From Williamsia sp. (GTDB lineage Bacteria; Bacteroidota; Bacteroidia; Chitinophagales; Chitinophagaceae), in the NCBI GenBank assembly GCA_015069695.1, contig JADCRZ010000002.1:248001-312000 (forward strand): 64,000 nucleotides of DNA, given 5' to 3'. This document shows positions 1-64,000 of the stretch, one piece after another. A model generated the notes under the pieces. That model had not been told where the DNA came from. It did not search any database and saw only the letters and a list, made by a program, of their open reading frames with translations. The translations under genes and the position numbers were made by a program. The first letter of the stretch is position 1. The number at the start of each line of letters is the position of its first letter.

Positions 1-681
1 TTTTTCTGGTGGCGCAACTACCGCGAATACGGAACCGGTATGGCAGGTGATCTGTATGTGCACCTGCTGAGCGGACTTCATTTTATCACCAGCTCGAAAG
101 GCCCTTCAAAAATATATTCATTGGGTGCCCTCACGTACTGGAAAGACGGCCGCAATGTGCCCGATGTAATGAGTGCCCTGATGGAATATCCTGAAACCAA
201 GGAGCATGCTGCATTCCAGATCACGTTGCGCGTGAATTTTGTAAGTGGCGAAGGCGAAGTAGAACGCATCCGGATCGTAGGGACAGAAGGTTCCATGGAA
301 GTCAGTGAAAGCAAGGTAACTGTAAAACGGAGAAAGATGCCCAAAGCGCCGGGCATCGGCGGCTGGGATTCATTGGGTACCTATACCAAAGCCATGCAAC
401 AGCAGCTGCTTGATGCATACGATAAAAAATGGGCAAAAGAAGACCGCACTGCCCAGGTGCTTCCTGATATTACCTGGGCCGCACCGCCGGGATATAATTT
501 TCATGCAGCCCACCTGGCCAATTTTATCGACAGTGTGCGCTCAGGCAAACCGGTGGTGGAGGACGCCCGGTTTGGTTTTCGGGCAGCTGCTCCCTGCCTG
601 GCCTGCAACGAAAGCTATTTTCAGAACAAGGTAATTCACTGGGACGGCGTGAACATGAAGCTGGTGGAAGGAAAAACATAG
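1..681 (+). CDS. Gfo/Idh/MocA-family oxidoreductase, C-terminal part
   Basis: The reading frame is open from the first base of the window, so this is the C-terminal ~226 residues of a longer protein whose start and NAD(P)-binding Rossmann domain lie outside. The visible part has the alternating strands of the large C-terminal alpha/beta domain of this family, including a segment about a sequence change being scored against a reference-like strand (VERIRIVGTEGSMEVSES), typical of Gfo/Idh/MocA enzymes, and a late segment (HLANFIDSVRSGKPVVEDARFG) that resembles the family's final helix, where substrate-side contacts are made. Family members oxidise or reduce sugars, inositols or sugar derivatives with NAD(P). 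The substrate cannot be inferred. It converges on the receiver/sugar-transferase gene with only 47 bases between them. Family assignment is fairly sure, function is not. Confidence 0.75.
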   Translation, partial: FFWWRNYREYGTGMAGDLYVHLLSGLHFITSSKGPSKIYSLGALTYWKDGRNVPDVMSALMEYPETKEHAAFQITLRVNFVSGEGEVERIRIVGTEGSMEVSESKVTVKRRKMPKAPGIGGWDSLGTYTKAMQQQLLDAYDKKWAKEDRTAQVLPDITWAAPPGYNFHAAHLANFIDSVRSGKPVVEDARFGFRAAAPCLACNESYFQNKVIHWDGVNMKLVEGKT

Positions 682-728
682 ACCGGGTTGACCTGGTGAG
701 GGTTAATGTGCCATCAGTAAAGATAGCC

Positions 729-1913
729 TTACACATTCTCCCTCTGCAAGAGGGCCGGTATGGTTTTGAAAAGGATCTGCAGATCGTTGCGCAGGCTGTG
801 GTTGCGGGCGTATTCCTTATCAAGCAGGAGTCTTTCTTCTTCTGATAAATTGCTCCGGCCTCTTTTTACCACCTGCCAAAGACCGGTCATGCCGGCTGCG
901 GTCATAAAACGGATGGCCCATTTGTCGTCTGTCAATTTCTCTGCCTCATAGAGCGGGAGCGGACGGTTGCCCACAATGCTCATATCACCCCGCAGCACAT
1001 TGAACAGTTGCGGCAATTCATCGATGCTGGTGTTGCGCAGGAACCGGCCGATGCTTGTTACACGCGGGTCATTTTTGAGTTTGAAGAACAGGCTGTTGCT
1101 GCTTTCTGAGATCCGGGCTGCTTTCTCGCACCAGACCAGTTTGTCGGCGTACAAACGCTGCCGGCAGGAAATACCTGCCTCGCTGCAATCCCGGCACAAG
1201 GCCGATTGGTCATGAGCAATGGCCGCCTGCCCCATTTTGCGCTGGTTGTATGCATTCAGTTCGCTGTTCTCCCGGATCTTTTTTTCTGCATCCACAAACA
1301 TGGTCCTGAACTTGTAAAATTTAAACACCCGGTAGTTGGCTCCCACCCGCAGTGAATAGTAGATCACCGGTCCTTCGCTGTCCAGCTTCAGCGCGATGAT
1401 AACCAGCACCCAAACAGGCAGGAAGAGAACGATCAGAAAGAGGGAAAAGAAAATGTCAAACAGCCTTTTCCCAAGCGGTGTTTTGTAAAGCTTGTGTGTG
1501 GGCGCTTTGGTCGGAGGCAGTGCTTCTATCCACTTACCCGTTCTCCGCAGGATTGATTTCAGCCGGGCTTCGATCTCCCGCGGGTTGAACGGCTTTTCAA
1601 CGTAATCATCTGCACCTGCTTCCAGGCACTCGATCTTTTTTTCGGTGCTCCGTTCCCCGGATAAAATGACTAGGGGGATCGTGCTAAGCGCCTGTATTTT
1701 TCGTACTGCTTCAATCAGCTGCAAGCCACTGAGTCCGGGTACGTTCAGGTCTGAGACAATGGCATCCGGGGTCTGCCCCTGCTCCAGGAACCGGAGGGCT
1801 TCCGTTCCGTTGCTGAATACGCTGATATGGTATTGCTTGTAAAGACTTTGGTACAGGATGGTTTGTATAAAGGCGTCGTCTTCAACCAGTATGATGTGTG
1901 GCCGGTCTTTCAT
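729..1913 (-). CDS. Response-regulator receiver fused to a bacterial sugar transferase
   Basis: Residues 1-125 form a CheY-like receiver: acidic pair in VEDD (11-13), phospho-acceptor D55 (SDLNVPG), S85 (LSGE) and K107 (EKPF). A basic linker leads to a hydrophobic segment at about 151-178, followed by an initiating sugar-phosphate transferase domain of the WcaJ/PglC type, with [32 protein letters not shown] and GMTGLWQV. Such transferases put the first sugar phosphate on undecaprenyl phosphate at the inner membrane to start exopolysaccharide or O-antigen synthesis. Between the FRTM motif and the SIDELPQ motif sits an insertion with a Cys-rich stretch ([11 protein letters not shown], then VWCEKAARI). 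I chose ATG at 1913, directly before the receiver's first strand; an in-frame ATG at 1946 would add 11 residues. Phosphorylation probably gates the transferase (inference). No partner kinase is in view. Confidence 0.88.
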
Positions 1914-2005
1914 AGAACAGGGTTGGATAGCCGCATCAGGCTGCATATCAACGTTTGCAGCGCCTGATTATTGAGCAGGGTAGAACTATAAATTCAAGTA
2001 AGAAT

Positions 2006-2053
2006 GATGGAGGCCGGCCTTTGTTCGCTCCGGAACAAAGACCGGCCTCCATC
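2006..2053. terminator. Strong hairpin terminator of the sigma/SusCD/TlpA operon
   Basis: Arms 2006-2026 and 2033-2053 pair over 21 bases with one G-U-type mismatch, around a six-base loop. It lies about 55 bases past the stop codon of the last thioredoxin gene and upstream of the receiver/sugar-transferase gene, which is on the same strand, so it should insulate the two. After the stem, the minus-strand transcript is A/U-rich rather than a clean U-run. Confidence 0.75.
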
Positions 2054-2106
2054 AGGCGCCTGTGCATAGTGCGACCAGCAAGGCTTGGAATACAATGGCA
2101 AACCCT

Positions 2107-3312
2107 TTACTTAAACGCAGCCGCCAGGGCCTTGTCCAGTTCCTCGTGTCCTGCAGCTGCTTCGCCATAGCGTGCTACGATCTTGCCGGTGGGATCGATC
2201 AGCAGCTGCGTGGGCAGGGTGTGGATGCCGTAGAGTTCAGAGATGTCGGTGCTCCGGTCAAAGCCTTTTGCGGGGTCGTATTTTAGGCCGCGCAGGACGT
2301 GCTTCCAGGGCAGGCCGTCTTTTTCCACGGCCTGCTTCCAGGCGGCATGGTCGCGGTCATCGTCTGATACGCCGATCACTTCAAAACCCTTGTCTTTGTA
2401 CTGTGTATAGAGTTCTTTCAGGTGGGGATTGCCTTTGCGGCAGGGAACGCACCAGCTCGCCCAGAAATCTACCAGCACCCATTTGCCCCTGAAATCTGCC
2501 AGCTGCAGGGGCTTGCCATCGATGGTGGTGGTGCTGAAATTTTTTGCCATGCTGCCCGGAGAGCCGGCCTGCATCTTGCTGATCTCATCTGCCACATACT
2601 TGCCATAGCTGGTCTTTTGCGTGGCCGGGCCAAAACGGTTGTAAAAAAGCTTGAGTGAATCCAGGGGCAGGCTGCTTACATAAAAGCGCATATAGTAGGC
2701 TGTTACAATAGAAGCCGGATGCTTTTCAAAAAAAGTATAATCGAGCTGGGCCATGCGCGCGTTGTAAGGCTCAAATTCGTCGTGGATGGCAGCTGCCCTG
2801 TATTTCAGGGTGTCTTGTTCTGCTTCGGGGGCGTTCCTTTTTTTGGCATCTGCATACGCTTTGCTGGCAGCCGCATACTTTTGCGAAAGCGGTTCTATCT
2901 CTTTTCTAAGGGGTTCTTTTTGTTTTGTGAGCGCATCCCATTCTTTTTGGGTAGCAGAACCCGTCAGCACGGCTTCCTTTACATTGCTGCCGTCTAAACT
3001 CAACTGCATCACTGCCGGCTCTAAAAACAGCTGGATGCCATCCGGGGCACCGGCTGCCTGTTTTATTTGCAGGTAAGCCATGGCAGGCTCCGTGATCTTT
3101 CCTTTGAACTGGAAACTGCCGTTCTGCACCTGGGCACTGTCCCGCTTCGGCTGTCCTTCGCCGTCAGCATAGCTCAGGTAGAGCATGGCAGGTGGCGCAC
3201 CGGTCCATTTTCCATTGAGCAAAAAGTTGCCAGGCGTTTGCTGGGCGGCCAGGTTGCCCAGCAAACAAGTGATGATGCAAACTGTCGAAAAAACTTGTTT
3301 GGTATACAGCAT
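2107..3312 (-). CDS. TlpA-like thioredoxin with N-terminal DUF4369, copy 1
   Basis: A 401-residue exported protein. A signal peptide (MLYTKQVFSTVCIITCLLG, ending near LAAQ) precedes a DUF4369-type beta domain (about 30-130), a helical linker, and a C-terminal TlpA/AhpC-TSA thioredoxin domain with the active site WCVPC (C288, C291) in DFWASWCVPCRKG. Such proteins are periplasmic or surface thiol-disulfide reductants in Bacteroidota and often accompany SusC/D loci. ATG at 3312 was chosen because it begins the signal peptide and sits 7 bases after the preceding gene; the longer open frame runs into that gene. It is the last gene of the operon. About 212 bases of it (2287-2498) are nearly identical to the upstream paralogue, while the flanks are strongly diverged. 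Confidence 0.9.
   Translation of the reverse strand: MLYTKQVFSTVCIITCLLGNLAAQQTPGNFLLNGKWTGAPPAMLYLSYADGEGQPKRDSAQVQNGSFQFKGKITEPAMAYLQIKQAAGAPDGIQLFLEPAVMQLSLDGSNVKEAVLTGSATQKEWDALTKQKEPLRKEIEPLSQKYAAASKAYADAKKRNAPEAEQDTLKYRAAAIHDEFEPYNARMAQLDYTFFEKHPASIVTAYYMRFYVSSLPLDSLKLFYNRFGPATQKTSYGKYVADEISKMQAGSPGSMAKNFSTTTIDGKPLQLADFRGKWVLVDFWASWCVPCRKGNPHLKELYTQYKDKGFEVIGVSDDDRDHAAWKQAVEKDGLPWKHVLRGLKYDPAKGFDRSTDISELYGIHTLPTQLLIDPTGKIVARYGEAAAGHEELDKALAAAFK
2287..2498. repeat. Near-identical tract shared with the neighbouring TlpA gene (copy 1)
   Basis: This tract matches 3509-3720 at a constant offset of 1222 bases with about eight or nine mismatches, including a 98-base identical run (2303-2400) and another of about 65 bases. 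It covers the thioredoxin active site and the following segment. Similarity falls abruptly at both ends, which suggests gene conversion rather than uniform divergence after duplication. Confidence 0.85.
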
Positions 3313-3319
3313 AGGTCCA

Positions 3320-4483
3320 TTATTTAAAGATGGTTTGTAATTGTTTGTCCAGCGATGCCTGTTCTTCGCTGCCTTCACTGTAGCGGCCAATGATCTTACC
3401 GGCAGGGTCAACCAGGATCTGTGTTGGCAGCGACGATACATTGTAATAGTCCAGGATGTCGTTCGAGCGGTCAACATTGACCTGCTCGCCGTTGCGCGTC
3501 ATCTTCACGCCGCGCAGGACATGTTTCCAGGGCAGGCCGTCTTTTTCCACGGCCTGCTTCCAGGCGGCATGGTCGCGGTCATCGTCTGATACGCCGATCA
3601 CTTCAAAACCCTTGTCTTTGTATTGTGCATAGAGTTCTTTCAGGTGGGGATTGCCTTTGCGGCAGGGAACGCACCAGCTCGCCCAGAAATCTATCAGCAC
3701 CCATTTGCCTTTAAAATCAGCCAGGCTCAGCGCCTGCCCGTTGATGTCAGTCGTGGTAAAAGCTGCTGCCACTGCACCCGGAACACCGATCTTTCTTTTC
3801 TCCAGCTCTGTTGAAATATTTTTACCATAGACGCTTTGCTGCACTTTCTGCGGGAAAGCAGCATAGATCTTCCGGAGAGAGTCGGTGGGCAGTTCACGGT
3901 CATACTGCAACAGGTAGGCTGTTACGTAAGAAGCAGGGTGCGAGCGGATAAACCGGGCCTGCATCTCGTTCGCTTCCGCGAAATAAGGTGCCAGCACCCA
4001 AGCTTTCAGCTCCTGGTATTCAACATTGCTTCTTTTGTTCACGGCCGTGAGCGTGTCCATCACCACTTTCCATCGCTTGCGCAACTCCATCTGCTGAGAC
4101 CACAGGCTTTCATATTCTTTCTGGGCCGGAGAGCCGGTTACCCTGGCGTCCTTGAATGCCTGGTCTGCTACTTCCACCCGCAGCTGTCCGGGCTCCAGAA
4201 AAAAACTGGTAAAGTTGGGATCTTCCATGCTGCGCGAAACCATCTTCCCGGACAAGCTTGCCATTACCGGACCAGGCACCGTGCCATTGAAAGAAAAATT
4301 CCCGTTTTGAAGCGCGGCACTATCATAAACATTTTTGCCGCTGGCATCCGGATAGCGCAGGTATACCCAGCCCTGTTGCAGGTTGGTTACTTTGCCTGAA
4401 AGTGTAAAAGCCTTGCTTCCGGTTGTTTGGCAAAAGCCAGACAAGGCCCAGGTTGCAGAAAGAAGAAAGAATAAGCATTTCAT
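3320..4483 (-). CDS. TlpA-like thioredoxin with N-terminal DUF4369, copy 2
   Basis: A 387-residue paralogue of the next gene in the operon. Signal peptide MKCLFFLLSATWALSGFCQ, then a DUF4369-like domain, a helical middle, and a thioredoxin domain with the redox pair C271/C274 (WCVPC). ATG at 4483 begins the signal peptide; an in-frame ATG at 4531 would add 16 residues that do not look like a leader. The gene is 53 bases after SusD and 7 bases before copy 1, so cotranscription is likely. The two N-terminal domains are only distantly similar, so the copies probably have different partners while keeping the same redox core. Expected location is the periplasm or outer-membrane surface. Confidence 0.9.
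   Translation of the reverse strand: MKCLFFLLSATWALSGFCQTTGSKAFTLSGKVTNLQQGWVYLRYPDASGKNVYDSAALQNGNFSFNGTVPGPVMASLSGKMVSRSMEDPNFTSFFLEPGQLRVEVADQAFKDARVTGSPAQKEYESLWSQQMELRKRWKVVMDTLTAVNKRSNVEYQELKAWVLAPYFAEANEMQARFIRSHPASYVTAYLLQYDRELPTDSLRKIYAAFPQKVQQSVYGKNISTELEKRKIGVPGAVAAAFTTTDINGQALSLADFKGKWVLIDFWASWCVPCRKGNPHLKELYAQYKDKGFEVIGVSDDDRDHAAWKQAVEKDGLPWKHVLRGVKMTRNGEQVNVDRSNDILDYYNVSSLPTQILVDPAGKIIGRYSEGSEEQASLDKQLQTIFK
3509..3720. repeat. Near-identical tract shared with the neighbouring TlpA gene (copy 2)
   Basis: Partner of the tract at 2287-2498. The encoded segment from the WASWCVPC active site through the KDGLPWKHVLRG motif is almost unchanged between the two proteins. Confidence 0.85.
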
Positions 4484-4536
4484 GTATTGAAAATTTATAA
4501 AGAAATTGATCGGGTTCGCTGATTTTTCCACAGGGA

Positions 4537-6045
4537 TTATTGGTCGTTTTGTTTGATATTCCCGTTTTCAATCAGTACGCCATCCGGTATGCGCAGCACC
4601 ACTTTCCCATCCGTTGGGTTTACCGTGAGCGGGCCTGATCCGAACGAGCTGTAGCTGCGCACCATGGGCTGGCCGTTGCGGAAATAGTCATAGCTGTTAT
4701 GGCCTTCGAAAGCCAGCTCCAGCCTGCGTTGCAGCATGATCTCAGTAAACAGGGCGGCTCCGCTTAACCCTGATACGGCACCGATGCCGGCCCGGGTGCG
4801 GATCACATTCAGGTCGGTGAGCGCCCCTGTATTATCGCCTCCTTTTACCCTGGCTTCAGCCCGGTTCAGATACATTTCTGCCAGCCGCAGATAATGCATC
4901 GGCGCATTGCTGGTATACACAGCCGTGTACTTGTAACCATACTTGTAGCAGCTAAGCGTATCCGTATTGTTGCCCGGGTACTTGTCCCTTACATAAAAGT
5001 TCTTGCGCAGGTCGTTCGCACCCAGCAGCGCCAGCAGATCGGGAGAGGGCTTGATCTGTCCTGTTGAATAGCTGTTGCTGCCCGTATACTGCCCCGTGGG
5101 CTGGTACAGGATGGTCGGGACATTGGTAACGGTCGCATCGTGGTTCAGGGCCCAAACGGTTTCTGTATTGGCCTGGTTGCTGTTGTTATAATAAGCTGTG
5201 TAGGCCGCACCCTGCAGCAGGCTATAACCTCCGTTAAGGATCACCGAATCGGCGTACTGCGCGGCCAGTTGCGCATTCGCTGCGTTGGGCTGTGTAAACG
5301 CACCGCTCATATACAGGTACACGCGCGACAGCATGGCATAAGCTGCGTACTTGCCGGCATAGCTGTTGACTTTTTTCTGCGTGAACAGTTTGGCCGCTGT
5401 GGTCAGGTCGCTGATGATCTGCTTGTAAGTATCTTCTACGGAAGCCCGGGCAGGTTTGTCGCTTTCAGCTGCTATAGGCACCAGGATCAGCGGCACGCCT
5501 GGACTGGTAGCGGGCGATTGATAATAAGGCCGGCCATACAGGCGCACCAGGTTGAAATAAACGACTGCACGCAGAAAAAGATTTTCCGCTTTTGCCTGCA
5601 GGATGGCGCTATCTGTTTCATTGGCGCTCACATGCCCCAGCACGGTGTTGATGCCGAGCAGGGTTTTGTAAGAGGCGATCCAAAAAGAATTGGAGCGGCC
5701 AAAATCTTTCGAGCTTGAATTGGTAAAATTGAACGCATCAATATCTTGTGATGCGGTAAAGCTGGAGGTGCTTGTAATATCGATGGGTTTTACGTTGTTG
5801 CCTCTGAACTCGCTCAGGTTAAACCAATTGTAGTCATAGCCCGTGGCGCTTGAGGTAGCCATGCTCTGGTAGTTGGCAATGGTGGTTTTGGTGAAACCCG
5901 CCGGTGTAGAAAATTCCTGGTCTTCAAAAAGCACGTTGTGCGGCGCGAGCTTGTCCAGCTGCTTGTTGCAGCTGCTCAGCAGTGTAGAAGCGGTCAGCGT
6001 GGCCATCAATAAAACAGAAGAAGTATAGAGAGAAGTTGATTTCAT
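4537..6045 (-). CDS. SusD/RagB-family surface glycan-binding lipoprotein (1)
   Basis: 502 residues with a lipoprotein signal peptide whose lipobox LLSSC places the lipidated cysteine at C26. The body shows the helical TPR-like SusD fold: a YNWFNLSEFRGNNV segment early on, AKAENLFLRAVVYFNLVRLYGRP in the middle, and the C-terminal RLAEMYLNRAEARVKGGD / LQRRLELAFEGHNSYDYFRNG signature. SusD proteins sit over the SusC channel and bind the ligand before import. It starts 18 bases after the SusC stop, the usual tight pairing. Substrate is unknown; the operon has no hydrolase, and the co-encoded thioredoxins and sigma system suggest it need not be a classical polysaccharide. Confidence 0.95.
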   Translation of the reverse strand: MKSTSLYTSSVLLMATLTASTLLSSCNKQLDKLAPHNVLFEDQEFSTPAGFTKTTIANYQSMATSSATGYDYNWFNLSEFRGNNVKPIDITSTSSFTASQDIDAFNFTNSSSKDFGRSNSFWIASYKTLLGINTVLGHVSANETDSAILQAKAENLFLRAVVYFNLVRLYGRPYYQSPATSPGVPLILVPIAAESDKPARASVEDTYKQIISDLTTAAKLFTQKKVNSYAGKYAAYAMLSRVYLYMSGAFTQPNAANAQLAAQYADSVILNGGYSLLQGAAYTAYYNNSNQANTETVWALNHDATVTNVPTILYQPTGQYTGSNSYSTGQIKPSPDLLALLGANDLRKNFYVRDKYPGNNTDTLSCYKYGYKYTAVYTSNAPMHYLRLAEMYLNRAEARVKGGDNTGALTDLNVIRTRAGIGAVSGLSGAALFTEIMLQRRLELAFEGHNSYDYFRNGQPMVRSYSSFGSGPLTVNPTDGKVVLRIPDGVLIENGNIKQNDQ

Positions 6046-6063
6046 AATAGTTGGTTTACTGGT

Positions 6064-9000
6064 TTAAAACCCGACATTGATTCCTGCAAAAAACTTCCGG
6101 GGCATGGCACTGTAAATACCGGCACCTGCATAGGCATTGGAAGCCGTTGTGCCGATGGTAGCGCCTTCCGGGTCGGCTGCGTACAATTCTTTTGACTTGA
6201 TCACAAATACATTGTCGGCGCTTATATACACGTTGATTGATTTTACCCGCAGCCTGCCCAGCACAGACAGCGGCAGGTCGTAACCCAGCCGCGCATTGCG
6301 CAGGCGGATATAGCTGGCATCCTGGTAGATCAACGATGAGTTGATGTTGGTGGCGCCGCGCTGGTTAAAAGCCAGGTCGTAGTAATTGGGATAGTTGGCG
6401 TCCTTATCACCCGGTCCTTTCCAGAACCGGACGCTGTTGTCAGGCTGCACCGTATTTTGTCCGAACTGCCAGGTATCCGGCGAAATAAAGTTGCGCAGCG
6501 AATTGTTCATGATCATATTGCCATAAACAAAATTAAACAGCACACTCAGCGAAACCCCTTTATACCGGAAGGTATTGGTGATGCCGCCGAAAAATTTGGG
6601 CGTGGCTGAACCGACCGTTCTATAGCCCCTGAGCCCATCCTGTTTTACCAGGGGAATGCTGTCCACCAGCACGATGCTTTTATTCGGCATCACGCGTTCA
6701 AAGAGGGGCCGGCCATTGTCCGGGTTTACACCAGCATAAATAATGGCGCGCAGGGTATTTACATCTTCGCCCTTGTAACGGTAATAAGAATTCGTAAAGC
6801 CATCTATGAGCGAATCTCCATAGATTCTGGTCAGCTTGTTTTTGTTGAAGCTGATATTGAAATCGGTCGTCCAGATAAAGGCTCCCTTCATATTGACTGT
6901 CGAGAGCAGCACGTCGATACCCCGGTTTTGCAGTTCACCCACATTGCGGATCTGTGCCAGGGAGCCCTGGTAGCTGGGAAGGGTCACTGTTTGTAGGAGC
7001 CCGGCGCTGCGCCGGTTGTACAGATCCACGCTCAGGTTGATCCTGTTCCACAGACCCAGGTCCAGGCCCAGATCGGTTGTATAGGTTGTTTCCCAGGTGA
7101 TCTCATTGTTGGCCAGGCGCTGGATGGCGGCCCCCGTTGTGCTTGTAGTATTGTAACCGTAGGCTGTGCTTTCCTGGTAGGTGGTGAAATTGAGAAAGTC
7201 AGCCCCTGCTTCGCGGCCCGAAGTGCCATAGGATGCCCGGAGCTTTGCATTGGTAACAGGCCGCACGCTGTTCATAAAGTCTTCCTTGCTCAGGAGCCAG
7301 GCGCCGCTGACTGAATAAAAGTTTCCATAGCGGTGCAGCCGCCCGAAATTGGTAGAAGCATCACGCCGGAAAGAAACAGATCCAAAGTATTTTTCTTTGT
7401 AATTGTCGTTGATCTCGGAGAACAGGGAAAAGGATGCCTTGTCAACAGAAGGGGTTGATGTAATCGGAACCGGCAGTCCGCTCCGCAAATAAATCCAGGT
7501 ACTTGATCCATTGCCGTAAGAAAGAAAAGCACCCAGGTTCCGCTCACCGGGATAGGGGGTATTGTACCCGGATACGCTCACGGTTTCTGTATGTGTTTTA
7601 CCAAACTCTTCCCCGGCCAGGGCTGTTACCTGGTGCTCGCCAAAGCGTTTGTTGAACGTGAGCAGGTTGGAGGTAAGATAGTATGTGTTCTTTGTATCCG
7701 TCAGCCAGAGCTCGCCGTTCATGGGGAAAGGGCCCGTTGCGGGACCGTTGTATTTGCCGCGGTAGGTACGGGGATCGCGGTAGGTATTTACATTGTTGTA
7801 TACATACTGGTAGGTGTTGGTCGATTGCGCAGTGAGCCAGGGCGTGATCGCATACTTGATGATGCCTGTACCCAGGTAGCTCTGCCGGCTGGTGATAGTG
7901 GTATTCCATTCATGATGATACAGCGGGTTGCTGTACCAGCCCAGGGTTCGTGCACCCGTAGCCCGGTAGCTGTAGTTGGGAATAGAATCGGCCAGCTCAC
8001 CATTGGCTTTGTACGGACTTACAAAAGGTAAAAATACATAGGACTGGTTTTCGCCACTGGATGCGGTGTATTTGTCGATGATGGCGTTGGCATTGATGCT
8101 GACGGAAAGTTTTTCGTTGATCTTTTGATCAATGTTAAAGCGGATGTTTTTGCGGTCGAGCTTGTCATCCAGTAGGGTGCCATCCTGCTTGAGCCAGTTC
8201 AGGGAGCCGTAAAATTTTGTCTTGTCTGTTCCGCTGGAGAGGGAAAGGTTTACATCATTTTGCCTGCCGCTGGGAAACAGGACGTTGTTCGACCAGTCGT
8301 AGTTGGTATTGGCTTCCCCGTCGGTGTAAATGCGGGTGGTATTGAAATAATTTTCAAAGCTGCCGTATTGGGTCCGCAGCGAAGGCGTGCCGTTGTACAG
8401 GGCCTGCATGTATTTCTGCATGTGCGTGATCAGCTGTGGCGTGTTCATATAATTGACCAGCCGGTTGTTTTCCACTTTGCCGTAGTTCATCGACAGGTTC
8501 ACGGCCAGTTTTCCTGCCGAGCCCCTGCGGGTGGTCACAACGATCACGCCCTGGGCAGCCCGGGAGCCATAGATGGCTGTGGACGCGGCGTCTTTGAGCA
8601 GGGTAATGCTTTCAATGTCGCTGGCGTCTACAATGTCCTGCAGGTTAGATGAGGTCGTGATCACGCCATCGAGCACGATGAGCGGACCAAAATTGGTGTT
8701 GTTGGCATCCGGCAGGCTGGCCTGTCCGCGCATGATCACCTGCCCCCTGTTGGATACGCTTCCGTTGCTGGTGCCGGTTTCCAGGATGTAGAGGCCTGCC
8801 ACTTTTCCCTTCAGCATGGCAAGCGTATTGGCGGTTGATACACCGCTGCGCACTTCCTTGCCGCTCAGGGTTTGCACAGCGCCGGTGATCTCGCTGACCT
8901 TTTTTACGGAGTAGCCTGTTACCACCAGGTCAACCAGGGTGCTTACTTTTAATTTCAGGGTGATGTCGAGATTCGTCCTTCCATTCACCCCCACTTCCCG

Positions 9001-9561
9001 GTCTTCTGTATTGATAGAGCTGATCACCAGCACGGCTTTTTCGTCTACGCCTGCCAGGGAGAAGGCTCCGTTGTCGGCAGTGGTGGTTCCGTTGGTGGTG
9101 CCTTTTACGCGTACGCTGGCGCCGGCTACAGGTTTGCCCTCTTCATCCGTTACCGTACCATGCACGTCGACGGGCAGGGCAGGCTGCAGGTTTTCTTCCC
9201 GGCCTGTTCCTTTGCGGTCGGTGATCACCACCGTTTTTGCAATGATGGAGTAGGTAAAGGGCTGGTTGCTGAAACAAAGTTCCAGCACTTTTTCAAAGGC
9301 AGTATTGCGTACATCCAGGTTCACCAGCTTGGCCTCTTTCAGCAGGGCATCGTTGTAGAAGAACTGGTAGCCGCTTTGTTTTTTGAGCTTGCGGATCACG
9401 CTTTCCAGCTTTTCATTCCTGGCAGAAAGGGTGATGTTCTGAGAAAATGTTTTTGCACCTACCTGCAGGCAGGCTGTAAGCAATAGAATGGTGGTGAGTT
9501 TCATCATCAGCTTTTGAAGTGATGGAGCCGGCCGCTTGCTGCCGGGCGCAGTTAGTCGCAT
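6064..9561 (-). CDS. STN-containing SusC/RagA TonB-linked outer-membrane receptor (1)
   Basis: 1165 residues. After a long leader (MMKLTTILLLTACLQVGAKTFSQ) come an STN (secretin/TonB short N-terminal) domain at about 45-115, a carboxypeptidase-regulatory-like domain (VHGTVTDEEGKPVAGASVRV), a TonB box/plug region with GQASLPDANN and DIESITLLKDAASTAIYGSRAAQGVIVVTT, and a 22-strand barrel ending in GINVGF. The STN domain marks it as a transducer: ligand occupancy is passed to the FecR-type anti-sigma factor encoded just upstream. The start at 9561 gives the extended leader common in STN-type SusC proteins; MMKLT at 9507 is an alternative. It is 89 bases after FecR and 18 before SusD. Confidence 0.95.
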   Translation of the reverse strand: MRLTAPGSKRPAPSLQKLMMKLTTILLLTACLQVGAKTFSQNITLSARNEKLESVIRKLKKQSGYQFFYNDALLKEAKLVNLDVRNTAFEKVLELCFSNQPFTYSIIAKTVVITDRKGTGREENLQPALPVDVHGTVTDEEGKPVAGASVRVKGTTNGTTTADNGAFSLAGVDEKAVLVISSINTEDREVGVNGRTNLDITLKLKVSTLVDLVVTGYSVKKVSEITGAVQTLSGKEVRSGVSTANTLAMLKGKVAGLYILETGTSNGSVSNRGQVIMRGQASLPDANNTNFGPLIVLDGVITTSSNLQDIVDASDIESITLLKDAASTAIYGSRAAQGVIVVTTRRGSAGKLAVNLSMNYGKVENNRLVNYMNTPQLITHMQKYMQALYNGTPSLRTQYGSFENYFNTTRIYTDGEANTNYDWSNNVLFPSGRQNDVNLSLSSGTDKTKFYGSLNWLKQDGTLLDDKLDRKNIRFNIDQKINEKLSVSINANAIIDKYTASSGENQSYVFLPFVSPYKANGELADSIPNYSYRATGARTLGWYSNPLYHHEWNTTITSRQSYLGTGIIKYAITPWLTAQSTNTYQYVYNNVNTYRDPRTYRGKYNGPATGPFPMNGELWLTDTKNTYYLTSNLLTFNKRFGEHQVTALAGEEFGKTHTETVSVSGYNTPYPGERNLGAFLSYGNGSSTWIYLRSGLPVPITSTPSVDKASFSLFSEINDNYKEKYFGSVSFRRDASTNFGRLHRYGNFYSVSGAWLLSKEDFMNSVRPVTNAKLRASYGTSGREAGADFLNFTTYQESTAYGYNTTSTTGAAIQRLANNEITWETTYTTDLGLDLGLWNRINLSVDLYNRRSAGLLQTVTLPSYQGSLAQIRNVGELQNRGIDVLLSTVNMKGAFIWTTDFNISFNKNKLTRIYGDSLIDGFTNSYYRYKGEDVNTLRAIIYAGVNPDNGRPLFERVMPNKSIVLVDSIPLVKQDGLRGYRTVGSATPKFFGGITNTFRYKGVSLSVLFNFVYGNMIMNNSLRNFISPDTWQFGQNTVQPDNSVRFWKGPGDKDANYPNYYDLAFNQRGATNINSSLIYQDASYIRLRNARLGYDLPLSVLGRLRVKSINVYISADNVFVIKSKELYAADPEGATIGTTASNAYAGAGIYSAMPRKFFAGINVGF

Positions 9562-9650
9562 GGTGTTTTATTTTGGTTTCTACAATAGCGTGTCCGCTTT
9601 TCGTATAGGCAAGATCGTTGTAGCAGTCTGATGGGCGTTTTACCCTATCC

Positions 9651-10856
9651 TTATTTTCCCTGGCCGTTCAGTACGGTCAGTTTTCTGTCTTCCAGTTTAA
9701 AATGTACGCGGCTCATTTCCAGGATGGATAAGAGCTCACGCAGGGAGGCCTGGCGGCTTATTTCACCGGTGAAGGTATCAGCCGGTTTTGTGCCCTGGTA
9801 GCTCACCTCCACATCATACCAGCGCGTCACTTCCCGCATCACCTGTTCAATGGCACTGCCCTGAAAAGAAAACAGCCCTTGTTTCCAGGCAATGGCCTGG
9901 TCCACAGCTGCCTCTTCAATGGTTTTCAGGCTGCCGGTGCTGTTGACGATAACGGCTTGCTGCCCTGGTGTCAATACCGCAGACCCCTTGCTGCTTTGCA
10001 CCCGGACGCTACCCTCCGTTAGGGTTACAGTCAGTTCCTCCTCGTCATCATACGCATGCACGTTAAACTGGGTACCAAGCACCTGCAACTGCTTGTCTCC
10101 TTTTTGCACGATAAAAGGCCGCGCCGCATCTTTGGCTACTTCAAACCAGGCTTGTCCGCTGACCTCTACCTTTCTTTCACCACTTGTAAACGCTACCGGG
10201 TAGTGCAGGCTGGAACCTGCATCCAGCAATACTTTGGAACCATCCGAGAGCTGAACCGGGAACTGCTGCCCCCGGCCGGTGCTCAGTGTATTGTATACGG
10301 CTGCTCCTTCGTTGGCTGTTCCCTCATATTGCAGTGCATGGTTGCTGAACCTCACATCCATACCCGCCTGTTTGCTTACAGCACCGGCGCCTGTACTGTC
10401 CAGCCGGATCTTTTGTCCGTTGGCCAGGGTAAGCGTGGCGCCTGTTACGCCCGGCGGCACATCGTTGGTCAGTGGCCGGACTGCCTTGGCGGTGGCTTTT
10501 TTCTGCCCGTTTTCACCAAAGAAAAAAAGAACAGAACCCCCGGCAAACAGTATAATCAGGATAGCGGCCGCGGCCGCGGCCGCCGTTAACCAGCGGCGGG
10601 GCTGGTAGCCGCTCTTGTCTTTTTCTTCACGGGCTTTTTGAAAAACCCGGTTCAGTACCCTTGTTCCATCCGCATCCGCGGCAGCATGAGATCCGCTGCG
10701 TGCTTCTTCCCACATCTGTTGCAAGGGACCTTCCAGTTGATCATTGTCAGACAGTTCAGCGGCCAGCTGCCAGAACTCCTGCAGTTCAGCACGGCTACAG
10801 GTGTTGTTCTTATATTTTTCAAACAGAACATGCAATCGCGAGGGGTTAAAAGACAT
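9651..10856 (-). CDS. FecR-family anti-sigma factor
   Basis: 401 residues. Cytoplasmic helical region 1-~90 (RLHVLFEKYKNNTCSRAELQEFW), one transmembrane helix (WLTAAAAAAAILIILFAGG), then a periplasmic FecR domain (TGRGQQFPVQLSDGSKVLLDAGSSLHYP; GQAWFEVAKDAARPFIV) and the C-terminal FecR extension (SFQGSAIEQVMREVTRWYDVEV) that contacts the STN domain of the cognate receptor. It holds or activates the ECF sigma factor encoded 68 bases upstream. ATG at 10856 (MSFNPSRLHVLF) fits the family; a longer in-frame start at 10946 would add a proline-rich, unlikely leader and overlap the sigma gene. The Ala run in the membrane helix is encoded by a GCGGCC microsatellite. Confidence 0.93.
   Translation of the reverse strand: MSFNPSRLHVLFEKYKNNTCSRAELQEFWQLAAELSDNDQLEGPLQQMWEEARSGSHAAADADGTRVLNRVFQKAREEKDKSGYQPRRWLTAAAAAAAILIILFAGGSVLFFFGENGQKKATAKAVRPLTNDVPPGVTGATLTLANGQKIRLDSTGAGAVSKQAGMDVRFSNHALQYEGTANEGAAVYNTLSTGRGQQFPVQLSDGSKVLLDAGSSLHYPVAFTSGERKVEVSGQAWFEVAKDAARPFIVQKGDKQLQVLGTQFNVHAYDDEEELTVTLTEGSVRVQSSKGSAVLTPGQQAVIVNSTGSLKTIEEAAVDQAIAWKQGLFSFQGSAIEQVMREVTRWYDVEVSYQGTKPADTFTGEISRQASLRELLSILEMSRVHFKLEDRKLTVLNGQGK
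10564..10581. repeat. GCGGCC hexanucleotide repeat, three units
   Basis: Three perfect GCGGCC units followed by a partial one. It encodes the alanine run of the FecR membrane helix; each unit gained or lost would change the helix by two residues without shifting the frame. Confidence 0.85.
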
Positions 10857-10924
10857 AAACGCTGTGCTTGTAAGGGGAAGACGGTAAAAGGAAGGGGGCG
10901 GTACTAATGGGGGAGGAAAAAATA

Positions 10925-11518
10925 TTAATAACCCATCCCCCACCACAACAACATCATTGCCTGCACATTGCGCTGCTCGAGAAAATGGAGCAGGGAGCGG
11001 ATGGCACCGGTCATGGTGTTTTTAACTGTCTGGCGCGACAGGTTGAGGCGTTCGGCGATTTGTTCGTGGCTGAGTCCCTCGATGCGGTGGAGATGATATA
11101 CAAGTTTGCGTTGGGGGGAAAGCTGGGCAATGGCTTCGTGCAGGATCTTTTGGGTTTCTGCATCAAGCAGCTTTTGATCGGCCCGTTCTCCTGTTGCTTC
11201 GATCGTATGGGCCAGCACCCGCTGCAGGCGCTGGTCGCGGGCGGTGAGCTTAAAGAAGTCCATCGTCTTGTTGTACGCTACCTTGAACAGGAAGCCATCT
11301 ATGTTCCGGATGTTGACGATCAGCTCCCGGCCCGTCCATAATTTCAGGAATACATCCGCCACGATCTCTTCGGTGATCTCGTGCGATTTGGTGAGCTGGA
11401 TCAGGTAATTATACAGTTGCTTCCAATAGCGGTTGAAGAGGACCGTGAACGCCTGCTCATCGCCCGCTGCAATCTGCTGCAGCAGCGCAGCTTCATCGTA
11501 TGAAGGGGTAGGCCCCAT
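10925..11518 (-). CDS. ECF-type RNA polymerase sigma factor
   Basis: 197 residues with region 2 (FTVLFNRYWKQLYNYLIQ, then EITEEIVADVFLKLW) and region 4 (LSPQRKLVYHLHRIEG, helix-turn-helix LSHEQIAERLNLSRQTVKNT). This is the Bacteroidota group that pairs with FecR anti-sigma factors and STN-type SusC receptors; it should direct RNA polymerase to the promoter of this locus when the receptor signals. Its ATG is separated by a single base from the stop codon of the upstream oxidoreductase, implying translational coupling. The C-terminal tail (QAMMLLWWGMGY) is short and hydrophobic. Confidence 0.95.
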   Translation of the reverse strand: MGPTPSYDEAALLQQIAAGDEQAFTVLFNRYWKQLYNYLIQLTKSHEITEEIVADVFLKLWTGRELIVNIRNIDGFLFKVAYNKTMDFFKLTARDQRLQRVLAHTIEATGERADQKLLDAETQKILHEAIAQLSPQRKLVYHLHRIEGLSHEQIAERLNLSRQTVKNTMTGAIRSLLHFLEQRNVQAMMLLWWGMGY

Positions 11519-11519
11519 G

Positions 11520-12629
11520 TTATACGCTCACCCGCTGCCCTGTCCGGGCCGATTGATAGATGGCCTGTACCAGGCGGATGTCTCTCCATCCCTCCTCACC
11601 CGGTACCTGCATCGGCTTGCCCTGCATAATAGACAAGGCATCATCGTCCATCTGGGAGGCCTGCTGAAAAGGAAGCTTGTACGGGAAATGGATGGTGCCC
11701 AGCGGACTGCTTCCGTTCAATCCATCGTAACCGGAGTAAGGAGCCATTTTTATTTGTCCTTTTTCGCAGGTAATGTCCATGAAGTTGACGTTTTCGCCAA
11801 AGCTGGTTTTGATGGTGGCCAGTACACCGCCGGGAAACTCCAGCGTGGCTTCGGTGGTTTCGTCGAGCCCGTTCTTGTAAATCTCCGGACGGGTTGTAGA
11901 TGTTTTGGCTGATACGATGGCGATCGGTTCCATGCCGGTGCCCAGGCGGGCGCCTTGTATGGCGTACACGCCCATGTCATACAATACGCCGCCGCCCATT
12001 TCTTTTTTTTGTTTCCAGTGATCAGTCCGGTTTTCGCGGTAGCCGGCAGCGCAGTTCAGCTGCTGGACCTTGCCCAGCAGTTTTTCCTTTACGATGCGGC
12101 GGTATTCTTTGGTATGCGGCTCGTGGTGCAGTCGGTAGCCGATGGCCAGCGACCGTTTGTTTTTCCGGCAGGCATCGATCATGTCCTGGCATTCCTGTGC
12201 CGTAATGGCCATAGGCTTTTCACAAAAAACATGTTTGCCGGCATTGGCTGCCCGTATAACATACTCCCTGTGCATGGAAGGGGGCAGCACCACATACACC
12301 ACATCAATGTCGGGGTTGTTGGCAATGCTGTCGAAATTGCTGTAGTTGTAAATGTTTTTATCCGGTATGTTGTACTTGCTCTTCCAGGTTTCTGCTTTGG
12401 CCGGCGTACCCGTTACGATGCCGGCCAGGTAACAATGCTTGGTTTGCTGCAAGGCTGGCGCCAGCAGGTCGGTGCTATAGTAGCCGAGGCCTACCAAAGC
12501 CACGCCCAGCTTGTCTTTTTTCTGCCGGGTGGCGGCAAGCAGGCTATCAGGCGAAAGGAGCATGGCGGTGCTTCCGAGAGCCAGGGCCTTTACTATATTT
12601 CTGCGGGAGAAGGATGTGTGATTTTCCAT
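11520..12629 (-). CDS. Tat-exported Gfo/Idh/MocA-family oxidoreductase
   Basis: 369 residues. The N-terminus carries a twin-arginine signal (SRRNIVKALALGS), then a Rossmann domain (LGVALVGLGYYSTDLLAPAL), the EKP motif (HVFCEKPMAITAQEC) that supplies the catalytic lysine, and the C-terminal alpha/beta domain (EMGGGVLYDMGVYAIQGARLGTG). It resembles periplasmic glucose-fructose-oxidoreductase-like enzymes with tightly held NADP. It is the first gene of the sigma/FecR/SusCD/TlpA unit, one base upstream of the sigma factor. Either it processes the ligand imported by this SusC/D pair or it is only an accidental leader gene; the tight coupling favours a shared role. The actual substrate is unknown. 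Confidence 0.9.
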   Translation of the reverse strand: MENHTSFSRRNIVKALALGSTAMLLSPDSLLAATRQKKDKLGVALVGLGYYSTDLLAPALQQTKHCYLAGIVTGTPAKAETWKSKYNIPDKNIYNYSNFDSIANNPDIDVVYVVLPPSMHREYVIRAANAGKHVFCEKPMAITAQECQDMIDACRKNKRSLAIGYRLHHEPHTKEYRRIVKEKLLGKVQQLNCAAGYRENRTDHWKQKKEMGGGVLYDMGVYAIQGARLGTGMEPIAIVSAKTSTTRPEIYKNGLDETTEATLEFPGGVLATIKTSFGENVNFMDITCEKGQIKMAPYSGYDGLNGSSPLGTIHFPYKLPFQQASQMDDDALSIMQGKPMQVPGEEGWRDIRLVQAIYQSARTGQRVSV

Positions 12630-12769
12630 ATAGAGCTGTATGAGCAGGGTAAAAATAACGGTAATATAAGATACAACCCAGTTGAAGACGGCAAATTAAA
12701 CAGCAATGCTGCATCCGTCTTTAACCGGGTTGTACAAACGCGTTTAAGCAAACAAATTTACAGGAATGT

Positions 12770-13588
12770 TTAGTGCATAGCAGCGAGATTGGGTTGTACA
12801 TGCATTTTCCGCAGAGTTGGCTGCCGCTCCGCAAGCATCCACAACGCCAACAGGGTTCCATAGCTGCCGCCCCGTTCCACCCATTCAAAGAAAGCATACT
12901 GGGGATAAAACAATTCACTCCCCATTTTCCATATCAGTAAACCAAATATTAGTGGTCGCATGGGTTTGATCAATATCATACAGGCTCCTGCTATTTCCAG
13001 GATCCCTATGATCTGTGCTGTTTGTACCGGATCGGCAAAGCCCAGTGCGGTATATTGCTTTAGCAGGGCTGCTTTCCCCAGCAGGTTCAGCCATCCGTGA
13101 CCGGAAAGAAGCAGAAATCCGATGATCCGCAAACAGGTGATAACCCTGTCCGGCCCCGTTGCATTGATGGGATTGGATGGATAGATGCGCGCAAACCAAT
13201 CTTTCTGCTTTCGGGGAATGCCCGTCAACAACAGCAGGGCCAGTGGCGCACCAAAGTTGCCGGCCCTTTCAATCAGTTCCGCAAAGGGTTCACCTGAAAG
13301 CGGACGCATAGACGCAGTTACAAGTCCCCACATGATCAGCCATGCCGGAACAATTCTCATCGGGTATATCAGCATGATAATGCCCATCAGAATATCAAGA
13401 CTCCCCACCAGGGGCATTAACCGGTAAGCAAGCGAAGGACCGATGCCCACTACCGCAAAGTAGTTGCACCAGATGGGTTTGGTAAGAATGCCAAAAGCTC
13501 CATGCCCGATAAAGCACATGGCTACAGCCATGCGGAGAACCGTATACACTTGCCGGACCTGATCCGGCCGCAATAAATTGTCTTTCAT
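12770..13588 (-). CDS. Multi-pass membrane protein, DoxX-like
   Basis: 272 residues with about seven hydrophobic segments arranged as two similar halves: VLRMAVAMCFIGHGAFGIL in the first and CLRIIGFLLLSGHGWLNLL in the second, each with a G-H-G motif in the membrane. That internal duplication and the GHG motif resemble DoxX/DoxD-type quinol-associated proteins, but I cannot assign it firmly. ATG at 13588 lies 16 bases after the stop of the haloperoxidase gene; an in-frame ATG at 13642 would overlap that gene by 38 bases. It is the last gene of the likely unit 16101-12770. An electron-transfer or membrane-integrity role is only a guess. Confidence 0.6.
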   Translation of the reverse strand: MKDNLLRPDQVRQVYTVLRMAVAMCFIGHGAFGILTKPIWCNYFAVVGIGPSLAYRLMPLVGSLDILMGIIMLIYPMRIVPAWLIMWGLVTASMRPLSGEPFAELIERAGNFGAPLALLLLTGIPRKQKDWFARIYPSNPINATGPDRVITCLRIIGFLLLSGHGWLNLLGKAALLKQYTALGFADPVQTAQIIGILEIAGACMILIKPMRPLIFGLLIWKMGSELFYPQYAFFEWVERGGSYGTLLALWMLAERQPTLRKMHVQPNLAAMH

Positions 13589-13604
13589 GTAAAATCCGGG
13601 AGTT

Positions 13605-15149
13605 TTATTCGGCCCCATCTGTGAGGGCCCGTTGAACTGCAAAATTTCCGACGTTCTTTCCTACCTGTAAGCCACCTTCGCAATCCGTGCGGTAGTGGAT
13701 GCCGGCGAAGAAGCGGGACATGCCTGCCTCCTGTGCCCAGGTTTCATATTGGGCAGCCCTGGCAGGAATGATATGTCCCAGGATGGTGGCTGCTGCCCGG
13801 CTGAACGTGGCATGGCCGGACACATAGGCCGGGAAATTGGGAACACCGGTCAGCGTTTTTACAACCGGGTCCATCTGCGAGGGCCGGGGATTGAAATAAA
13901 AATATTTGATGTCCCAGCATACAATGGCTGCGTCCATCTGCGACATATTTAGCAGGGCCATGTTTCTTGCCCAGCGCACTTCACTGTAATTCTGCTGAAT
14001 AAAGTCTTCTGCTGCAATGGCATTCCAGTGACCCGCGGGCGTATAAGTACCTACCCCATCTGCCCATACGTCAACCATGCGCTGGTGCTCGCGCGAGAAA
14101 TTTTTTGCCATCTCCCGCACTTCGGCTGCATCCTTTTTCATCTGTTCGCTTCCTGTGGAAGGGGGCGGACCGGGGCGCAGGGCAATCACACCCAGCGAGT
14201 CGATCAGAAATCCTCGTACTTTTCCGAATACGGGCAGCATGGGCGGGCGGCGTGGAAACTCCAGGCTATACCAGGGTGTTTCACCTTTGCCCTGGGCCGT
14301 GGTTTCCAATTGCGTCCACATGGGCTGGGAACCTACAGCGGCGCCGGCCCGGTCGTTTCTTGCGCGGGTAACAAATTTTTGCGCAACGGCTTTGCCCAGC
14401 GCTTCTCCGGCTTCTATATCACTCCGTACGCAGGCGCCTGAGATGATCTTTGCGCGTTTTTGTTCTTCGGCTTTCTGTTGAATGTATTCCTGGTCGCCGG
14501 GGAACAAGAGCTTAAGCGTTTCCACCGCAGCACCGGCTACCACAGCGTCTTCGGAGGGATAGGAGGGCAGGTCGGTTTTGGGCACCATTACTTTGAGCGT
14601 GGTATCAACCTTATACGGTGCGGGCCGGTTGTACAGTTTCTTGTAATACCAGGCTGCTACCAGCGCATCATACTGGGCCGCGCTTACATAGGCATAGGCG
14701 CGGGCGGCATAAGGCGGATTGGAAAAGGGGAACAGGGGATAGGCCAGGGGATTGTTGGCATTGGGGATGGGATAAGTGCCATCCGAATTCTGATAGGGCG
14801 GCAGGTTGTGTTTGGCTACCAGCTCGCGCATGATCTCGTTCCAGCGCAACACCGCTCCGGCACTCCAGTATTTTACGAGGCGCTTTTCAGCTGTTGTCAG
14901 GTCTGCCTGCCAGCTTTTGATCTCGTTGATCTGGGCGATATAATCGGGGTTGCTGGTGGCGAGGGGAGCGGCAACAGGAAACTCGGCAGGGCCCGTTAGC
15001 AGCACCGGTTTCCAGGTACCTGCGTTGAGGTCCGGCCTGGCCGGGTTGAGGGCCGGTGTATTGTCGGTTCTTTCAACAATCTCCTTGGAACAGGATGATA
15101 CCAGCAAGACCAAACCTGCGGCGATACAAAGGGATAAAAACTTTTTCAT
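13605..15149 (-). CDS. Vanadium-dependent haloperoxidase / PAP2-superfamily lipoprotein
   Basis: 514 residues, with a lipoprotein signal peptide (lipobox VSSC, C20). The C-terminal half has the PAP2/haloperoxidase pocket: FNPRPSQMD, FPAYVSGHATFSRAAATIL and SRFFAGIHYRTDCEGG, supplying the arginines and histidines that bind vanadate or phosphate. The length and the helical N-terminal half match Bacteroidota vanadium-haloperoxidase-like proteins, not small PAP2 phosphatases. The same fold can oxidise halides with peroxide or hydrolyse phosphate esters, and the sequence alone does not decide which. It follows the outer-membrane barrel gene by 25 bases and precedes the DoxX-like gene, so the three probably form one envelope operon. 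Confidence 0.85.
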   Translation of the reverse strand: MKKFLSLCIAAGLVLLVSSCSKEIVERTDNTPALNPARPDLNAGTWKPVLLTGPAEFPVAAPLATSNPDYIAQINEIKSWQADLTTAEKRLVKYWSAGAVLRWNEIMRELVAKHNLPPYQNSDGTYPIPNANNPLAYPLFPFSNPPYAARAYAYVSAAQYDALVAAWYYKKLYNRPAPYKVDTTLKVMVPKTDLPSYPSEDAVVAGAAVETLKLLFPGDQEYIQQKAEEQKRAKIISGACVRSDIEAGEALGKAVAQKFVTRARNDRAGAAVGSQPMWTQLETTAQGKGETPWYSLEFPRRPPMLPVFGKVRGFLIDSLGVIALRPGPPPSTGSEQMKKDAAEVREMAKNFSREHQRMVDVWADGVGTYTPAGHWNAIAAEDFIQQNYSEVRWARNMALLNMSQMDAAIVCWDIKYFYFNPRPSQMDPVVKTLTGVPNFPAYVSGHATFSRAAATILGHIIPARAAQYETWAQEAGMSRFFAGIHYRTDCEGGLQVGKNVGNFAVQRALTDGAE

Positions 15150-15174
15150 ACAATGATTTTAAACGTACTTGAGA

Positions 15175-16101
15175 TTATTTTTTACCGGTGTAAAAGGCGT
15201 AGAAAACACCCAGGTTGAAGGCCTTGGTTTGTCCTACGTTCCTGCCTGCCACCGTGTAATTGCCGCCGCCCTGCAGCGATAGATTGGTAAAGGGTTTAAG
15301 GGTGTATTTCAGGTAGAGCCCGATATTGGTTGAGTTAAAGCGGTTGCTGGGAAAGGGCGAGTTGTTCCTGGTGATGTCGAAGCCGCCCAGGGTAGTTTGC
15401 CTGGTAAGCAGGGCTTCTGCGATCAGGTATTTGCCCCGGTAGCCGGTGCGAAGCTGGTATTGGGTAGCATGCGGCATCTTGACCTCATTGGTCAGGTGTG
15501 CCTGCGTGTCGTAGTAAGCATCTTTGTCGAGCGTTACATTGCTGCGCCAGATAAACGATGCCGCCCCGGTTACGGTAAAGCGGTTCCAGTTATAATCTAC
15601 CATGCCTCTGGCGGTGAGGTTCGTGGAACCAAGGCCGATAGACATGGGCAGAAAATCAACAGCATAGTTGGAGAGCGGTGTGGAGATCCCACCCATGGCA
15701 AACAACCGGAGTTTGTGTTCGCCGAACTTGTGGGAAACGGGTATCCATTTGATGAACAGCGACCCATCCTGTAAGCCGTTCAGGGGGTGCAGGGTTCCGG
15801 CGGAGGCTTTGGTCCAGATATAAGGCAAGGTTGCAGTGATGTTGAGCTTGTCGGTAATGCCATAGGCACCCATATACATGATGGATTGGTTGGTAACCGT
15901 GCCCAGGTTTTCGTTGTTGCGTTTGCGCGTGCCTTCCCAGTAGTGGTCCCAGGAAGCATGGTCGTAGCTAAAGCCGTTGCAGAGTTGTTTTTTGTTCATC
16001 ATGATGGCATCGGCATCTGATTGAGCGTAGGATGCATGAAGGAGCAGGAGTGCGCAAAGCGTACAAAGAGCCTTTCCCGTTTTTTGTAGAGATCGGTTCA
16101 T
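15175..16101 (-). CDS. Outer-membrane beta-barrel protein of unknown function
   Basis: 308 residues: signal peptide (cleavage likely after ASYA), then alternating amphipathic strands (KLNITATLPYIWT, LRLFAMGGISTPLS, FTVTGAASFIWRS, YQLRTGYRGKYLIAEALL) and a C-terminal strand (AFNLGVFYAFYTGKK). The pattern resembles the transporter/MetA-like or TraF-like barrel proteins often called phenol-degradation-associated outer-membrane proteins. It is the first of three tightly spaced minus-strand genes with the haloperoxidase. It may pass a hydrophobic or halogenated compound, but this is inferred only from its neighbours. Confidence 0.65.
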   Translation of the reverse strand: MNRSLQKTGKALCTLCALLLLHASYAQSDADAIMMNKKQLCNGFSYDHASWDHYWEGTRKRNNENLGTVTNQSIMYMGAYGITDKLNITATLPYIWTKASAGTLHPLNGLQDGSLFIKWIPVSHKFGEHKLRLFAMGGISTPLSNYAVDFLPMSIGLGSTNLTARGMVDYNWNRFTVTGAASFIWRSNVTLDKDAYYDTQAHLTNEVKMPHATQYQLRTGYRGKYLIAEALLTRQTTLGGFDITRNNSPFPSNRFNSTNIGLYLKYTLKPFTNLSLQGGGNYTVAGRNVGQTKAFNLGVFYAFYTGKK

Positions 16102-16151
16102 GATTGTAGAAGTAATAGCGTGATAAAATCGGATTAAAGCAGTTTGTTTGG

Positions 16152-16175
16152 GCAGCAGCCAGGAAGGGTTGCTGC
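16152..16175 (-). terminator. Hairpin downstream of the 16241-16834 gene
   Basis: Arms 16152-16160 and 16167-16175 pair over nine bases with one wobble around AGGAAG. It lies between the stop codon at 16241 and the start at 16101 on the same strand. There is no clear U-run, so it may be only a weak terminator. Confidence 0.35.
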
Positions 16176-16240
16176 TGTAACTTGTTTAGACGTAAAATGA
16201 AACGCCCAAGGAAACTTGGTGGAAGTTGGAATAGGTGCGG

Positions 16241-16834
16241 TTATATGGCAGAAAGATCAGGCGGCTGTTCAGGAGAGTGGTGAGGAGAACCGGCTATTTT
16301 TTCTGTAACAGGGATTGTTTGTGTTCTTTGCGGCAGGACCAGGTGTTCAGCCTGGGCAAGCTGGATGTGCGGTTCCCATTCGCTGGAAGGTTTTTTCCAG
16401 CCGGGCTGCTTGGTGCCTTGCTTTTTGGCAAAGGGGGGTTGTGCCAGGTCGCTGTTGTTCTTTGTAAAATCATTCTTGGCTGCTTCCAGGTGCATGCCGG
16501 AAGTATGGGGTATGCATTTCAGGTAAAGTGTATCGCCGGAGAGCTTGCGTTTTACATACTTGTACGTGATGCCATTCATCTTTACCTCCCCGTCATACCG
16601 TTCATATTCACCTTCACCGGTTTGATAAGGCATGTGCAGGGCAACCTTTAGCTCAATCAGGGTCGTTTCATCGTATTGATTGTCATCCAGCCGGGCTTCC
16701 AGCTGCGCGTCCAGCCTTTGCGCCAGCATGTGCGCTACCAGCCGGTATCCAAGCAGGTTGAACAGCAGAATCAGTAAAAATATGACAGCAACCAGGCGTT
16801 TCACATGCGGGCGTAAACTATGAAGATAATCCAA
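16241..16834 (-). CDS. Membrane-anchored protein of unknown function
   Basis: 197 residues. One N-terminal membrane helix (RLVAVIFLLILLFNLLGYRL) is followed by an extracytoplasmic region with a helical start (LAQRLDAQLEARLDD), a beta segment with regular lysine and tyrosine residues (KMNGITYKYVKRKLSGDTLYLKCIPH) and a low-complexity, proline- and glutamine-rich tail. I recognise no family. The arrangement resembles small Bacteroidota inner-membrane proteins that sit next to TonB receptors and copper or heme genes, but none is adjacent here. It is about 140 bases upstream of the barrel/haloperoxidase operon on the same strand, with a weak hairpin between. Confidence 0.7.
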   Translation of the reverse strand: MDYLHSLRPHVKRLVAVIFLLILLFNLLGYRLVAHMLAQRLDAQLEARLDDNQYDETTLIELKVALHMPYQTGEGEYERYDGEVKMNGITYKYVKRKLSGDTLYLKCIPHTSGMHLEAAKNDFTKNNSDLAQPPFAKKQGTKQPGWKKPSSEWEPHIQLAQAEHLVLPQRTQTIPVTEKIAGSPHHSPEQPPDLSAI

Positions 16835-16971
16835 GTTTCGGATTCACAAAGCAAAACCTTTGTACGCTGGATGGGGATTGCCTTTAAAATTGGCGCAGAT
16901 AAGGCAATTGTTCTTTTCATCTGCGCCGGAATAGCGGCCGAACGGCGTGTGCCAGGAACAAACCTGAACTG

Positions 16972-19218
16972 TTAATGAAGAGAAAAGGGATAGGGCAGTG
17001 CAGGTAAAAAAGGCGTTAAGTTCCCTCCACTATCCCGGAACTCGGCCTCTATACGATAGTCTCCGGAAGACAGCGCCGGAACCGAAAATTTTGACTGGGT
17101 ATGCCGGTCCTGTTCCAGGTCAGGTATCACGATCAGCTCCGATTTAACAGTCACATCGCTCGATCCTATAACGTCCCTTATCAGCGTCCAGTGAACCTTG
17201 TATCCGGTGGCTTTCAACGCGCCTGCGTTCACGATGTTTATATAAGCAGATGTTGGCCTGTTAGGAACCGGATTGGTCATTGTGATTCCATCATCGGAAA
17301 TAAAGATCGGAGCATCAAATGCCAGTAAAACTCTGGGAACCGGAGCATTGCCGGTTGTAAATAGAAAGCTTCCGCTGTTCTCCTCACCTCCCTCATTATA
17401 AGATGTGACAGACCAGCTGTATTGTGTATTGGGCAGTAAGTCATCAACCCTGAATTGAGTAGATCCACCTGCATCAACACTGCGTATCTGGTTTTCTGCG
17501 TGCGGAACAACCGCCATATAAATAAAGAAGATGCGTGCACTTTGAAAACGGTCGCCACTTCCCGGATCATGCCAGTCAAGGATCGGAGTTAACTCGGTGT
17601 TGAGTTCTCCATTCCTGGGATAATCAAGTACAGGTGCCTTTGGCTTTGGCCAGATCACAGTAACTTCCGGGTTGTTTCTGGAAACAAGATCGCATAAACG
17701 CTGGATGATCTTTATCCGCTGGTTTTGTACAAGGGGCATATAAATGCTCATCATCTCGGTGCGTCCAAAAACGGTCTTAAACCACTGGCCGTTGACATAG
17801 ACATCAAGCAATGCACCTACTACGATCCTGGTCACCCGCAGAAATGATTGACTTACCAATACGGGCGTATCGATGGCAACAGGCCGGATGCTGGGAGCAC
17901 TGCCGGCTTCTACAGGTATTTTTTTGACAGTTATTTCATTGGAGAGCAGCTCGCCGCCGCCACATTTCAGCAACCTGACCTGGATAACATCACCTGCTAT
18001 CAAAGCAGGACTGATCCCTACTTCCATTTCGGCAGCGGAAACAAAAATGCGGCTGCTGATTTCGCCCAATTGCCGGGATAGAACAACAAGCGCAGTGCCT
18101 GGTACAAGGTTCGTTATAAACACCCCTACGGAGCATTCGTATAAGGGATCGTGCAGAACATTGTTTACAGCAGGCCCCACATCAGCAACGACCGTGATCG
18201 TGTTCGAGTTTTCACTTTTGCGATTGCAATACGATTGCCGGATAAATATCTTGCCACCTGTTCTCAGTCGCCCGATGGGGATCTCATACTCAGGGCTGGG
18301 TGTCTGGCATGAACCCAGTTCTTCTCCATCCTGGAACACTGTTATGATGGCATTTTGTTTTAACCCGGTTGCTTTGATAAAGTGTGCGCTTACGCATACA
18401 GGTCCCAACAGACTGGGGGTCCCTATCGCTGAAGCACGGCCAACAATTACTTTCTGAAAGTCGGGTGAGCTTTGCAGCTTTCCTTTACACATGCTTTGAA
18501 CCGCATATACTTCATCCCCGGCTTTGAAAAAACCCTCAGAAGGGGAATTAACGGTTGCTGCCGTAACATCAAAGAAAGCGCTTCCAAATGTGGCCCCGTT
18601 TTTATAGAATTGAACATGTGCGCCAACAATAACATTGCCGACGGGAAAAGATGGATCGCATTCATTTATTCTGCCGATAGCTACGCCGGGCAGCACACTG
18701 GGCGGATTTTCAGTAACGCTAAGCTGGGAAGGAGCGCTTGTCAGGGAACAGGAAATTTGAGCCGCTTTCAGCGTATGATTCAGCTCCAATGGCTGAGACA
18801 GTTCTACCCTGGTTTTAGGGCCGGTTGCAAAAGCTTTTCCGATCAGATTATTCCCATCCCTTATCTGAACTTCAGATCCTGAAACCGCACCCAAAACCTG
18901 CAACGCCTGTCCACAGGCAAACAGCGGTGTAGCAAATGTTATATGCCCCAGCTGGGAAGGCTTTCTTTGAACAATGGCCGGATCGGGAGAATGATCACTG
19001 ACAACGCCATCTTTTTCCTGGGTAGCTGTTATCTTCTGCGTTGCCGCCAGTGTTAAATTCAGAAGGAAGATCTGATCAGTTGAAGAGGCGGGGCCTTGTG
19101 CTACGATCTGATTGTTGGCATATATTTTTACATACGTGCCGACCAGCTGGTCTTGTACCTCAATCACTTTGCTGCATTCCGAAACAGGTCCGATAATTTT
19201 AGGTGGTAGAAGTAACAT
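16972..19218 (-). CDS. Large six-repeat, cysteine-paired protein with FN3 and CARDB-like C-terminus
   Basis: 748 residues with no recognisable signal peptide (begins MLLLPPKIIGPVSECSKVIE). Residues 1 to ~520 read as six degenerate repeats of about 80-90 residues, most with one cysteine near the start (GPVSECS, PLFACGQ, RINECDP, GPVCVSA, PLYECSV) and another near the end (ISCSLTS, SMCKGK, SYCNRKS, LLKCGGG, RLCDLVS). Each carries a V-x-G..V-x-I/F-Y-x-N-G core, suggesting small beta-sandwiches. Then come a fibronectin type III-like domain (LDYPRNGELNTELTPILDW to SFLFTTG) and a CARDB-like domain to the end. This looks like an adhesive or scaffold protein. It faces the metzincin/OmpA pair across 366 bases, which hints at joint function. 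The export route is unknown. Family not recognised. Confidence 0.7.
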   Translation of the reverse strand: MLLLPPKIIGPVSECSKVIEVQDQLVGTYVKIYANNQIVAQGPASSTDQIFLLNLTLAATQKITATQEKDGVVSDHSPDPAIVQRKPSQLGHITFATPLFACGQALQVLGAVSGSEVQIRDGNNLIGKAFATGPKTRVELSQPLELNHTLKAAQISCSLTSAPSQLSVTENPPSVLPGVAIGRINECDPSFPVGNVIVGAHVQFYKNGATFGSAFFDVTAATVNSPSEGFFKAGDEVYAVQSMCKGKLQSSPDFQKVIVGRASAIGTPSLLGPVCVSAHFIKATGLKQNAIITVFQDGEELGSCQTPSPEYEIPIGRLRTGGKIFIRQSYCNRKSENSNTITVVADVGPAVNNVLHDPLYECSVGVFITNLVPGTALVVLSRQLGEISSRIFVSAAEMEVGISPALIAGDVIQVRLLKCGGGELLSNEITVKKIPVEAGSAPSIRPVAIDTPVLVSQSFLRVTRIVVGALLDVYVNGQWFKTVFGRTEMMSIYMPLVQNQRIKIIQRLCDLVSRNNPEVTVIWPKPKAPVLDYPRNGELNTELTPILDWHDPGSGDRFQSARIFFIYMAVVPHAENQIRSVDAGGSTQFRVDDLLPNTQYSWSVTSYNEGGEENSGSFLFTTGNAPVPRVLLAFDAPIFISDDGITMTNPVPNRPTSAYINIVNAGALKATGYKVHWTLIRDVIGSSDVTVKSELIVIPDLEQDRHTQSKFSVPALSSGDYRIEAEFRDSGGNLTPFLPALPYPFSLH

Positions 19219-19223
19219 AAAAA

Positions 19224-19251
19224 GGGTTTTGGTTCTTTCGGGTTTTGGTTC
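19224..19251. repeat. Tandem 12-base direct repeat upstream of the repeat-protein start
   Basis: GGGTTTTGGTTC occurs at 19224-19235 and 19240-19251, separated by four bases. The first copy ends 5 bases from the start codon at 19218, so the repeat lies in the untranslated leader or at the ribosome-binding region of the 748-residue protein. Confidence 0.8.
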
Positions 19252-19433
19252 CTTTTATCGGTAAGCAGGTACAGCCGCAGGGGCCGGAGAAACCAGGTTC
19301 ACAAGTGAAACTGACCAGGGCGCTCAACGCTAAACTATTCTCTTCTTCCAGTATTTCCCGGTGGTTTTTGGTACAAACAGTTTTTGAATTGGCAGTTTAA
19401 ACAGTTGAGTTGATAATCGGGGAGGGGCCGGTA

Positions 19434-19450
19434 GCTGTTCAATGAACAGC
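19434..19450. promoter_or_regulatory. Palindrome, possible operator
   Basis: GCTGTTCA and TGAACAGC form a perfect 8-base inverted repeat with a one-base centre, midway between the divergent starts at 19218 and 19585. A shared regulator could bind here; no regulator gene is adjacent. Confidence 0.35.
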
Positions 19451-19584
19451 CAACCATTCATCTGTTGAGAACAACGCTTACTTTTACCCCGAACTTCTGC
19501 GCTTTTACAAGCGGAAGAGCACGGTAAAAACAAGCCAATACTGATTTACTTGGTACAGACTTTTGCGGGCGCCGCTAAAAAATT

Positions 19585-20265
19585 ATGAACATGGGAGAAG
19601 CAGAAATAGACAAACAGAACGGTACCATCATTATCAGCTCGCACATCATCACCTATGGAAATGCGGCGGATGAAGCCATCACGCGTTCTATCCGCGAGGA
19701 AATAGAAACCATGTGGAACAGGCCGGAAGCTGTTATCATGCTAAAGGGCACACCCTTTCTTGTCCGGTTCGTTATTACAGCAGCATACAAAGAACCTATC
19801 GATATAGACGAGATATACAGCAACACAGACCCGCGCAACAATTATTTCCGCATTGAAGAATATGCGCACGGCAACATATCGTTTGTGGACGGACTGGGGT
19901 GCAACACCGGTTATTTCAAACGGGAGAATTTGTATGTGGGCTCTACAACGGCAGCTCACGAATACGGACATACGTTGGGACTGGATCATCCGGCCGACCT
20001 GGATTACAGAGGCAAGGGTATACCTGGCATTATGTATCCAAGAGGAACCCTGGTTGATCCGCCATACCAGTACGATCCTTCAAAGCCTGCGGGGCTTCCC
20101 GGCGGTACCATGCATCCGATCTACAGAAAAGTATTTGCCCAGGACGTCCTTTCTCTCAAACTGCACAGGCTCAGGTTTGTCCGGGAAAAAGCTGTTGTGG
20201 GTGAATTCACCAACATCTTCCATCCGGATCACAGGGATGAATCAAGGGGTGGTTCGATGGTGTGA
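19585..20265 (+). CDS. Metzincin-type zinc metalloprotease without signal peptide
   Basis: 226 residues. The zinc site HEYGHTLGLDH (H125, E126, H129, H135) is followed by a Met-turn GIMYP (M150), both diagnostic of metzincins and closest in layout to matrixin-like (M10) enzymes. The N-terminal ~120 residues form the expected beta-sheet lead-in, and C106 is the only cysteine I see before the zinc site. There is no signal peptide or propeptide, unusual because metzincins are nearly always secreted as zymogens. ATG at 19591 is an alternative start two codons later. The OmpA-type gene starts 53 bases downstream, and the six-repeat protein gene diverges upstream. It could be an exported effector, an intracellular protease, or a protease released by a dedicated secretion route. 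Confidence 0.85.
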   Translation: MNMGEAEIDKQNGTIIISSHIITYGNAADEAITRSIREEIETMWNRPEAVIMLKGTPFLVRFVITAAYKEPIDIDEIYSNTDPRNNYFRIEEYAHGNISFVDGLGCNTGYFKRENLYVGSTTAAHEYGHTLGLDHPADLDYRGKGIPGIMYPRGTLVDPPYQYDPSKPAGLPGGTMHPIYRKVFAQDVLSLKLHRLRFVREKAVVGEFTNIFHPDHRDESRGGSMV

Positions 20266-20318
20266 AAGAAGACGGCTGTGATGGCATTGTTTTGGTATAT
20301 CGATTTAAAAAAATATTT

Positions 20319-21020
20319 ATGGCCCACACAGAAGCTCAACCCAATATCCAGCCTACCCACTGGTGGACCTGGCTGTTATTAGTAATTGCTTTGATACTGC
20401 TTACCTTGTTTTTAGCCAAAGGCTGCGGTCCTTACCGGAACGACCATGTGGTAACGACGCGCAACTCAGAAGCCTCGCAGGACTCGGGCTGGAACGCCAT
20501 CAGTTTTAACGGACCCCTTTTCAAGTACGATGAAATTACCGACTCTTCTATTAACGTCAGCGGCGGGGAAGGTTATGCCGTTTACAGCGTAGATGAAAAT
20601 GTATTGTTTGATTCGGATAAGAGCAGCATTCGCCAGGAAGCGCAGGCCAATCTGGAACAACTGGCCGGCTCGCTCAACAAACGCTTTCCCCAGGGACAGA
20701 TCCGCATTTACGGACACACAGATGCCCAGGGAACTGCGGGGTACAACCGCGAACTGGCCGAGCAAAGAGCCGCGTCCGTCAGAAACTGGCTGGTAACCCA
20801 TGGGCATATGGAGCAGGGCTCTATCAGCCTTCATCCGGTAGGTGAAGCCCAGCCGGTTGCCTCTAATGCTACGGAAGCAGGCCGGCAGCAAAACCGGCGG
20901 GTTGAGATCGTAGCCCGGAGCGGTGGTGCTGGTCATAGTGCCCAATCTGGGGGTTCTTCGGAGGGAGCATCGTCTGAAGGTGGTACATCTCAGGATTCAG
21001 CAGCCGGGCATCATCATTAA
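20319..21020 (+). CDS. Single-pass membrane protein with OmpA-type peptidoglycan-binding domain
   Basis: 233 residues. A short hydrophilic N-terminus leads to a membrane helix (WWTWLLLVIALILLTLFLA) followed by a Cys, a linker with YAVYSVDENVLFDSDKS, and the OmpA_C/MotB-like domain (about 95-205) with GQIRIYGHTDAQGTAGYNRELAEQRA and NRRVEIV. The C-terminal tail is Gly/Ser-rich and ends with three histidines. The domain should anchor the protein non-covalently to peptidoglycan, with the helix in the inner membrane (or cleaved as a lipoprotein at KGC, less likely). ATG at 20319 was chosen because it begins the helix-bearing protein; a start at 20262 would overlap the protease gene. Cotranscription with the metzincin is likely. 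Confidence 0.85.
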   Translation: MAHTEAQPNIQPTHWWTWLLLVIALILLTLFLAKGCGPYRNDHVVTTRNSEASQDSGWNAISFNGPLFKYDEITDSSINVSGGEGYAVYSVDENVLFDSDKSSIRQEAQANLEQLAGSLNKRFPQGQIRIYGHTDAQGTAGYNRELAEQRAASVRNWLVTHGHMEQGSISLHPVGEAQPVASNATEAGRQQNRRVEIVARSGGAGHSAQSGGSSEGASSEGGTSQDSAAGHHH

Positions 21021-21037
21021 TCCTTTTTGTTGAAACA

Positions 21038-23278
21038 TCATTTTTTATCCGGCAGCGCAAACGCGACCCATTCGTCGCCCGATTTGCTGCCGAGCTTTCC
21101 GCCGCCGCAGGCAATCACCACATACTGGTGCCCTGCGGCGGCATATACCGCCGGTGTAGCATAGCCCGCTGCAGGCAGCTTTGCTTCCCACAATATCTTG
21201 CCTGTTTTTTTATCCAGCGCCCGTATCTTTTCATCCTGCGTGGAGGCAAGAAAGACCAGTCCGCCCCGGGTGACGGCCGGTCCTCCGTACATCTGTGTGC
21301 CGGTAGCGGGAATGCCCCGTTTTTTTAATTCTTCAAATTCGCCCACCGTTGCTTTCCACACCAGCTCACCCGTGTTTAAATTTATTGCATTCAGGGTTCC
21401 CCAGGGTGGCTTGATACCGGGATAACCGCTTGAGTCCAGAAACCGATTGTAGCCGGTCATGGTATAAGGAATATCATCCAGGATGCTTTTTACTTTCGGG
21501 CTGGCCAGCTCGGATGCATGCAGGCCACCGGGTTCTTTTGGTGCCACGGCTCCTTGTTTTCTTCCTTCCGATCCAGGTTCCTTCGACGCCGTGTTGAGCA
21601 AAAAGGCCAGCAGCGCCCCCTTTTCATTTTCACCGATCTGTTTAAAAGAAGGCATCATATTGCGGCCGTTCTCCACGATCTTTCTCAACCCATCCTCATT
21701 GTATTTATTGCTGATATTGACCAGCGAAGGATAAGAGGCGCCGTTGCCCTTGCGTTCAGGACCATGACAGGATAGACAGTACCTGTTGTATACGCCCTTG
21801 CCAATGCCCTTTAAAGAGCCGTCGCCGGCACCCTTCTCAGGTACATCGATCATGGTCAGTCCCCAGGGCAATTCACTGCTGTTGACATACAGGATGCCTG
21901 ATTCCGGGTCTACTGCAGCACCGCCCCATTCACCGCCCCCATCAAAACCCGGGAAGATCCAGGTTCCTTCCTTGGAAGGCGGCATAAAGGGTTCACCCCA
22001 TTTGATCTTGTTGAATCTCTCCATCATCGACCGGTGCACTTCCGGCGTAAGATCGGTGACGTCTTCCGGTCCGAAATGCTGGCGGGCAAAGGGTTTGGGC
22101 AGGGTGGGAATGGGTTGTGTAGGCCATGGCTCTTCTCCCGGCAGGGCATTCACCGGCACCTTTTTTTCTTCAATGGGAAAGATGGGTTTGCCGTTGGTGC
22201 GGTCAAAAAGAAAGACATAGCCGTGTTTGGAAATTTGTGCTACCGCATCAATGGTTTTGCCATCATGGTGAATGGTGACCAGGTTGGGATTGGCTGCCAG
22301 GTCGCGATCCCAGAGGTCGTGGTGAACGGTTTGAAAATGCCAGCGGTATTTGCCTGTCGCGGCATCCAGGGCGATCAGGGAATTGGCAAAGAGGTTGGTC
22401 CCCTTGCGGATGCCACCATAAAAATCCCCGCCGATGCTGCCGGTGGGAACATACAGCACACCGGTTTTTTCATCCAGCGCCATGCCGGCCCAGCAATTGG
22501 CCGAACCTAATTTTTTCCAGGCATCGGGATCGGGCCAGGTATCGTAGCCCAATTCGCCGGGGTGGGGAATGGTATGGAAGATCCATTTGCGCTCGCCGGT
22601 TCTTACATCATACGCCCTTACATGGCCCGGCGCTGCATCAGCAGATTCGGCTACACGGGCCCCGATGATGATGAGGTCTTTGTAGATGATACCGGGCGTG
22701 TTGCCTGCGATGAACGGATTAAAATCTTTTTCCCGGTCGAGGTTTTCTGTGAGATCGATAAATCCCCTTTTGCCAAAACTTCTGACCGGCTGCCCCGTAG
22801 AAGCATTGATGGCATATGTTTTTTCACCCACGCTGTAAAAAATGCGTTTATCCGTGCCCGTTGAATCCTGCCAGTACACAACACCCCGGTTTACTTTCAG
22901 GGAAGCATTGCGGTCCCGTTTCAGCGCAGTGTCTTCTGCTGCCGGGTCAAACAACCATTTCTGCCCGCCGGTAGCAGCATCCAGGGCAAACAGTTTCAGC
23001 CGGGGAGAAGTGCCATAGAGTATGCCATCCACCACAATGGGGTTGCACTGGTTCTGCGAACGGTTGCCCGTATCCTTGTCGTGCGTACTAAATGTCCAGG
23101 CTACCTGCAGTTGGGAAACATTGCCGGCATTGATCTGGTCGAGCGAGGAATAGCGGAGCCCGTCTTTGGAGCCGGCATAGGTTTTCCAGCCCTGGTAGGC
23201 TTCCAGCAAAGCAGGATCGGGCTGTTTGCAGGAAAAGCTTATTGTCAAGGAAAAAAGGAACCAACCAATCTTTCGCAT
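21038..23278 (-). CDS. PQQ-dependent dehydrogenase lipoprotein with internal cytochrome c domain
   Basis: 746 residues. Lipobox ISFSC places the lipidated cysteine at C17. An eight-bladed quinoprotein propeller follows, with blade repeats such as LFALDAATGGQKWLFD, VYDVRTGERKWIF and ALDAATGKYRWHF, resembling membrane glucose or alcohol dehydrogenases. A c-type heme site C501-LSC504-H505 lies in an inserted domain between propeller segments, and the propeller resumes afterwards (LNAINLNTGELVWKATVG, IRALDKKTGKILWEAKL). It would oxidise a sugar or alcohol at the cell surface and pass electrons to the heme. PQQ biosynthesis genes are not in the window. ATG at 23278 starts the lipoprotein signal. 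The neighbouring OmpA gene ends 17 bases away, convergent. Confidence 0.9.
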   Translation of the reverse strand: MRKIGWFLFSLTISFSCKQPDPALLEAYQGWKTYAGSKDGLRYSSLDQINAGNVSQLQVAWTFSTHDKDTGNRSQNQCNPIVVDGILYGTSPRLKLFALDAATGGQKWLFDPAAEDTALKRDRNASLKVNRGVVYWQDSTGTDKRIFYSVGEKTYAINASTGQPVRSFGKRGFIDLTENLDREKDFNPFIAGNTPGIIYKDLIIIGARVAESADAAPGHVRAYDVRTGERKWIFHTIPHPGELGYDTWPDPDAWKKLGSANCWAGMALDEKTGVLYVPTGSIGGDFYGGIRKGTNLFANSLIALDAATGKYRWHFQTVHHDLWDRDLAANPNLVTIHHDGKTIDAVAQISKHGYVFLFDRTNGKPIFPIEEKKVPVNALPGEEPWPTQPIPTLPKPFARQHFGPEDVTDLTPEVHRSMMERFNKIKWGEPFMPPSKEGTWIFPGFDGGGEWGGAAVDPESGILYVNSSELPWGLTMIDVPEKGAGDGSLKGIGKGVYNRYCLSCHGPERKGNGASYPSLVNISNKYNEDGLRKIVENGRNMMPSFKQIGENEKGALLAFLLNTASKEPGSEGRKQGAVAPKEPGGLHASELASPKVKSILDDIPYTMTGYNRFLDSSGYPGIKPPWGTLNAINLNTGELVWKATVGEFEELKKRGIPATGTQMYGGPAVTRGGLVFLASTQDEKIRALDKKTGKILWEAKLPAAGYATPAVYAAAGHQYVVIACGGGKLGSKSGDEWVAFALPDKK

Positions 23279-23422
23279 ACAATCGTGTTTGGAATATAGG
23301 GTGATCACAGGCTGCAGCACAACGGCAAGGGCTATGCTATGCTGCACGGGGCTGAAATATACAAAAGAATAGATGTAAAAAGGGAAGGTGCTTATTTTTC
23401 ATACGCATTTGCCATAAATTAC

Positions 23423-23439
23423 AGGTCTATACTAGACCT
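23423..23439. promoter_or_regulatory. Inverted repeat abutting the S33 peptidase start codon
   Basis: AGGTCTA and TAGACCT form a perfect 7-base inverted repeat with a three-base spacer, ending one base before the ATG at 23440. It overlaps the leader where ribosomes load, so it could be an operator or an RNA hairpin controlling translation. Confidence 0.4.
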
Positions 23440-24465
23440 ATGAGGAAAATAGTTCTACTTATCCTTGCCTGCTGGCTCCTGGTTGTTTCCTGTCACGAGG
23501 CAAATACAACTACGCCCTCCTTGGCAGCTTATTTTGCGCCGCAGGACAGCGGCGTGCAAACAGGGGGCGTAAAAATGATCTCCATACAAACACCCGTGGG
23601 GGCTTACAAGGTATGGACAAAAAAGATCGGCAACAATCCACGGATAAAAGTCCTGCTGCTGCATGGCGGCCCTGCTTTTACGCATGAGTACATGGAATGC
23701 TTTGAAAGCTTTTTTCCGCAGGTTGGGTTTGAAATGATCGAATACGACCAGCTGGGTTCGTACTACAGCGACCAGCCAAGCGACAGCAGCTTGTGGACAA
23801 CCGGGCGGTTTGTAGAAGAAGTAGAGCAGGTACGCAAAGCGCTCCACCTGGATAAAGACAATTTTTACCTGCTGGGAAATTCATGGGGCGGACTGCTGGC
23901 CATGGAATACGCACTGAAGTATCAGCAAAACCTGAAGGGGCTGATCGTTTGCAATATGATGGCAAGCATCCCGGCGTACGAGCAGTACAATGGCAAATTG
24001 CGCAGCCAGATGCGCAAGTCGCTGGTGGATTCCCTGATGGGCTATGAGCAAAGAGGCGCTTATGAAGATTCAACTTATCAGGCTCTTGTATTTAAGGAGT
24101 ATTACAATGCCCATTTGTGCCGCCTGCCCGAATGGCCTGAACCTGTGCAGCGTGCATTCAAGCACCTGAACCAGCAGGTATATGTAATGATGCAGGGACC
24201 CAGTGAATTTAAAACAGGTGGCCGGCTGCTGCACTGGGACAGGAGCAAAGACCTGCCAAATATCACCGTACCCACCCTGATGGTAGGCGCCCATTACGAC
24301 ACGATGGACCCTGATTATATGAAGTGGATGAGCACCCAGGTAAAACAGGGCCGTTATCTCTACTGTCCCGAAGGAAGTCATCTTGCCATGTGGGATGACC
24401 AGAAAAATTTTTATCCCGGTGTAATTGATTTTATCCGGGATGTAGATGCAGGTCAGTCTTTTTAA
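23440..24465 (+). CDS. Proline iminopeptidase-like alpha/beta-hydrolase lipoprotein
   Basis: 341 residues with a lipoprotein signal (lipobox VVSC, C18). The S33-type hydrolase fold is marked by HGGPAFTHEYM (oxyanion region), the nucleophile elbow GNSWGG, a late acid in GAHYDTMDPDY and the histidine in CPEGSHLAMWD. It resembles proline iminopeptidase / tricorn-interacting peptidases, which clip N-terminal prolines or small hydrophobic residues from peptides, although esterase activity cannot be excluded. Lipidation and an exported location suggest action on the cell surface or in the periplasm. It stands alone, about 210 bases before the next gene, with a palindrome at its start. Confidence 0.85.
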   Translation: MRKIVLLILACWLLVVSCHEANTTTPSLAAYFAPQDSGVQTGGVKMISIQTPVGAYKVWTKKIGNNPRIKVLLLHGGPAFTHEYMECFESFFPQVGFEMIEYDQLGSYYSDQPSDSSLWTTGRFVEEVEQVRKALHLDKDNFYLLGNSWGGLLAMEYALKYQQNLKGLIVCNMMASIPAYEQYNGKLRSQMRKSLVDSLMGYEQRGAYEDSTYQALVFKEYYNAHLCRLPEWPEPVQRAFKHLNQQVYVMMQGPSEFKTGGRLLHWDRSKDLPNITVPTLMVGAHYDTMDPDYMKWMSTQVKQGRYLYCPEGSHLAMWDDQKNFYPGVIDFIRDVDAGQSF

Positions 24466-24676
24466 ATAAATATCTGCGCCGGATAAAAAGCAAACCAATC
24501 CTCCCACCCTGTTTAAAAATTGGATAAACTTTAACCAACCTATCCAGCTGACATGGTTTAGTATTGAGTGCTGCAACAGATGTAATTGTATCCTGTAGAT
24601 ACCATTGCGTTTTTGGTTGCACACTGTGCAGGCAAATGCTCACAGGTGTACATAACCGCAGCGCTATCCAACCAAC

Positions 24677-27475
24677 ATGACTATTTCCAGAACCCTTGTC
24701 CTTTCGCTCTTATGCAGCCTGGCGCTGCATGCTGCTGCTCAAAACAATTCAGGTATTATCCGGGGATCTTTAAAAGATGCTGTTTCCAAACAGGTACTCC
24801 CGCTGGCTACTGTGACCGTGTTTACGGCAAAAGATACAACCATCATCACCTACCGGTTAAGCGATGCAAGCGGGAATTTCAAGGTGCCCGGCATTCCCCT
24901 GGACAGGGACTGCAGGGTGCTGGTCAGTTTTTCAGGATATAAAGTTTACAGAAAGAATTTCACCCTCAGCAAGGAAAACCCCTTGCTTGATATGGGAACC
25001 ATTTTTCTGGTCAATGATCCCCAAAGCCTGGATGAAGTGATTGTATATGCCGAACGGCCGCCTGTCGTTGTACGCAAGGACACCATTGAATTCAATGCCA
25101 GTGCCTTTAAAACCCTGCCCGGCGCCCTGTTGGAAGACCTGCTGAAAAAACTGCCCGGACTGGAAATTGATGGGGAAGGGAATATCCTGGTAAAGGGAAA
25201 AACGGTGAACAAGTTACTGGTAGACGGGAAAGAGTTTTTTGGCAGCGACCCGCAGATCGCCACCAAGAATTTACCGGCTGATATCGTAGACAAGGTGCAG
25301 GTGATGAACGACCAGGAAGAAATCAGAAGAAACCCTCACCTGCCTGAATCAAAGATCGGACAGGTCATCAATATCAAATTGAAAAAAGCCATCAAGCAGG
25401 GCTGGTTTGGCAAAGCTTATGCCGGTGGCGGAACAGACAGCAGGCATGAGGCAGGCGCCATCCTCAATGCATTCAGGGATACGGTACAGGTAAGCGTGCT
25501 GGGTTACACCAACAACGTCAACCGCCCGGGCTTTGGTGTGAGCGATATCCAAAAGCTCGGTGGTTTCGACAGGAGCGGGTTCAACAGCATGATGATAACA
25601 AACGAAGGTGGCTTTTCCATCAACGATATTTCGCTGGGAGGAACGGGGCAGGGCTTGCAGCGGTCCACAGGTGGTGGTGTAAATTTCAATGACCAGTTCG
25701 GAGAAAAACTGACGTTGAACCTGCAGTACTTCTACGGGCAGATAAACAGCAAGCTGAGCAATCTCAGCAACCAGCAGCGTTTCTTCCAGGATACCGTTCT
25801 CACCACCCGCAGCTCAAGTGAGTTTGCAAGTGTCGGAATTAACCATCGCATCGGTGCTACCGTAAAATGGAAAATCGATTCGCTGACCACGCTTACCTTC
25901 AAGCCTGGTATAACCTTGGCAGAAAACAGGAACGCCTCATCCGGGATGTCTGCCGCACAGGAAACATATCGTGGAAAAGTCAACAGCAGCCAGGTGGACA
26001 GCAGGGGCAACAGCACCGGGAACAACTATGCCTATAACCTGTTTTTAGATAAAAGTTTTAAAAAGAAGGGGCGGACTTTTTCGGTCAATGCCGATCTTTC
26101 CTCTCTCAACAACAACGCGGATGACTACACGGATGGAATGTACAGTACATACAATAGCGGTACTGCAGCAGACAGCTTGGTGAACCAATTAAGAAAGGCA
26201 GGCGGCAATACTTTGAACAGCACGGTAACAGTCTCTTATGCGGAGCCGCTTGGTAAAAAGCTGACCCTGGAAGTCTCCCACACCATCCAGTATGTAAAGC
26301 AGGACAATGGCATCGACTTCTTCAGCAAGAACAGGCTCAATGAAAAATACGATCAGTATAACCAGGACTTATCCAATGGTGTGGAAAGAAAGGGATGGAA
26401 GAACACGTCCAGCGCAGCGCTTGTTCTGGGTGTAAAGAATATATACATACGGCCGGGCATCAACTATCTTACCGCCGCTTACAAAAACAGTTTTACAAAG
26501 AGCCCCCTGGTAAGCCAGCAATTCAACTACGTGTATCCTTCGCTGAATGTTTACTGGGGTATTTTCAACGTGTCGTACAATGCATATATCCGGGAGCCGC
26601 CGGCCAGTGACCTGCAGCCGGTGATTGATGTCAGCAACCGATTTTATCAGCAGTACGGCAATCCCAATTTAAAGCCTGCCTTTACGCAATCACTTACCCT
26701 CAACGTTTACAAATATGATCCGGAAACAGGCAATTCATTCACGAGTTATATAGGCGGCGATTTCCACCGCAATGGCACCATGCGCGAAACCGGCATTGAT
26801 CCCAATGGTATCCAGACGGCCCGGCCGGTAAATGTAAATGGAAACCGGTATGTCTACGGCAATGTTGCTTATAATTACCAGTATAAGTTGAGCCGGGATT
26901 ATAAAGCGTCTATCCGGGCCAGCTTATTTGGATCTTACAACAAAACCACCCTCTCTGTAAATGGCCACAGGAGCGGTCAGGAGAGCTTTGATGTATATCC
27001 GTCGCTTTCCCTCAACCTGAATTTTAAGGACAAGATCGAATTAAACCAGCGGTATTCACCGGGGTACAAGCAAACAGCTTACAACGATCGCGCTAATTAC
27101 AAGAACATCTATGTGCGCAGCCATTCTACAGAATCAGAACTGGTGATCCGCATGCCCAAACGGATCGTATGGGAGAACCTGGTGAACTACACCTACAATC
27201 CGCAAGTGGCGCCCGGCATCCGGAAATCAAGCGTACGCTGGAATGCAGCTGTCAATTATCTTTTCCTGAAAGACAACAAAGGACAACTGAAATTGTCGGT
27301 GTATGATCTCCTGAAGCAAAACATCAATGTATTCCGGTATATCAACGAAAATTACATCTCTGATACCCAGAACACCACGCTTACGCGCTACTTCATGCTC
27401 ACGTTTACGTACAACCTGCGCAATTTTACAGGCGGCAAAGTAGGGGGGCAGGACAGAAGAATGTTCTTTTTTTAG
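24677..27475 (+). CDS. TonB-receptor-like outer-membrane beta-barrel protein
   Basis: 932 residues: signal peptide (MTISRTLVLSLLCSLALHAAAQ), a carboxypeptidase-regulatory-like domain (IIRGSLKDAVSKQVLPLATV), a plug-like region with VVVRKDTIEFNASAFKTLPGALLEDLLKKLPG, DGEGNILVKGKTVNKLLVDGK and QEEIRRNPHL, then a long barrel ending in YNLRNFTGGKVGG and an unusual FFF terminus. This is the group of SusC-unlike outer-membrane barrel proteins seen widely in Bacteroidota, probably TonB-dependent or barrel-assembly related, with unknown cargo. No partner SusD is present. It ends just before a strong bidirectional terminator that separates it from the convergent GH106 locus. Confidence 0.85.
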   Translation: MTISRTLVLSLLCSLALHAAAQNNSGIIRGSLKDAVSKQVLPLATVTVFTAKDTTIITYRLSDASGNFKVPGIPLDRDCRVLVSFSGYKVYRKNFTLSKENPLLDMGTIFLVNDPQSLDEVIVYAERPPVVVRKDTIEFNASAFKTLPGALLEDLLKKLPGLEIDGEGNILVKGKTVNKLLVDGKEFFGSDPQIATKNLPADIVDKVQVMNDQEEIRRNPHLPESKIGQVINIKLKKAIKQGWFGKAYAGGGTDSRHEAGAILNAFRDTVQVSVLGYTNNVNRPGFGVSDIQKLGGFDRSGFNSMMITNEGGFSINDISLGGTGQGLQRSTGGGVNFNDQFGEKLTLNLQYFYGQINSKLSNLSNQQRFFQDTVLTTRSSSEFASVGINHRIGATVKWKIDSLTTLTFKPGITLAENRNASSGMSAAQETYRGKVNSSQVDSRGNSTGNNYAYNLFLDKSFKKKGRTFSVNADLSSLNNNADDYTDGMYSTYNSGTAADSLVNQLRKAGGNTLNSTVTVSYAEPLGKKLTLEVSHTIQYVKQDNGIDFFSKNRLNEKYDQYNQDLSNGVERKGWKNTSSAALVLGVKNIYIRPGINYLTAAYKNSFTKSPLVSQQFNYVYPSLNVYWGIFNVSYNAYIREPPASDLQPVIDVSNRFYQQYGNPNLKPAFTQSLTLNVYKYDPETGNSFTSYIGGDFHRNGTMRETGIDPNGIQTARPVNVNGNRYVYGNVAYNYQYKLSRDYKASIRASLFGSYNKTTLSVNGHRSGQESFDVYPSLSLNLNFKDKIELNQRYSPGYKQTAYNDRANYKNIYVRSHSTESELVIRMPKRIVWENLVNYTYNPQVAPGIRKSSVRWNAAVNYLFLKDNKGQLKLSVYDLLKQNINVFRYINENYISDTQNTTLTRYFMLTFTYNLRNFTGGKVGGQDRRMFFF

Positions 27476-27507
27476 GATAGGGCGTAGCACGGTATGATAC
27501 CAAATTG

Positions 27508-27567
27508 AATTAAACAGTATGGCATTCCATGTTCCGGTAGGAACATGGAATGCCATACTGTTTAATT
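27508..27567. terminator. Bidirectional terminator with 28-base perfect stem
   Basis: Arms 27508-27535 and 27540-27567 are exact reverse complements around the loop GGTA, and pairing continues with wobbles beyond. It is placed between two convergent genes (stop codons 27475 and 27587), so it can end transcription on both strands. About 40 bases of it recur in degenerate form at 53861-53900. Confidence 0.85.
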
Positions 27568-27586
27568 TAGTTTTGGATAAGCTACA

Positions 27587-30500
27587 TCAGTGGCGTTGCG
27601 CCGGCAGGGTTTCTGTATGAACAAACTGCAGCTCCACAGGCCCCAGTATGCCGGAGGGCCTGAGCAGCGTGTCTGCTCCCGGTGCATCGTATTTCATGAT
27701 GTTGGTGCGGGTAAGCCGTTTTTCTGCAGGCAGCTTGCCATCCCCGATCAGGCGGTTGGCCCACAGGTTTACCACTTCCACTTCCAATTTATTCTCGCCT
27801 GCCTTAACCCTGTTTGTAATATCAAAACGGAAAGGCGCACACCACCTTACAGGCAGCACAGGCTGACCATTTATCCTGATGGAAGCCATTTCCAGTACGT
27901 TGCCTAAGTCAAGCCATGCGGTTGTCTCTTTCAGCAGGGCCGGGTCAAGAGAAAAAGTTTTTGTGTAAACAGCCGGGCCCGAGTAATATTTGATGTCCTC
28001 ATTATTGGAGCTGGTCCAGGATTGCAAGGTGTCAAACTGTACCTGTGCCGGTGCGCCCCAGCGCGTGTCGAAGCGAAGGTCCCATGATCCTGTAACAGGC
28101 TCCCCTTTATTGGCAGCAGCCAGCTGGTGGCGGCTCGTCTTGCCATCGGAATAATGCAGGGTGTAATGTCCCGGCTCGGACAAGGAGACGTTCAGCTTGC
28201 CTTCTTTTTGTACAACATTGATGAGCGGTTGATGGCCGGCCTTGAATCCATTGCCGGGGAAAAAAGGGTTTCCGTCCTTTTCGATCTGAACAATGTGTAC
28301 GGACGGCATCGCTTTTTTGAACACGATAAACTTTGATTCCTCGGGTTCAAAAAAGAGCGGTATGATGGTGCGGCCGTTCTCTTCCCTGTAAACAGTAATT
28401 TCGGTCTTTTTTCCGGTGAGGGGATCCCACCATTCCGGAACCAGGCCTGTAACCCGGAAAGAACATTCAACCTGTTCACAACGGTTGGGAGGAACCGAAG
28501 GGAGATAGCGGTATTCAAAATCGCTGATGCCTTTGCGGGCAAAGCGGTTTACGACAAAATAAATTTCTGCCTCATCGCCAGTCCGGTGAATGTAATCAAG
28601 GGCCGTTGCTGAGTCCGGGCTGGTAAAGCGGAGGTCTGGTTCTACCTGCATCTCACGCAGCACGGCGCGCACCTCCTTGCCCCATATTACGCGGCCTTTG
28701 CCGACCCGGTTTTCCGTTCCTGTCTTGCCATCCAGTGTGCCCCAGAGACGGGCTGCGATCCTTTTGATCTCCTGGTCGTTTTTCAGCTGATTGGTCAAGC
28801 CGGTCCCTTTTACCGGGCGTGGTCCAACCAGGGTAAGCCCTTGCATAACCAATGATTCCAGCTTGCGCAATACCCCCAGGTCGATCGCGGTATCTGGTGG
28901 AAGTACGAGCAGGCGGTAGCTCATGCCATCGGGGAATTGGGCTTTGCCCCCCTTTACAGAAAGCTTTTTCAGGATGGCTTCTTTGGAGCATTTGTCCCAG
29001 TCATATCCAAAGGGCAGGTCTTTTACCTCTTCTTTGAGAAAAACAAAATTGGGTACATCATCGCCGTAGTAGTACAGCACATCAGCCGCAAACAAGCCTT
29101 GCTGGAGCATGTAAGTGCAGCGGTTGAGATAGCTGATAAAATCGCCCGCCTGTTTCCACCACGTTACATTGGGATTGAGGTGGGTGCCTGCAAAATATTC
29201 ATTGCCCGGCAAGCCGAATTCTTTGGGTGAAGAAGTAAACGTATGCCATACGATCCGGTTCACACCCGAACAAAATACGCGGTCGATATTGCTTTTCAGG
29301 TCGCGGGGAGCGCGTTCCCATTGCGGACCGATAGACGTCGGTCCTTCGGCTGCTACAAATCTTTTGCCGTTGGTATGCGCTACGCAGGCGCTTTGCTTCA
29401 CCACCAGCCGCTCGGCGTCTCTGACGCGGTGCGTGTTGGCCGTGGCCCAGAATTCGCCTTGCGGAAAATCGCTGATGGCCATTACCTCCAATGCATCTAC
29501 GGGCGCCGAATGCGGGCCCCCTGATTCAGGATGGATTCCCATTCCATGTGCATGCGCCAGGTTGCTGAACAATTGATAATGATTGGCCGCAATGCAATCC
29601 CCGATCGTTCTGCGGTAGTCGTGCAAAAACCTGTCTGACTCGTCAACACTTCCCACTACCCGGCCGGCCAGCACGGGCATGTATGGCTTGATGTCGTAAC
29701 CACGGAACTTTTTAAACGCAGCCGGGAAATGATTGGTCCAGCCAACACTGCCCATTTCCCAGCTGTCTGTTTGCAAGAAATGGACACTGTTGCCCGCTCC
29801 CTGTGCTGTTGTAACCAGTGGCATGATCACATCATCACTGAATTTTTTAAAAGCAACCGGGTTTAAGTGATCGACAGACAGCCCGCTCCAGTCATCGCTG
29901 TTGGTAGAAGTGATGGCCCCGGTGCAGGTCCAGCCATAGCGTATGATCGTCCATTCTCCCGGCGGCGCATTCCAGCGCAGGACACCGTTTTTGTAAAAGG
30001 CGGAAAGATCAATGACACCTGTTTTGGAGAGTGGAGTTGCCTTTTTACTTGCTTCGGGATCTTCATCCCGCAACTTGTACAGCGGGTAAATACCTGAGCT
30101 GCCAAAGCTTTGGTTGAATGATTTGATCCCCCAGTTTTTAATTGCGGAGTCTTTGAGGCGAGTCGCTGCAGGTTCTTTAAAAGCCTGCACCAGCACGTCT
30201 TTGTACAGGAGCTTTGAAGGAGGCTCGGGCAGTTCCATCTCGATCTTTTTGCCGCCCTGCACCTTTGTTTCTGCCCACACGATCTTTTTTTGTGCAAGCT
30301 CGGGCGTAATCGTAGGACCGCCCGGGTTCCAGCCGCTTTGTGTATTTACGCTCAGTTCAATGCCCAGGCGGGTTGCTTCTTTCACCGCATGCTTGTACAG
30401 TTCCATCCACTCCGGGCTCATAAACACCGGTCCCCGCTTTGTTTTCGCCGCCACCATGTAGCTGGAGCTGCCTGCATCTACAATAGAAGCACCTCCATAT

Positions 30501-30730
30501 CCATTCAATTTCATCTGCTCCAGGTCACGCGTAATGGATTCCTTGGTAGCCATGCTGTTCAACCACCACCAGTAACACCGCAACCTGGCTTCCGCCGGCG
30601 GCACAACAAACCCTTTCTGCATCCCCGCATAGCTGATGGAACGGGATGTCTGCAACGAGTAGTTCAGCTTCTGGGCTGAGGCGGAGAGGAAGAAAAAGAG
30701 GCAGGATATAATGATGAGATGTTTGGGCAT
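27587..30730 (-). CDS. GH106-like alpha-L-rhamnosidase
   Basis: 1047 residues with a signal peptide (MPKHLIIISCLFFFLSASAQ). The catalytic part starts with the family hallmark FVVPPAEARLRCYWWWLNSMATKESITRDLEQMKLNGYGG, and includes LSVNTQSGWNPGGPTITPE and a long TIM-like domain; the C-terminus is a GH2-type jelly-roll carbohydrate module (SGPAVYTKTFSLDPALLKE, LDLGNVLEMASIRINGQPV). GH106 enzymes remove terminal alpha-L-rhamnose from plant cell-wall and exudate polysaccharides such as rhamnogalacturonan. I chose ATG at 30730; the frame's first ATG at 30760 would read through a palindromic repeat. It follows SusD in Locus A, so the SusC/D pair likely imports a rhamnosylated substrate. Confidence 0.88.
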   Translation of the reverse strand: MPKHLIIISCLFFFLSASAQKLNYSLQTSRSISYAGMQKGFVVPPAEARLRCYWWWLNSMATKESITRDLEQMKLNGYGGASIVDAGSSSYMVAAKTKRGPVFMSPEWMELYKHAVKEATRLGIELSVNTQSGWNPGGPTITPELAQKKIVWAETKVQGGKKIEMELPEPPSKLLYKDVLVQAFKEPAATRLKDSAIKNWGIKSFNQSFGSSGIYPLYKLRDEDPEASKKATPLSKTGVIDLSAFYKNGVLRWNAPPGEWTIIRYGWTCTGAITSTNSDDWSGLSVDHLNPVAFKKFSDDVIMPLVTTAQGAGNSVHFLQTDSWEMGSVGWTNHFPAAFKKFRGYDIKPYMPVLAGRVVGSVDESDRFLHDYRRTIGDCIAANHYQLFSNLAHAHGMGIHPESGGPHSAPVDALEVMAISDFPQGEFWATANTHRVRDAERLVVKQSACVAHTNGKRFVAAEGPTSIGPQWERAPRDLKSNIDRVFCSGVNRIVWHTFTSSPKEFGLPGNEYFAGTHLNPNVTWWKQAGDFISYLNRCTYMLQQGLFAADVLYYYGDDVPNFVFLKEEVKDLPFGYDWDKCSKEAILKKLSVKGGKAQFPDGMSYRLLVLPPDTAIDLGVLRKLESLVMQGLTLVGPRPVKGTGLTNQLKNDQEIKRIAARLWGTLDGKTGTENRVGKGRVIWGKEVRAVLREMQVEPDLRFTSPDSATALDYIHRTGDEAEIYFVVNRFARKGISDFEYRYLPSVPPNRCEQVECSFRVTGLVPEWWDPLTGKKTEITVYREENGRTIIPLFFEPEESKFIVFKKAMPSVHIVQIEKDGNPFFPGNGFKAGHQPLINVVQKEGKLNVSLSEPGHYTLHYSDGKTSRHQLAAANKGEPVTGSWDLRFDTRWGAPAQVQFDTLQSWTSSNNEDIKYYSGPAVYTKTFSLDPALLKETTAWLDLGNVLEMASIRINGQPVLPVRWCAPFRFDITNRVKAGENKLEVEVVNLWANRLIGDGKLPAEKRLTRTNIMKYDAPGADTLLRPSGILGPVELQFVHTETLPAQRH

Positions 30731-30747
30731 GTGTTGAAGATTTTGTC

Positions 30748-30770
30748 TGTCTTGAACCATGGTTCAGACA
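30748..30770. repeat. Minimal palindromic GTCTTGAACC element
   Basis: GTCTTGAACC and GGTTCAGAC meet with only two bases between them. These are the tips of the long nested elements at 40845-41069 and 50341-50649 without their interior. It sits between SusD and the rhamnosidase in Locus A. Confidence 0.75.
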
Positions 30771-30799
30771 ATCCCCATCCTGTAAATCAAGCTTCCAGA

Positions 30800-32497
30800 C
30801 TACCACCCCGGGTTTTGTGCCAGCTTTACGTCTTTGTTGGCGTCGATGACCAGTTGCGGGATGGGCCAGAGATTGTAGTTGAAGTTCAGGGTTGCTTTGG
30901 CTTCGGGCCAGAATGCATAGCGTTTGATCCTGTCTACGGCAACGGTGCCGCCCATGCGCAGCAGGGTGTTCCACCGGCATTCTTCGTATACCAGCTCGCG
31001 TGTGCGTTCGTCCAGGATGGTCTTGAAATTGTCGTCCATATCTGCTGCTGTAAACAAGTGGCTGCATTGCGCGCGGCTGCGAAGCAGGTTTACATCGGCA
31101 GCAGCACCGGATTTGTCGCCCGACCTTTGTTTGGCTTCGGCACGCAGCAGGATGGTTTCCGGCAGGCGGATAAAATAATCATCGCGGAACAGATTGCTGA
31201 GGTTTTCGCCGTCCGCCACTCCGGTGTATTTGTCGGTAGCGATCTTGCAGGAAACAGGGTAATCAAGACTGGTATTGTCCATTGAGTTGTACAGCACCGA
31301 CCAGGGTACTGGCTTGCCGTAATGAGGCGAGGTGGGTACATTGCCCAGGAATATGCGGCGGAACACGATCTCTGAATTGCGCATGTCTACAGAATCTATA
31401 CCGGCGTAAATGCTGTCGCGGGTGTACAGGGTGGGCGTTACCTGTGAGATGCCCCTTCCGCCTACATCTTCCAGCGTACCCATCAGGTGGGCCGGTGCGC
31501 CATTGCGGAACACCGGACCATAGATGCGGGAGTAGGGCAGCTTGGAACGCGGATCTTCTGCACGGTAGGCAGCATAATCGATCTGGATGGCCCAGATGCA
31601 TTCCTGGTTGCCATCCTGGTAGTTTACATTGTTTTCCTGGAACAAGTCCCAGTATACATTTCCTTTGGTTTCTGTTCTGCGGGAGCCATAGCGATTTTTC
31701 ATCAGGGAAAAAGTGCCGCCGTCGATGACCTTGTTGCCGTAAGCAATGGATTTGCTGAAAGCATCCTGCGCACCGGCTGAATTGCCATCGGTTGCCAGCT
31801 GGGTGCCCATAGCCAGGTAGAGTTCGCAGAGGTTGTGCTGGGCTGCGCCTTTTACAAGCCGTCCGCCTGTTGCGGTTACATCGGGCAGGTCGTTTTCGAT
31901 GGCCAGCAGTTCAGTGATGGCATACTGGTAGGTTTCTACGCGGGTGGCGCGTTTGTAATCGTAGCGGGCACTTTTGGTGATCTCGGTTACAATGGGCACA
32001 CCGCCAAAAAGCTCGGCCAGGTTGCGGTATGCAAAGGCACGGAAAAAGCGGGCCTGGGCCAGCGTATAGGCTTTGTCCTTTGCAGAAGCCCAGCTTACAC
32101 TGGGCAGCTCGGCGCTGTAGATGGCCAGGTTGGCCTTGGCGATGATCTGGTACCAGGCGCTGAAATTGCTGTAGAAAATGCCGTTGTTGGCGTTGATGGT
32201 GCCGTAGTTGTTAAACGAGTTGCCCCGCCGGATACTGGGCACATCAAATAAATCTGTTCCGTTGCCCCTGAATACAAAGATCCAGTTCTGCTCATCCGGA
32301 TTGGCCCAGATGTCACGCAGCTGCGAGTAGATGGATATCACGGCCTGGTCTACCTGTGCAGACGTGGTGAAGATATTGTCAACCGTATAAAAAGTTTCCG
32401 GGGTGGCCCGTAGAAATTTTTCATCCGCTTTTTTGCAGCTCACTGCCAGTGTCAGCAGGAGAAAACAAGCGCCTGTTTTTATCATCCCTATTTTCAT
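30800..32497 (-). CDS. SusD/RagB-family surface glycan-binding lipoprotein (2)
   Basis: 565 residues with lipobox LAVSC (C21). It has the SusD helical fold markers: AQARFFRAFAYRNLAELFGGVP in the middle and the C-terminal RLPETILLRAEAKQRSGDKSGAAADVNLLR and ERTRELVYEECRWNTLLRMG signature, then a NYNLWPIPQ segment near the end. It starts 18 bases after the SusC stop. Together with the preceding SusC it should capture rhamnosylated oligosaccharides for the GH106-like enzyme encoded next. At 565 residues it is longer than average, consistent with a larger ligand surface, which is only inference. Confidence 0.95.
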   Translation of the reverse strand: MKIGMIKTGACFLLLTLAVSCKKADEKFLRATPETFYTVDNIFTTSAQVDQAVISIYSQLRDIWANPDEQNWIFVFRGNGTDLFDVPSIRRGNSFNNYGTINANNGIFYSNFSAWYQIIAKANLAIYSAELPSVSWASAKDKAYTLAQARFFRAFAYRNLAELFGGVPIVTEITKSARYDYKRATRVETYQYAITELLAIENDLPDVTATGGRLVKGAAQHNLCELYLAMGTQLATDGNSAGAQDAFSKSIAYGNKVIDGGTFSLMKNRYGSRRTETKGNVYWDLFQENNVNYQDGNQECIWAIQIDYAAYRAEDPRSKLPYSRIYGPVFRNGAPAHLMGTLEDVGGRGISQVTPTLYTRDSIYAGIDSVDMRNSEIVFRRIFLGNVPTSPHYGKPVPWSVLYNSMDNTSLDYPVSCKIATDKYTGVADGENLSNLFRDDYFIRLPETILLRAEAKQRSGDKSGAAADVNLLRSRAQCSHLFTAADMDDNFKTILDERTRELVYEECRWNTLLRMGGTVAVDRIKRYAFWPEAKATLNFNYNLWPIPQLVIDANKDVKLAQNPGW

Positions 32498-32514
32498 AAA
32501 AATTTTTTAAAGAG

Positions 32515-35500
32515 TTAGAAACCCAGCGTGCCGCCGATTGAATATGTTGTTGGAACCGGGAAGGTATTGGCCTGTACGGTGGTGCCTGTTTCAGGATCGC
32601 CGCCGACCCAGTTGGTAAACCTGGCCAGGTTCTTTATGCCCAGGAATAATTTGAACGAGTTGAGCTGTACGGCCTTCATCCATTTTGCATCTACGTTGTA
32701 GGCCAGCGAGATGTCCTGTACACGCACAAATCCCCGCGACTGCAATCCCTGGAAACGGCTGTCGCCTGAGAAATAAGCAGAAGGATATACGTTGCTTTTG
32801 TTCTCCGGTGTCCAGTAAGGCTTTGAAATGGTGTTGTCATTAAAGCGGCCGGTTCCGGAAGTCATGTAAGCAGCGGTATTGCTTTGCAGGTAATAATTGT
32901 TGCCGCCGAAGATGCCGGATACCATTACATACAGTTCCAGGTTCTTGTAGCGGACGGTGTTGCTCAGGTTCAACCTGAAATTGTCTTTGTTATAACCCAG
33001 GATGGTCCGGTCGCTGGCGTCAATTTTTTTGTCGCCGTTCAGGTCTACGTATTTGGGTGCGCCGGGCGCTGCACCGGTGAGGGCGGTATAGCTGGTGTCG
33101 GTGGTCTGTACGATTCCGTTTTGCTTGAAACCGTATATGGCGCCCAGCGACTTGCCGATAAAAAAGTTGTTGGCAATATCATCGTCTTCCCGTCCGTCCC
33201 CATTCTTGTCTTCCCGGTACAGGTGGATCAGCTTGTTCTCATTTTTCCAGAAGATCAGGGAAGAGGTCCAGTTCAGGTCTCTCTTTTTGATGTTGACGGT
33301 TCTGATGGTGAGCTCGATCCCTTTGTTGCCAACCTCACCCAGCGAAGCCAGCTGCGTGCTGAAGCCCGTCATCACGGGGATGGTGCGTACAAATATCTGG
33401 TCGGTGGTTTTGGAAGAATAAAGGTCGAGGTCTACGAACAGGCGGTTGGTGAGCCAGGCCGATTCAAAGCCCAGGTTGATGGCCGTTGTTTTTTCCCAGC
33501 CCAGGGTCGGGTTGCCAAGCGTGGTTTGCACCAGCCCGTAGCTGATGGTTCCTTGGGCATTGGAGAACTCGTAGCGGGAATTGCCGGCTGCGCCATTCTG
33601 CACCTGCGAGAGGGTCGCATAAGGCCCCAGGCCCTGGTTGCCGTTCTGCCCCCAGGAGAATTTCAATTTGAAGTTGTTCAGCGGCTTTATGTTCTTCAGG
33701 AATTCTTCTGCCGAGATGTTCCAGGCCCCGCCGATGGCGGCAAAGTTGGCCCAGATCTTGTCTTCCCCAAAAACCGATGCACCATCCCGGCGGATAGAAC
33801 CGGTGAGATAGTATTTGTCGTTGAATGAATAATTCAACCGGGCCAGGTAGCCGATATTGGCCCGCTCGCTGTTGTTGAGAATAACTTTTTGTACGGTCGC
33901 TTTCGACAAGCCATATATGCCCAATGCCGTGTTTCCGTTGGCGGCGAAATTGCTTCCGGTGGCGTTCACCGTATCGGCTTTGAGATGGTCTCTGGTGGCA
34001 ACCAGGGTTGCCGTAATCGCGTGTTTGCCGAAGCGGTTGTCGTAAGTTACGATGTTGTCAAAAACATATGTATTGATGGTAGAATTGAGCAGGTTGCCGT
34101 TGGCATTGGACAGCAGCGACTGCACCGAAGCCGGATCATACCGGCCTGCAATGCCGGCGCCTTCCTTGATATACCAGTTTTCATACGTAAAACCGCCGGC
34201 CTGCCGCTTGTCTGAATTGGAGAGCAGGTTTACCCGGTAGCTCAGTCCTTTGATCCAGGGGATTTTTACAACCCCGTATGCATTCAACCTGAAATTGTTG
34301 GTGACATCCACGTTCTTGATGGTGCCATCGTTTACGCCCCACAGTGGATTGGCGAGCGATTGGGTATAAGGATATTTTTCCAGGTGCCCCAGCGAATCGC
34401 GGTACATGACGCCGTAGGGCGACATCAGCTGCGCAGCCCCTACGTTGGCCGCTATGCCTGAATAATCGAGGTTGGAATAGTTGGCGTCTACACCCAGCTC
34501 CAGCCAGGAAGTGACCTTTGTATTGAGTTTGCCAAACACAGACACACGCCTGAACCAATCGCCCACCACGATGCCTTTGTTTTCATTGTAGGACGAAGAC
34601 AGGTAATAATTGACGCCTTGCGCACCGCCGGAAACAGCTGCCTGATAATCCTGCTGGATGCCGGTTTGGGTTACCTGGTCGAGCCAGACGGTTTCTTTGC
34701 CGGCATTGAGGTTGGCCAGCTCGCCTGCCTGCAGCCAGTTGGTGCTGCCCGGTGTGTAGCGGTTGCGGGCGTTCACGACTGAGAGCCATTCTGTTCCTTT
34801 CATCATGACGGGCTGGTTCTGCCAGGTTTGAAAACCTGTGTTGGAGCGCAGGGTAATAACCGGTTTTCCGCTCTTGCCTCGTTTGGTAGTTATTGCAATG
34901 ATGCCGTTGGCTGAGCGCGAACCATAAGCCGCTGCTGACACCGCATCTTTCAGGATGTCGAAGCTGGCAATATCGTTCGGACTGATATCGCTTAAGGCAC
35001 CCAGGTAGATCACACCATCGAGGAGGATCAGGGGGGTATTGGAGCCGCTGATAGAGCGCTGTCCCCTGATCTGGATGCTGGGCTCGCCGCCAGCCGAGTT
35101 AACGGCGCCTACATTCAAACCCGATACATTACCCTTGAGGGCTTCCAGCGGGTTCTGGTTGGGCAGTACGGAAAGCGGCGAATTCTCCAGCTTTACAGAT
35201 GCAACAGCGCCGGTGAAGTCTTTGCGGCGGGCTGTACCATAGCCGATCACCACCACATCGCTTAACGCCGTTGAATCGCGGTGCATGGTAATGTTCAGCA
35301 CCAGGTTGTTGCCCAGCGCAACTTCCTGCGTGGTATAGTTCACGTAAGTAAACTGCAGAACCCGGGTATTGGCAGAGACCGGCAGGCTGAACGTTCCATC
35401 AGTTCCGGAACTCGCGCCCTGCGAAGAGCCCCTGGCCACAACAGATACACCGGGCATGGGCTCTCCCGCGTCGTTTCGCACCGTACCGGTCACGGTCCTT

Positions 35501-35628
35501 GTCTGCGCCACCAGGGCTTGAACAGACAAAACCAACATGATACAAAGAAGATAAAAAAGTTTTCGAAAAGGAGGCTTGCTGGCGGGCATAGCAGGGATGG
35601 AAGGGAGAGGCGTACTCATTCTTGTCAT
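32515..35628 (-). CDS. SusC/RagA-family TonB-linked outer-membrane receptor (2)
   Basis: 1037 residues. A somewhat long leader ends near VQALVAQ, followed by a carboxypeptidase-regulatory domain (VTGTVRNDAGEPMPGVSVVARG), a TonB box/plug (DVVVIGYGTARRKDFTGAVASV, IRGQRSISGSNTPLILLDGVIY, FDILKDAVSAAAYGSRSANGIIAITT) and a barrel ending in PTTYSIGGTLGF. It lacks an STN domain, so it does not signal through an ECF sigma/FecR pair. ATG at 35628 gives the full leader; MPASKPPFRKLFYLL about 14 residues later is possible. It is the first gene of Locus A and lies back to back with Locus B across 588 bases. Confidence 0.95.
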   Translation of the reverse strand: MTRMSTPLPSIPAMPASKPPFRKLFYLLCIMLVLSVQALVAQTRTVTGTVRNDAGEPMPGVSVVARGSSQGASSGTDGTFSLPVSANTRVLQFTYVNYTTQEVALGNNLVLNITMHRDSTALSDVVVIGYGTARRKDFTGAVASVKLENSPLSVLPNQNPLEALKGNVSGLNVGAVNSAGGEPSIQIRGQRSISGSNTPLILLDGVIYLGALSDISPNDIASFDILKDAVSAAAYGSRSANGIIAITTKRGKSGKPVITLRSNTGFQTWQNQPVMMKGTEWLSVVNARNRYTPGSTNWLQAGELANLNAGKETVWLDQVTQTGIQQDYQAAVSGGAQGVNYYLSSSYNENKGIVVGDWFRRVSVFGKLNTKVTSWLELGVDANYSNLDYSGIAANVGAAQLMSPYGVMYRDSLGHLEKYPYTQSLANPLWGVNDGTIKNVDVTNNFRLNAYGVVKIPWIKGLSYRVNLLSNSDKRQAGGFTYENWYIKEGAGIAGRYDPASVQSLLSNANGNLLNSTINTYVFDNIVTYDNRFGKHAITATLVATRDHLKADTVNATGSNFAANGNTALGIYGLSKATVQKVILNNSERANIGYLARLNYSFNDKYYLTGSIRRDGASVFGEDKIWANFAAIGGAWNISAEEFLKNIKPLNNFKLKFSWGQNGNQGLGPYATLSQVQNGAAGNSRYEFSNAQGTISYGLVQTTLGNPTLGWEKTTAINLGFESAWLTNRLFVDLDLYSSKTTDQIFVRTIPVMTGFSTQLASLGEVGNKGIELTIRTVNIKKRDLNWTSSLIFWKNENKLIHLYREDKNGDGREDDDIANNFFIGKSLGAIYGFKQNGIVQTTDTSYTALTGAAPGAPKYVDLNGDKKIDASDRTILGYNKDNFRLNLSNTVRYKNLELYVMVSGIFGGNNYYLQSNTAAYMTSGTGRFNDNTISKPYWTPENKSNVYPSAYFSGDSRFQGLQSRGFVRVQDISLAYNVDAKWMKAVQLNSFKLFLGIKNLARFTNWVGGDPETGTTVQANTFPVPTTYSIGGTLGF

Positions 35629-36216
35629 ACAGCAATTATTATAAAAATGGATAGAACAAAAGAATTCAGGCAGCAGTCTTGGCAGCTTCCGGTTAAGGAC
35701 AATGGTTTGGGTGAAAATGATGCGTGACAGAGTCCTATTTTCCTTACTTTTATTCAGTCAACTATCCCTTGAACAGAAAGAGCCTGCCGGATTGGTTATT
35801 GTGCCAAGAACCACCACTTCTTTCTGCCTCATAAAGAGAAAAGACCGGTCATGCTGTATAAGGCGATCAAAATATTTTTTTAGCCGTGTAGGGATAACAG
35901 ATTGTCTGATCGTATCATTCATAACCAAATGAAAGGAAACAGACCACTTGACCAACTGCTGTTGCTCTACCACGCAAGCATTAGATGCACGAAGAAGGAT
36001 ATAGCCAACCTGTATTTTATCGGTACCTGCGGTGAAACAGATTCTTTGGAAAAGTTCTTAAGCAGATAACAGGAATCAACAATTTAAAATGAACCAAGCA
36101 AAATGACCAGTTTGTTATAGCCAGATAAGCCGGGTAAGACAGCGATTGCACATTCATCTGGCAGCGAGGATAGACTTGTAAGACTATTCTTTTTCATTTA
36201 TAAAACGGTATGTCGT
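35629..36216. other. Divergent intergenic region between two SusC loci
   Basis: 588 bases that must hold promoters for both Locus A (minus) and Locus B (plus). I could not place a convincing TTG / TAnnTTTG-type promoter pair. The stretch 35758-36057 reads as an open minus-strand frame without a good start and may be a decayed gene. Confidence 0.6.
35758..36057 (-). pseudogene. Possible remnant of a LytTR-type DNA-binding domain
   Basis: The frame is open for about 99 codons between stop codons, with no ATG near its beginning. The translation contains KIQVGYILLRASNACVVE, then VIPTRLKKYFDRLIQHDRSF and FMRQKEVVVLG, an order and spacing that recalls the LytTR fold (strand with polar ligand side chains, then an LxxLxxxF..RxH/DRSF helix and a terminal strand). 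A transcriptional regulator between two divergent SusC genes would make sense. The match is weak and could be chance; a genuine LytTR protein is longer. Confidence 0.25.
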
Positions 36217-39200
36217 ATGAAACATCGTGGACGAATGTCCGGGACGCTTTCTTCGGTCCTGGTGTTCCTTCTATCTGCCTGTCAGGTTTACCATGCAGCT
36301 GCGCAGCAGCCCGCCCCTATCGTAAGGGGTGTGGTGCAAAACACAAACAACGAGCCGCTTCCCGGCGTATCGGTTGTAATCAGAAACACAAAGACAAATT
36401 TTTCCACCGGCACCGCGACCGACAGCAGCGGCATCTTCCATTTTGCCGGCATCCAGGCCGGCGGGCCCTACAGCTTCAGCTTTTCCATGGTCGGTTTTGA
36501 AAACCAAACCCTGTCGGGGTACAACCTCAAGACCGGTGCTACCCTGTCGCTGGGCATCAAACTGGTGCAGCTGGGCACCTCACTTGACCAGGTGGTGGTA
36601 GTTGGATACGGAGCCCTCAAACGAAAAGACCTGACCGGCTCGGTAGGCTCGCTGCCTGCCAGGGAAATAAAAGACCTGGCCGTGCCCCGCGTAGAGCAGG
36701 CGCTTTCAGGCAGGGTGGCAGGCGTACAGGTAAAGTTCGCCGATGGTACGCCGGGCGGTGCGCCCCAGATCCGGGTCAGGGGCATCGGCAGTATTTCAGC
36801 AGGCGTAGATCCGCTGTACGTGGTAGATGGTTTTCCGACAGACAACATTCAAACCATCAACCCCAACGACATTGAAAGCCTCGACATCCTGAAAGATGCA
36901 TCGGCCACGGCCATCTACGGATCGCGCGGCTCCAACGGCGTGATCATTATCAATACCAAGCGCGGCACCACCGGCACGACCAAGATCAATTTTGATACCT
37001 ACTACGGTGTGCAGCAGGTGACGCGGCAGCCTGAATTTTTTAATGCCCGTCAACAGGCAGACTATTATTACAATTCTATCCGCAACAGGAACATGGACCT
37101 GGGCAACAGCGTTTCAGGCGATCCTGCCACCTGGGCCATCCGCGTTCCGCAGACTGTGCTGGATGTGATATCCGGAAAAAATACCAACGATGTGAGTGCG
37201 TTGGATGCGGTGCTCAGAACAGCCCCGCAACAGAGCTACAACCTTTCTTTCAGCGGGGGCACGCCGGCCGTAAGATATGCCGTGAGTGGTGAATACCTGA
37301 ACCAGGACGGTATTATCCTGAACAGCAATTTCAAACGGTATTCCATCCGCGCCAACCTGGATGCACAGATCACCAGCAAGCTGTCGGTCAGGCTGAACTT
37401 AAATCCTTCCTTCACCAAAAACAAAAATGTGATTGCATCAGGCGGCGGCGCCGGTGCTTCCAACAGCATCATCGGTTCTGCCACGTCTGCCCAGCCTTAC
37501 TATCCCCTGTACAATCCGGATGGCAGCTACTTCATTTACCAGTCGATCGATGCTTCTACAGACCTGTATAACCCGCTTGCCCTGGCGCTGGAGAAAAAAG
37601 ATATTTCTACCCGGGCGCGCATCCTCACAAATGCCAGTTTAGAGTACAAGTTCACAAACGCGCTGCGGTTCAATGTCCTGTTTGGCGCTACGCTGAACAA
37701 TGCCAAATCATCCAGCTTTATGCCCCAGCTGCCGGTATTTTTAAATGCCGCTGCAACAGGTACAGATGCTGCTTTTTCGGGGTACGACTGGCTGGCAGAA
37801 TATACCCTTCATTACAACAAAACCTTTGGCAAGCACGGCATTGCGGCCCTGGCAGGGTACACGGCCCAGGAAGATGTGAACGAGCAAAATTCCATCAGCA
37901 GCAACAACTATCCCAACAACCTGATTCCTTACCTGAGTGCAGTGAGCGGCATTATTACCACGGGCACGGCTACAAAAGATGAATGGTCCATCGTTTCGCA
38001 GCTGGCAAGGATCAACTACAATTATGATGGTAAATACCTGGTTACGGCGTCTATCCGCCGCGATGGTTCCTCCCGGTTTGGCTCCAACAACAAGTATGGT
38101 GTGTTTCCATCGGCAGCCCTGGCCTGGCGGGTATCGGATGAAAGCTTTCTGCAGGGGGTGCGTATGGTGAGCGAGCTCAAGCTGCGCGCCAGCTACGGAA
38201 AAACAGGTAACAACAACATCGGTAACTATGCGCCGATCTCTACGGTCAACTATGTAAAATACACCACGGGCGGTGCGGCCATCGGCGGTTTTGTTCCGGC
38301 CGTAATTCCCAATCCTGACCTGACCTGGGAAACACAGCAACAGTTTAACGGAGGAATTGACCTGGGCTTGTTTGGCGGGCGGTTAGCCATCACCGTTGAC
38401 CATTTTGTATCCAGGAACAAAGACCTGCTGCTCAATGTAAACATTCCTACTTCAACCGGTTTTAGCACAGCACTCAAAAACATCGGTGAAGTAAAAAACA
38501 ACGGTTGGGAGTTTGTGGTAAGTTCTACCAATATCAGCACAAAGAATTTCCGCTGGACAACCGACTTTAATATCTCTACTTACAAAAACAAAGTGGTGCG
38601 GCTGGGCCCGTCGGGGGATGATATTATTGTGGGCAACAACATCACCCGGGTGGGAGAGCCCATCGGTATGTTTTACGGATATATCACAGACGGTATCTTT
38701 AAAAACGCTGCCGAGCTGGCTGCGGGTCCCATCTACAACAAAGGTCTCTCAGACGAAACCAAGGCGGGCGATATCCGGTTCAAAGATGTAAGCGGTCCCA
38801 ATGGCAAGCCGGACGGCATCATCACCAATGCCGATCTCGCCATCATGGGCAGTCCTTACCCTGATTTTTATTATGGCATGACCAACCGCGTTTCTTACAA
38901 AAGCATCAGCCTGAGCTTTAACATAGCCGGCTCGCACGGCGCACAGATCTACAACAATGGCATGATGATCTACCGCCTGATCCGCTCGCGCAGCCGGACC
39001 CTTACCACCGAGCTCAACTACTGGAAATCGGAAGCTGACCCCGGTGACGGAAAAACGGTGCGGCCTGATGATGTGCCCAGAGGCGGGCTCCGGCTGCCCA
39101 GCACACGCTATATCGACAACGGGTCTTACCTGCGCGTGAACAACATCACCCTGGGTTATGCGATGCCGGAGCCCATCACCCGTTTATTCAAGCTCAACGG

Positions 39201-39363
39201 ACTGCGGATCTATGTGAGCGCTAACAACGCTTTCATCCTTACAAAAAATCTTTCTTTCAACCCGGATGTGAGCAACAGCGGCAACGCGCTTACACCTGGT
39301 ATCGACAACAACAATTATCCCCTCCCCAGAAATGTTGTGGTGGGCCTTAACCTCTCACTCTGA
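36217..39363 (+). CDS. SusC/RagA-family TonB-linked outer-membrane receptor (3)
   Basis: 1048 residues. After a signal peptide ending near HAAAQ, a carboxypeptidase-regulatory domain (IVRGVVQNTNNEPLPGVSVVI), a TonB box/plug (LDQVVVVGYGALKRKDLTGSVGSL, VRGIGSISAGVDPLYVVDG, IESLDILKDASATAIYGSRGSNG) and a barrel ending in PRNVVVGLNLSL. No STN domain. First gene of Locus B, 20 bases before its SusD partner. Given the following glycoside hydrolases and glycerate-type metabolism, it probably imports an oligosaccharide or glycoside that carries or yields a small hydroxyacid; the ligand itself is inferred. Confidence 0.95.
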   Translation: MKHRGRMSGTLSSVLVFLLSACQVYHAAAQQPAPIVRGVVQNTNNEPLPGVSVVIRNTKTNFSTGTATDSSGIFHFAGIQAGGPYSFSFSMVGFENQTLSGYNLKTGATLSLGIKLVQLGTSLDQVVVVGYGALKRKDLTGSVGSLPAREIKDLAVPRVEQALSGRVAGVQVKFADGTPGGAPQIRVRGIGSISAGVDPLYVVDGFPTDNIQTINPNDIESLDILKDASATAIYGSRGSNGVIIINTKRGTTGTTKINFDTYYGVQQVTRQPEFFNARQQADYYYNSIRNRNMDLGNSVSGDPATWAIRVPQTVLDVISGKNTNDVSALDAVLRTAPQQSYNLSFSGGTPAVRYAVSGEYLNQDGIILNSNFKRYSIRANLDAQITSKLSVRLNLNPSFTKNKNVIASGGGAGASNSIIGSATSAQPYYPLYNPDGSYFIYQSIDASTDLYNPLALALEKKDISTRARILTNASLEYKFTNALRFNVLFGATLNNAKSSSFMPQLPVFLNAAATGTDAAFSGYDWLAEYTLHYNKTFGKHGIAALAGYTAQEDVNEQNSISSNNYPNNLIPYLSAVSGIITTGTATKDEWSIVSQLARINYNYDGKYLVTASIRRDGSSRFGSNNKYGVFPSAALAWRVSDESFLQGVRMVSELKLRASYGKTGNNNIGNYAPISTVNYVKYTTGGAAIGGFVPAVIPNPDLTWETQQQFNGGIDLGLFGGRLAITVDHFVSRNKDLLLNVNIPTSTGFSTALKNIGEVKNNGWEFVVSSTNISTKNFRWTTDFNISTYKNKVVRLGPSGDDIIVGNNITRVGEPIGMFYGYITDGIFKNAAELAAGPIYNKGLSDETKAGDIRFKDVSGPNGKPDGIITNADLAIMGSPYPDFYYGMTNRVSYKSISLSFNIAGSHGAQIYNNGMMIYRLIRSRSRTLTTELNYWKSEADPGDGKTVRPDDVPRGGLRLPSTRYIDNGSYLRVNNITLGYAMPEPITRLFKLNGLRIYVSANNAFILTKNLSFNPDVSNSGNALTPGIDNNNYPLPRNVVVGLNLSL

Positions 39364-39383
39364 TATAAAACCAGCTTAGTCAT

Positions 39384-40841
39384 ATGAAAAAAAACATTTC
39401 TATTTTGCTGCTGGCTGCCGGATGGCTGCTCTCCTCCTGCAGTAAAAGCTTTATCGAGCGCCCGCCGGCTTCTTCCGCCACCGTGGATGTACTGTATAAA
39501 ACAGACAAAGATTTTCAGGACGCCATCATCGGCACTTACCAGGCCCTGCGCAATCAATACAATGTCATGTACCAGTTTGGCGACCTGCGCGGCGATGATG
39601 CTTTTATCCAGGTCTCTAACCAGCCCAGCCTGACAGGTGTCGATCTTTTTTCTATCAACAGCAGCGATGCGCTCCTGAACAGCACCTGGGCCAATTATTA
39701 TATCGTGATCAACCTGGCCAACAACATCATTGCCAAGGTTGCTGATGCAGATGCAAATGTGGTAAAGAACAAGGACCGTTACCTGGGTGAAGCAAAATTC
39801 CTCCGTGCCATTGCCTACTTCGACCTGGTAAGAATTTTCGGCGATGTGCAGATGATCACCAAGCCACCGACCTCTGAAGAAGCAAGTGCGGCACCCCGCA
39901 CGCCCGTAGCTGCCATCTACAGTGAGATCATCATCAAAGACCTGCTGGAGGCCGGTGCCAAGCTTGCACAAACCTACACGGGCACCGAAGTGGGGCGGGC
40001 CACCAAAGGCGCAGCCAAAGCCATGCTGGGAAAGGTATACCTGACTATAAAAGATTACACAAAAGCAGAAGCCGTACTGGCCGAGCTAACCGCATCGCCC
40101 TATACCTATGCGCTGCTGCCCAACTTCAACGACTTATTCGATTATTCAAAGAATGAACACCACAGCGAATACATTTTCGATATTGAATATGAAGAAGGGC
40201 TGGGCGGATTGGGCAGTCCGTGGACCAATGCATTTATGCCCAATGTAACAAACCTGCTCAACTACTATGGCATCAAGGGCGGATTCGGTGAGTCAATGTC
40301 GCCCACCAGGCAATTCTCTGATCAATGGCGCGCAGGCGATAAACGAAAAGACATCAGTGTGCAATGCTGCGGTTCGTGGAAGAATCCAACTACCGGAGCT
40401 GTAACCGTGTTTAACTCCACCACCGCGCAATCGTTCACCATGAAATACATCACGCCGGTTGCCACGCAAAACGACAGCAAGGCCAACTGGAAGGTGGTAC
40501 GCTATGCGGATGTGCTGCTGATGTACGCAGAAGCCCTGAACGAAAACGGCAAAACCACGACCGCGCTCACGCCCTTGAACCAGGTGCGTACAAGGGCCGG
40601 TTTAACCACCCTGTCAGGGCTCTCGCAAACCAATGCCCGCGACAGCATCCTGCAGGAGCGCCGTTTTGAGCTATGCTTCGAAGGCCACCGCTGGTTCGAT
40701 CTGGTTCGCACCGGCCGGGCCCTCGCCGCCTGCGCCCCCTTCGGCATGAAGGACTACATGACCGTATTCCCCGTGCCGCTGTCACAAGTAAGAGTTATCA
40801 ATAACAACACCGTGTTCCCGCAGAATACGGGGTATAATTAA
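39384..40841 (+). CDS. SusD/RagB-family surface glycan-binding lipoprotein (3)
   Basis: 485 residues with lipobox LLSSC (C19). The first helices include KDFQDAIIGTYQALRNQYN, the middle AKFLRAIAYFDLVRIFGDVQ, and the C-terminus RYADVLLMYAEALNENG plus QERRFELCFEGHRWFDLVRTG, all SusD signatures. A CCGSWKNP segment holds two adjacent cysteines near residue 330. It forms the lid of the upstream SusC. The stop codon lies three bases before the start of a long palindromic element, which separates the SusC/D pair from the downstream hydrolase and transport genes. Confidence 0.95.
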   Translation: MKKNISILLLAAGWLLSSCSKSFIERPPASSATVDVLYKTDKDFQDAIIGTYQALRNQYNVMYQFGDLRGDDAFIQVSNQPSLTGVDLFSINSSDALLNSTWANYYIVINLANNIIAKVADADANVVKNKDRYLGEAKFLRAIAYFDLVRIFGDVQMITKPPTSEEASAAPRTPVAAIYSEIIIKDLLEAGAKLAQTYTGTEVGRATKGAAKAMLGKVYLTIKDYTKAEAVLAELTASPYTYALLPNFNDLFDYSKNEHHSEYIFDIEYEEGLGGLGSPWTNAFMPNVTNLLNYYGIKGGFGESMSPTRQFSDQWRAGDKRKDISVQCCGSWKNPTTGAVTVFNSTTAQSFTMKYITPVATQNDSKANWKVVRYADVLLMYAEALNENGKTTTALTPLNQVRTRAGLTTLSGLSQTNARDSILQERRFELCFEGHRWFDLVRTGRALAACAPFGMKDYMTVFPVPLSQVRVINNNTVFPQNTGYN

Positions 40842-40844
40842 ATA

Positions 40845-41069
40845 TGTCTGAACCATGATTGTCTTGAACCAGGATTACACGGATTAAAGGCTTACCAGGA
40901 TTGCAGCTTGAGAGTGAATTATCTTGAAGTTGATCGAAACGTATGTTGAAGGATCAATCTTTATGTATGAGTATCAATTATTGTTCAGATGATCCACTAT
41001 CGAACACTAATCCTGTAATCCTTTAATCCGTGTAATCCTGGTTCAAGACAAAAAATCAAGGTTCAGACA
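40845..41069. repeat. Nested palindromic element, copy 1
   Basis: Outer arms 40845-40860 and 41054-41069 (tip TGTCTGAACC) pair with one mismatch. Inner arms 40861-40890 and 41020-41049 (tip GTCTTGAACC) are perfect reverse complements over 30 bases, with partial pairing a further dozen bases inward. About 120 bases of less structured sequence lie in the middle. It occupies nearly the whole gap between SusD and the first Locus B hydrolase. Confidence 0.9.
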
Positions 41070-41082
41070 AAAAATCAACTCT

Positions 41083-43251
41083 ATGCACAGAAGACAATTC
41101 ATAAAAAACACGGGCTTCGTCAGCGGCGGGCTCGCACTTACCGGAACTGCCGTGCTGGCGGAAACAGCGCGCTTGGCGGCCGATGATGCGCCCTGGTTTG
41201 GCAAGGCTATGCGGTGGGCACAGCTGGCTTTTGTGGAAACAGACCCCGGCAGCTACGATCCTGATTTCTGGCTGGATTATTTTAAGAAAATCCATGCCGA
41301 CGGGGCTCTGCTGAGCGCCGGTGGTATCGTGGCATTTTACCCGACCGATATTCCGCTCCACCACCGCAGCGACAAGCTGGGCAATCTCAATCCGCTGAAA
41401 TACCTGGTAGACGGGTGCCGGAAAATGAACATGTCTATCTGCCTGCGCACTGACCCGCATGCGGCGCGGCAGAATGTGTATGATGCGCACCCGGACTGGA
41501 TTTCCGTAACTGCAGATGGCGCCAAGCGCCGCCACTGGGCCAATCCTGAACTATGGGTGACCTGTGCTTACGGCCCTTATAATTTTGACTTTATGACCAG
41601 TGTGAACCGGGAGATCATGGATCGCTTTTCTCCGGATGGCATTTTCTCGAATCGCTGGAGCGGTCATGGCGTGTGCTACTGCGAACATTGCATAAAGAAT
41701 TTTAAAACGTACTCAGGCCTTGATCTGCCAAAGGATACCGACCGGCTCAATCCAACCTATATCAAATGGACCGACTGGCGCATGGAAAGGCTCAAGGAGC
41801 TGTGGTTTTTGTGGGACGGTGAAATCCGCAAGCAGCGGGCCGCTTCCCGCTTTATCCCCAACGGCTTTCCCGACAAGGTGCTGACCGGACAAAAATCTGA
41901 TTTCTTTTTTGCCGACCAGCAGGCCAGAAGCGGGCCCATTCCGCCCTGGGCCAATGCACGGGGTGCAAAGGAAACACGCGCTACGCTGGGCATGAAGCCG
42001 CAGGTCGGCATTTTCAGCGTAGGCATCGAAGATGAGAACCGGTGGAAAGATTCCGTACAGGAAGAAGCAGAGATACGGATATGGGTAGCCGAAGGCGTTG
42101 CCAACGGCTTGCTTCCCTGCTTTGTAAAATTCGGCGCCGTGTTATATGACAAGCGCTGGGTCGATACCGTAAGCGGGATCTACCAGCGCTACTACAAGGC
42201 CGAAAAATACCTGCGCAATACAGCCAATTTAGCCCGCATCGGCATGGTATACTCTGAACAAACCGATCGCAAGTACGGCGGCAAGCCCTGGCAGGAGCGG
42301 GCGCGTGATCATTCCAGCGGTATGTATCATGCCCTGGTAGAAGCCCGCATGCCTTTTGAAATGGTGAACGACCGCCTGCTGGATGCCACCAGCCTTCAGC
42401 CATATAAGCTGTTGGTATTGCCCAATATCGCGGCGCTGTCTGACCAGCAATGCAACCAGCTCCGCAGCTTTGTGGACGGCGGCGGCAGCCTGCTCGCCAC
42501 ATTTGAAACATCGCTGTACAACGAAGAAGGGGTGCAGCGGGCCGATTTTGGCCTGGCAGATTTGTTTGGCGTTTCCTTCAACAAAAAGATAGCCGGCCCT
42601 ATGAAGAACAGCTATCTCAAACTAAAAGCCGATCCGGGTACCAAAGCATTTCACCCCGTGTTGAAAGGAATGGAAAACGCTTACCGCATCATCAATACCC
42701 TGTACCAGGTTGATGTGAAGCCGCAGGCCAATTTTCCCAGTCCCATCACGCTCATTCCTACTTACCCTGATCTGCCGATGGAAGACGTCTATCCTCGCGT
42801 GGCAGATACGGATACACGCGGCATTTATGTGCGCGAGGCAGGCAAGGGCCGGGTGGTGTATATACCCGGCGACCTGGACAGGTCTTTCTGGCAAATCATG
42901 AATGGGGACCATGGAAAGCTTTTGAGCAACGCCATCGGCTGGGCCCTGAACGAAGAGCCCCTGGTATCCGTAGAAGGACCTGGCGTGATTGACGTAACCG
43001 TATGGCAGCAAAAAGAATCCATGACGGTGCACCTGGTAAACCTCACCAACCCCATGATGATGAAAGGGCCTTTCCGCGAGCTGATACCCGTGCGTGCAAA
43101 ACTGCGCATACGGGTGCCCGGGAACAAAAAGGTAAAGGCAGCCAAATTACTGGCCGCCAACCAGCCCTTGCGTTTTGATATGGGCAAACAATCGTTGCTA
43201 TTCGATATTCCTGAAATAAGCGATCATGAGATCGTAGCGCTGGACTTTTAA
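41083..43251 (+). CDS. Putative glycoside hydrolase, GHL6-like, with beta-galactosidase-trimerisation-like domain (A)
   Basis: 722 residues beginning with a twin-arginine-like signal (HRRQFIKNTGF). The catalytic-like part shows YDPDFWLDYFKKIHADGALLSAGG, the DGIFSNRWSG strand with a cysteine pair typical of GHL6-type proteins (CYCEHC), and a late nucleophile-type domain. The middle to C-terminal region (LARIGMVYSEQTDRKYGG; LLVLPNIAALSDQQCNQLRSFVDGGGSLLATFE) resembles the beta-galactosidase trimerisation (class I glutamine-amidotransferase-like) domain seen in GH42-like enzymes. It would act on exported glycans in Locus B. Substrate unknown; no catalytic pair is proved. It is followed after 51 bases by the permease gene. 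Confidence 0.75.
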   Translation: MHRRQFIKNTGFVSGGLALTGTAVLAETARLAADDAPWFGKAMRWAQLAFVETDPGSYDPDFWLDYFKKIHADGALLSAGGIVAFYPTDIPLHHRSDKLGNLNPLKYLVDGCRKMNMSICLRTDPHAARQNVYDAHPDWISVTADGAKRRHWANPELWVTCAYGPYNFDFMTSVNREIMDRFSPDGIFSNRWSGHGVCYCEHCIKNFKTYSGLDLPKDTDRLNPTYIKWTDWRMERLKELWFLWDGEIRKQRAASRFIPNGFPDKVLTGQKSDFFFADQQARSGPIPPWANARGAKETRATLGMKPQVGIFSVGIEDENRWKDSVQEEAEIRIWVAEGVANGLLPCFVKFGAVLYDKRWVDTVSGIYQRYYKAEKYLRNTANLARIGMVYSEQTDRKYGGKPWQERARDHSSGMYHALVEARMPFEMVNDRLLDATSLQPYKLLVLPNIAALSDQQCNQLRSFVDGGGSLLATFETSLYNEEGVQRADFGLADLFGVSFNKKIAGPMKNSYLKLKADPGTKAFHPVLKGMENAYRIINTLYQVDVKPQANFPSPITLIPTYPDLPMEDVYPRVADTDTRGIYVREAGKGRVVYIPGDLDRSFWQIMNGDHGKLLSNAIGWALNEEPLVSVEGPGVIDVTVWQQKESMTVHLVNLTNPMMMKGPFRELIPVRAKLRIRVPGNKKVKAAKLLAANQPLRFDMGKQSLLFDIPEISDHEIVALDF

Positions 43252-43302
43252 CAACAGATAATTCACAATCGCCAACAGGCTGTAAAAGCAAAAAATGATA
43301 CT

Positions 43303-45078
43303 ATGAACTGGACACAAGTCATCGATCCGTTAAAGAATGCGACCCTGTCGGCCATCGTGGCCGTACTGCCGATCTTATTTATTTTCTGGGCCCTGATCAT
43401 AAAAAAGATGAAAGGCTACCAGGCCAGTTTACTGGCCGTGCTGATTGCCATCCTTATTGCCATCTTTGTATATGGCATGCCGGTTCAGCTGGCGCTTCTT
43501 TCCACCGCCAATGGCGCCCTGTATGGATTGTTCCCTATCTGCTGGATTGTAGTAGCGGCTGTTTTTCTGTTTAACATCACCGTGAAGAGCGGCCAGTTTG
43601 AGATCATCAAGCACTTTATGGCTTCCATCACTTCCGACAGGCGTTTGCAGGCCCTGCTCATTGCTTTTTCTTTTGGCTCTTTCCTGGAAGGCACGGCCGG
43701 CTTTGGCGCACCGGTGGCCATCACGGCTGCCATGCTGGTCGGACTGGGCTTTAACCCCCTGTATGCAGCTGGCATTTGTTTGATCGCCAACACGGCGCCC
43801 GTGGCATTCGGGGCCATTGGTATTCCGATTACAGTGGCATCGCAGGTGACCCAGGTGCCGGAGATGGCTATTTCGCAGATGGTAGGAAGAACCCTGCCGA
43901 TCTTGTCGATCATCCTGCCATTTTACCTGGTTGTACTCATGGCCGGTTTTAAGAAGGCAGTAGATGTACTGCCGGCGATCCTGGTGTCGGGCGTTTCTTT
44001 CGCCCTGCTGCAGTGGTTCTCGTCCAACTTTATCGGGCCCTCTCTCCCTGATGTGATTGCAGGGATCGGCTCCATTATTTGCCTGGTCATTTTTCTCAAG
44101 TTCTGGAAAGTAAAACAGGTCTGGCATTTTCCCCATGAGCCGGCTCCTACCATAAATACAACGGTCCATTACTCTTCCGGACAGATCGTGCGGGCATGGT
44201 CGCCTTTTATTGTGCTTACGGTGATGGTAATTGCATGGGGTTTGCAACCGATCAAAGCCTTGTTTAATGATCTGGTAAAAACAGAGTTTGCATTCCCCGG
44301 CCTGCACAATGCCATTATCGACAAGGCAGGAAAGCCATTGGGGCATATTTTCAAGTTCAACTATTTGGCAGCTTCCGGAACAGCTATTTTTCTTTCTGCG
44401 CTCCTGTCTATTCCCCTCTCCGGTTTGAAGCTGACAGATGCCATCCAGCTGTTTGGTAAAACCCTGCGGCAGCTCCTGTTCCCGATCATCACCATTGCCT
44501 CGGTGCTTGGGTTTGCGTACATACTCAACGACTCGGGGATCACGATCACCATTGCAGAAGCACTGGCAAAAACAGGTTTCCTGTTTCCGTTCTTTGCACC
44601 CGTGCTGGGCTGGCTGGGTGTTTTTATCACCGGCTCAGATACTTCTGCCAATGCCTTGTTCGGCAAGCTGCAAGCCACTACTGCTACTTCTATCGGTGTT
44701 GATCCGGTGATCACCGTAGCAGCCAACGTATCGGGTGGGGTAGTGGGTAAGATGATCTCGCCACAATCCATTGCTGTTGCAGCCGCTGCCGGCCACCTCG
44801 TGGGCGAAGAGTCAAAACTGTTCAGGTTTACAGTGAAGCATAGCTTTATCATGCTCTTGTTTATCTGTTGCATCGTGTTTGCACAGGCTTATGCATTCAA
44901 ATGGCTGATCCCCCGTTATAACATGCTTGCTGCCGGAACGGCAGCCGCTATTGCTGATTTATCAAAAGGGCGCGCTTATCTTTTTGTGCTGGCCTCCGTG
45001 CTGATCGCATTTGCTGTACTCATCTTTTTGCTCAACAGAAAAAAAGATTCTCCCATTCCCTACACTGCAACAAAATAA
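43303..45078 (+). CDS. LctP-family lactate/hydroxyacid permease
   Basis: 591 residues with about 14 hydrophobic segments, including SFGSFLEGTAGFGAPVAITAAM, ICLIANTAPVAFGAIGIPI and ITGSDTSANALFGKLQ, which are hallmark stretches of the LctP/LldP lactate permease family (proton-coupled uptake of lactate, glycolate and related small 2-hydroxyacids). The family is normally ~550 residues, so the length is normal. It lies inside a polysaccharide utilisation locus beside hydroxyacid dehydrogenase and glycerate kinase genes, so the natural substrate is probably D-glycerate, glycolate or lactate freed from the glycan outside or in the periplasm. The next gene starts 5 bases after its stop. Confidence 0.92.
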   Translation: MNWTQVIDPLKNATLSAIVAVLPILFIFWALIIKKMKGYQASLLAVLIAILIAIFVYGMPVQLALLSTANGALYGLFPICWIVVAAVFLFNITVKSGQFEIIKHFMASITSDRRLQALLIAFSFGSFLEGTAGFGAPVAITAAMLVGLGFNPLYAAGICLIANTAPVAFGAIGIPITVASQVTQVPEMAISQMVGRTLPILSIILPFYLVVLMAGFKKAVDVLPAILVSGVSFALLQWFSSNFIGPSLPDVIAGIGSIICLVIFLKFWKVKQVWHFPHEPAPTINTTVHYSSGQIVRAWSPFIVLTVMVIAWGLQPIKALFNDLVKTEFAFPGLHNAIIDKAGKPLGHIFKFNYLAASGTAIFLSALLSIPLSGLKLTDAIQLFGKTLRQLLFPIITIASVLGFAYILNDSGITITIAEALAKTGFLFPFFAPVLGWLGVFITGSDTSANALFGKLQATTATSIGVDPVITVAANVSGGVVGKMISPQSIAVAAAAGHLVGEESKLFRFTVKHSFIMLLFICCIVFAQAYAFKWLIPRYNMLAAGTAAAIADLSKGRAYLFVLASVLIAFAVLIFLLNRKKDSPIPYTATK

Positions 45079-45083
45079 ATCCC

Positions 45084-45995
45084 ATGAACGAATCTTTGCA
45101 CAAATACATGAAGGTGGGACTGGTTCATTTTATGGCATTCCCTTCCACCATACGGGGAGAAGGTCCCATTCTGGAAACAATTAAAAAGGTAGCGGTTGAT
45201 GAATATTTCACTGCCATCGAGATTACTACGATCAGGAACAGGGAAGAAAGGCAGCAGGTAAAAAAGATGCTGGAGACTGCCCACATGGCTGTTGCTTATG
45301 GCGGACAGCCCCGCCTGCTGACCACCGGCTTAAACATCAATGACCTGAACGAAGAAGGCCGGCAAAAAGCCCTGGCCAATTTAAAAGAAGGCATCGATGA
45401 AGCCTATGAAATTGGTGCTGCAGGCTTTGGCTTTTTAGCCGGCCGGTATGAAGAAGCCACCAAAGAAGAATCATACCGGGCGCTGGTGCAATCGACCCAA
45501 GAATTGTGCAGCTATGCCAAAAGCAAGGGCGACCTGAAGATAGCCATTGAAGTGTTTGATTACGATGTGGACAAGAAAGCCCTGATCGGTCCGGCCCCGC
45601 TGGCCCTGCGGTATGCCCAGGAGATCAGGGAACAGCATGCCCATTTCGGGTTGATGGTTGACCTGAGCCATATCCCCCTGATCCATGAAACCATCGAAGA
45701 ATCTGTGCTGCCTGTGAAAGATTATATTACGCATGCCCACATCGGCAACTGCGTGGTCAAAAGCGCGGAGATGCCGGCTTACGGCGACCTGCACCCGCGG
45801 TTTGGCTTCCCGGGCGGCGAAAACGATGTAGCGGAGGTAACGGCCTTTTTGCGCATCCTGCTGGAGATCGGTTATCTCAACGACCGCAATCCGCCCTTTC
45901 TCAGTTTTGAGATCAAACCCTTTGGCGATGAAGACCCCGATGTAGTGATCGCCAATGCCAAGCGAACCTTGAACGAAGCATGGGCCAGGGTGTAA
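45084..45995 (+). CDS. Xylose-isomerase-like TIM-barrel protein, hydroxypyruvate isomerase-like
   Basis: 303 residues forming a single xylose-isomerase-like (AP endonuclease 2) TIM barrel: MKVGLVHFMAFP as strand 1, AAGFGFLAGRYEEATKEES, KIAIEVFDYDVDKKALIG, FGLMVDLSHIPLIHE, HAHIGNCVVK and FLSFEIKPFGDEDP. The order of Glu, Asp, His and Glu (IEVF, MVDLSHIP, HAHIGN, SFEIKP) fits a divalent-metal site of sugar isomerases and epimerases. Next to a glycerate dehydrogenase and kinase, hydroxypyruvate isomerase is plausible, but other ketose epimerase roles fit equally well. A start at 45108 (MKVGLVHF) is possible. Tight operon spacing with its neighbours. Confidence 0.8.
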   Translation: MNESLHKYMKVGLVHFMAFPSTIRGEGPILETIKKVAVDEYFTAIEITTIRNREERQQVKKMLETAHMAVAYGGQPRLLTTGLNINDLNEEGRQKALANLKEGIDEAYEIGAAGFGFLAGRYEEATKEESYRALVQSTQELCSYAKSKGDLKIAIEVFDYDVDKKALIGPAPLALRYAQEIREQHAHFGLMVDLSHIPLIHETIEESVLPVKDYITHAHIGNCVVKSAEMPAYGDLHPRFGFPGGENDVAEVTAFLRILLEIGYLNDRNPPFLSFEIKPFGDEDPDVVIANAKRTLNEAWARV

Positions 45996-46053
45996 AAAAA
46001 TACAGATCCACCCGCATCCTATTCCAAATTAAATTGCAGCAAAGACAAAACAT

Positions 46054-47013
46054 ATGAAGATTGTAGTACTGGACGGATATACCCTCAACCCCGGCGACCT
46101 GAGCTGGGACGGACTAAAGCAATTGGGCGACTTGACAGTATATGATAGAAGTCCGCCGGATACTGTGGTAGAACGCGCAACCGGCGCAGAAGTCGTTTTT
46201 ACCAACAAGACCCCGCTGGGCGAAGATATTTTAAAGCAGCTTCCTGCCTTGCAGTTCATCGGCGTACTGGCAACCGGATACAATATCGTCAACAGCGATG
46301 TGGCAAAAGCAAACGGCGTAGTAGTGGCGAATGTGCCGGGCTATGGAACTGCCTCCGTAGCGCAGCTGACATTTGCCCTGCTGCTGGAGCTTTGTCACCA
46401 CGTGCAGCACCACAGCGAAACCGTAATGGATGGCAAATGGGTACGCAGCGCCGACTGGTGCTACTGGGATTACCCCCTGGTAGAGCTGGCCGGCAAAACC
46501 ATCGGCATCATTGGCTTCGGCCGCATCGGCCAGCAGGTAGGCGATATAGCCACAGCTTTTGGAATGAACATTATCGGAAATGCCCGGCACCGCTCCGATC
46601 AATCGCAGCGACCTAACTTCCGCTGGGCCGATGTTCCTGAACTGCTGGAAGGATCAGATGTGGTGAGCATTCATTGCCCGCTTTTCCCGGAAACCAAGGG
46701 GCTCATCAACAAACAAAGCCTGCAGCAGATGAAACGGTCGGCTTTCCTGTTGAATACTTCACGGGGACCGATCATTGTTGACCAGGACCTGGCTGATGCG
46801 CTCAACGAGGGCGTGATTGCAGGTGCCGGGATTGATGTGTTATCCGTTGAGCCGCCACCAAAAGACAATCCCTTGTTCGGCGCAAAAAACTGCATCATCA
46901 CGCCGCATATTGCCTGGGCCACCCAGGAAGCAAGAGCCCGGCTCATGAAAATCACTGTTGATAACCTGACAGCATTTCTCCAGGGGCATCCGGTGAATGT
47001 GGTCAACAAATAG
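46054..47013 (+). CDS. D-2-hydroxyacid dehydrogenase, glycerate dehydrogenase-like
   Basis: 319 residues. The Rossmann motif GIIGFGRIGQQVGDIA binds NAD(H), and the catalytic triad of the family is visible: Arg in NTSRGPIIVDQD, Glu in LSVEPPPKDNP and His in ITPHIAWATQEARAR. The N-terminal part includes ATGYNIVNSDVAKANGV. Length and motifs match D-glycerate dehydrogenase / hydroxypyruvate reductase, though D-lactate and other 2-hydroxyacid substrates are possible. It lies between the TIM barrel and a hydrolase in Locus B, with glycerate kinase one gene further, which strongly suggests interconversion of hydroxypyruvate and D-glycerate. Confidence 0.88.
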   Translation: MKIVVLDGYTLNPGDLSWDGLKQLGDLTVYDRSPPDTVVERATGAEVVFTNKTPLGEDILKQLPALQFIGVLATGYNIVNSDVAKANGVVVANVPGYGTASVAQLTFALLLELCHHVQHHSETVMDGKWVRSADWCYWDYPLVELAGKTIGIIGFGRIGQQVGDIATAFGMNIIGNARHRSDQSQRPNFRWADVPELLEGSDVVSIHCPLFPETKGLINKQSLQQMKRSAFLLNTSRGPIIVDQDLADALNEGVIAGAGIDVLSVEPPPKDNPLFGAKNCIITPHIAWATQEARARLMKITVDNLTAFLQGHPVNVVNK

Positions 47014-47070
47014 GACAGGAGGGGAGGGGAATGACAGGGTACGTCTTGCGCTGCTTTAAAACCATGTTAT

Positions 47071-49206
47071 ATGAAAAAGAAAATCTCCCTGTTTGTTGCA
47101 GCCCTGGTAGCTGGTTGTTGCAGTACAGCCGTTTTTTGTCAGGGAGTCGTTAACCTGTCTTCCATCGATCCGGGGCATTACGATACAACCTGGTGGAACC
47201 GGGCACCTTACAGGCTGGTACAAACGAACCTGCGGGAGATTGACGCTGCGATGGATGTAGCAGCCTATGTGCAATCGATGGTAGATGCGCATGCCAGTAT
47301 CGTGCTGATCAATGTAGGCGGCATTGTAGCAAATTACCCCACCCAATTGCCGTTTCATTTCAGGAATACCTACATGAAAGGTGACCTGGTGGGCGATCTG
47401 GTAAAAGGACTGCATGCAAAGGGAATCCGCGTGATCGGCCGGTTTGATTTCAGCAAGATCAACGAAACGCTGGCTGCCAGAAAGCCGGAGTGGCTGTACG
47501 TATCCACTGCAGGCAAAAATGTAAATTATAACGGGCAGGTACATACGTGCATCAACGGCGGATACCAGCAGGAATACGCCAAGGAAATCCTGAAAGAAGC
47601 CCTCGGTACCTATCCGCTTGATGGTGTATTTTTTAACATGGTCGGCTATACCACGTCCGACTACAGTGGCAACAACTATGGCATCTGCCAGTGCGAAAAT
47701 TGTAAAAAGCGGTTTCATGATTCTACCGGCCATGTTTTGCCGGTAAAGGCAGATATGAATGACCCCGTGTACAGGGAGTACAATGATTTTAAAAAAACGA
47801 CCGCCGACAAACTTTTCCGTGAGATCCGGGAGCACATCAAAACAGTGAACCCCAAGCTGATGATCAATACCTACACCGATGCCGGGGTAGACATGATCGC
47901 CAGTGAATCGGGCGCTGATCTGTCGCCGGAATATGAATGGAATTACTCGGCAAGCGACAATGTAAAACGTGTGCTGGGGTCCTATAAAGACAGATCACCC
48001 GGCAACCTCCTGATTTATTTTCAGGCCATCAGTTATCGCCACGTAGGCACTTCACCCAACCTGGCCAAGGTGTGGATGCTGGAAAACATGCTGCAGGGAG
48101 CACCCATGGGCTTTGTTGTCGTGGGCACACTGGTCAATTATGAAGACCGCATTTTTATTCCTACCCTCAACCGATTGTACGGCTTTCATCAAACCTATGA
48201 AAAGTTGTTCACCAATATCCAGGCCGTGAGCAAAGTGGCCCTTATCAGGGGCACGCGCGTTGAGTACCAGGGCCTGATCAAGCTGCTCACGGAAGAGCAT
48301 ATCCCTTACGATATCATTGAGCCTGCTGTGATCGGAACCGGCAGGATGCCGCGCCGTTTGGAAGAATATGAAGCGGTGATATTGGGCGGTGTTGATAACA
48401 TGGACAGTGCGCTTGTAAATGCATTTGATGCGTATGCAAGAAATGGCGGAAAGATCCTGGTAACAGGTGCTACTTCCACCAGGGATGGGTCTGGCAAACC
48501 CATGAACAGCATCCGCCTGCGATCGCTGGGCGTTGATCCGTCCTATGAACTGTTCAAACAGGCGCCTTCAACCTACCTGAAGGTGCAGGCAGCAGACAAA
48601 GCAGCGCTCGGGCAAAAAGAACTGGCTGATTTCAGCATCGTTATGCAACATTCCGATTTTCTGGGTTGCAAGCCTGTGGGTAGCGCAAAAGGATACCTGA
48701 ATTTTTTGCCGCAAACCCGGTTCGGCCCGCCGGAAAAATCCTATTACACGCAGGAAGACATAACCGGTTTTCCCGGATTGATCAGCAATAATTACGGCAG
48801 GGGAAAAAGCGTTTTTATTCCCTGGGAACTGGGAGAGCAGTATTATCAGAAAGGCCACTACATGCACCGCGCCTTGTTTGTAGCAGCCCTGCAAAACTTA
48901 TTACAAGTAAACAGGGAGCTGGTCACCGATGCATCACCCCTGGTGGAACTAACGCACCTGGCTAACCGAAACAGGGCATTTGAATGGCTGGGTTTGATCA
49001 ATCATTCCGGGCAGCTGGGCGGCTCCTTGCGGGAACCGGTCAGCATGCATGATATTCACCTGGGCTTTCTGCCGGCAAAGCCTGTGAAGGAGATCAGGCT
49101 GCTGGCGTCCGGCAAAACGGTCCCCTTTGTGCAAAAAGGGGGCAGGGTAGATTGTACAATTCCGGTCTTGAATGATTTTGAGATGGTGCTTTGTTTGTAT
49201 CAATAA
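47071..49206 (+). CDS. Putative glycoside hydrolase, GHL6-like (B), paralogue of 41083-43251
   Basis: 711 residues with a signal peptide (MKKKISLFVAALVAGCC, cleavage near VFCQ). It repeats the layout of the hydrolase at 41083: DAHASIVLINVGGIVANYPTQLPFH, DGVFFNMVGYTT, a cysteine pair (CQCENC), then a C-terminal region (KVALIRGTRVEYQGLIKL; YEAVILGGVDNMDSALVNAFDAY) like the trimerisation domain. It lacks the Tat signal and has a standard Sec signal, so the two paralogues may fold in different places and use different partners. Identity is modest, so the duplication is old. Substrate is unknown. Confidence 0.75.
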   Translation: MKKKISLFVAALVAGCCSTAVFCQGVVNLSSIDPGHYDTTWWNRAPYRLVQTNLREIDAAMDVAAYVQSMVDAHASIVLINVGGIVANYPTQLPFHFRNTYMKGDLVGDLVKGLHAKGIRVIGRFDFSKINETLAARKPEWLYVSTAGKNVNYNGQVHTCINGGYQQEYAKEILKEALGTYPLDGVFFNMVGYTTSDYSGNNYGICQCENCKKRFHDSTGHVLPVKADMNDPVYREYNDFKKTTADKLFREIREHIKTVNPKLMINTYTDAGVDMIASESGADLSPEYEWNYSASDNVKRVLGSYKDRSPGNLLIYFQAISYRHVGTSPNLAKVWMLENMLQGAPMGFVVVGTLVNYEDRIFIPTLNRLYGFHQTYEKLFTNIQAVSKVALIRGTRVEYQGLIKLLTEEHIPYDIIEPAVIGTGRMPRRLEEYEAVILGGVDNMDSALVNAFDAYARNGGKILVTGATSTRDGSGKPMNSIRLRSLGVDPSYELFKQAPSTYLKVQAADKAALGQKELADFSIVMQHSDFLGCKPVGSAKGYLNFLPQTRFGPPEKSYYTQEDITGFPGLISNNYGRGKSVFIPWELGEQYYQKGHYMHRALFVAALQNLLQVNRELVTDASPLVELTHLANRNRAFEWLGLINHSGQLGGSLREPVSMHDIHLGFLPAKPVKEIRLLASGKTVPFVQKGGRVDCTIPVLNDFEMVLCLYQ

Positions 49207-49223
49207 AAACGGAACCTTCGCGC

Positions 49224-50390
49224 ATGCACATCCTGATTGCACCCAATGCATTTAAACACAGCCTGACCGCCGAAGCGGCAGCACAGGCCATAGAAAAAGG
49301 ACTGCAGCAAAGCAGGCTAGTCTGCCAGACAACCTGTTTCCCTGTAGGTGATGGCGGCGATGGAACCGCTGCGCTGATCATCAACAAACTGGAAGGGGCT
49401 TGGGTGCCTACTCCGGTGCATGATGCATTGGGAAGAGAAATCCAAACCCATTTCGGTTTGATAGACAGGGGCCAAACAGCAGTGATCGAAATGGCTGATG
49501 CATCCGGACTGCGCTTGTTAAAACACGATGAGCTAAACCCGTTGATAGCAACCTCTTACGGAACTGGGGAGCAGATCAGGATAGCGCTGGATAAAGGTGC
49601 AGGGAAGATCATCGTGGGTATGGGCGGTTCGGCAACTGTAGATGGTGGCTGTGGCATCCTGCAGGCACTGGGCATCCGGTTCCTGGATGCAGCCGGTGCA
49701 GAGCTCACCGGCTTGCCCGGAAGCTTGACCCATTTAGCCAGCCTTGATCTGTCCGGGCTCGACCCCCGGGTCTTGCAGGCAGAACTGATTGTGCTCTGCG
49801 ATGTAGACAATTTCTTGCTGGGCCCGGTAGGAGCAGCAGCCATGTTTGGTCCGCAGAAAGGCGCATCGCCCCAGGCCGTTCAACAGCTGGATGCAGCGCT
49901 GGCCCGGTTTGCAGAACTTGCCTTGGTGCAAACAGGCAGAGACATGGCTTCGGTAAAATACGGCGGTACAGCAGGTGGGGCTTCTGCCGGTTTGTACGCC
50001 CTGCTCAACGCAAAGCTGGTAAATGGCATCGAGCATTTTTTACAACTTACCCATTTTGATGTGGCACTGGAGAAGGCTGGTCTGGTCATCACCGGGGAAG
50101 GCAGCATAGATGAACAAACCTTGCAAGGCAAGGGGCCCTTTGGTGTAGCCAGTCATGCCAAACAAAAAGGCCGTGGCGTCATTGGCCTGGCAGGCAAGGT
50201 GCCGCTGGAAAGAAGTTCAGCCCTCCAGACTTATTTCGATGTGCTGCTAGCCATCGGCCACCAACCAGCCGATTTGGCAACAGCACTGGCTGACACAGAA
50301 AGCAATCTGATCCGCACCGCCCGGGAGCTGGGGAATTTTCTGAACCTTGATTTACAGGATTTAAGGGATTTGGGGACGTTGGTCCTTTGA
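49224..50390 (+). CDS. Glycerate kinase
   Basis: 388 residues of the GlxK/GarK-type glycerate kinase family: MHILIAPNAFKHSLTAEAAAQAIEKG at the start, CFPVGDGGDGTAAL, ATSYGTGEQIRIALDKGAGKIIVGMGGSATVDGGCG, and GLVITGEGSIDEQTLQGKGPFG. It phosphorylates glycerate with ATP to 2-phosphoglycerate or 3-phosphoglycerate, feeding glycolysis. I chose ATG at 49224, directly before the first strand; a start at 49191 would overlap the preceding gene. The final codons (LNLDLQDLRDLGTLVL) lie in the outer left arm of palindromic element copy 2, so the C-terminal tail was probably created by the repeat. Confidence 0.93.
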   Translation: MHILIAPNAFKHSLTAEAAAQAIEKGLQQSRLVCQTTCFPVGDGGDGTAALIINKLEGAWVPTPVHDALGREIQTHFGLIDRGQTAVIEMADASGLRLLKHDELNPLIATSYGTGEQIRIALDKGAGKIIVGMGGSATVDGGCGILQALGIRFLDAAGAELTGLPGSLTHLASLDLSGLDPRVLQAELIVLCDVDNFLLGPVGAAAMFGPQKGASPQAVQQLDAALARFAELALVQTGRDMASVKYGGTAGGASAGLYALLNAKLVNGIEHFLQLTHFDVALEKAGLVITGEGSIDEQTLQGKGPFGVASHAKQKGRGVIGLAGKVPLERSSALQTYFDVLLAIGHQPADLATALADTESNLIRTARELGNFLNLDLQDLRDLGTLVL

Positions 50391-50649
50391 TCAGCTTGCG
50401 GAGGCTTTTTGTCTGAACCAGGATTACACGGATCCACGGACTACAGGATTGATTGGTAAGGGTGTAGCATCTTGGAGTTGATCGATACTCATCTTTAAAG
50501 ATCGATTCCTCAAGCTGTAATCCTATGATCCGTGGACCCGTATAATCCTGGTTCAGACAATTTCCTCGCTTAGCGGACAAACTACTGTCAATGTATAATG
50601 ACTCACCTGTACCCAATCCTTTCAATCCCTAAAATCAAGGTTCAAGACA
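50341..50649. repeat. Nested palindromic element, copy 2
   Basis: Outer arms 50341-50370 and 50625-50649 match imperfectly (tip TGAACCTTGA). Inner arms 50410-50451 and 50519-50560 (tip TTGTCTGAACC) pair over about 42 bases with about five mismatches. Compared with copy 1, three base pairs in the inner stem have changed on both sides and still pair. It overlaps the end of glycerate kinase and fills the gap to the next hydrolase. Confidence 0.88.
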
Positions 50650-50665
50650 GATAAATACCATCCAC

Positions 50666-52936
50666 ATGAGAATACCTTTTACACTTTTTCTATCCCTCAT
50701 CCTGCTAAGCAATTATCAAACCTTTGCGCAGCAAACCCGCATCGGTGTTCAGGCAAGTGCGTCAGACAGCCAACTGGTGTATGCTGCCAGACTGATCCGG
50801 CAGGCTGCTGCTAGCAAGCAACTGATGGCAACAGAGACCACCGCGCTGAAAGAAGCTGCTGGTGAGGAGCTGGTTGTAAAGCTTGTTGCCGATCCCGCTC
50901 TGGCAACGGGGATCGCAAAAGAGAAAGGTTTGAAAGCGGTAGACGACCTGGGGTGGCAGTGTTATTCCATCCGGGTGCAAACCAACGCGCAGCAGAAGAT
51001 CCTGTATGTGCTGGCGGGTGAGCCAACCGGGTGCATGTATGGTGGATTGGATGTGGCTGAAGCGATCCTGACCGGTGCCCTCGACAGGCTCAGGGATTCA
51101 GATAACAAGCCTTACCTGGAGCGCAGGGGTATTAAATTCAATATACCGCTTGATCTGCGCACACCCAGCTATACCGACCCAAGCGATGCGGCGCAGCAAA
51201 ATATTCCCAATGTGTGGGACCTTTCTTTCTGGGCTACCTACCTGGATGAAATGGCCCTGCACCGTTACAATGTACTAAGCCTGTGGAGCCTGCATCCTTT
51301 TCCTTCGATGGTGAAGGTCCCGGAGTTCCCTGATGTGGCCCTGGATGATGTATGGCGTACCCGCGAAAAGTTTGATGATAGTTACAGCCATACAGGTGTC
51401 GGCTTTGTGCGTCCCCCGTTGCTGCAAAACGTGGAAGTGGTAAAGAAGATCACGATAGATGAGAAAATTATTTTCTGGAAAAGAGTGATGCAAATGGCCG
51501 CCGAGCGGGGCATCGAAGTATATGTGTTTACCTGGAATATCTTTACGTATGGAGCAGAAGGCAAGCACAGCATTGCCAACCGGCAGACCAGTGATACAAC
51601 GATCGCGTATTTCCGGGCAGCTGTGCGGGAGCTGGTCCTTACCTATCCGCTGCTGGCAGGGATCGGCATTACGGCCGGTGAAAATATGGATGGAAAACTA
51701 AAGGGTGAATATGCCAACGAACGGTGGCTTTGGTACACGTACGGGGAAGGCATCCGTGATGCGCTGAAACGCGCACCCGGCCGCCAGTTCCGTCTGATTC
51801 ACCGGTTCCACCAGACTTCACTCAGCAGCGTCAAGGAAGCTTTCCGCGATTACCCGGGGCCGTTTGATCTAAGTCTGAAGTATGCCATTGCGCATATGTA
51901 CTCCATTACGGATCCTCCCTTTGTGCAGGATGCAATGCCCTTGCTTTCGCAAAAGACCAAGAGCTGGCTGACTGTCCGAAACGACGATATCTACAGCTTC
52001 CGCTGGGCCAATAACGGGTTTGCCCGCGCGTTTATCAAAGCCATTCCGGATACATCAAAAATCACCGGTTATTACATGGGCCCGGATGGCTACAACTGGG
52101 GCCGCGATTACCTGACCAAAGGCACTGAACACCCCCTGATCCTGCAAAAGCAATGGTATTCTTTTATGCTCTGGGGAAGGCTGAGCTACAACCCTGACCT
52201 GCCGGACAGCGTTTTTTTTGATGCGCTGCAAACCCGCTTCCCTGCCGTGCCCGTGAATGATCTGTACAAGCCCTGGTCAGCTGCTTCCATGATCTTTCCC
52301 TGGATCACGCGGTATGTTTGGGGAGATATTGACCTGAAATGGTTTCCGGAAGCCAATATCAGCCATCCCACCCACAAAGGGTTTTATACCGTGGCCGACT
52401 ATATAGAACGTGAGCCTATGCCGGGCAGCCGGATCCGCAATATCTATCTCTGGGCCCAATACCAGCACAGGGGCAAAGAAGACTCTCTGCTGTCGCCGCT
52501 GGCAGTCGCCGATACGCTGGCCAGTCTTGCAGCAACAGCACTGTCCGGACTGCACGCCTTGCCTGCCCGGAAACCGGGCTCATTCCTGGAACTGGATCAA
52601 ACCCTGGGTGATATTGAAGCCTTTGCCCATATCGGAAATTATTATGCCGCCAAGATGCAGGCCGCCTGCAGCCTGGCCTTGTTTGATCAGTACGGACGCA
52701 AAAAAGACCGCAGAAAAGCGGTTGCGCTGCTGGAAAAAGCACGGGAACACTGGAAGCTGTATGCCGGCGTATACAGCGCTCTTTATAAACCCGCCCTGTA
52801 CAACCGGGTGGGTTTTGTAGACATACCCGCGTTGATCCTAAAAGTAGAGGCCGACATCACGATCGCAAAAAGCTGGAAGCGGGGAACAATTCATTATCAG
52901 CAGAAGAGTACAACAGAGAAGCCTTTCAGGGATTGA
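50666..52936 (+). CDS. Alpha-glucuronidase-like glycoside hydrolase (GH67/GH115-like)
   Basis: 756 residues with a signal peptide (MRIPFTLFLSLILLSNYQTFAQ). The N-terminal ~110 residues (GVQASASDSQLVYAARLIRQAA; KILYVLAGEPTGCMYGGLDVAEAIL) look like the small alpha/beta domain preceding catalysis in GH67 and GH20-type hydrolases. The core barrel includes YLERRGIKFNIPLDLRTPSY, SFWATYLDEMALHRYNVLSLWSLHPFP, GIGITAGENMDGKLKGEYANERW and GYYMGPDGYNWGRDY. Together this most resembles alpha-glucuronidase-family enzymes, which remove 4-O-methylglucuronic or glucuronic acid from xylan, but family and substrate are uncertain. It is the last enzyme of Locus B. Confidence 0.65.
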   Translation: MRIPFTLFLSLILLSNYQTFAQQTRIGVQASASDSQLVYAARLIRQAAASKQLMATETTALKEAAGEELVVKLVADPALATGIAKEKGLKAVDDLGWQCYSIRVQTNAQQKILYVLAGEPTGCMYGGLDVAEAILTGALDRLRDSDNKPYLERRGIKFNIPLDLRTPSYTDPSDAAQQNIPNVWDLSFWATYLDEMALHRYNVLSLWSLHPFPSMVKVPEFPDVALDDVWRTREKFDDSYSHTGVGFVRPPLLQNVEVVKKITIDEKIIFWKRVMQMAAERGIEVYVFTWNIFTYGAEGKHSIANRQTSDTTIAYFRAAVRELVLTYPLLAGIGITAGENMDGKLKGEYANERWLWYTYGEGIRDALKRAPGRQFRLIHRFHQTSLSSVKEAFRDYPGPFDLSLKYAIAHMYSITDPPFVQDAMPLLSQKTKSWLTVRNDDIYSFRWANNGFARAFIKAIPDTSKITGYYMGPDGYNWGRDYLTKGTEHPLILQKQWYSFMLWGRLSYNPDLPDSVFFDALQTRFPAVPVNDLYKPWSAASMIFPWITRYVWGDIDLKWFPEANISHPTHKGFYTVADYIEREPMPGSRIRNIYLWAQYQHRGKEDSLLSPLAVADTLASLAATALSGLHALPARKPGSFLELDQTLGDIEAFAHIGNYYAAKMQAACSLALFDQYGRKKDRRKAVALLEKAREHWKLYAGVYSALYKPALYNRVGFVDIPALILKVEADITIAKSWKRGTIHYQQKSTTEKPFRD

Positions 52937-53084
52937 TGAACAGAATGAGTTGATGAGTAAGGGATTTTATCCTGCAGCACTGAATTTATTGCTCAGGTTG
53001 TTTCTCTTTCTATCTCAGAGGACGTCTACTAAATACCCGGTATGAAAGCGTTTGTGAAATCATTGTACCGCTAAAAACTTATTT

Positions 53085-53828
53085 ATGAAATTGATTTTTC
53101 TGTTGATCGCATCGCTTGCGATAAGTTCTGTTTTTGGGCAGGGTAAAGAAACCAAATCTTTTTTGGATGAGAATAAGCAGCCGGTGAGAGAAAAGGATGC
53201 CAGCTACCTCGTGATCTGGCAGAAAAATAAAAAAGCAGGTAAATATTGCAAAACCCTGTACAATATACAAGGCCCCCGCATCAGCAAAGAAAATTTTGCA
53301 GATCCAGAAGGCAGAATTCGGGAGGGCAAATGCCTGTATTATAAGTCTACAGGAGCGCTTGATTCATCAGGCAACTACAAAGCCGGCGTGCAAGAGGGTT
53401 TGTGGTACTTCTATGCAGAGAATGGAGATGTGGCGCGTGCAAAGAAGTATAACAATGGCGCGCTGATCAATGATACCCTGTTCACTGAAGGCTGGAATGA
53501 ATCCGTGCAGCCAGCTTCTTCCGGGCACAGCACGACCGAAGCAAGGCTGGCAGAGGGAGACCAAGGCTGGACCAGGTTCCTGCTGCGTAACCTCCGCTAT
53601 CCTTTAGAGGCACAGCAGCTACGTATCACCGGGAGAATTATGCTTCAGTTCATTGTAGATGAGAATGGCAATGTCCTGGAACCTGATATCAGAAAATCAA
53701 CAGCCTATTCGCTGGATGAAGAAGCACTCCGGCTGATCAGGATCTCACCGCCCTGGTCTCCTGCCAGCAAAGATGGAATTGGCGTAAGTTCTTACAAGCT
53801 TCAACCCATTATATTCAGATTGGAATGA
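53085..53828 (+). CDS. TonB C-terminal-like / MORN-like envelope protein
   Basis: 247 residues with a signal peptide (MKLIFLLIASLAISSVFG). The middle carries short YwqK/MORN-like repeats (CLYYKSTGALDSSGNYKAG, GLWYFYAENGDVARAKKYNNG), and the C-terminal ~90 residues (LRNLRYPLEAQQLRITGRIMLQFIVDENGNVLEPDI) form a TonB C-terminal domain. TonB-family proteins deliver energy to outer-membrane receptors, but this one lacks the usual N-terminal membrane anchor and instead has a Sec signal, so it is probably a periplasmic protein with a borrowed TonB-like domain. It lies between Locus B and Locus C, convergent with the DUF2071 gene. Confidence 0.75.
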   Translation: MKLIFLLIASLAISSVFGQGKETKSFLDENKQPVREKDASYLVIWQKNKKAGKYCKTLYNIQGPRISKENFADPEGRIREGKCLYYKSTGALDSSGNYKAGVQEGLWYFYAENGDVARAKKYNNGALINDTLFTEGWNESVQPASSGHSTTEARLAEGDQGWTRFLLRNLRYPLEAQQLRITGRIMLQFIVDENGNVLEPDIRKSTAYSLDEEALRLIRISPPWSPASKDGIGVSSYKLQPIIFRLE

Positions 53829-53860
53829 GGCAGGTTGCGCCATCCTGACAGATGTGAATT

Positions 53861-53900
53861 GGCATTTTATGTTCCGGCAGGCACATACAATGCTGTACTG
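53861..53900. repeat. Degenerate relative of the 27508-27567 hairpin
   Basis: Aligned without gaps, 32 of 40 bases match 27521-27560, including the loop region GTTCCGG. A hairpin of 14 out of 16 pairs (counting wobbles) is still possible. Like the other copy, it sits between two convergent genes (stop codons 53828 and 53906). Confidence 0.65.
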
Positions 53901-53905
53901 CTCAA

Positions 53906-54646
53906 TTACTTTGGTAATGGATCAGGCGCATGCAGCAGTCTGCTGCCTGCTTTTACGGCAATCTGCGATCCTTCGGCCAGCAGTACCGACCTGGGTTGCT
54001 GTTGTGATAAAAATGCAAAGCGCTCGCCGTATACAAGGCCGAAGTTTACATCGATCGTGTAATGGATGACCGGATATGTCAGCCATTGCGGATGGGTGAC
54101 TTCATATTGCGAAGTCAGGGAGGGACTGAGTTGTGTATAGCCCCAGTAGTGCTCGGTAATAAATTCATGCTCGCTTTCTTTTTCGATCAGGACCGGCTCC
54201 GGGCTCGCAGTGAGGTGAAGCTTGTGCCATCCCTTTTTCTTCCACCGGTATTCGATCTCCATCGGGTCTTTGTCCAGGAGCCAGGTGTGGGCTGTGGGCA
54301 TGGTCTCATAATTCTCTTTGTAGATCTTGTTCGCTACAAAGGCAAGGGCCGGGCGGGGAACGATTTCTTTGATAAAGACCACGCCTCTCCTCCATTCTTG
54401 GCCTTCTTTCCTGCGCACGTAAAAACGCAGGTTTATCTCTTCAAAGTTTGTATGAAAAGGCACCGGAATGCCCTTGATCCGGGTGTTCAGGAACATAAAT
54501 CCTACCAGGCTTACATAGCAGGTGCCCTGCCAGCTGTCGAGTTCTGTACCTGCCGGCAAAAAAGGGGCGAGCAGGGCCTGATCAACGGCATAGTTGGCCA
54601 TGGCAAGCTTTCTCCATTCAGCAGTGAGAAAGGTAGATGATTTCAT
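53906..54646 (-). CDS. DUF2071 (YqjF-like) protein
   Basis: 246 residues. Family features include WRKLAMANYAVDQALLAPFLPAGTELDSWQGTCYVSLVGF and the beta-rich middle and end (YYWGYTQLSPSLTSQYEVTHPQW; INFGLVYGERFAFLSQQQPRSVLLAEGS), matching DUF2071, a helix-grip-like fold of unknown function common in bacteria. No catalytic residues can be pointed to. ATG at 54646 was chosen because the conserved domain begins there; the longer frame to 54829 overlaps the upstream gene. It starts 10 bases after the NagB-PIG-L stop, so it is the last gene of the FadR operon; a link to amino sugar metabolism is only positional. Confidence 0.8.
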   Translation of the reverse strand: MKSSTFLTAEWRKLAMANYAVDQALLAPFLPAGTELDSWQGTCYVSLVGFMFLNTRIKGIPVPFHTNFEEINLRFYVRRKEGQEWRRGVVFIKEIVPRPALAFVANKIYKENYETMPTAHTWLLDKDPMEIEYRWKKKGWHKLHLTASPEPVLIEKESEHEFITEHYWGYTQLSPSLTSQYEVTHPQWLTYPVIHYTIDVNFGLVYGERFAFLSQQQPRSVLLAEGSQIAVKAGSRLLHAPDPLPK

Positions 54647-54656
54647 AATTGATTTA

Positions 54657-56585
54657 TCAGTAATGCCAGCGCACAAATGCTTCGATGGCGGCGTAATGGG
54701 TGAGGCCCAACTGCGCATACAGGTTGGCGGTAGCCGCATTGCGTTCCTCGGCGCGCTGCCAGAACTCACGGGCATCGCTGCCCTGGAACGGTACCATGTC
54801 TTTCTGGCTTTGGTGGATAAAAATACCATGGCGCTTGCGCTGCACCTGCTCCGGGCTCATGGGAACTGCCATTTCTATTTCCTCCATCTTCCATTCCTGC
54901 CAGGCCCCTTTGTACAGCCAGAGCCAGCATTCTTCTATCCAGCCACCCTGTTGTTTGAGGCGGTGGAGCGATTCAAAAACAATGTCCAGGCATACTTTAT
55001 GGGTTCCGTGCGGATCGGCCAGGTCGCCGGCGCAGAAGATCTGGTGGGGTTGTATTGTATTGAGCAGCTCTATGGTAAGGCGGATGTCTTCTTCCCCCAT
55101 CGGCCTTTTTTCGATGGTGCCGGTTTCATAAAACGGCAGGTTGAGAAAATGCGCTTGTTCCTCACCGAGACCTACATAGCGGCAGGTGGCTTTGGCTTCG
55201 CAGCGGCGGATCAATCCTTTGATGGCCCTGATCTCGGGCGTATCCAGCTCATCCTTTTTTACAGAAAGATAGTTCCGGATATCGGCTGCAATGCGGTGGG
55301 CATTGTCGTTGGTGCCGCCGGCAATCGCTTCAAATCCCAGCGCAAAATCCAGGAAGCGGGTTACAAACTCGTCTGTTACCGCAATATTGCCCGATGTCTG
55401 GTAGGCTACATGCACTTCATGGCCCTGGTCGTGGAGCCGCTGAAAGGTGCCGCCCATCGAGATGATGTCGTCATCGGGGTGGGGAGAGAAAATAAGCACG
55501 CGTTTGGGATAAGGCTGCGACCGCTCCGGATGGGTAGGCAACACCACGTTGGGTTTGCCGCCGGGCCATCCTGTGATCGTGTCTCGGAGCATATAGTAAA
55601 CCTGCAGGTTGATGTCGTAAGGATTGCCTTTTTCTACCAGCAGGTCACCCAGGCCGTATTCGTTGTAATCGGCGTTGGTAAGAGACAGGATAGGCTTGTT
55701 GATGGCCAGGGCCATGTTGACCACCGCTTTTTTGATCATCTGGGGCGTCCATTCAATTTCACCGGTCAGCCAGGGACTTTTAAACCGGGTCAGTTCAGAT
55801 GCGGCTTGTTCATCTACCACAAATTCGCAGTGGTTGTGCTGCTGCAGCAAGCTTGCCGGCACCTGCTCTGTCAGGAACCCTTCTACCGCTTTCTGGATCA
55901 CGGGTGCCTTGGCGGCGCCCCATGCCATCAGGATCACGTGTTTGGCTTTGAGGATGGTTTGAATGCCCATGGTAAGCGCCAGGCGGGGCACCTGGGAGAT
56001 ATTGGCAAAATCATGTGCGTTGGCCAGGCGGGTTGAGTTCTCCAGGCTGATCAGGCGCGTGCGGGAATAGATGCTGCTGCCGGGCTCATTAAAACCGATG
56101 TGTCCGTTGTTGCCGATGCCCAGCACCTGCAGGTCCACGCCGCCGGCTTCTTCGATCTTTTTTTCATAATCGGCACAGTGTTGCTTGATCTTTTCCTTGG
56201 GCAGACTGCCATCCGGAATATGGATATTTTTGGGATCGATGTCGACATGCTGGAACAGGAGCGTGTGCATATAGCGGTGATAGCTTTGTGCAGCATCCAG
56301 CTGGATGGGATAGTATTCATCCAGGTTAAAGCTGATCACGTTGCGAAAGCTCAGTCCCTCCTGCCGGTGCATACGAACCAGTTCGGCATAGAGTGATTTG
56401 GGGGTGGAGCCGGTAGCCAGGCCCAGCACACAAGCCTCACCTTTTGCCTGTTTCTGGCGGATCGTATCGGCTATCTTCCCGGCTACAAAACGGGCGCCTT
56501 CCTTTGGGTCGGTAAATATAGAGCAGGGAATTTTTTCCAGCGAGTCAACCATCGTAACAGTGCGTTTCTGCATGGTAGTAGCCAT
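54657..56585 (-). CDS. nagB: Glucosamine-6-phosphate deaminase fused to PIG-L-like deacetylase
   Basis: 642 residues. Residues 1 to ~265 are NagB: GLATGSTPKSLYAELV, the NLDEYYPI strand, and HIGFNEPGS with the catalytic His and Glu, which convert glucosamine-6-phosphate to fructose-6-phosphate and ammonia. After a ~100-residue linker, a PIG-L/LmbE deacetylase domain begins with IFSPHPDDDIISMGGTF (H369 and following aspartates bind zinc), with GDLADPHGTHK near the end. PIG-L enzymes deacetylate N-acetylglucosaminyl compounds, so the fusion could remove acetyl and then deaminate. The fusion is known in Bacteroidota. It follows FadR by 30 bases. Confidence 0.92.
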   Translation of the reverse strand: MATTMQKRTVTMVDSLEKIPCSIFTDPKEGARFVAGKIADTIRQKQAKGEACVLGLATGSTPKSLYAELVRMHRQEGLSFRNVISFNLDEYYPIQLDAAQSYHRYMHTLLFQHVDIDPKNIHIPDGSLPKEKIKQHCADYEKKIEEAGGVDLQVLGIGNNGHIGFNEPGSSIYSRTRLISLENSTRLANAHDFANISQVPRLALTMGIQTILKAKHVILMAWGAAKAPVIQKAVEGFLTEQVPASLLQQHNHCEFVVDEQAASELTRFKSPWLTGEIEWTPQMIKKAVVNMALAINKPILSLTNADYNEYGLGDLLVEKGNPYDINLQVYYMLRDTITGWPGGKPNVVLPTHPERSQPYPKRVLIFSPHPDDDIISMGGTFQRLHDQGHEVHVAYQTSGNIAVTDEFVTRFLDFALGFEAIAGGTNDNAHRIAADIRNYLSVKKDELDTPEIRAIKGLIRRCEAKATCRYVGLGEEQAHFLNLPFYETGTIEKRPMGEEDIRLTIELLNTIQPHQIFCAGDLADPHGTHKVCLDIVFESLHRLKQQGGWIEECWLWLYKGAWQEWKMEEIEMAVPMSPEQVQRKRHGIFIHQSQKDMVPFQGSDAREFWQRAEERNAATANLYAQLGLTHYAAIEAFVRWHY

Positions 56586-56612
56586 ATGGGTGGGTTTTGT
56601 AAAGACAAATGT

Positions 56613-56628
56613 AAATCATGGTTCAGAC
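56613..56628. repeat. Single arm of the GTTCAGAC palindromic family
   Basis: AAATCATGGTTCAGAC matches the outer right tip of copy 1 (41053-41069) apart from one base. The FadR stop codon lies inside it, so the repeat forms the regulator gene's 3' end. Confidence 0.6.
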
Positions 56629-57335
56629 GAGGCAAACAGCCGGGCAAAATGATTTTCAAGGTGGTTGCGCATGGCATTGCGGAACAGTTCGGGTGAGCCG
56701 TTTTCGAGAATGTCGACCAGGCCTTTGTGGGAAACAAATTTTTTCAGGCTGGGTGGTTTTTTCAGCAATCCGCTGTTGTGTACATAATCAAAGACAGGCA
56801 GCAGCATGCGCTGGAATTTTTTCATGGTTTCGTTGCCGGTGATCTCGTACAGCTTGCCATGAAAAGCAATTTCATGCTCGATATGGAAGAGGTGATGCTG
56901 GGTTGCCTGCGGCTCTTTGCTTACGATCCTTTTCAGCTCTTCGATGTCTTCCCGGGTGATGTGGTAAAAAATCAAATCGGCCATACCGATCTCCAGCACC
57001 AGCCTGAATTCAAATATCTCCTTTAAGGTGTCCTGGTCAAGGATGTGCGGATTCATGCTTTTGCTCATGACGCCAAACAAATCCGGGCTGGTGATCACCG
57101 CTCCTTTTTTCTTCTTAGACTCGATCATGCCCATCATGCGCAGCCGGAGCATGGCTTCCCTGATAACCGTGCGGCTGACCCCCAGTAATTCAGCGAGCTC
57201 GGTTTCTTTGGGGATGGCATCGCCCACTTTCAGCTTTCTTTCCTGCAGCAACCTGACCAGATTGGCTTCTACTTTATCAACCAGGGAACTGGTGTCTGCC
57301 GCTTCCATGTCGTCTCTTAGCGTGGTAAAATCCAT
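56616..57335 (-). CDS. FadR/GntR-family transcriptional regulator
   Basis: 239 residues. An N-terminal winged helix-turn-helix (AIPKETELAELLGVSRTVIREAMLRLRMMGMIESKKKKGAVI, about 40-80) is followed by a helical FCD ligand-binding domain (DQDTLKEIFEFRLVLEIGMADLI; HIEHEIAFHGKLYEITGN with the Asp/His residues that bind a metal and the effector). FadR-type regulators with FCD domains respond to small sugar acids or fatty-acid-like ligands; near NagB, an aldolase and SusC/D, sialic acid or an amino sugar is the natural guess. It is the first gene of the minus-strand operon. Two GT-N3-AC palindromes lie just upstream, consistent with self-regulation and control of the divergent locus. Confidence 0.92.
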   Translation of the reverse strand: MDFTTLRDDMEAADTSSLVDKVEANLVRLLQERKLKVGDAIPKETELAELLGVSRTVIREAMLRLRMMGMIESKKKKGAVITSPDLFGVMSKSMNPHILDQDTLKEIFEFRLVLEIGMADLIFYHITREDIEELKRIVSKEPQATQHHLFHIEHEIAFHGKLYEITGNETMKKFQRMLLPVFDYVHNSGLLKKPPSLKKFVSHKGLVDILENGSPELFRNAMRNHLENHFARLFASSEP

Positions 57336-57337
57336 AA

Positions 57338-57350
57338 TAAGTATTACTTA
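57338..57350. promoter_or_regulatory. GntR-type operator candidate 1
   Basis: TAAGTA-T-TACTTA is a perfect palindrome with the GT-N3-AC core expected of GntR/FadR binding sites, two bases upstream of the regulator's start codon. Binding here would block its own transcription or initiation. Confidence 0.55.
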
Positions 57351-57397
57351 AAACAAAAATAAGAAAAAGGGATGAATTAAAATGAAATATATTTAAT

Positions 57398-57410
57398 ATT
57401 GATAATCAAT
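57398..57410. promoter_or_regulatory. Palindrome next to operator candidate 2
   Basis: ATTGAT-A-ATCAAT is a perfect 6-base inverted repeat lying directly before the second GT-N3-AC site. It lacks that core and may be a binding site for another protein or chance in AT-rich DNA. Confidence 0.3.
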
Positions 57411-57411
57411 G

Positions 57412-57426
57412 TATTGTAAAACAATA
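57412..57426. promoter_or_regulatory. GntR-type operator candidate 2
   Basis: TATTGT-AAA-ACAATA is a perfect 6-base inverted repeat with the same GT-N3-AC core as candidate 1, about 79 bases upstream of the SusC start. It is placed to control the divergent SusC/D promoter. A weak TAnnTTTG-like box lies at 57458-57465. Confidence 0.55.
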
Positions 57427-57504
57427 AAAATATTTTTTTCTAGTTAGACGAAAGTTTTATCTTTATTAAGTCATACATAATAATTTACTTCAATCCAGTT
57501 TATA

Positions 57505-60500
57505 ATGAAAGTGCTCTTTATTTTTGGGCTCCTCCTGGTTTTCACTTCCCGGCTCTCGGCGCAAGCAAGGCTGGTCAGCGGACAGGTCACCTCGGCAGAA
57601 GATGGCAAGCCATTGCCCGCCGTAAGCGTGCAGGTAAAGGGCAGGTCTGCCGGTACGCAAACAAAAGAGGACGGCAGCTTTTCCCTGTCTGCCGTGAACG
57701 GCGATATCCTGGTCTTTACCATGACCGGCTTTGCCTCCCGGCAAGTAACCATCCGCGGTCTCCTCCCGGTTAACGTATCCATGAAAGGAGAAGCCGGTAA
57801 GCTGGGCGAAGTAGTCGTGGTCGGGTACGGCTCCCAGTCGCGCAGAAACATCACCAGCTCCATCGCCAAGCTTGACACCAGCGTTTTGCAGAACGCGCCC
57901 CGTGCCAACGTAGGCAGTGCCCTGCAGGGTACGGTGTCCGGTCTGCAGGTCGTAACACCCAGCGGCGCTCCCGGTACCTCGCCCATTGTCCTGCTGCGGG
58001 GCGGCGCTTCTATCAACAACCCCGGCGCTCCCCTGGTAGTGGTTGACGGCGTGATCCGTGATTATAACGACATTGCTGCCGAAGACATTGCTTCTATGGA
58101 GCTGCTGAAAGATGCTGCTTCCACTGCCATTTACGGAGCCCGCGCCAACAACGGGGTTATTTTAATTACCACCCGCCAGGGCCGGGCCGGCACCGCCCAG
58201 ATCTCTTACAAGTTTACCGGTGGCGCCAACATAAACCGGAAGGGCTACCGGTACATGAGTGCAAAAGACTATATTTACTTCAACCGGCTGGGCAACCTGA
58301 ACTCCGGCCGCACCCTGGCCAATGTAAATGCCTCGCGCGGCTACGGCCTCCTCACCGACGCTGCCAACTTAGCTTCTTTCGACATCCGCAGCTACGACGC
58401 TGCGACAGCCCCGCTGCTGCAAAAAGGATGGGACACCGTAGGCGATCCTTATGGCGGTACCATCATCTTTAAAGACCATGGGGGTGAAATAGAAAAAATC
58501 CTGTTCCGCAATACCCACACGCAGGATCATTACCTCAATGTAAGTGCCGGAAACGACAAGGGACGGTATTTTGCCAGCTTTGATTATTACAAGGAAGATG
58601 GCGTGATCGTGGGCTCTTCTTACAAACGCTTCTCGGGTGATGTAAACGGCTCGTACAGGGTAAAGCCCAACGTGGAAGTAGGTACGGGTGTTAACCTGTC
58701 CACAGCCAGCCAGTATGGCACCATCGGCGGTGATGTAAACACCTTATACCGGAACCTGTCTATCTGGCCCACTTTCAATCCCTGGCTGGACTCTGCCAAA
58801 ACCTTGCCCAACCCGGGAAATGGCATTACAGACGGCAATCCGCTGTACTGGCTCAACCGGGTACAACGCAACAACCAGCTGAGCAAGGTGACCGTTGTAT
58901 CTTCCCTGAAATGGGACATCCTGCCCGGCCTGTACATAAAGGCAACGGCAAACGCTTACCTGTATGAGAACGTAAGCCAGTCTTTCAACCAGGCCACGCA
59001 AAACTATACAAACCTTTTTGCCAATCCGCCCTCCTACAGCAGCACCAGCCGCGATGCCGTTAATTATTTCCGGAGAGACTTCCAGCAAACCTACAATGCC
59101 ATCGCCAACTATACCCACCAGTTTGGCGGGGCGCACAACATCAATGCAATGCTGGGGGCAGAATATTTTGACTATAGAAGGATGGACATGCAGGTATACG
59201 GCACCAATGCGCCCACCAATGATATTTCCACGCCCAATGCTTCTACCACTTTTGCTGCCGGCAACAACTACGGCACCAGATCGCAGTACCGGATCGTTTC
59301 CCATTTCGGACGGATCAATTACGATTTCAACCAAAAATATCTGCTCACAGGTGTATACCGCCAGGACGGCATTTCCCGGCTGGCTGCCGGAAACCGCTGG
59401 GGCTTTTTCCCGGGCGGCTCGGCAGGCTGGAACATGCACCGGGAAGCTTTTTACCAGGATTGGGGACTGGACAAAGTGTTGTCTTCCCTCAAGCCCCGCA
59501 TCAGCTATGGCGTAAACGGAAACGTGGCTGGCCTGGGTGATTATGAAGTGCAGGGCGTGTACGGACTGCAAACCAACTACAGCGGCAATGCCGGATTTTT
59601 AAATACCTCCCTGGTGAACAGCAACCTGCGCTGGGAAAAAAGCAAGACAACCGATGTGGGATTTGATGCCGGCCTGCTCAACAACAGGATCACGCTGATC
59701 TTTGATTATTACGATAGAAAAACCAGCGACCTGCTGACCAACCTGACCCTGCCCAGCTATATCGGATTCAATACCGTCAGAACAAACCTGGGAACGTTTC
59801 AAAACAAGGGATGGGAATTGACGCTGCAGGCAAGTGTGCTGAACAGGGCCGATGGCTTGCGCTGGGACATTGGTGCGAACGCATCTTATGTAAAGAACAA
59901 GATCCTGCAACTGCCTTACAATGGCAACGAGCGCAACCGGCAGGGTGGTCTCCAGATCTATGATCCGGCCGCAGGCAAGGTTGTATGGGTTGGCGGCTTG
60001 CAGGAAGGGCAGTCACTGGGAAGCATATACGCTTTCAGGCAAGTCTCTATTTTCAAAGACGCAGCAGAAATTGCCAAGCTGGCGGGTAGCAGGGTAGATG
60101 TGATTGGCGGTATCAGTGGTCCCAACAGCAACTACGGCACCGGAAAGATCACGCCGGGTGATGTGAACTGGATGGATGTGGACAAGAACGACACCATTGA
60201 TTCGCGCGACATGGTGTACATGGGAAATATTTATCCCAAGTGGACAGGCGGTTTCAATACCTCCTTGTCGTACAAAGGGCTATCGCTTTATAGTCGCTTT
60301 GAATTTGCCCTGGGTCATACCATCTACAACGACCAGGTGGCCCGCGTGCTGGGCAATTACCAGGGTACCTTTAACTACATCGAGCTGCAGAAGGAAGCCT
60401 GGTCGCCTTCCAATACCCAAACCGATATTCCGAAAGTGTATTATGCCGACCAGGTGGCGGCGCCGGCAGGCAAAAAGAACTATACCCGCAACAACAATGC

Positions 60501-60792
60501 AGGCGGGGTGCTGAATGGGAACAATTCCAGGTTTTATGAAAAGGGTGATTACCTGGCCTGCCGCGAGATCACGCTATCCTGTGATCTTTCTAAAAAGCTC
60601 CACGCCCGGTTGCCTTTCCTGTCACAGGCACGCATATACGCTACCGTGATGAACCTGTTTTATATAACCCAATTTTCCGGTCCTTCTCCCGAGCCTCCTG
60701 TAGCCGCAGGTTCCTCTACCATCAACGGGATTTACGCCGGCACCTATCCTACACCCAAAACAATTGTAGCCGGCATACAGGTGAGTTTTTAA
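57505..60792 (+). CDS. SusC/RagA-family TonB-linked outer-membrane receptor (4)
   Basis: 1095 residues. Signal peptide MKVLFIFGLLLVFTSRLSAQ, a carboxypeptidase-regulatory domain (VSGQVTSAEDGKPLPAVSVQV), a TonB box/plug (GEVVVVGYGSQSRRNITSSIAKL, ASMELLKDAASTAIYGARANNG) and a barrel ending in PKTIVAGIQVSF. No STN domain. It heads the plus-strand arm of Locus C: SusD starts 18 bases later, then a sialic-acid-lyase-like aldolase and an MFS transporter. By context it is a candidate NanO-like sialic acid receptor, but SusC proteins cannot be typed by sequence alone. Two operator-like palindromes lie in its upstream region. Confidence 0.95.
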   Translation: MKVLFIFGLLLVFTSRLSAQARLVSGQVTSAEDGKPLPAVSVQVKGRSAGTQTKEDGSFSLSAVNGDILVFTMTGFASRQVTIRGLLPVNVSMKGEAGKLGEVVVVGYGSQSRRNITSSIAKLDTSVLQNAPRANVGSALQGTVSGLQVVTPSGAPGTSPIVLLRGGASINNPGAPLVVVDGVIRDYNDIAAEDIASMELLKDAASTAIYGARANNGVILITTRQGRAGTAQISYKFTGGANINRKGYRYMSAKDYIYFNRLGNLNSGRTLANVNASRGYGLLTDAANLASFDIRSYDAATAPLLQKGWDTVGDPYGGTIIFKDHGGEIEKILFRNTHTQDHYLNVSAGNDKGRYFASFDYYKEDGVIVGSSYKRFSGDVNGSYRVKPNVEVGTGVNLSTASQYGTIGGDVNTLYRNLSIWPTFNPWLDSAKTLPNPGNGITDGNPLYWLNRVQRNNQLSKVTVVSSLKWDILPGLYIKATANAYLYENVSQSFNQATQNYTNLFANPPSYSSTSRDAVNYFRRDFQQTYNAIANYTHQFGGAHNINAMLGAEYFDYRRMDMQVYGTNAPTNDISTPNASTTFAAGNNYGTRSQYRIVSHFGRINYDFNQKYLLTGVYRQDGISRLAAGNRWGFFPGGSAGWNMHREAFYQDWGLDKVLSSLKPRISYGVNGNVAGLGDYEVQGVYGLQTNYSGNAGFLNTSLVNSNLRWEKSKTTDVGFDAGLLNNRITLIFDYYDRKTSDLLTNLTLPSYIGFNTVRTNLGTFQNKGWELTLQASVLNRADGLRWDIGANASYVKNKILQLPYNGNERNRQGGLQIYDPAAGKVVWVGGLQEGQSLGSIYAFRQVSIFKDAAEIAKLAGSRVDVIGGISGPNSNYGTGKITPGDVNWMDVDKNDTIDSRDMVYMGNIYPKWTGGFNTSLSYKGLSLYSRFEFALGHTIYNDQVARVLGNYQGTFNYIELQKEAWSPSNTQTDIPKVYYADQVAAPAGKKNYTRNNNAGGVLNGNNSRFYEKGDYLACREITLSCDLSKKLHARLPFLSQARIYATVMNLFYITQFSGPSPEPPVAAGSSTINGIYAGTYPTPKTIVAGIQVSF

Positions 60793-60810
60793 ATATCAAT
60801 CTAATCAATC

Positions 60811-62340
60811 ATGAAAAATATTGTTCTCTTCTTTTTTCTCGCCCTCCTGCTGTTGCTGCAGGCCTGCAGCAAAAAGCTTGACCTGCTGCCGGCAAGCAGC
60901 ATCAGCGATGCCAGCTTCTGGAAAACCCCCGACCAGTTCGATGCTTTTGTAACCGGTGTGCACACACAGTTTCGCAGCAATGCAGCTACGTTTCAAACCC
61001 TGGGCGAAATGCGGGCCGATATATTTGGCACGGACCCGGGTTCGGGCTCGGTGTTTACCGGCGAAGCTACCCAGGGCGTAGAGCGCCTGTGGACGCAAAA
61101 CCTCGACCTTGACAATCCGGGTGTGTCCAACTTTGGAAATTTTTATTACAACATCAACCAGATCAACCTGCTGATCAGCAACCTGAAAACAACAGGCGTA
61201 GTTACACCGGCCAACAAGAGCTATTACCTGGGGATCGGTTATGGCATGCGGGCCTTTTATTATTTTCACCTGCTGCGTACCTGGGGCAATGCCATCCTGC
61301 AAACCACCCCGGTTTCTTCCATCGACATCTCCAACCTGGCCAAAGGGGCTTCCACCCAGGACGAAGTGACAAAGCAGATCAAAGCTGATATTGACAGCTC
61401 GGTCAATAACTTTGGCGCTGTCTATACTTTCCGGAGCCAGAAAGGCATCTGGTCAAAAGCTGCCAGCCTGATGTTAAAAGGGGAAGTGTATTTGTGGACT
61501 TCCTACCGGGGTGGCGGGGCTGCAGATGCAACCACGGCCCTCAATGCATTGACTGATATTCAAACCAATATCCCTTCCCTTGCCCTGCTGCCTAATTTTG
61601 CCGATGTGTTTGCTTCCGGCAACAAGGGCAACGCAGAAATCATTTTTGCCATCCGCTACCAGCTCAACGAGGCGGCCATGACCTGGATCCCCGGTACGTA
61701 CGAACCGCAAACCGGTTTTATCATCAACTACTACGACTCTGCAGCCAACCGGAAATTTGACGCCACGACCGACAACTGGGGAGGAACCCTGCGCGCGCCT
61801 GTCAAGATCGCTACCTTCCGTGCATACAACGACAAGGACCTGCGCAAGGGATACACCATCCAGCCGGCTTACAATAAGGTGGGCAATAATTATGTGATGG
61901 CCGGTGCCTTTGTCAAAAAATACCCGGGTGAACAAAATGCAGGCAGCAGGCAATATACCAATGACTTTCCCATATACCGCTATGCCGATCTGCTGCTGCT
62001 GAAGGCAGAAGCAAAACTGGCCCTGGGCCAAGATCCTGCAGCAGAGATCAATGGGGTCAGGCAAAGAGCTTACGGTGCCGGTTATACGCTTGCTCAATGG
62101 GGCTATCCCAACCAGTCCGTTGATGCAGACCCGAAGGAAGCCTTGCTGCAGGAGCGCTTTTGCGAATTTGTATTTGAAGGAAAACGCTGGTACGATTTAC
62201 GCAGAATGGGCGATGCCTATGTATACAAACATACAACGCTCTCTTCCACCCAGGCTTACAAGCTGCTCTGGCCCATCGACCGCAATTCTTTAACCAATAA
62301 CCGCTCGCTGGAGCAAAATCCGGGATACGCTAAATTTTAA
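60811..62340 (+). CDS. SusD/RagB-family surface glycan-binding lipoprotein (4)
   Basis: 509 residues with lipobox LLQAC (C19). SusD features: KTPDQFDAFVTGVHTQFRSNAATFQTLGEMRAD, GIGYGMRAFYYFHLLRTWGNA, and the C-terminal RYADLLLLKAEAKLALGQDP plus ERFCEFVFEGKRWYDLRRMG. Pairs with the upstream SusC. Its stop lies 12 bases before the aldolase, so the arm is probably one transcript. In the sialic acid model it would be NanU-like, binding sialic acid at the cell surface; that is inferred from the neighbours only. Confidence 0.95.
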   Translation: MKNIVLFFFLALLLLLQACSKKLDLLPASSISDASFWKTPDQFDAFVTGVHTQFRSNAATFQTLGEMRADIFGTDPGSGSVFTGEATQGVERLWTQNLDLDNPGVSNFGNFYYNINQINLLISNLKTTGVVTPANKSYYLGIGYGMRAFYYFHLLRTWGNAILQTTPVSSIDISNLAKGASTQDEVTKQIKADIDSSVNNFGAVYTFRSQKGIWSKAASLMLKGEVYLWTSYRGGGAADATTALNALTDIQTNIPSLALLPNFADVFASGNKGNAEIIFAIRYQLNEAAMTWIPGTYEPQTGFIINYYDSAANRKFDATTDNWGGTLRAPVKIATFRAYNDKDLRKGYTIQPAYNKVGNNYVMAGAFVKKYPGEQNAGSRQYTNDFPIYRYADLLLLKAEAKLALGQDPAAEINGVRQRAYGAGYTLAQWGYPNQSVDADPKEALLQERFCEFVFEGKRWYDLRRMGDAYVYKHTTLSSTQAYKLLWPIDRNSLTNNRSLEQNPGYAKF

Positions 62341-62352
62341 TCCAATTCTATT

Positions 62353-63300
62353 ATGGCCATTTCCAACCTACAACACCTGCAGGGACTGATCGCTGCACCT
62401 TTTACGCCCATGAAAAGGGGAGGTTCGCTGAACTTATCTGTGATACCAGATTACTATAGATTGCTCAAGGAAAACGGGGTAAAGGGGGCATTTATCTGTG
62501 GCTCTACCGGAGAGGGTGTATCACTGACCCGCAAAGAAAAAATGATGGTAGCTGAAGCCTGGGCCGCTGCCGCGCAGGCAGATCCGGATTTTAAGGTGAT
62601 GACCTTGCTGGGGGGAACCAGCCTGGCTGATTGCAAAAAGCTGGCACTGCATGCCCGCGACTGCGGACTGTACGGTGTTTCCTTCACCGCCCCGTTTTAC
62701 TTTAAGCCGGCTACTGTTTCCCTGCTGGCCCAGACCTGTGCAGAGATTGCTGCAGGGGTGCCGGACCTTCCTTTTTATTACTATCACATCCCCGTGCTCA
62801 CAGGGGTGAACTTTCCCATGATCGAACTGCTGAAGGCGGTGGAGGAAGTGCCCAATTTTGCCGGGATCAAATACACCCATGAAGACTTCATGGATTTTCT
62901 TTCCTGCCTCCGTTACAGGGAAGGGCGTTACGATATGCTCTGGGGCCGGGATGAAACCATGCTATCGGCCCTGGTACTGGGCGCAAAGGGCGCTGTAGGC
63001 AGCACCTTCAACTATGCCGCACCGTTGTATTACAAGCTGATCGATGCTTTTGATCAAAACGATTTAGACAGCGCCCGGCAGCTGCAACAGCAATCGATCG
63101 ACATGATCAGCTTGCTGGGCAAATACGGGGGCATTGCGACCGGCAAGGCTTATATGAAGCTGGTGGGGTTAGACTGTGGTGAATTCAGGCTGCCGGTAAA
63201 GAACCCGGATGCCGGTGAATGGGAACGGTTCAGGCAGGATGCGGAGCAGATCGGGTTTGATCAATTTAAATCCGTTGTTCAGCAAGCGGTAAAATTGTAG
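62353..63300 (+). CDS. nanA: N-acetylneuraminate lyase / dihydrodipicolinate synthase-family aldolase
   Basis: 315 residues of the NAL/DHDPS TIM-barrel family. The pyruvate-binding motif GSTGEG, the tyrosine in YYYHIPVLTGVNF, and the Schiff-base lysine K173 in FAGIKYTH are all in place, and the HIPVLTGVNF stretch is more like sialic acid lyase than lysine-pathway DHDPS. The reaction would cleave Neu5Ac to N-acetylmannosamine and pyruvate. Its neighbours (SusC/D, MFS transporter, FadR regulator, NagB fusion) fit sialic acid use. Some family members act on other 2-keto acids, so the symbol is a strong guess rather than proof. Confidence 0.82.
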   Translation: MAISNLQHLQGLIAAPFTPMKRGGSLNLSVIPDYYRLLKENGVKGAFICGSTGEGVSLTRKEKMMVAEAWAAAAQADPDFKVMTLLGGTSLADCKKLALHARDCGLYGVSFTAPFYFKPATVSLLAQTCAEIAAGVPDLPFYYYHIPVLTGVNFPMIELLKAVEEVPNFAGIKYTHEDFMDFLSCLRYREGRYDMLWGRDETMLSALVLGAKGAVGSTFNYAAPLYYKLIDAFDQNDLDSARQLQQQSIDMISLLGKYGGIATGKAYMKLVGLDCGEFRLPVKNPDAGEWERFRQDAEQIGFDQFKSVVQQAVKL

Positions 63301-63308
63301 CTTTCGCT

Positions 63309-64000
63309 ATGAACGGGAAAGAAACAAAAGCATATCCTTGGGTCGTCGTTGGTTTATTGTGGGTGGTAGCCCTGCTGAATTATATGGACCGCCAGATGTT
63401 GTCTACCATGCGGCCCAGCATGCAGCTGGACATTGCAGAGCTGCAATCTGCTACCAACTTTGGCTCCCTGATGGCCGTATTCCTGTGGATATACGGATTG
63501 ATGAGTCCGGTGTCGGGACTGATCGCCGACCGGTTTAACCGCAAGTGGATCATTGTGGCGAGCCTCGGTGTTTGGTCGGCGGTTACCTATGCCATGGGCT
63601 ATGCGACTACCTTTCAGCAGCTGTACTGGCTAAGGGCCCTCATGGGCATCAGCGAAGCCTTGTATATACCGGCGGGATTGTCCCTGATCGCTGATTTTCA
63701 CAGCAGCAAATCGCGCTCGCTGGCGGTGGGTATTCACATGACCGGCCTGTACATGGGCCAAGCGCTGGGTGGTTTTGGTGCAACCCTGGCAGCCCGTTTT
63801 TCCTGGCATGTTGCTTTTCATTCTTTTGGCTTGATCGGCCTGGTTTACTCGCTGGTGCTGTTGTTTTTTCTGCGGGAAAAAGAAGCAGACAGAAAACCTG
63901 TACACAATGTAACAGGCATGAGTAAACGCGCTTCCCTGCTGGAAGGCTTCCGGGTGCTTTTCTCCAATCGGGCTTTCTGGATCATCCTGTTGTATTTCGC
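63309..64000 (+). CDS. MFS transporter, N-terminal part (cut by window end)
   Basis: At least 230 residues, open to the window end. ATG at 63309 is 8 bases after the aldolase stop. About six membrane helices are visible: WVVVGLLWVVALLNYMDRQM, GSLMAVFLWIYGLMSPVSGLIADRFNRKW (with the MFS loop signature GLIADRFNRKW), GVWSAVTYAMGYA, LRALMGISEALYIPAGLSLIADF, GLYMGQALGGFGATLAARFSW and a following helix. The NYMDRQM start and ADRFNRK loop are typical of MFS hexuronate/sialate-type transporters. In this operon it probably carries sialic acid or another sugar acid across the inner membrane. Confidence 0.88.
   Translation, partial: MNGKETKAYPWVVVGLLWVVALLNYMDRQMLSTMRPSMQLDIAELQSATNFGSLMAVFLWIYGLMSPVSGLIADRFNRKWIIVASLGVWSAVTYAMGYATTFQQLYWLRALMGISEALYIPAGLSLIADFHSSKSRSLAVGIHMTGLYMGQALGGFGATLAARFSWHVAFHSFGLIGLVYSLVLLFFLREKEADRKPVHNVTGMSKRASLLEGFRVLFSNRAFWIILLYF

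Follow-up and report, generated by a model that had tools for sequence, protein, structure and literature searches.

What are the nested palindromes that lie between the genes of this 64-kb stretch of DNA (the window), and at what level is the match between their arms maintained? In the original prediction, two nested palindromes, a copy consisting only of tips, and a lone arm were regarded as one family with co-varying stems, in which structure rather than sequence is kept. All four are present where they had been placed, the palindromic copies having no strand assigned. Copy 1 (40846-41068) has outer tips at 40846-40860 and 41054-41068, which enclose an inner element of subtype A (40861-41049) with the tip GTCTTGAACC and arms of GGATT words at 40861-40904 and 41006-41049; it occupies the gap at 40842-41082, which separates a SusD gene from a GHL6-type gene, and begins 4 nt past the SusD ORF. 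In copy 2, the outer element, of subtype B (50338-50648), has a left tip with one mismatch, TTCTGAACC, and a right tip ending at 50648, and the inner element, again of subtype A (50411-50558), begins with GTCTGAACCAGGATTACACGGATCCACGG and has arms at 50411-50452 and 50517-50558. The left arm of this outer element of copy 2 overlaps the last codons of a glycerate kinase ORF (49191-50390), whose Pfam match stops at residue 383 of 399, that is, at position 50339. The tip-only copy (30749-30769), GTCTTGAACC A TGGTTCAGAC, is made of two tips placed back to back and sits where a SusD gene (30800-32497, minus strand) meets a GH106 gene (27587-30760, minus strand); an inverted-repeat search at the settings used reported no pair there. 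The lone arm, GTCTGAACCATGATT, lies on the minus strand at 56614-56628, and the ORF at 56616-57335 (minus strand) ends with a TGA stop codon that belongs to this arm (56616-56618, minus strand). In copy 1, both arms carry the inner box GGATTAAAGG; in copy 2, the box is GGATCCACGG on the left and GGGTCCACGG on the right. As had been claimed, three inner-stem pairs are altered on both sides with pairing kept, and one further position does not pair.

Counted in the window only, matches to the tip that allow a mismatch exceed chance slightly (13 versus 9.3 expected, with as many in 16 of 100 shuffles); a second such count gave 16 versus 10.7 expected (3 of 100 shuffles). Across the 7.66-Mb host genome, the tip word GTCTGAACCAGGATT occurs with at most one mismatch at 135 places (68 + 67) and the tip word GTCTTGAACCAKGATT at 78 + 73 places, the reversed control giving 0 in each case. 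The arms in this genome consist of the tip GTCTGAACC followed by GGATT every 8-9 nt, forming an array of short words, and inspection of 56 tip pairs reveals tips like GTCT(T)GAACC at both ends. Among the 147 genomes of its bacterial family that were searched, the host has the most copies, and the reversed tip pattern has one match each in three of the 147; one other genome of the host's genus, which is 84% complete, has no copies of the pattern and was therefore unsuitable for an empty-site comparison. The tests on the host's own copies described below used 32-47 copies from the genome stretches examined, a subset of all copies.

The one match to GxxExxY (TIGR04256) in the host genome is a C-terminal remnant, and it lies between two arms of this repeat family. 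Intact GxxExxY genes (129-142 aa) are flanked by GTCTGAACC tips in the related genomes G028, G100, and G052. In G013, one flank of the gene carries the tip itself, and the other is occupied by a small hairpin that lacks a gene but bears the tip as well. The loci L296, L297, L299 and, less cleanly, L300 each have an intact GxxExxY gene enclosed by arms of this word family. In the four gene-bearing relatives, the distance from first to last tip is 480-573 nt; the four were chosen by eye from the listed tip places and consequently serve as examples, not as a rate. Flanking inverted repeats (score of at least 14) are found at 49 of 70 GxxExxY loci of the family (the 70 obtained of 72, from the best-scoring matches listed), compared with 10 of 107 control ORFs and 46 of 830 between-locus pairings. 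Furthermore, at the same score threshold, inverted word-array arms lie tightly around 63 of 79 named GxxExxY loci from many phyla; the controls gave 5 of 290 when shifted and 104 of 938 when arms were paired between loci. The search behind this set favors conserved proteins and yielded 80 loci, of which one was dropped because its flank was short. Clear arms are absent from 21 of the 70 family loci and 16 of the 79 named loci. GxxExxY occurs in 94 of the 147 family genomes searched. It is present in 41 of the 47 with the tip (the other 6 having the tip and no GxxExxY match) versus 53 of the 100 without it, a comparison in which the Fisher test ignores relatedness. The explanation favored here, to which we assign a probability of roughly 60%, is that the repeats belong to a hairpin mobile element, most of them as non-autonomous copies without a gene, and that the full form of this element encodes GxxExxY as a minimal Cas4-like nuclease.

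GxxExxY is predicted to be a minimal PD-(D/E)XK nuclease with a fold like that of Cas4 and lambda exonuclease. Its structure model is confident (pLDDT 95.8), and the best PDB match of the model in Foldseek is Cas4 SSO0001 (E 8.8e-3, with none at E ≤ 0.001); a sequence-profile search of the PDB gave no match at E ≤ 1. The active-site-like residues D62, K74, Q86, and Y90 are invariant, with E72 nearly so in one alignment and all of them invariant in another, and H-D-ExK-Q-Y is the motif of RecB/Cas4 nucleases. The type of arm also follows the clade of the protein. Loci with GATT arms encode GNGFQE proteins in 12 of 12 cases (four of which could be L296, L297, L299, and L300, obtained because of their tips), and loci with CNCNNAG arms encode GPGLLE-like proteins in 73 of 73; a single change of arm type is needed on the protein tree among these 85 typed loci. 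The tree was built from 133 of 154 sequences after removal of those that had stop codons or came from short loci, and 48 of its sequences, with "other" arms, stand outside the 85 compared; when these loci are included, the GATT label changes 6 times on the tree rather than once (shuffled mean 11.6).

A matching architecture is seen around four-helix-bundle genes outside rRNA, which have inverted arms of 7-nt words. The set comprises 25 of the 30 best-scoring genes, and its between-locus control is higher (56 of 288) because the arms share words. Four helix bundle protein (TIGR02436) is present in 111 of the 147 family genomes; as a partner for the repeats in the host genome it was considered and rejected, since the same search yields 0 matches there. 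The existence of several arm alphabets among hairpin arrays, including those around four-helix-bundle genes, would also suit an alternative in which hairpin arrays arise and are spread through errors of host replication (template switching or slippage), and the nuclease gene, mobile in its own right or of a defense type, tends to land or to be kept in them. Gene-less arrays of other alphabets, read by eye in the leuC-leuD gap of some relatives, can be explained in the same way. However, the arms lie tight around the gene on both sides, and the clade of the protein predicts the arm type without exception in the 85 typed loci. We consider this alternative unlikely.

The second alternative is that the repeats are RNA elements, transcribed hairpins selected as signals for mRNA processing, stability, or attenuation, whose spread is secondary. 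Their folding is strong (copy 1, -109.7 kcal/mol, z -13.3; copy 2, z -7.2), they are located downstream of stop codons, often within operons, and their arms co-vary. The co-variation exceeds chance, as had been anticipated: the arms of one copy are more alike than arms permuted within subtype, with 20 and 2 of 20000 permutations as high. Within subtype A, the matching is modest (0.81 versus 0.77), and the own partner is the single best arm match in only 8 of 35 copies. If pairing in RNA were the selected property, G.U pairs should be favored over A.C mismatches in the stems. However, on the transcribed strand of 18 own co-directional copies there are 38 G.U versus 40 A.C, in the stems of gene-bearing loci 47 versus 56 and 18 versus 16, and in those of named loci 61 versus 59. 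Such counts vary with the stringency of the alignment, being 171 versus 172 for GxxExxY stems at the loosest setting, then 98 versus 102, 47 versus 56, and 27 versus 31, and 4 versus 14 at the strictest. Since the stems show no surplus of G.U pairs relative to A.C mismatches, the arm matching appears to arise at the DNA level rather than from selection for RNA pairing. The nested palindromic family and its co-variation are supported, and the idea that the repeats are kept as RNA structure is not supported. Moreover, in 32 of 35 subtype A rows (nested copies share ends), the sequence continues past the right tip with AA rather than with the U tract that directly follows the stem of an intrinsic terminator; the arm words are very different between loci and taxa, and the window has no Rfam match at gathering thresholds. 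The RNA explanation is consequently judged quite improbable.

The position of the copies is not random, as had also been proposed, and the rule that emerges is a location just behind a stop codon. Using mechanical longest-ORF gene calls, 28 of 43 own copies are within 10 nt of a stop codon, versus 16% of 1922 random positions drawn solely from element-free, non-divergent gaps of the window, and in 14 of the 43, the stop codon of a neighbor lies inside the element. Both own copies and gene-bearing loci (49, 47, and 22 loci in the respective tests, each with arms scoring at least 14 and a gene on both sides) tend to begin a few bases past the stop codon. By gene orientation, 47 own copies comprise 21 between co-directional genes, 16 between convergent genes, 0 between divergent genes, 3 inside an ORF, and 7 at an edge. 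A special link to SusC/D operons, suggested by the copies in the window, is not supported: 0 of 10 neighbors scanned elsewhere in the genome match the SusC/SusD families, these being a beta-lactamase family protein, GH3, T9SS plug, PAP2, pirin, enolase, and four without a match.

Between near-identical strains, neither excision nor insertion of an element was seen. In Flavobacterium sp. 7A, an element lies between leuC and leuD, and relatives that do not have the element show gaps of 5-44 nt at this site; others have it filled by the gene-less arrays mentioned above, the comparison being one between species and genera. Orthologous elements in Flavobacterium are also found between a hemW-like gene and a cyclase gene. 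Among plasmids, 8 records have a GxxExxY relative, all below 60% identity, and so offer no near-identical pair for an empty-site comparison. At the ends of 46 copies, there is no direct repeat of at least 5 nt (39 have none at all and 7 have one of 3 nt), and insertion is consequently not provable from the junctions. Nesting within a loop is seen in a minority, about 7 of the 46, and flank complementarity overall is not above that of between-copy pairing (p 0.45); insertion into palindromes as a general rule has accordingly been dropped. Because the host holds only a GxxExxY remnant, the system is probably not active there now.

The same data bear on a third alternative, in which the repeats are conventional MITEs: their terminal inverted repeats would be those of an ordinary DDE insertion sequence, and the draft assembly would happen to lack its full copy. 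MITEs are likewise non-autonomous copies with inverted ends, and the high copy number, the gene-less copies, and the presence of several contig ends near copies would be expected. However, no target-site duplication is seen at the 46 copies, and the four gene-bearing relatives carry GxxExxY in a span too short for a usual transposase gene, and we judge this reading improbable as well. Finally, REP palindromes moved by a Y1 tyrosine transposase (RAYT) share the preferred kind of site but can be set aside almost entirely for this genome, since the host assembly (99.3% complete) has 0 matches to Y1_Tnp (PF01797) in a search that was positive in 5 of 14 control genomes, the tips resemble GTCT(T)GAACC with no GTAG or CGTC foot, and the linked gene is that of a PD-(D/E)XK nuclease.

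In the favored model of a nuclease-encoding hairpin element, the full element comprises one small gene between two inverted word-array arms. Its movement would take place at the DNA level, probably through a hairpin extruded on single-stranded DNA, with the GxxExxY nuclease recognizing its own arms and cutting at the hairpin; the gene-less copies would be mobilized in trans. What keeps the arms alike would be either copying templated by the hairpin or a requirement for a matched hairpin as substrate, with no part for selection at the RNA level. Some copies would insert into the loops of older hairpins, thus generating the nested copies of the window, and since the tip supplies TGA codons, a gene that receives a copy at its 3' end would suffer little harm.

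Such an element has points in common with several known systems. IS200/IS605 elements also have hairpin ends, no target duplication, and single-stranded DNA as a possible intermediate, but here a PD-(D/E)XK nuclease takes the place of Y1. According to PMC3733652, REP sequences sit downstream of ORFs between co-directional and convergent genes, as the host's copies do, and REPs and REPtrons likewise combine high-copy palindromes at gene 3' ends with gene-less copies and rarer gene-bearing ones that have matching flanks. In contrast, the repeats described here have long word-array arms, where REPs measure 20-40 bp, and a Cas4-like nuclease gene instead of a transposase gene. The intervening sequences of 23S rRNA are described in PMC4990558 as a stem-loop with one small ORF between complementary ends that replaces a hairpin loop inside a transcript. 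Such intervening sequences are removed from the transcript by RNase III; however, the window copies lie between protein genes rather than in a 23S or 16S rRNA helix, and the gene is GxxExxY rather than S23.

Taken as a whole, the presence in many bacterial phyla of fuller versions with one small nuclease-like gene points to an overlooked kind of mobile DNA. A broader proposal, which we hold tentatively and at somewhat less than even odds, is that there is a widespread, unnamed class of iteron-armed hairpins that spread at operon junctions, immediately downstream of stop codons. The driving factor would be GxxExxY, a minimal Cas4-like nuclease that recognizes the alphabet of its own arms. Four-helix-bundle (S23) proteins would drive a sister class with 7-nt iterons, with the 23S rRNA intervening sequences as a special case that landed in rRNA loops.

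To our knowledge, neither GxxExxY nor four helix bundle protein has an assigned function. Among the PMC papers searched, none was found that deals with inverted word arrays around GxxExxY or four-helix genes, and none with the arm sequences searched; the word GxxExxY does occur in two papers, one of them PMC8934634. The association of both proteins with inverted word-array arms suggests what they are for, and it offers an origin for the intervening sequences of rRNA. If each protein acts on the alphabet of its own arms, a mobile element that has no transposase would be powered by a Cas4-like nuclease, and if this is true, the origin of many intergenic hairpins that lack an explanation in such genomes could be accounted for.

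The four repeat features of the original prediction were all found in place in the window. In the first long copy, outer tips (the outer words of the palindrome arms) at 40846 and 41068 enclose an inner element at 40861-41049, the whole occupying the gap between the SusD gene and a GHL6-type gene; in the second, at the end of the glycerate kinase gene, the outer arm begins at 50338, the inner element lies at 50411-50558, and the outer tip ends at 50648. The other two features, a tip-only copy and a lone arm, match their description. Both long copies fold as RNA far more strongly than shuffled sequence (z -13.3 for copy 1 and -7.2 for copy 2), and the proposed compensatory changes are present in the inner box, where 3 positions are altered on both sides between the copies with pairing retained. 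Elsewhere in the window, a near-perfect 34-nt palindrome of unrelated sequence at 27502-27569, between two convergent genes, may be a terminator acting in both directions or a different element; shorter palindromes lie in the co-directional gaps at 1947-2106 (left arm from 2005, score 19.5) and 12630-12769 (left arm from 12672, score 15).

With at most 1 mismatch, GTCTGAACCAGGATT occurs at 68 + 67 places and GTCTTGAACCAKGATT at 78 + 73 places in the 7.66-Mb source genome, the reversed control giving 0 in each case. Stretches fetched from this genome yielded 56 tip pairs, or 47 once outer duplicates were dropped, and the copies fall into two subtypes, A (GTCTGAACCAGGATTACACGGATCCACGGATTACAGGATT) and B (GTCTGAACCATGATTTACAGGATTTGAGGGATTCGGGGA). 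At three loci (L017, L063, and L016) and in both window copies, an A element is nested in a B loop; overall, about 7/46 copies are nested, and flank complementarity across source-genome copies was not significant in an overall test (p 0.45). The loops of six copies (L014, L025, L027, L070, L072, and L075) harbour a second palindromic family unrelated to this one, TTTGTCATCCTGTAAGGGCGC ... CGGAATGACAAA, in both orientations. In addition, at least 8 contigs of the genome (C11, C19, C46, C112, C140, C185, C197, and C203) start about 350 bases or less from a tip, as if the assembly had broken at palindromes.

If an RNA hairpin were under selection, G.U would be expected to outnumber A.C among the mismatches on the transcribed strand. 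No such excess was seen, which speaks against the idea that structure is kept as RNA: G.U and A.C mismatches numbered 38 v 40 in 18 co-directional copies of the source genome and 61 v 59 in 63 of the named loci (79 loci from many phyla). With the strand set by the element's gene, they numbered 47 v 56 at loci of GxxExxY, a small PD-(D/E)XK nuclease-like gene (TIGR04256), and 18 v 16 at loci of a four-helix-bundle gene. Arms nevertheless match within copies. When they were swapped among copies inside one subtype, with three mixed copies excluded, within-copy agreement was 0.81 vs 0.77 permuted for A (n=19; 20/20000 permutations as high) and 0.77 vs 0.69 for B (n=13; 2/20000), a modest effect in which a copy's own partner arm was the single best match for 8/35 copies. 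The co-variation of the arms is genuine and not RNA-like, and their likeness is maintained by something at the DNA level.

The source genome has no Y1_Tnp or RAYT match, although a RAYT-type gene had been suggested as a possible partner, and no match to the four-helix IVS-type gene. Its sole GxxExxY match is a C-terminal remnant flanked by two arms of the window repeat family. Within the same bacterial family, GxxExxY is present in 94/147 genomes: 41/47 of those bearing the tip vs 53/100 of those without it (Fisher p 2.9e-5, kinship ignored). Three genomes (G028, G100, and G052) carry intact GxxExxY genes of 129-142 aa between GTCTGAACC tips with GATT words; in a fourth, G013, a 135-aa gene is bordered by a tip at one end and by a small tip-bearing hairpin that lacks a gene at the other. 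One of the four same-tip gene-bearing examples is thus not clean. Gene-less copies (L298 and L302-L304) occur in the same genomes as gene-bearing ones or in others, one of which, G005, has no GxxExxY match.

Flanking arms, scored as inverted repeats hugging the gene with a score of at least 14, were found at 49/70 GxxExxY genes among the best-scoring matches listed in the same bacterial family (the family loci), vs 10/107 control ORFs and 46/830 between-locus pairings. For the named loci, which come from Bacteroidota, Verrucomicrobia, Planctomycetes, Acidobacteria, Chloroflexi, Cyanobacteria, Proteobacteria, and others, the figures were 63/79 vs 5/290 shifted controls and 104/938 between-locus pairings. 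Two loci are from archaeal MAGs, one with arms (L229) and one without (L208). The arms are word arrays, their short words often being CACAGAG/CGCAAAG-like and elsewhere GGATT-like with the GTCTGAACC tip; genome G096 has a different word, CACATAGGAACATAGGAAG, at 33 places with at most 3 mismatches (control 0). Proteins are of the GNGFQE type at 12/12 GATT-arm loci and GPGLLE-like at 73/73 CNCNNAG-arm loci, arm type changing once on the protein tree among these 85. Over all 133 tree rows, including 48 with 'other' arms, the GATT label changes 6 times (shuffled mean 11.6; 0/500 shuffles as low). This match of clade and arm essentially amounts to a single evolutionary split, and so is support for, rather than proof of, the idea that the protein recognises the arms. 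Across 39 GxxExxY sequences, four residues never vary (D62, K74, Q86, and Y90) and E72 hardly does; in a set of 13, none of the five varies. Pfam assigns the protein to PDDEXK_3. Its predicted structure is confident (pLDDT 95.8), and the best PDB matches are the Cas4 protein SSO0001 and lambda/alkaline exonucleases, with weak E-values (best 8.8e-3, none <= 0.001).

The copies are placed non-randomly, with a stop codon within 10 nt of 28/43 source-genome copies vs 16% of 1922 random positions. In 14/43, the neighbour's stop codon lies within the element; in the window, ORF 56616-57335 takes its stop from the lone arm, and the ORF for glycerate kinase enters the B arm at most 2 nt from the end of its domain match. 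Of 47 copies, 21 lie in co-directional gaps, 16 in convergent gaps, 3 within ORFs, 7 at edges, and 0 in divergent gaps, which make up 1675/3597 element-free intergenic bp of the window. For gene-bearing elements, the upstream gene is on the same strand as the element's gene at 38/49 named, 43/47 family, and 20/22 four-helix loci. Between same-direction neighbours, the median distance from upstream stop to arm start is 6, 7.5, and 4 nt, respectively, and that from arm end to next start is 14, 10.5, and 8 nt. The implied empty gaps at GxxExxY loci (23 nt named, 24.5 nt family) are smaller than other co-directional gaps there (102 and 84 nt); at four-helix loci, the implied gap of 16 nt is not smaller (18.5 nt, n=10). 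Divergent gaps hold 8/49 named loci, and thus siting behind stop codons is a tendency rather than a law. Such siting could reflect targeting, but it could equally well arise if insertions that do harm in tight operon gaps are selected against.

In Flavobacterium sp. 7A, an element lies between leuC and leuD in a gap of 532 nt. The joined flanks were matched in 67/395 genomes of the class, and 12 relatives, across species and genera, were read. In 6/12, the gap is 5-44 nt and the element is absent; in the other 6/12 it is 74-116 nt, several being filled, as judged by eye, by word arrays that lack a gene and use other alphabets, as if the junction had been repeatedly hit. By eye, the gene-less arrays at L258, L259, L260, and L273 differ in alphabet (AAACCT, TCTAAAA, AGCTAAA). 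Long inheritance of elements is also possible, given that GxxExxY lies behind the same gene, radical-SAM/HemN_C, in four Flavobacterium genomes: at L193, L247, and L252 by domain check, with a cyclase gene downstream, and at L240 from ORF size and DNA alignment.

The four-helix-bundle genes (TIGR02436, Pfam 23S_rRNA_IVP), a candidate sister class, have flanking inverted repeats at 23/25 loci (between-locus pairings 56/288). Their arms have a 7-nt period, with matches of 0.71 (lag 7) and 0.70 (lag 14) against 0.34 expected; at L142-L171, inverted 7-nt arrays surround the genes, with words such as TAAGTTT, TTAGGCT, and TTAGATG. Arms of the window repeat family peak at lags 8-9 (0.40, 0.39 v 0.27), and periodicity in GxxExxY arms generally is weak, at lags 8-10 (named loci 0.39-0.35 v 0.32; family loci 0.30-0.33 v 0.30). 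The rRNA intervening sequences, some with four-helix genes, are described as stem-loops in place of small 23S rRNA helix loops (PMC4990558) and would fit as a special case of this element class.

The best explanation overall, with a probability of roughly 60%, is a DNA element that moves as a hairpin. Such an element would fold where single strands are exposed, and its putative nuclease would read the arm alphabet and open the hairpin tip. Gene-less copies would be served by the enzyme in trans, and insertions would persist mostly behind stop codons. Target duplications are lacking at the source-genome copies examined, and this, together with the insertions into loops, fits a single-strand route. 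The original observation is confirmed and its interpretation partly supported. No account of such elements was found in the part of the PMC literature searched; the lifestyle of the window repeat family is like that of REPs and MITEs and is already known. Novelty would lie in the motor, in how the arms are designed, and in the tie to rRNA intervening sequences.
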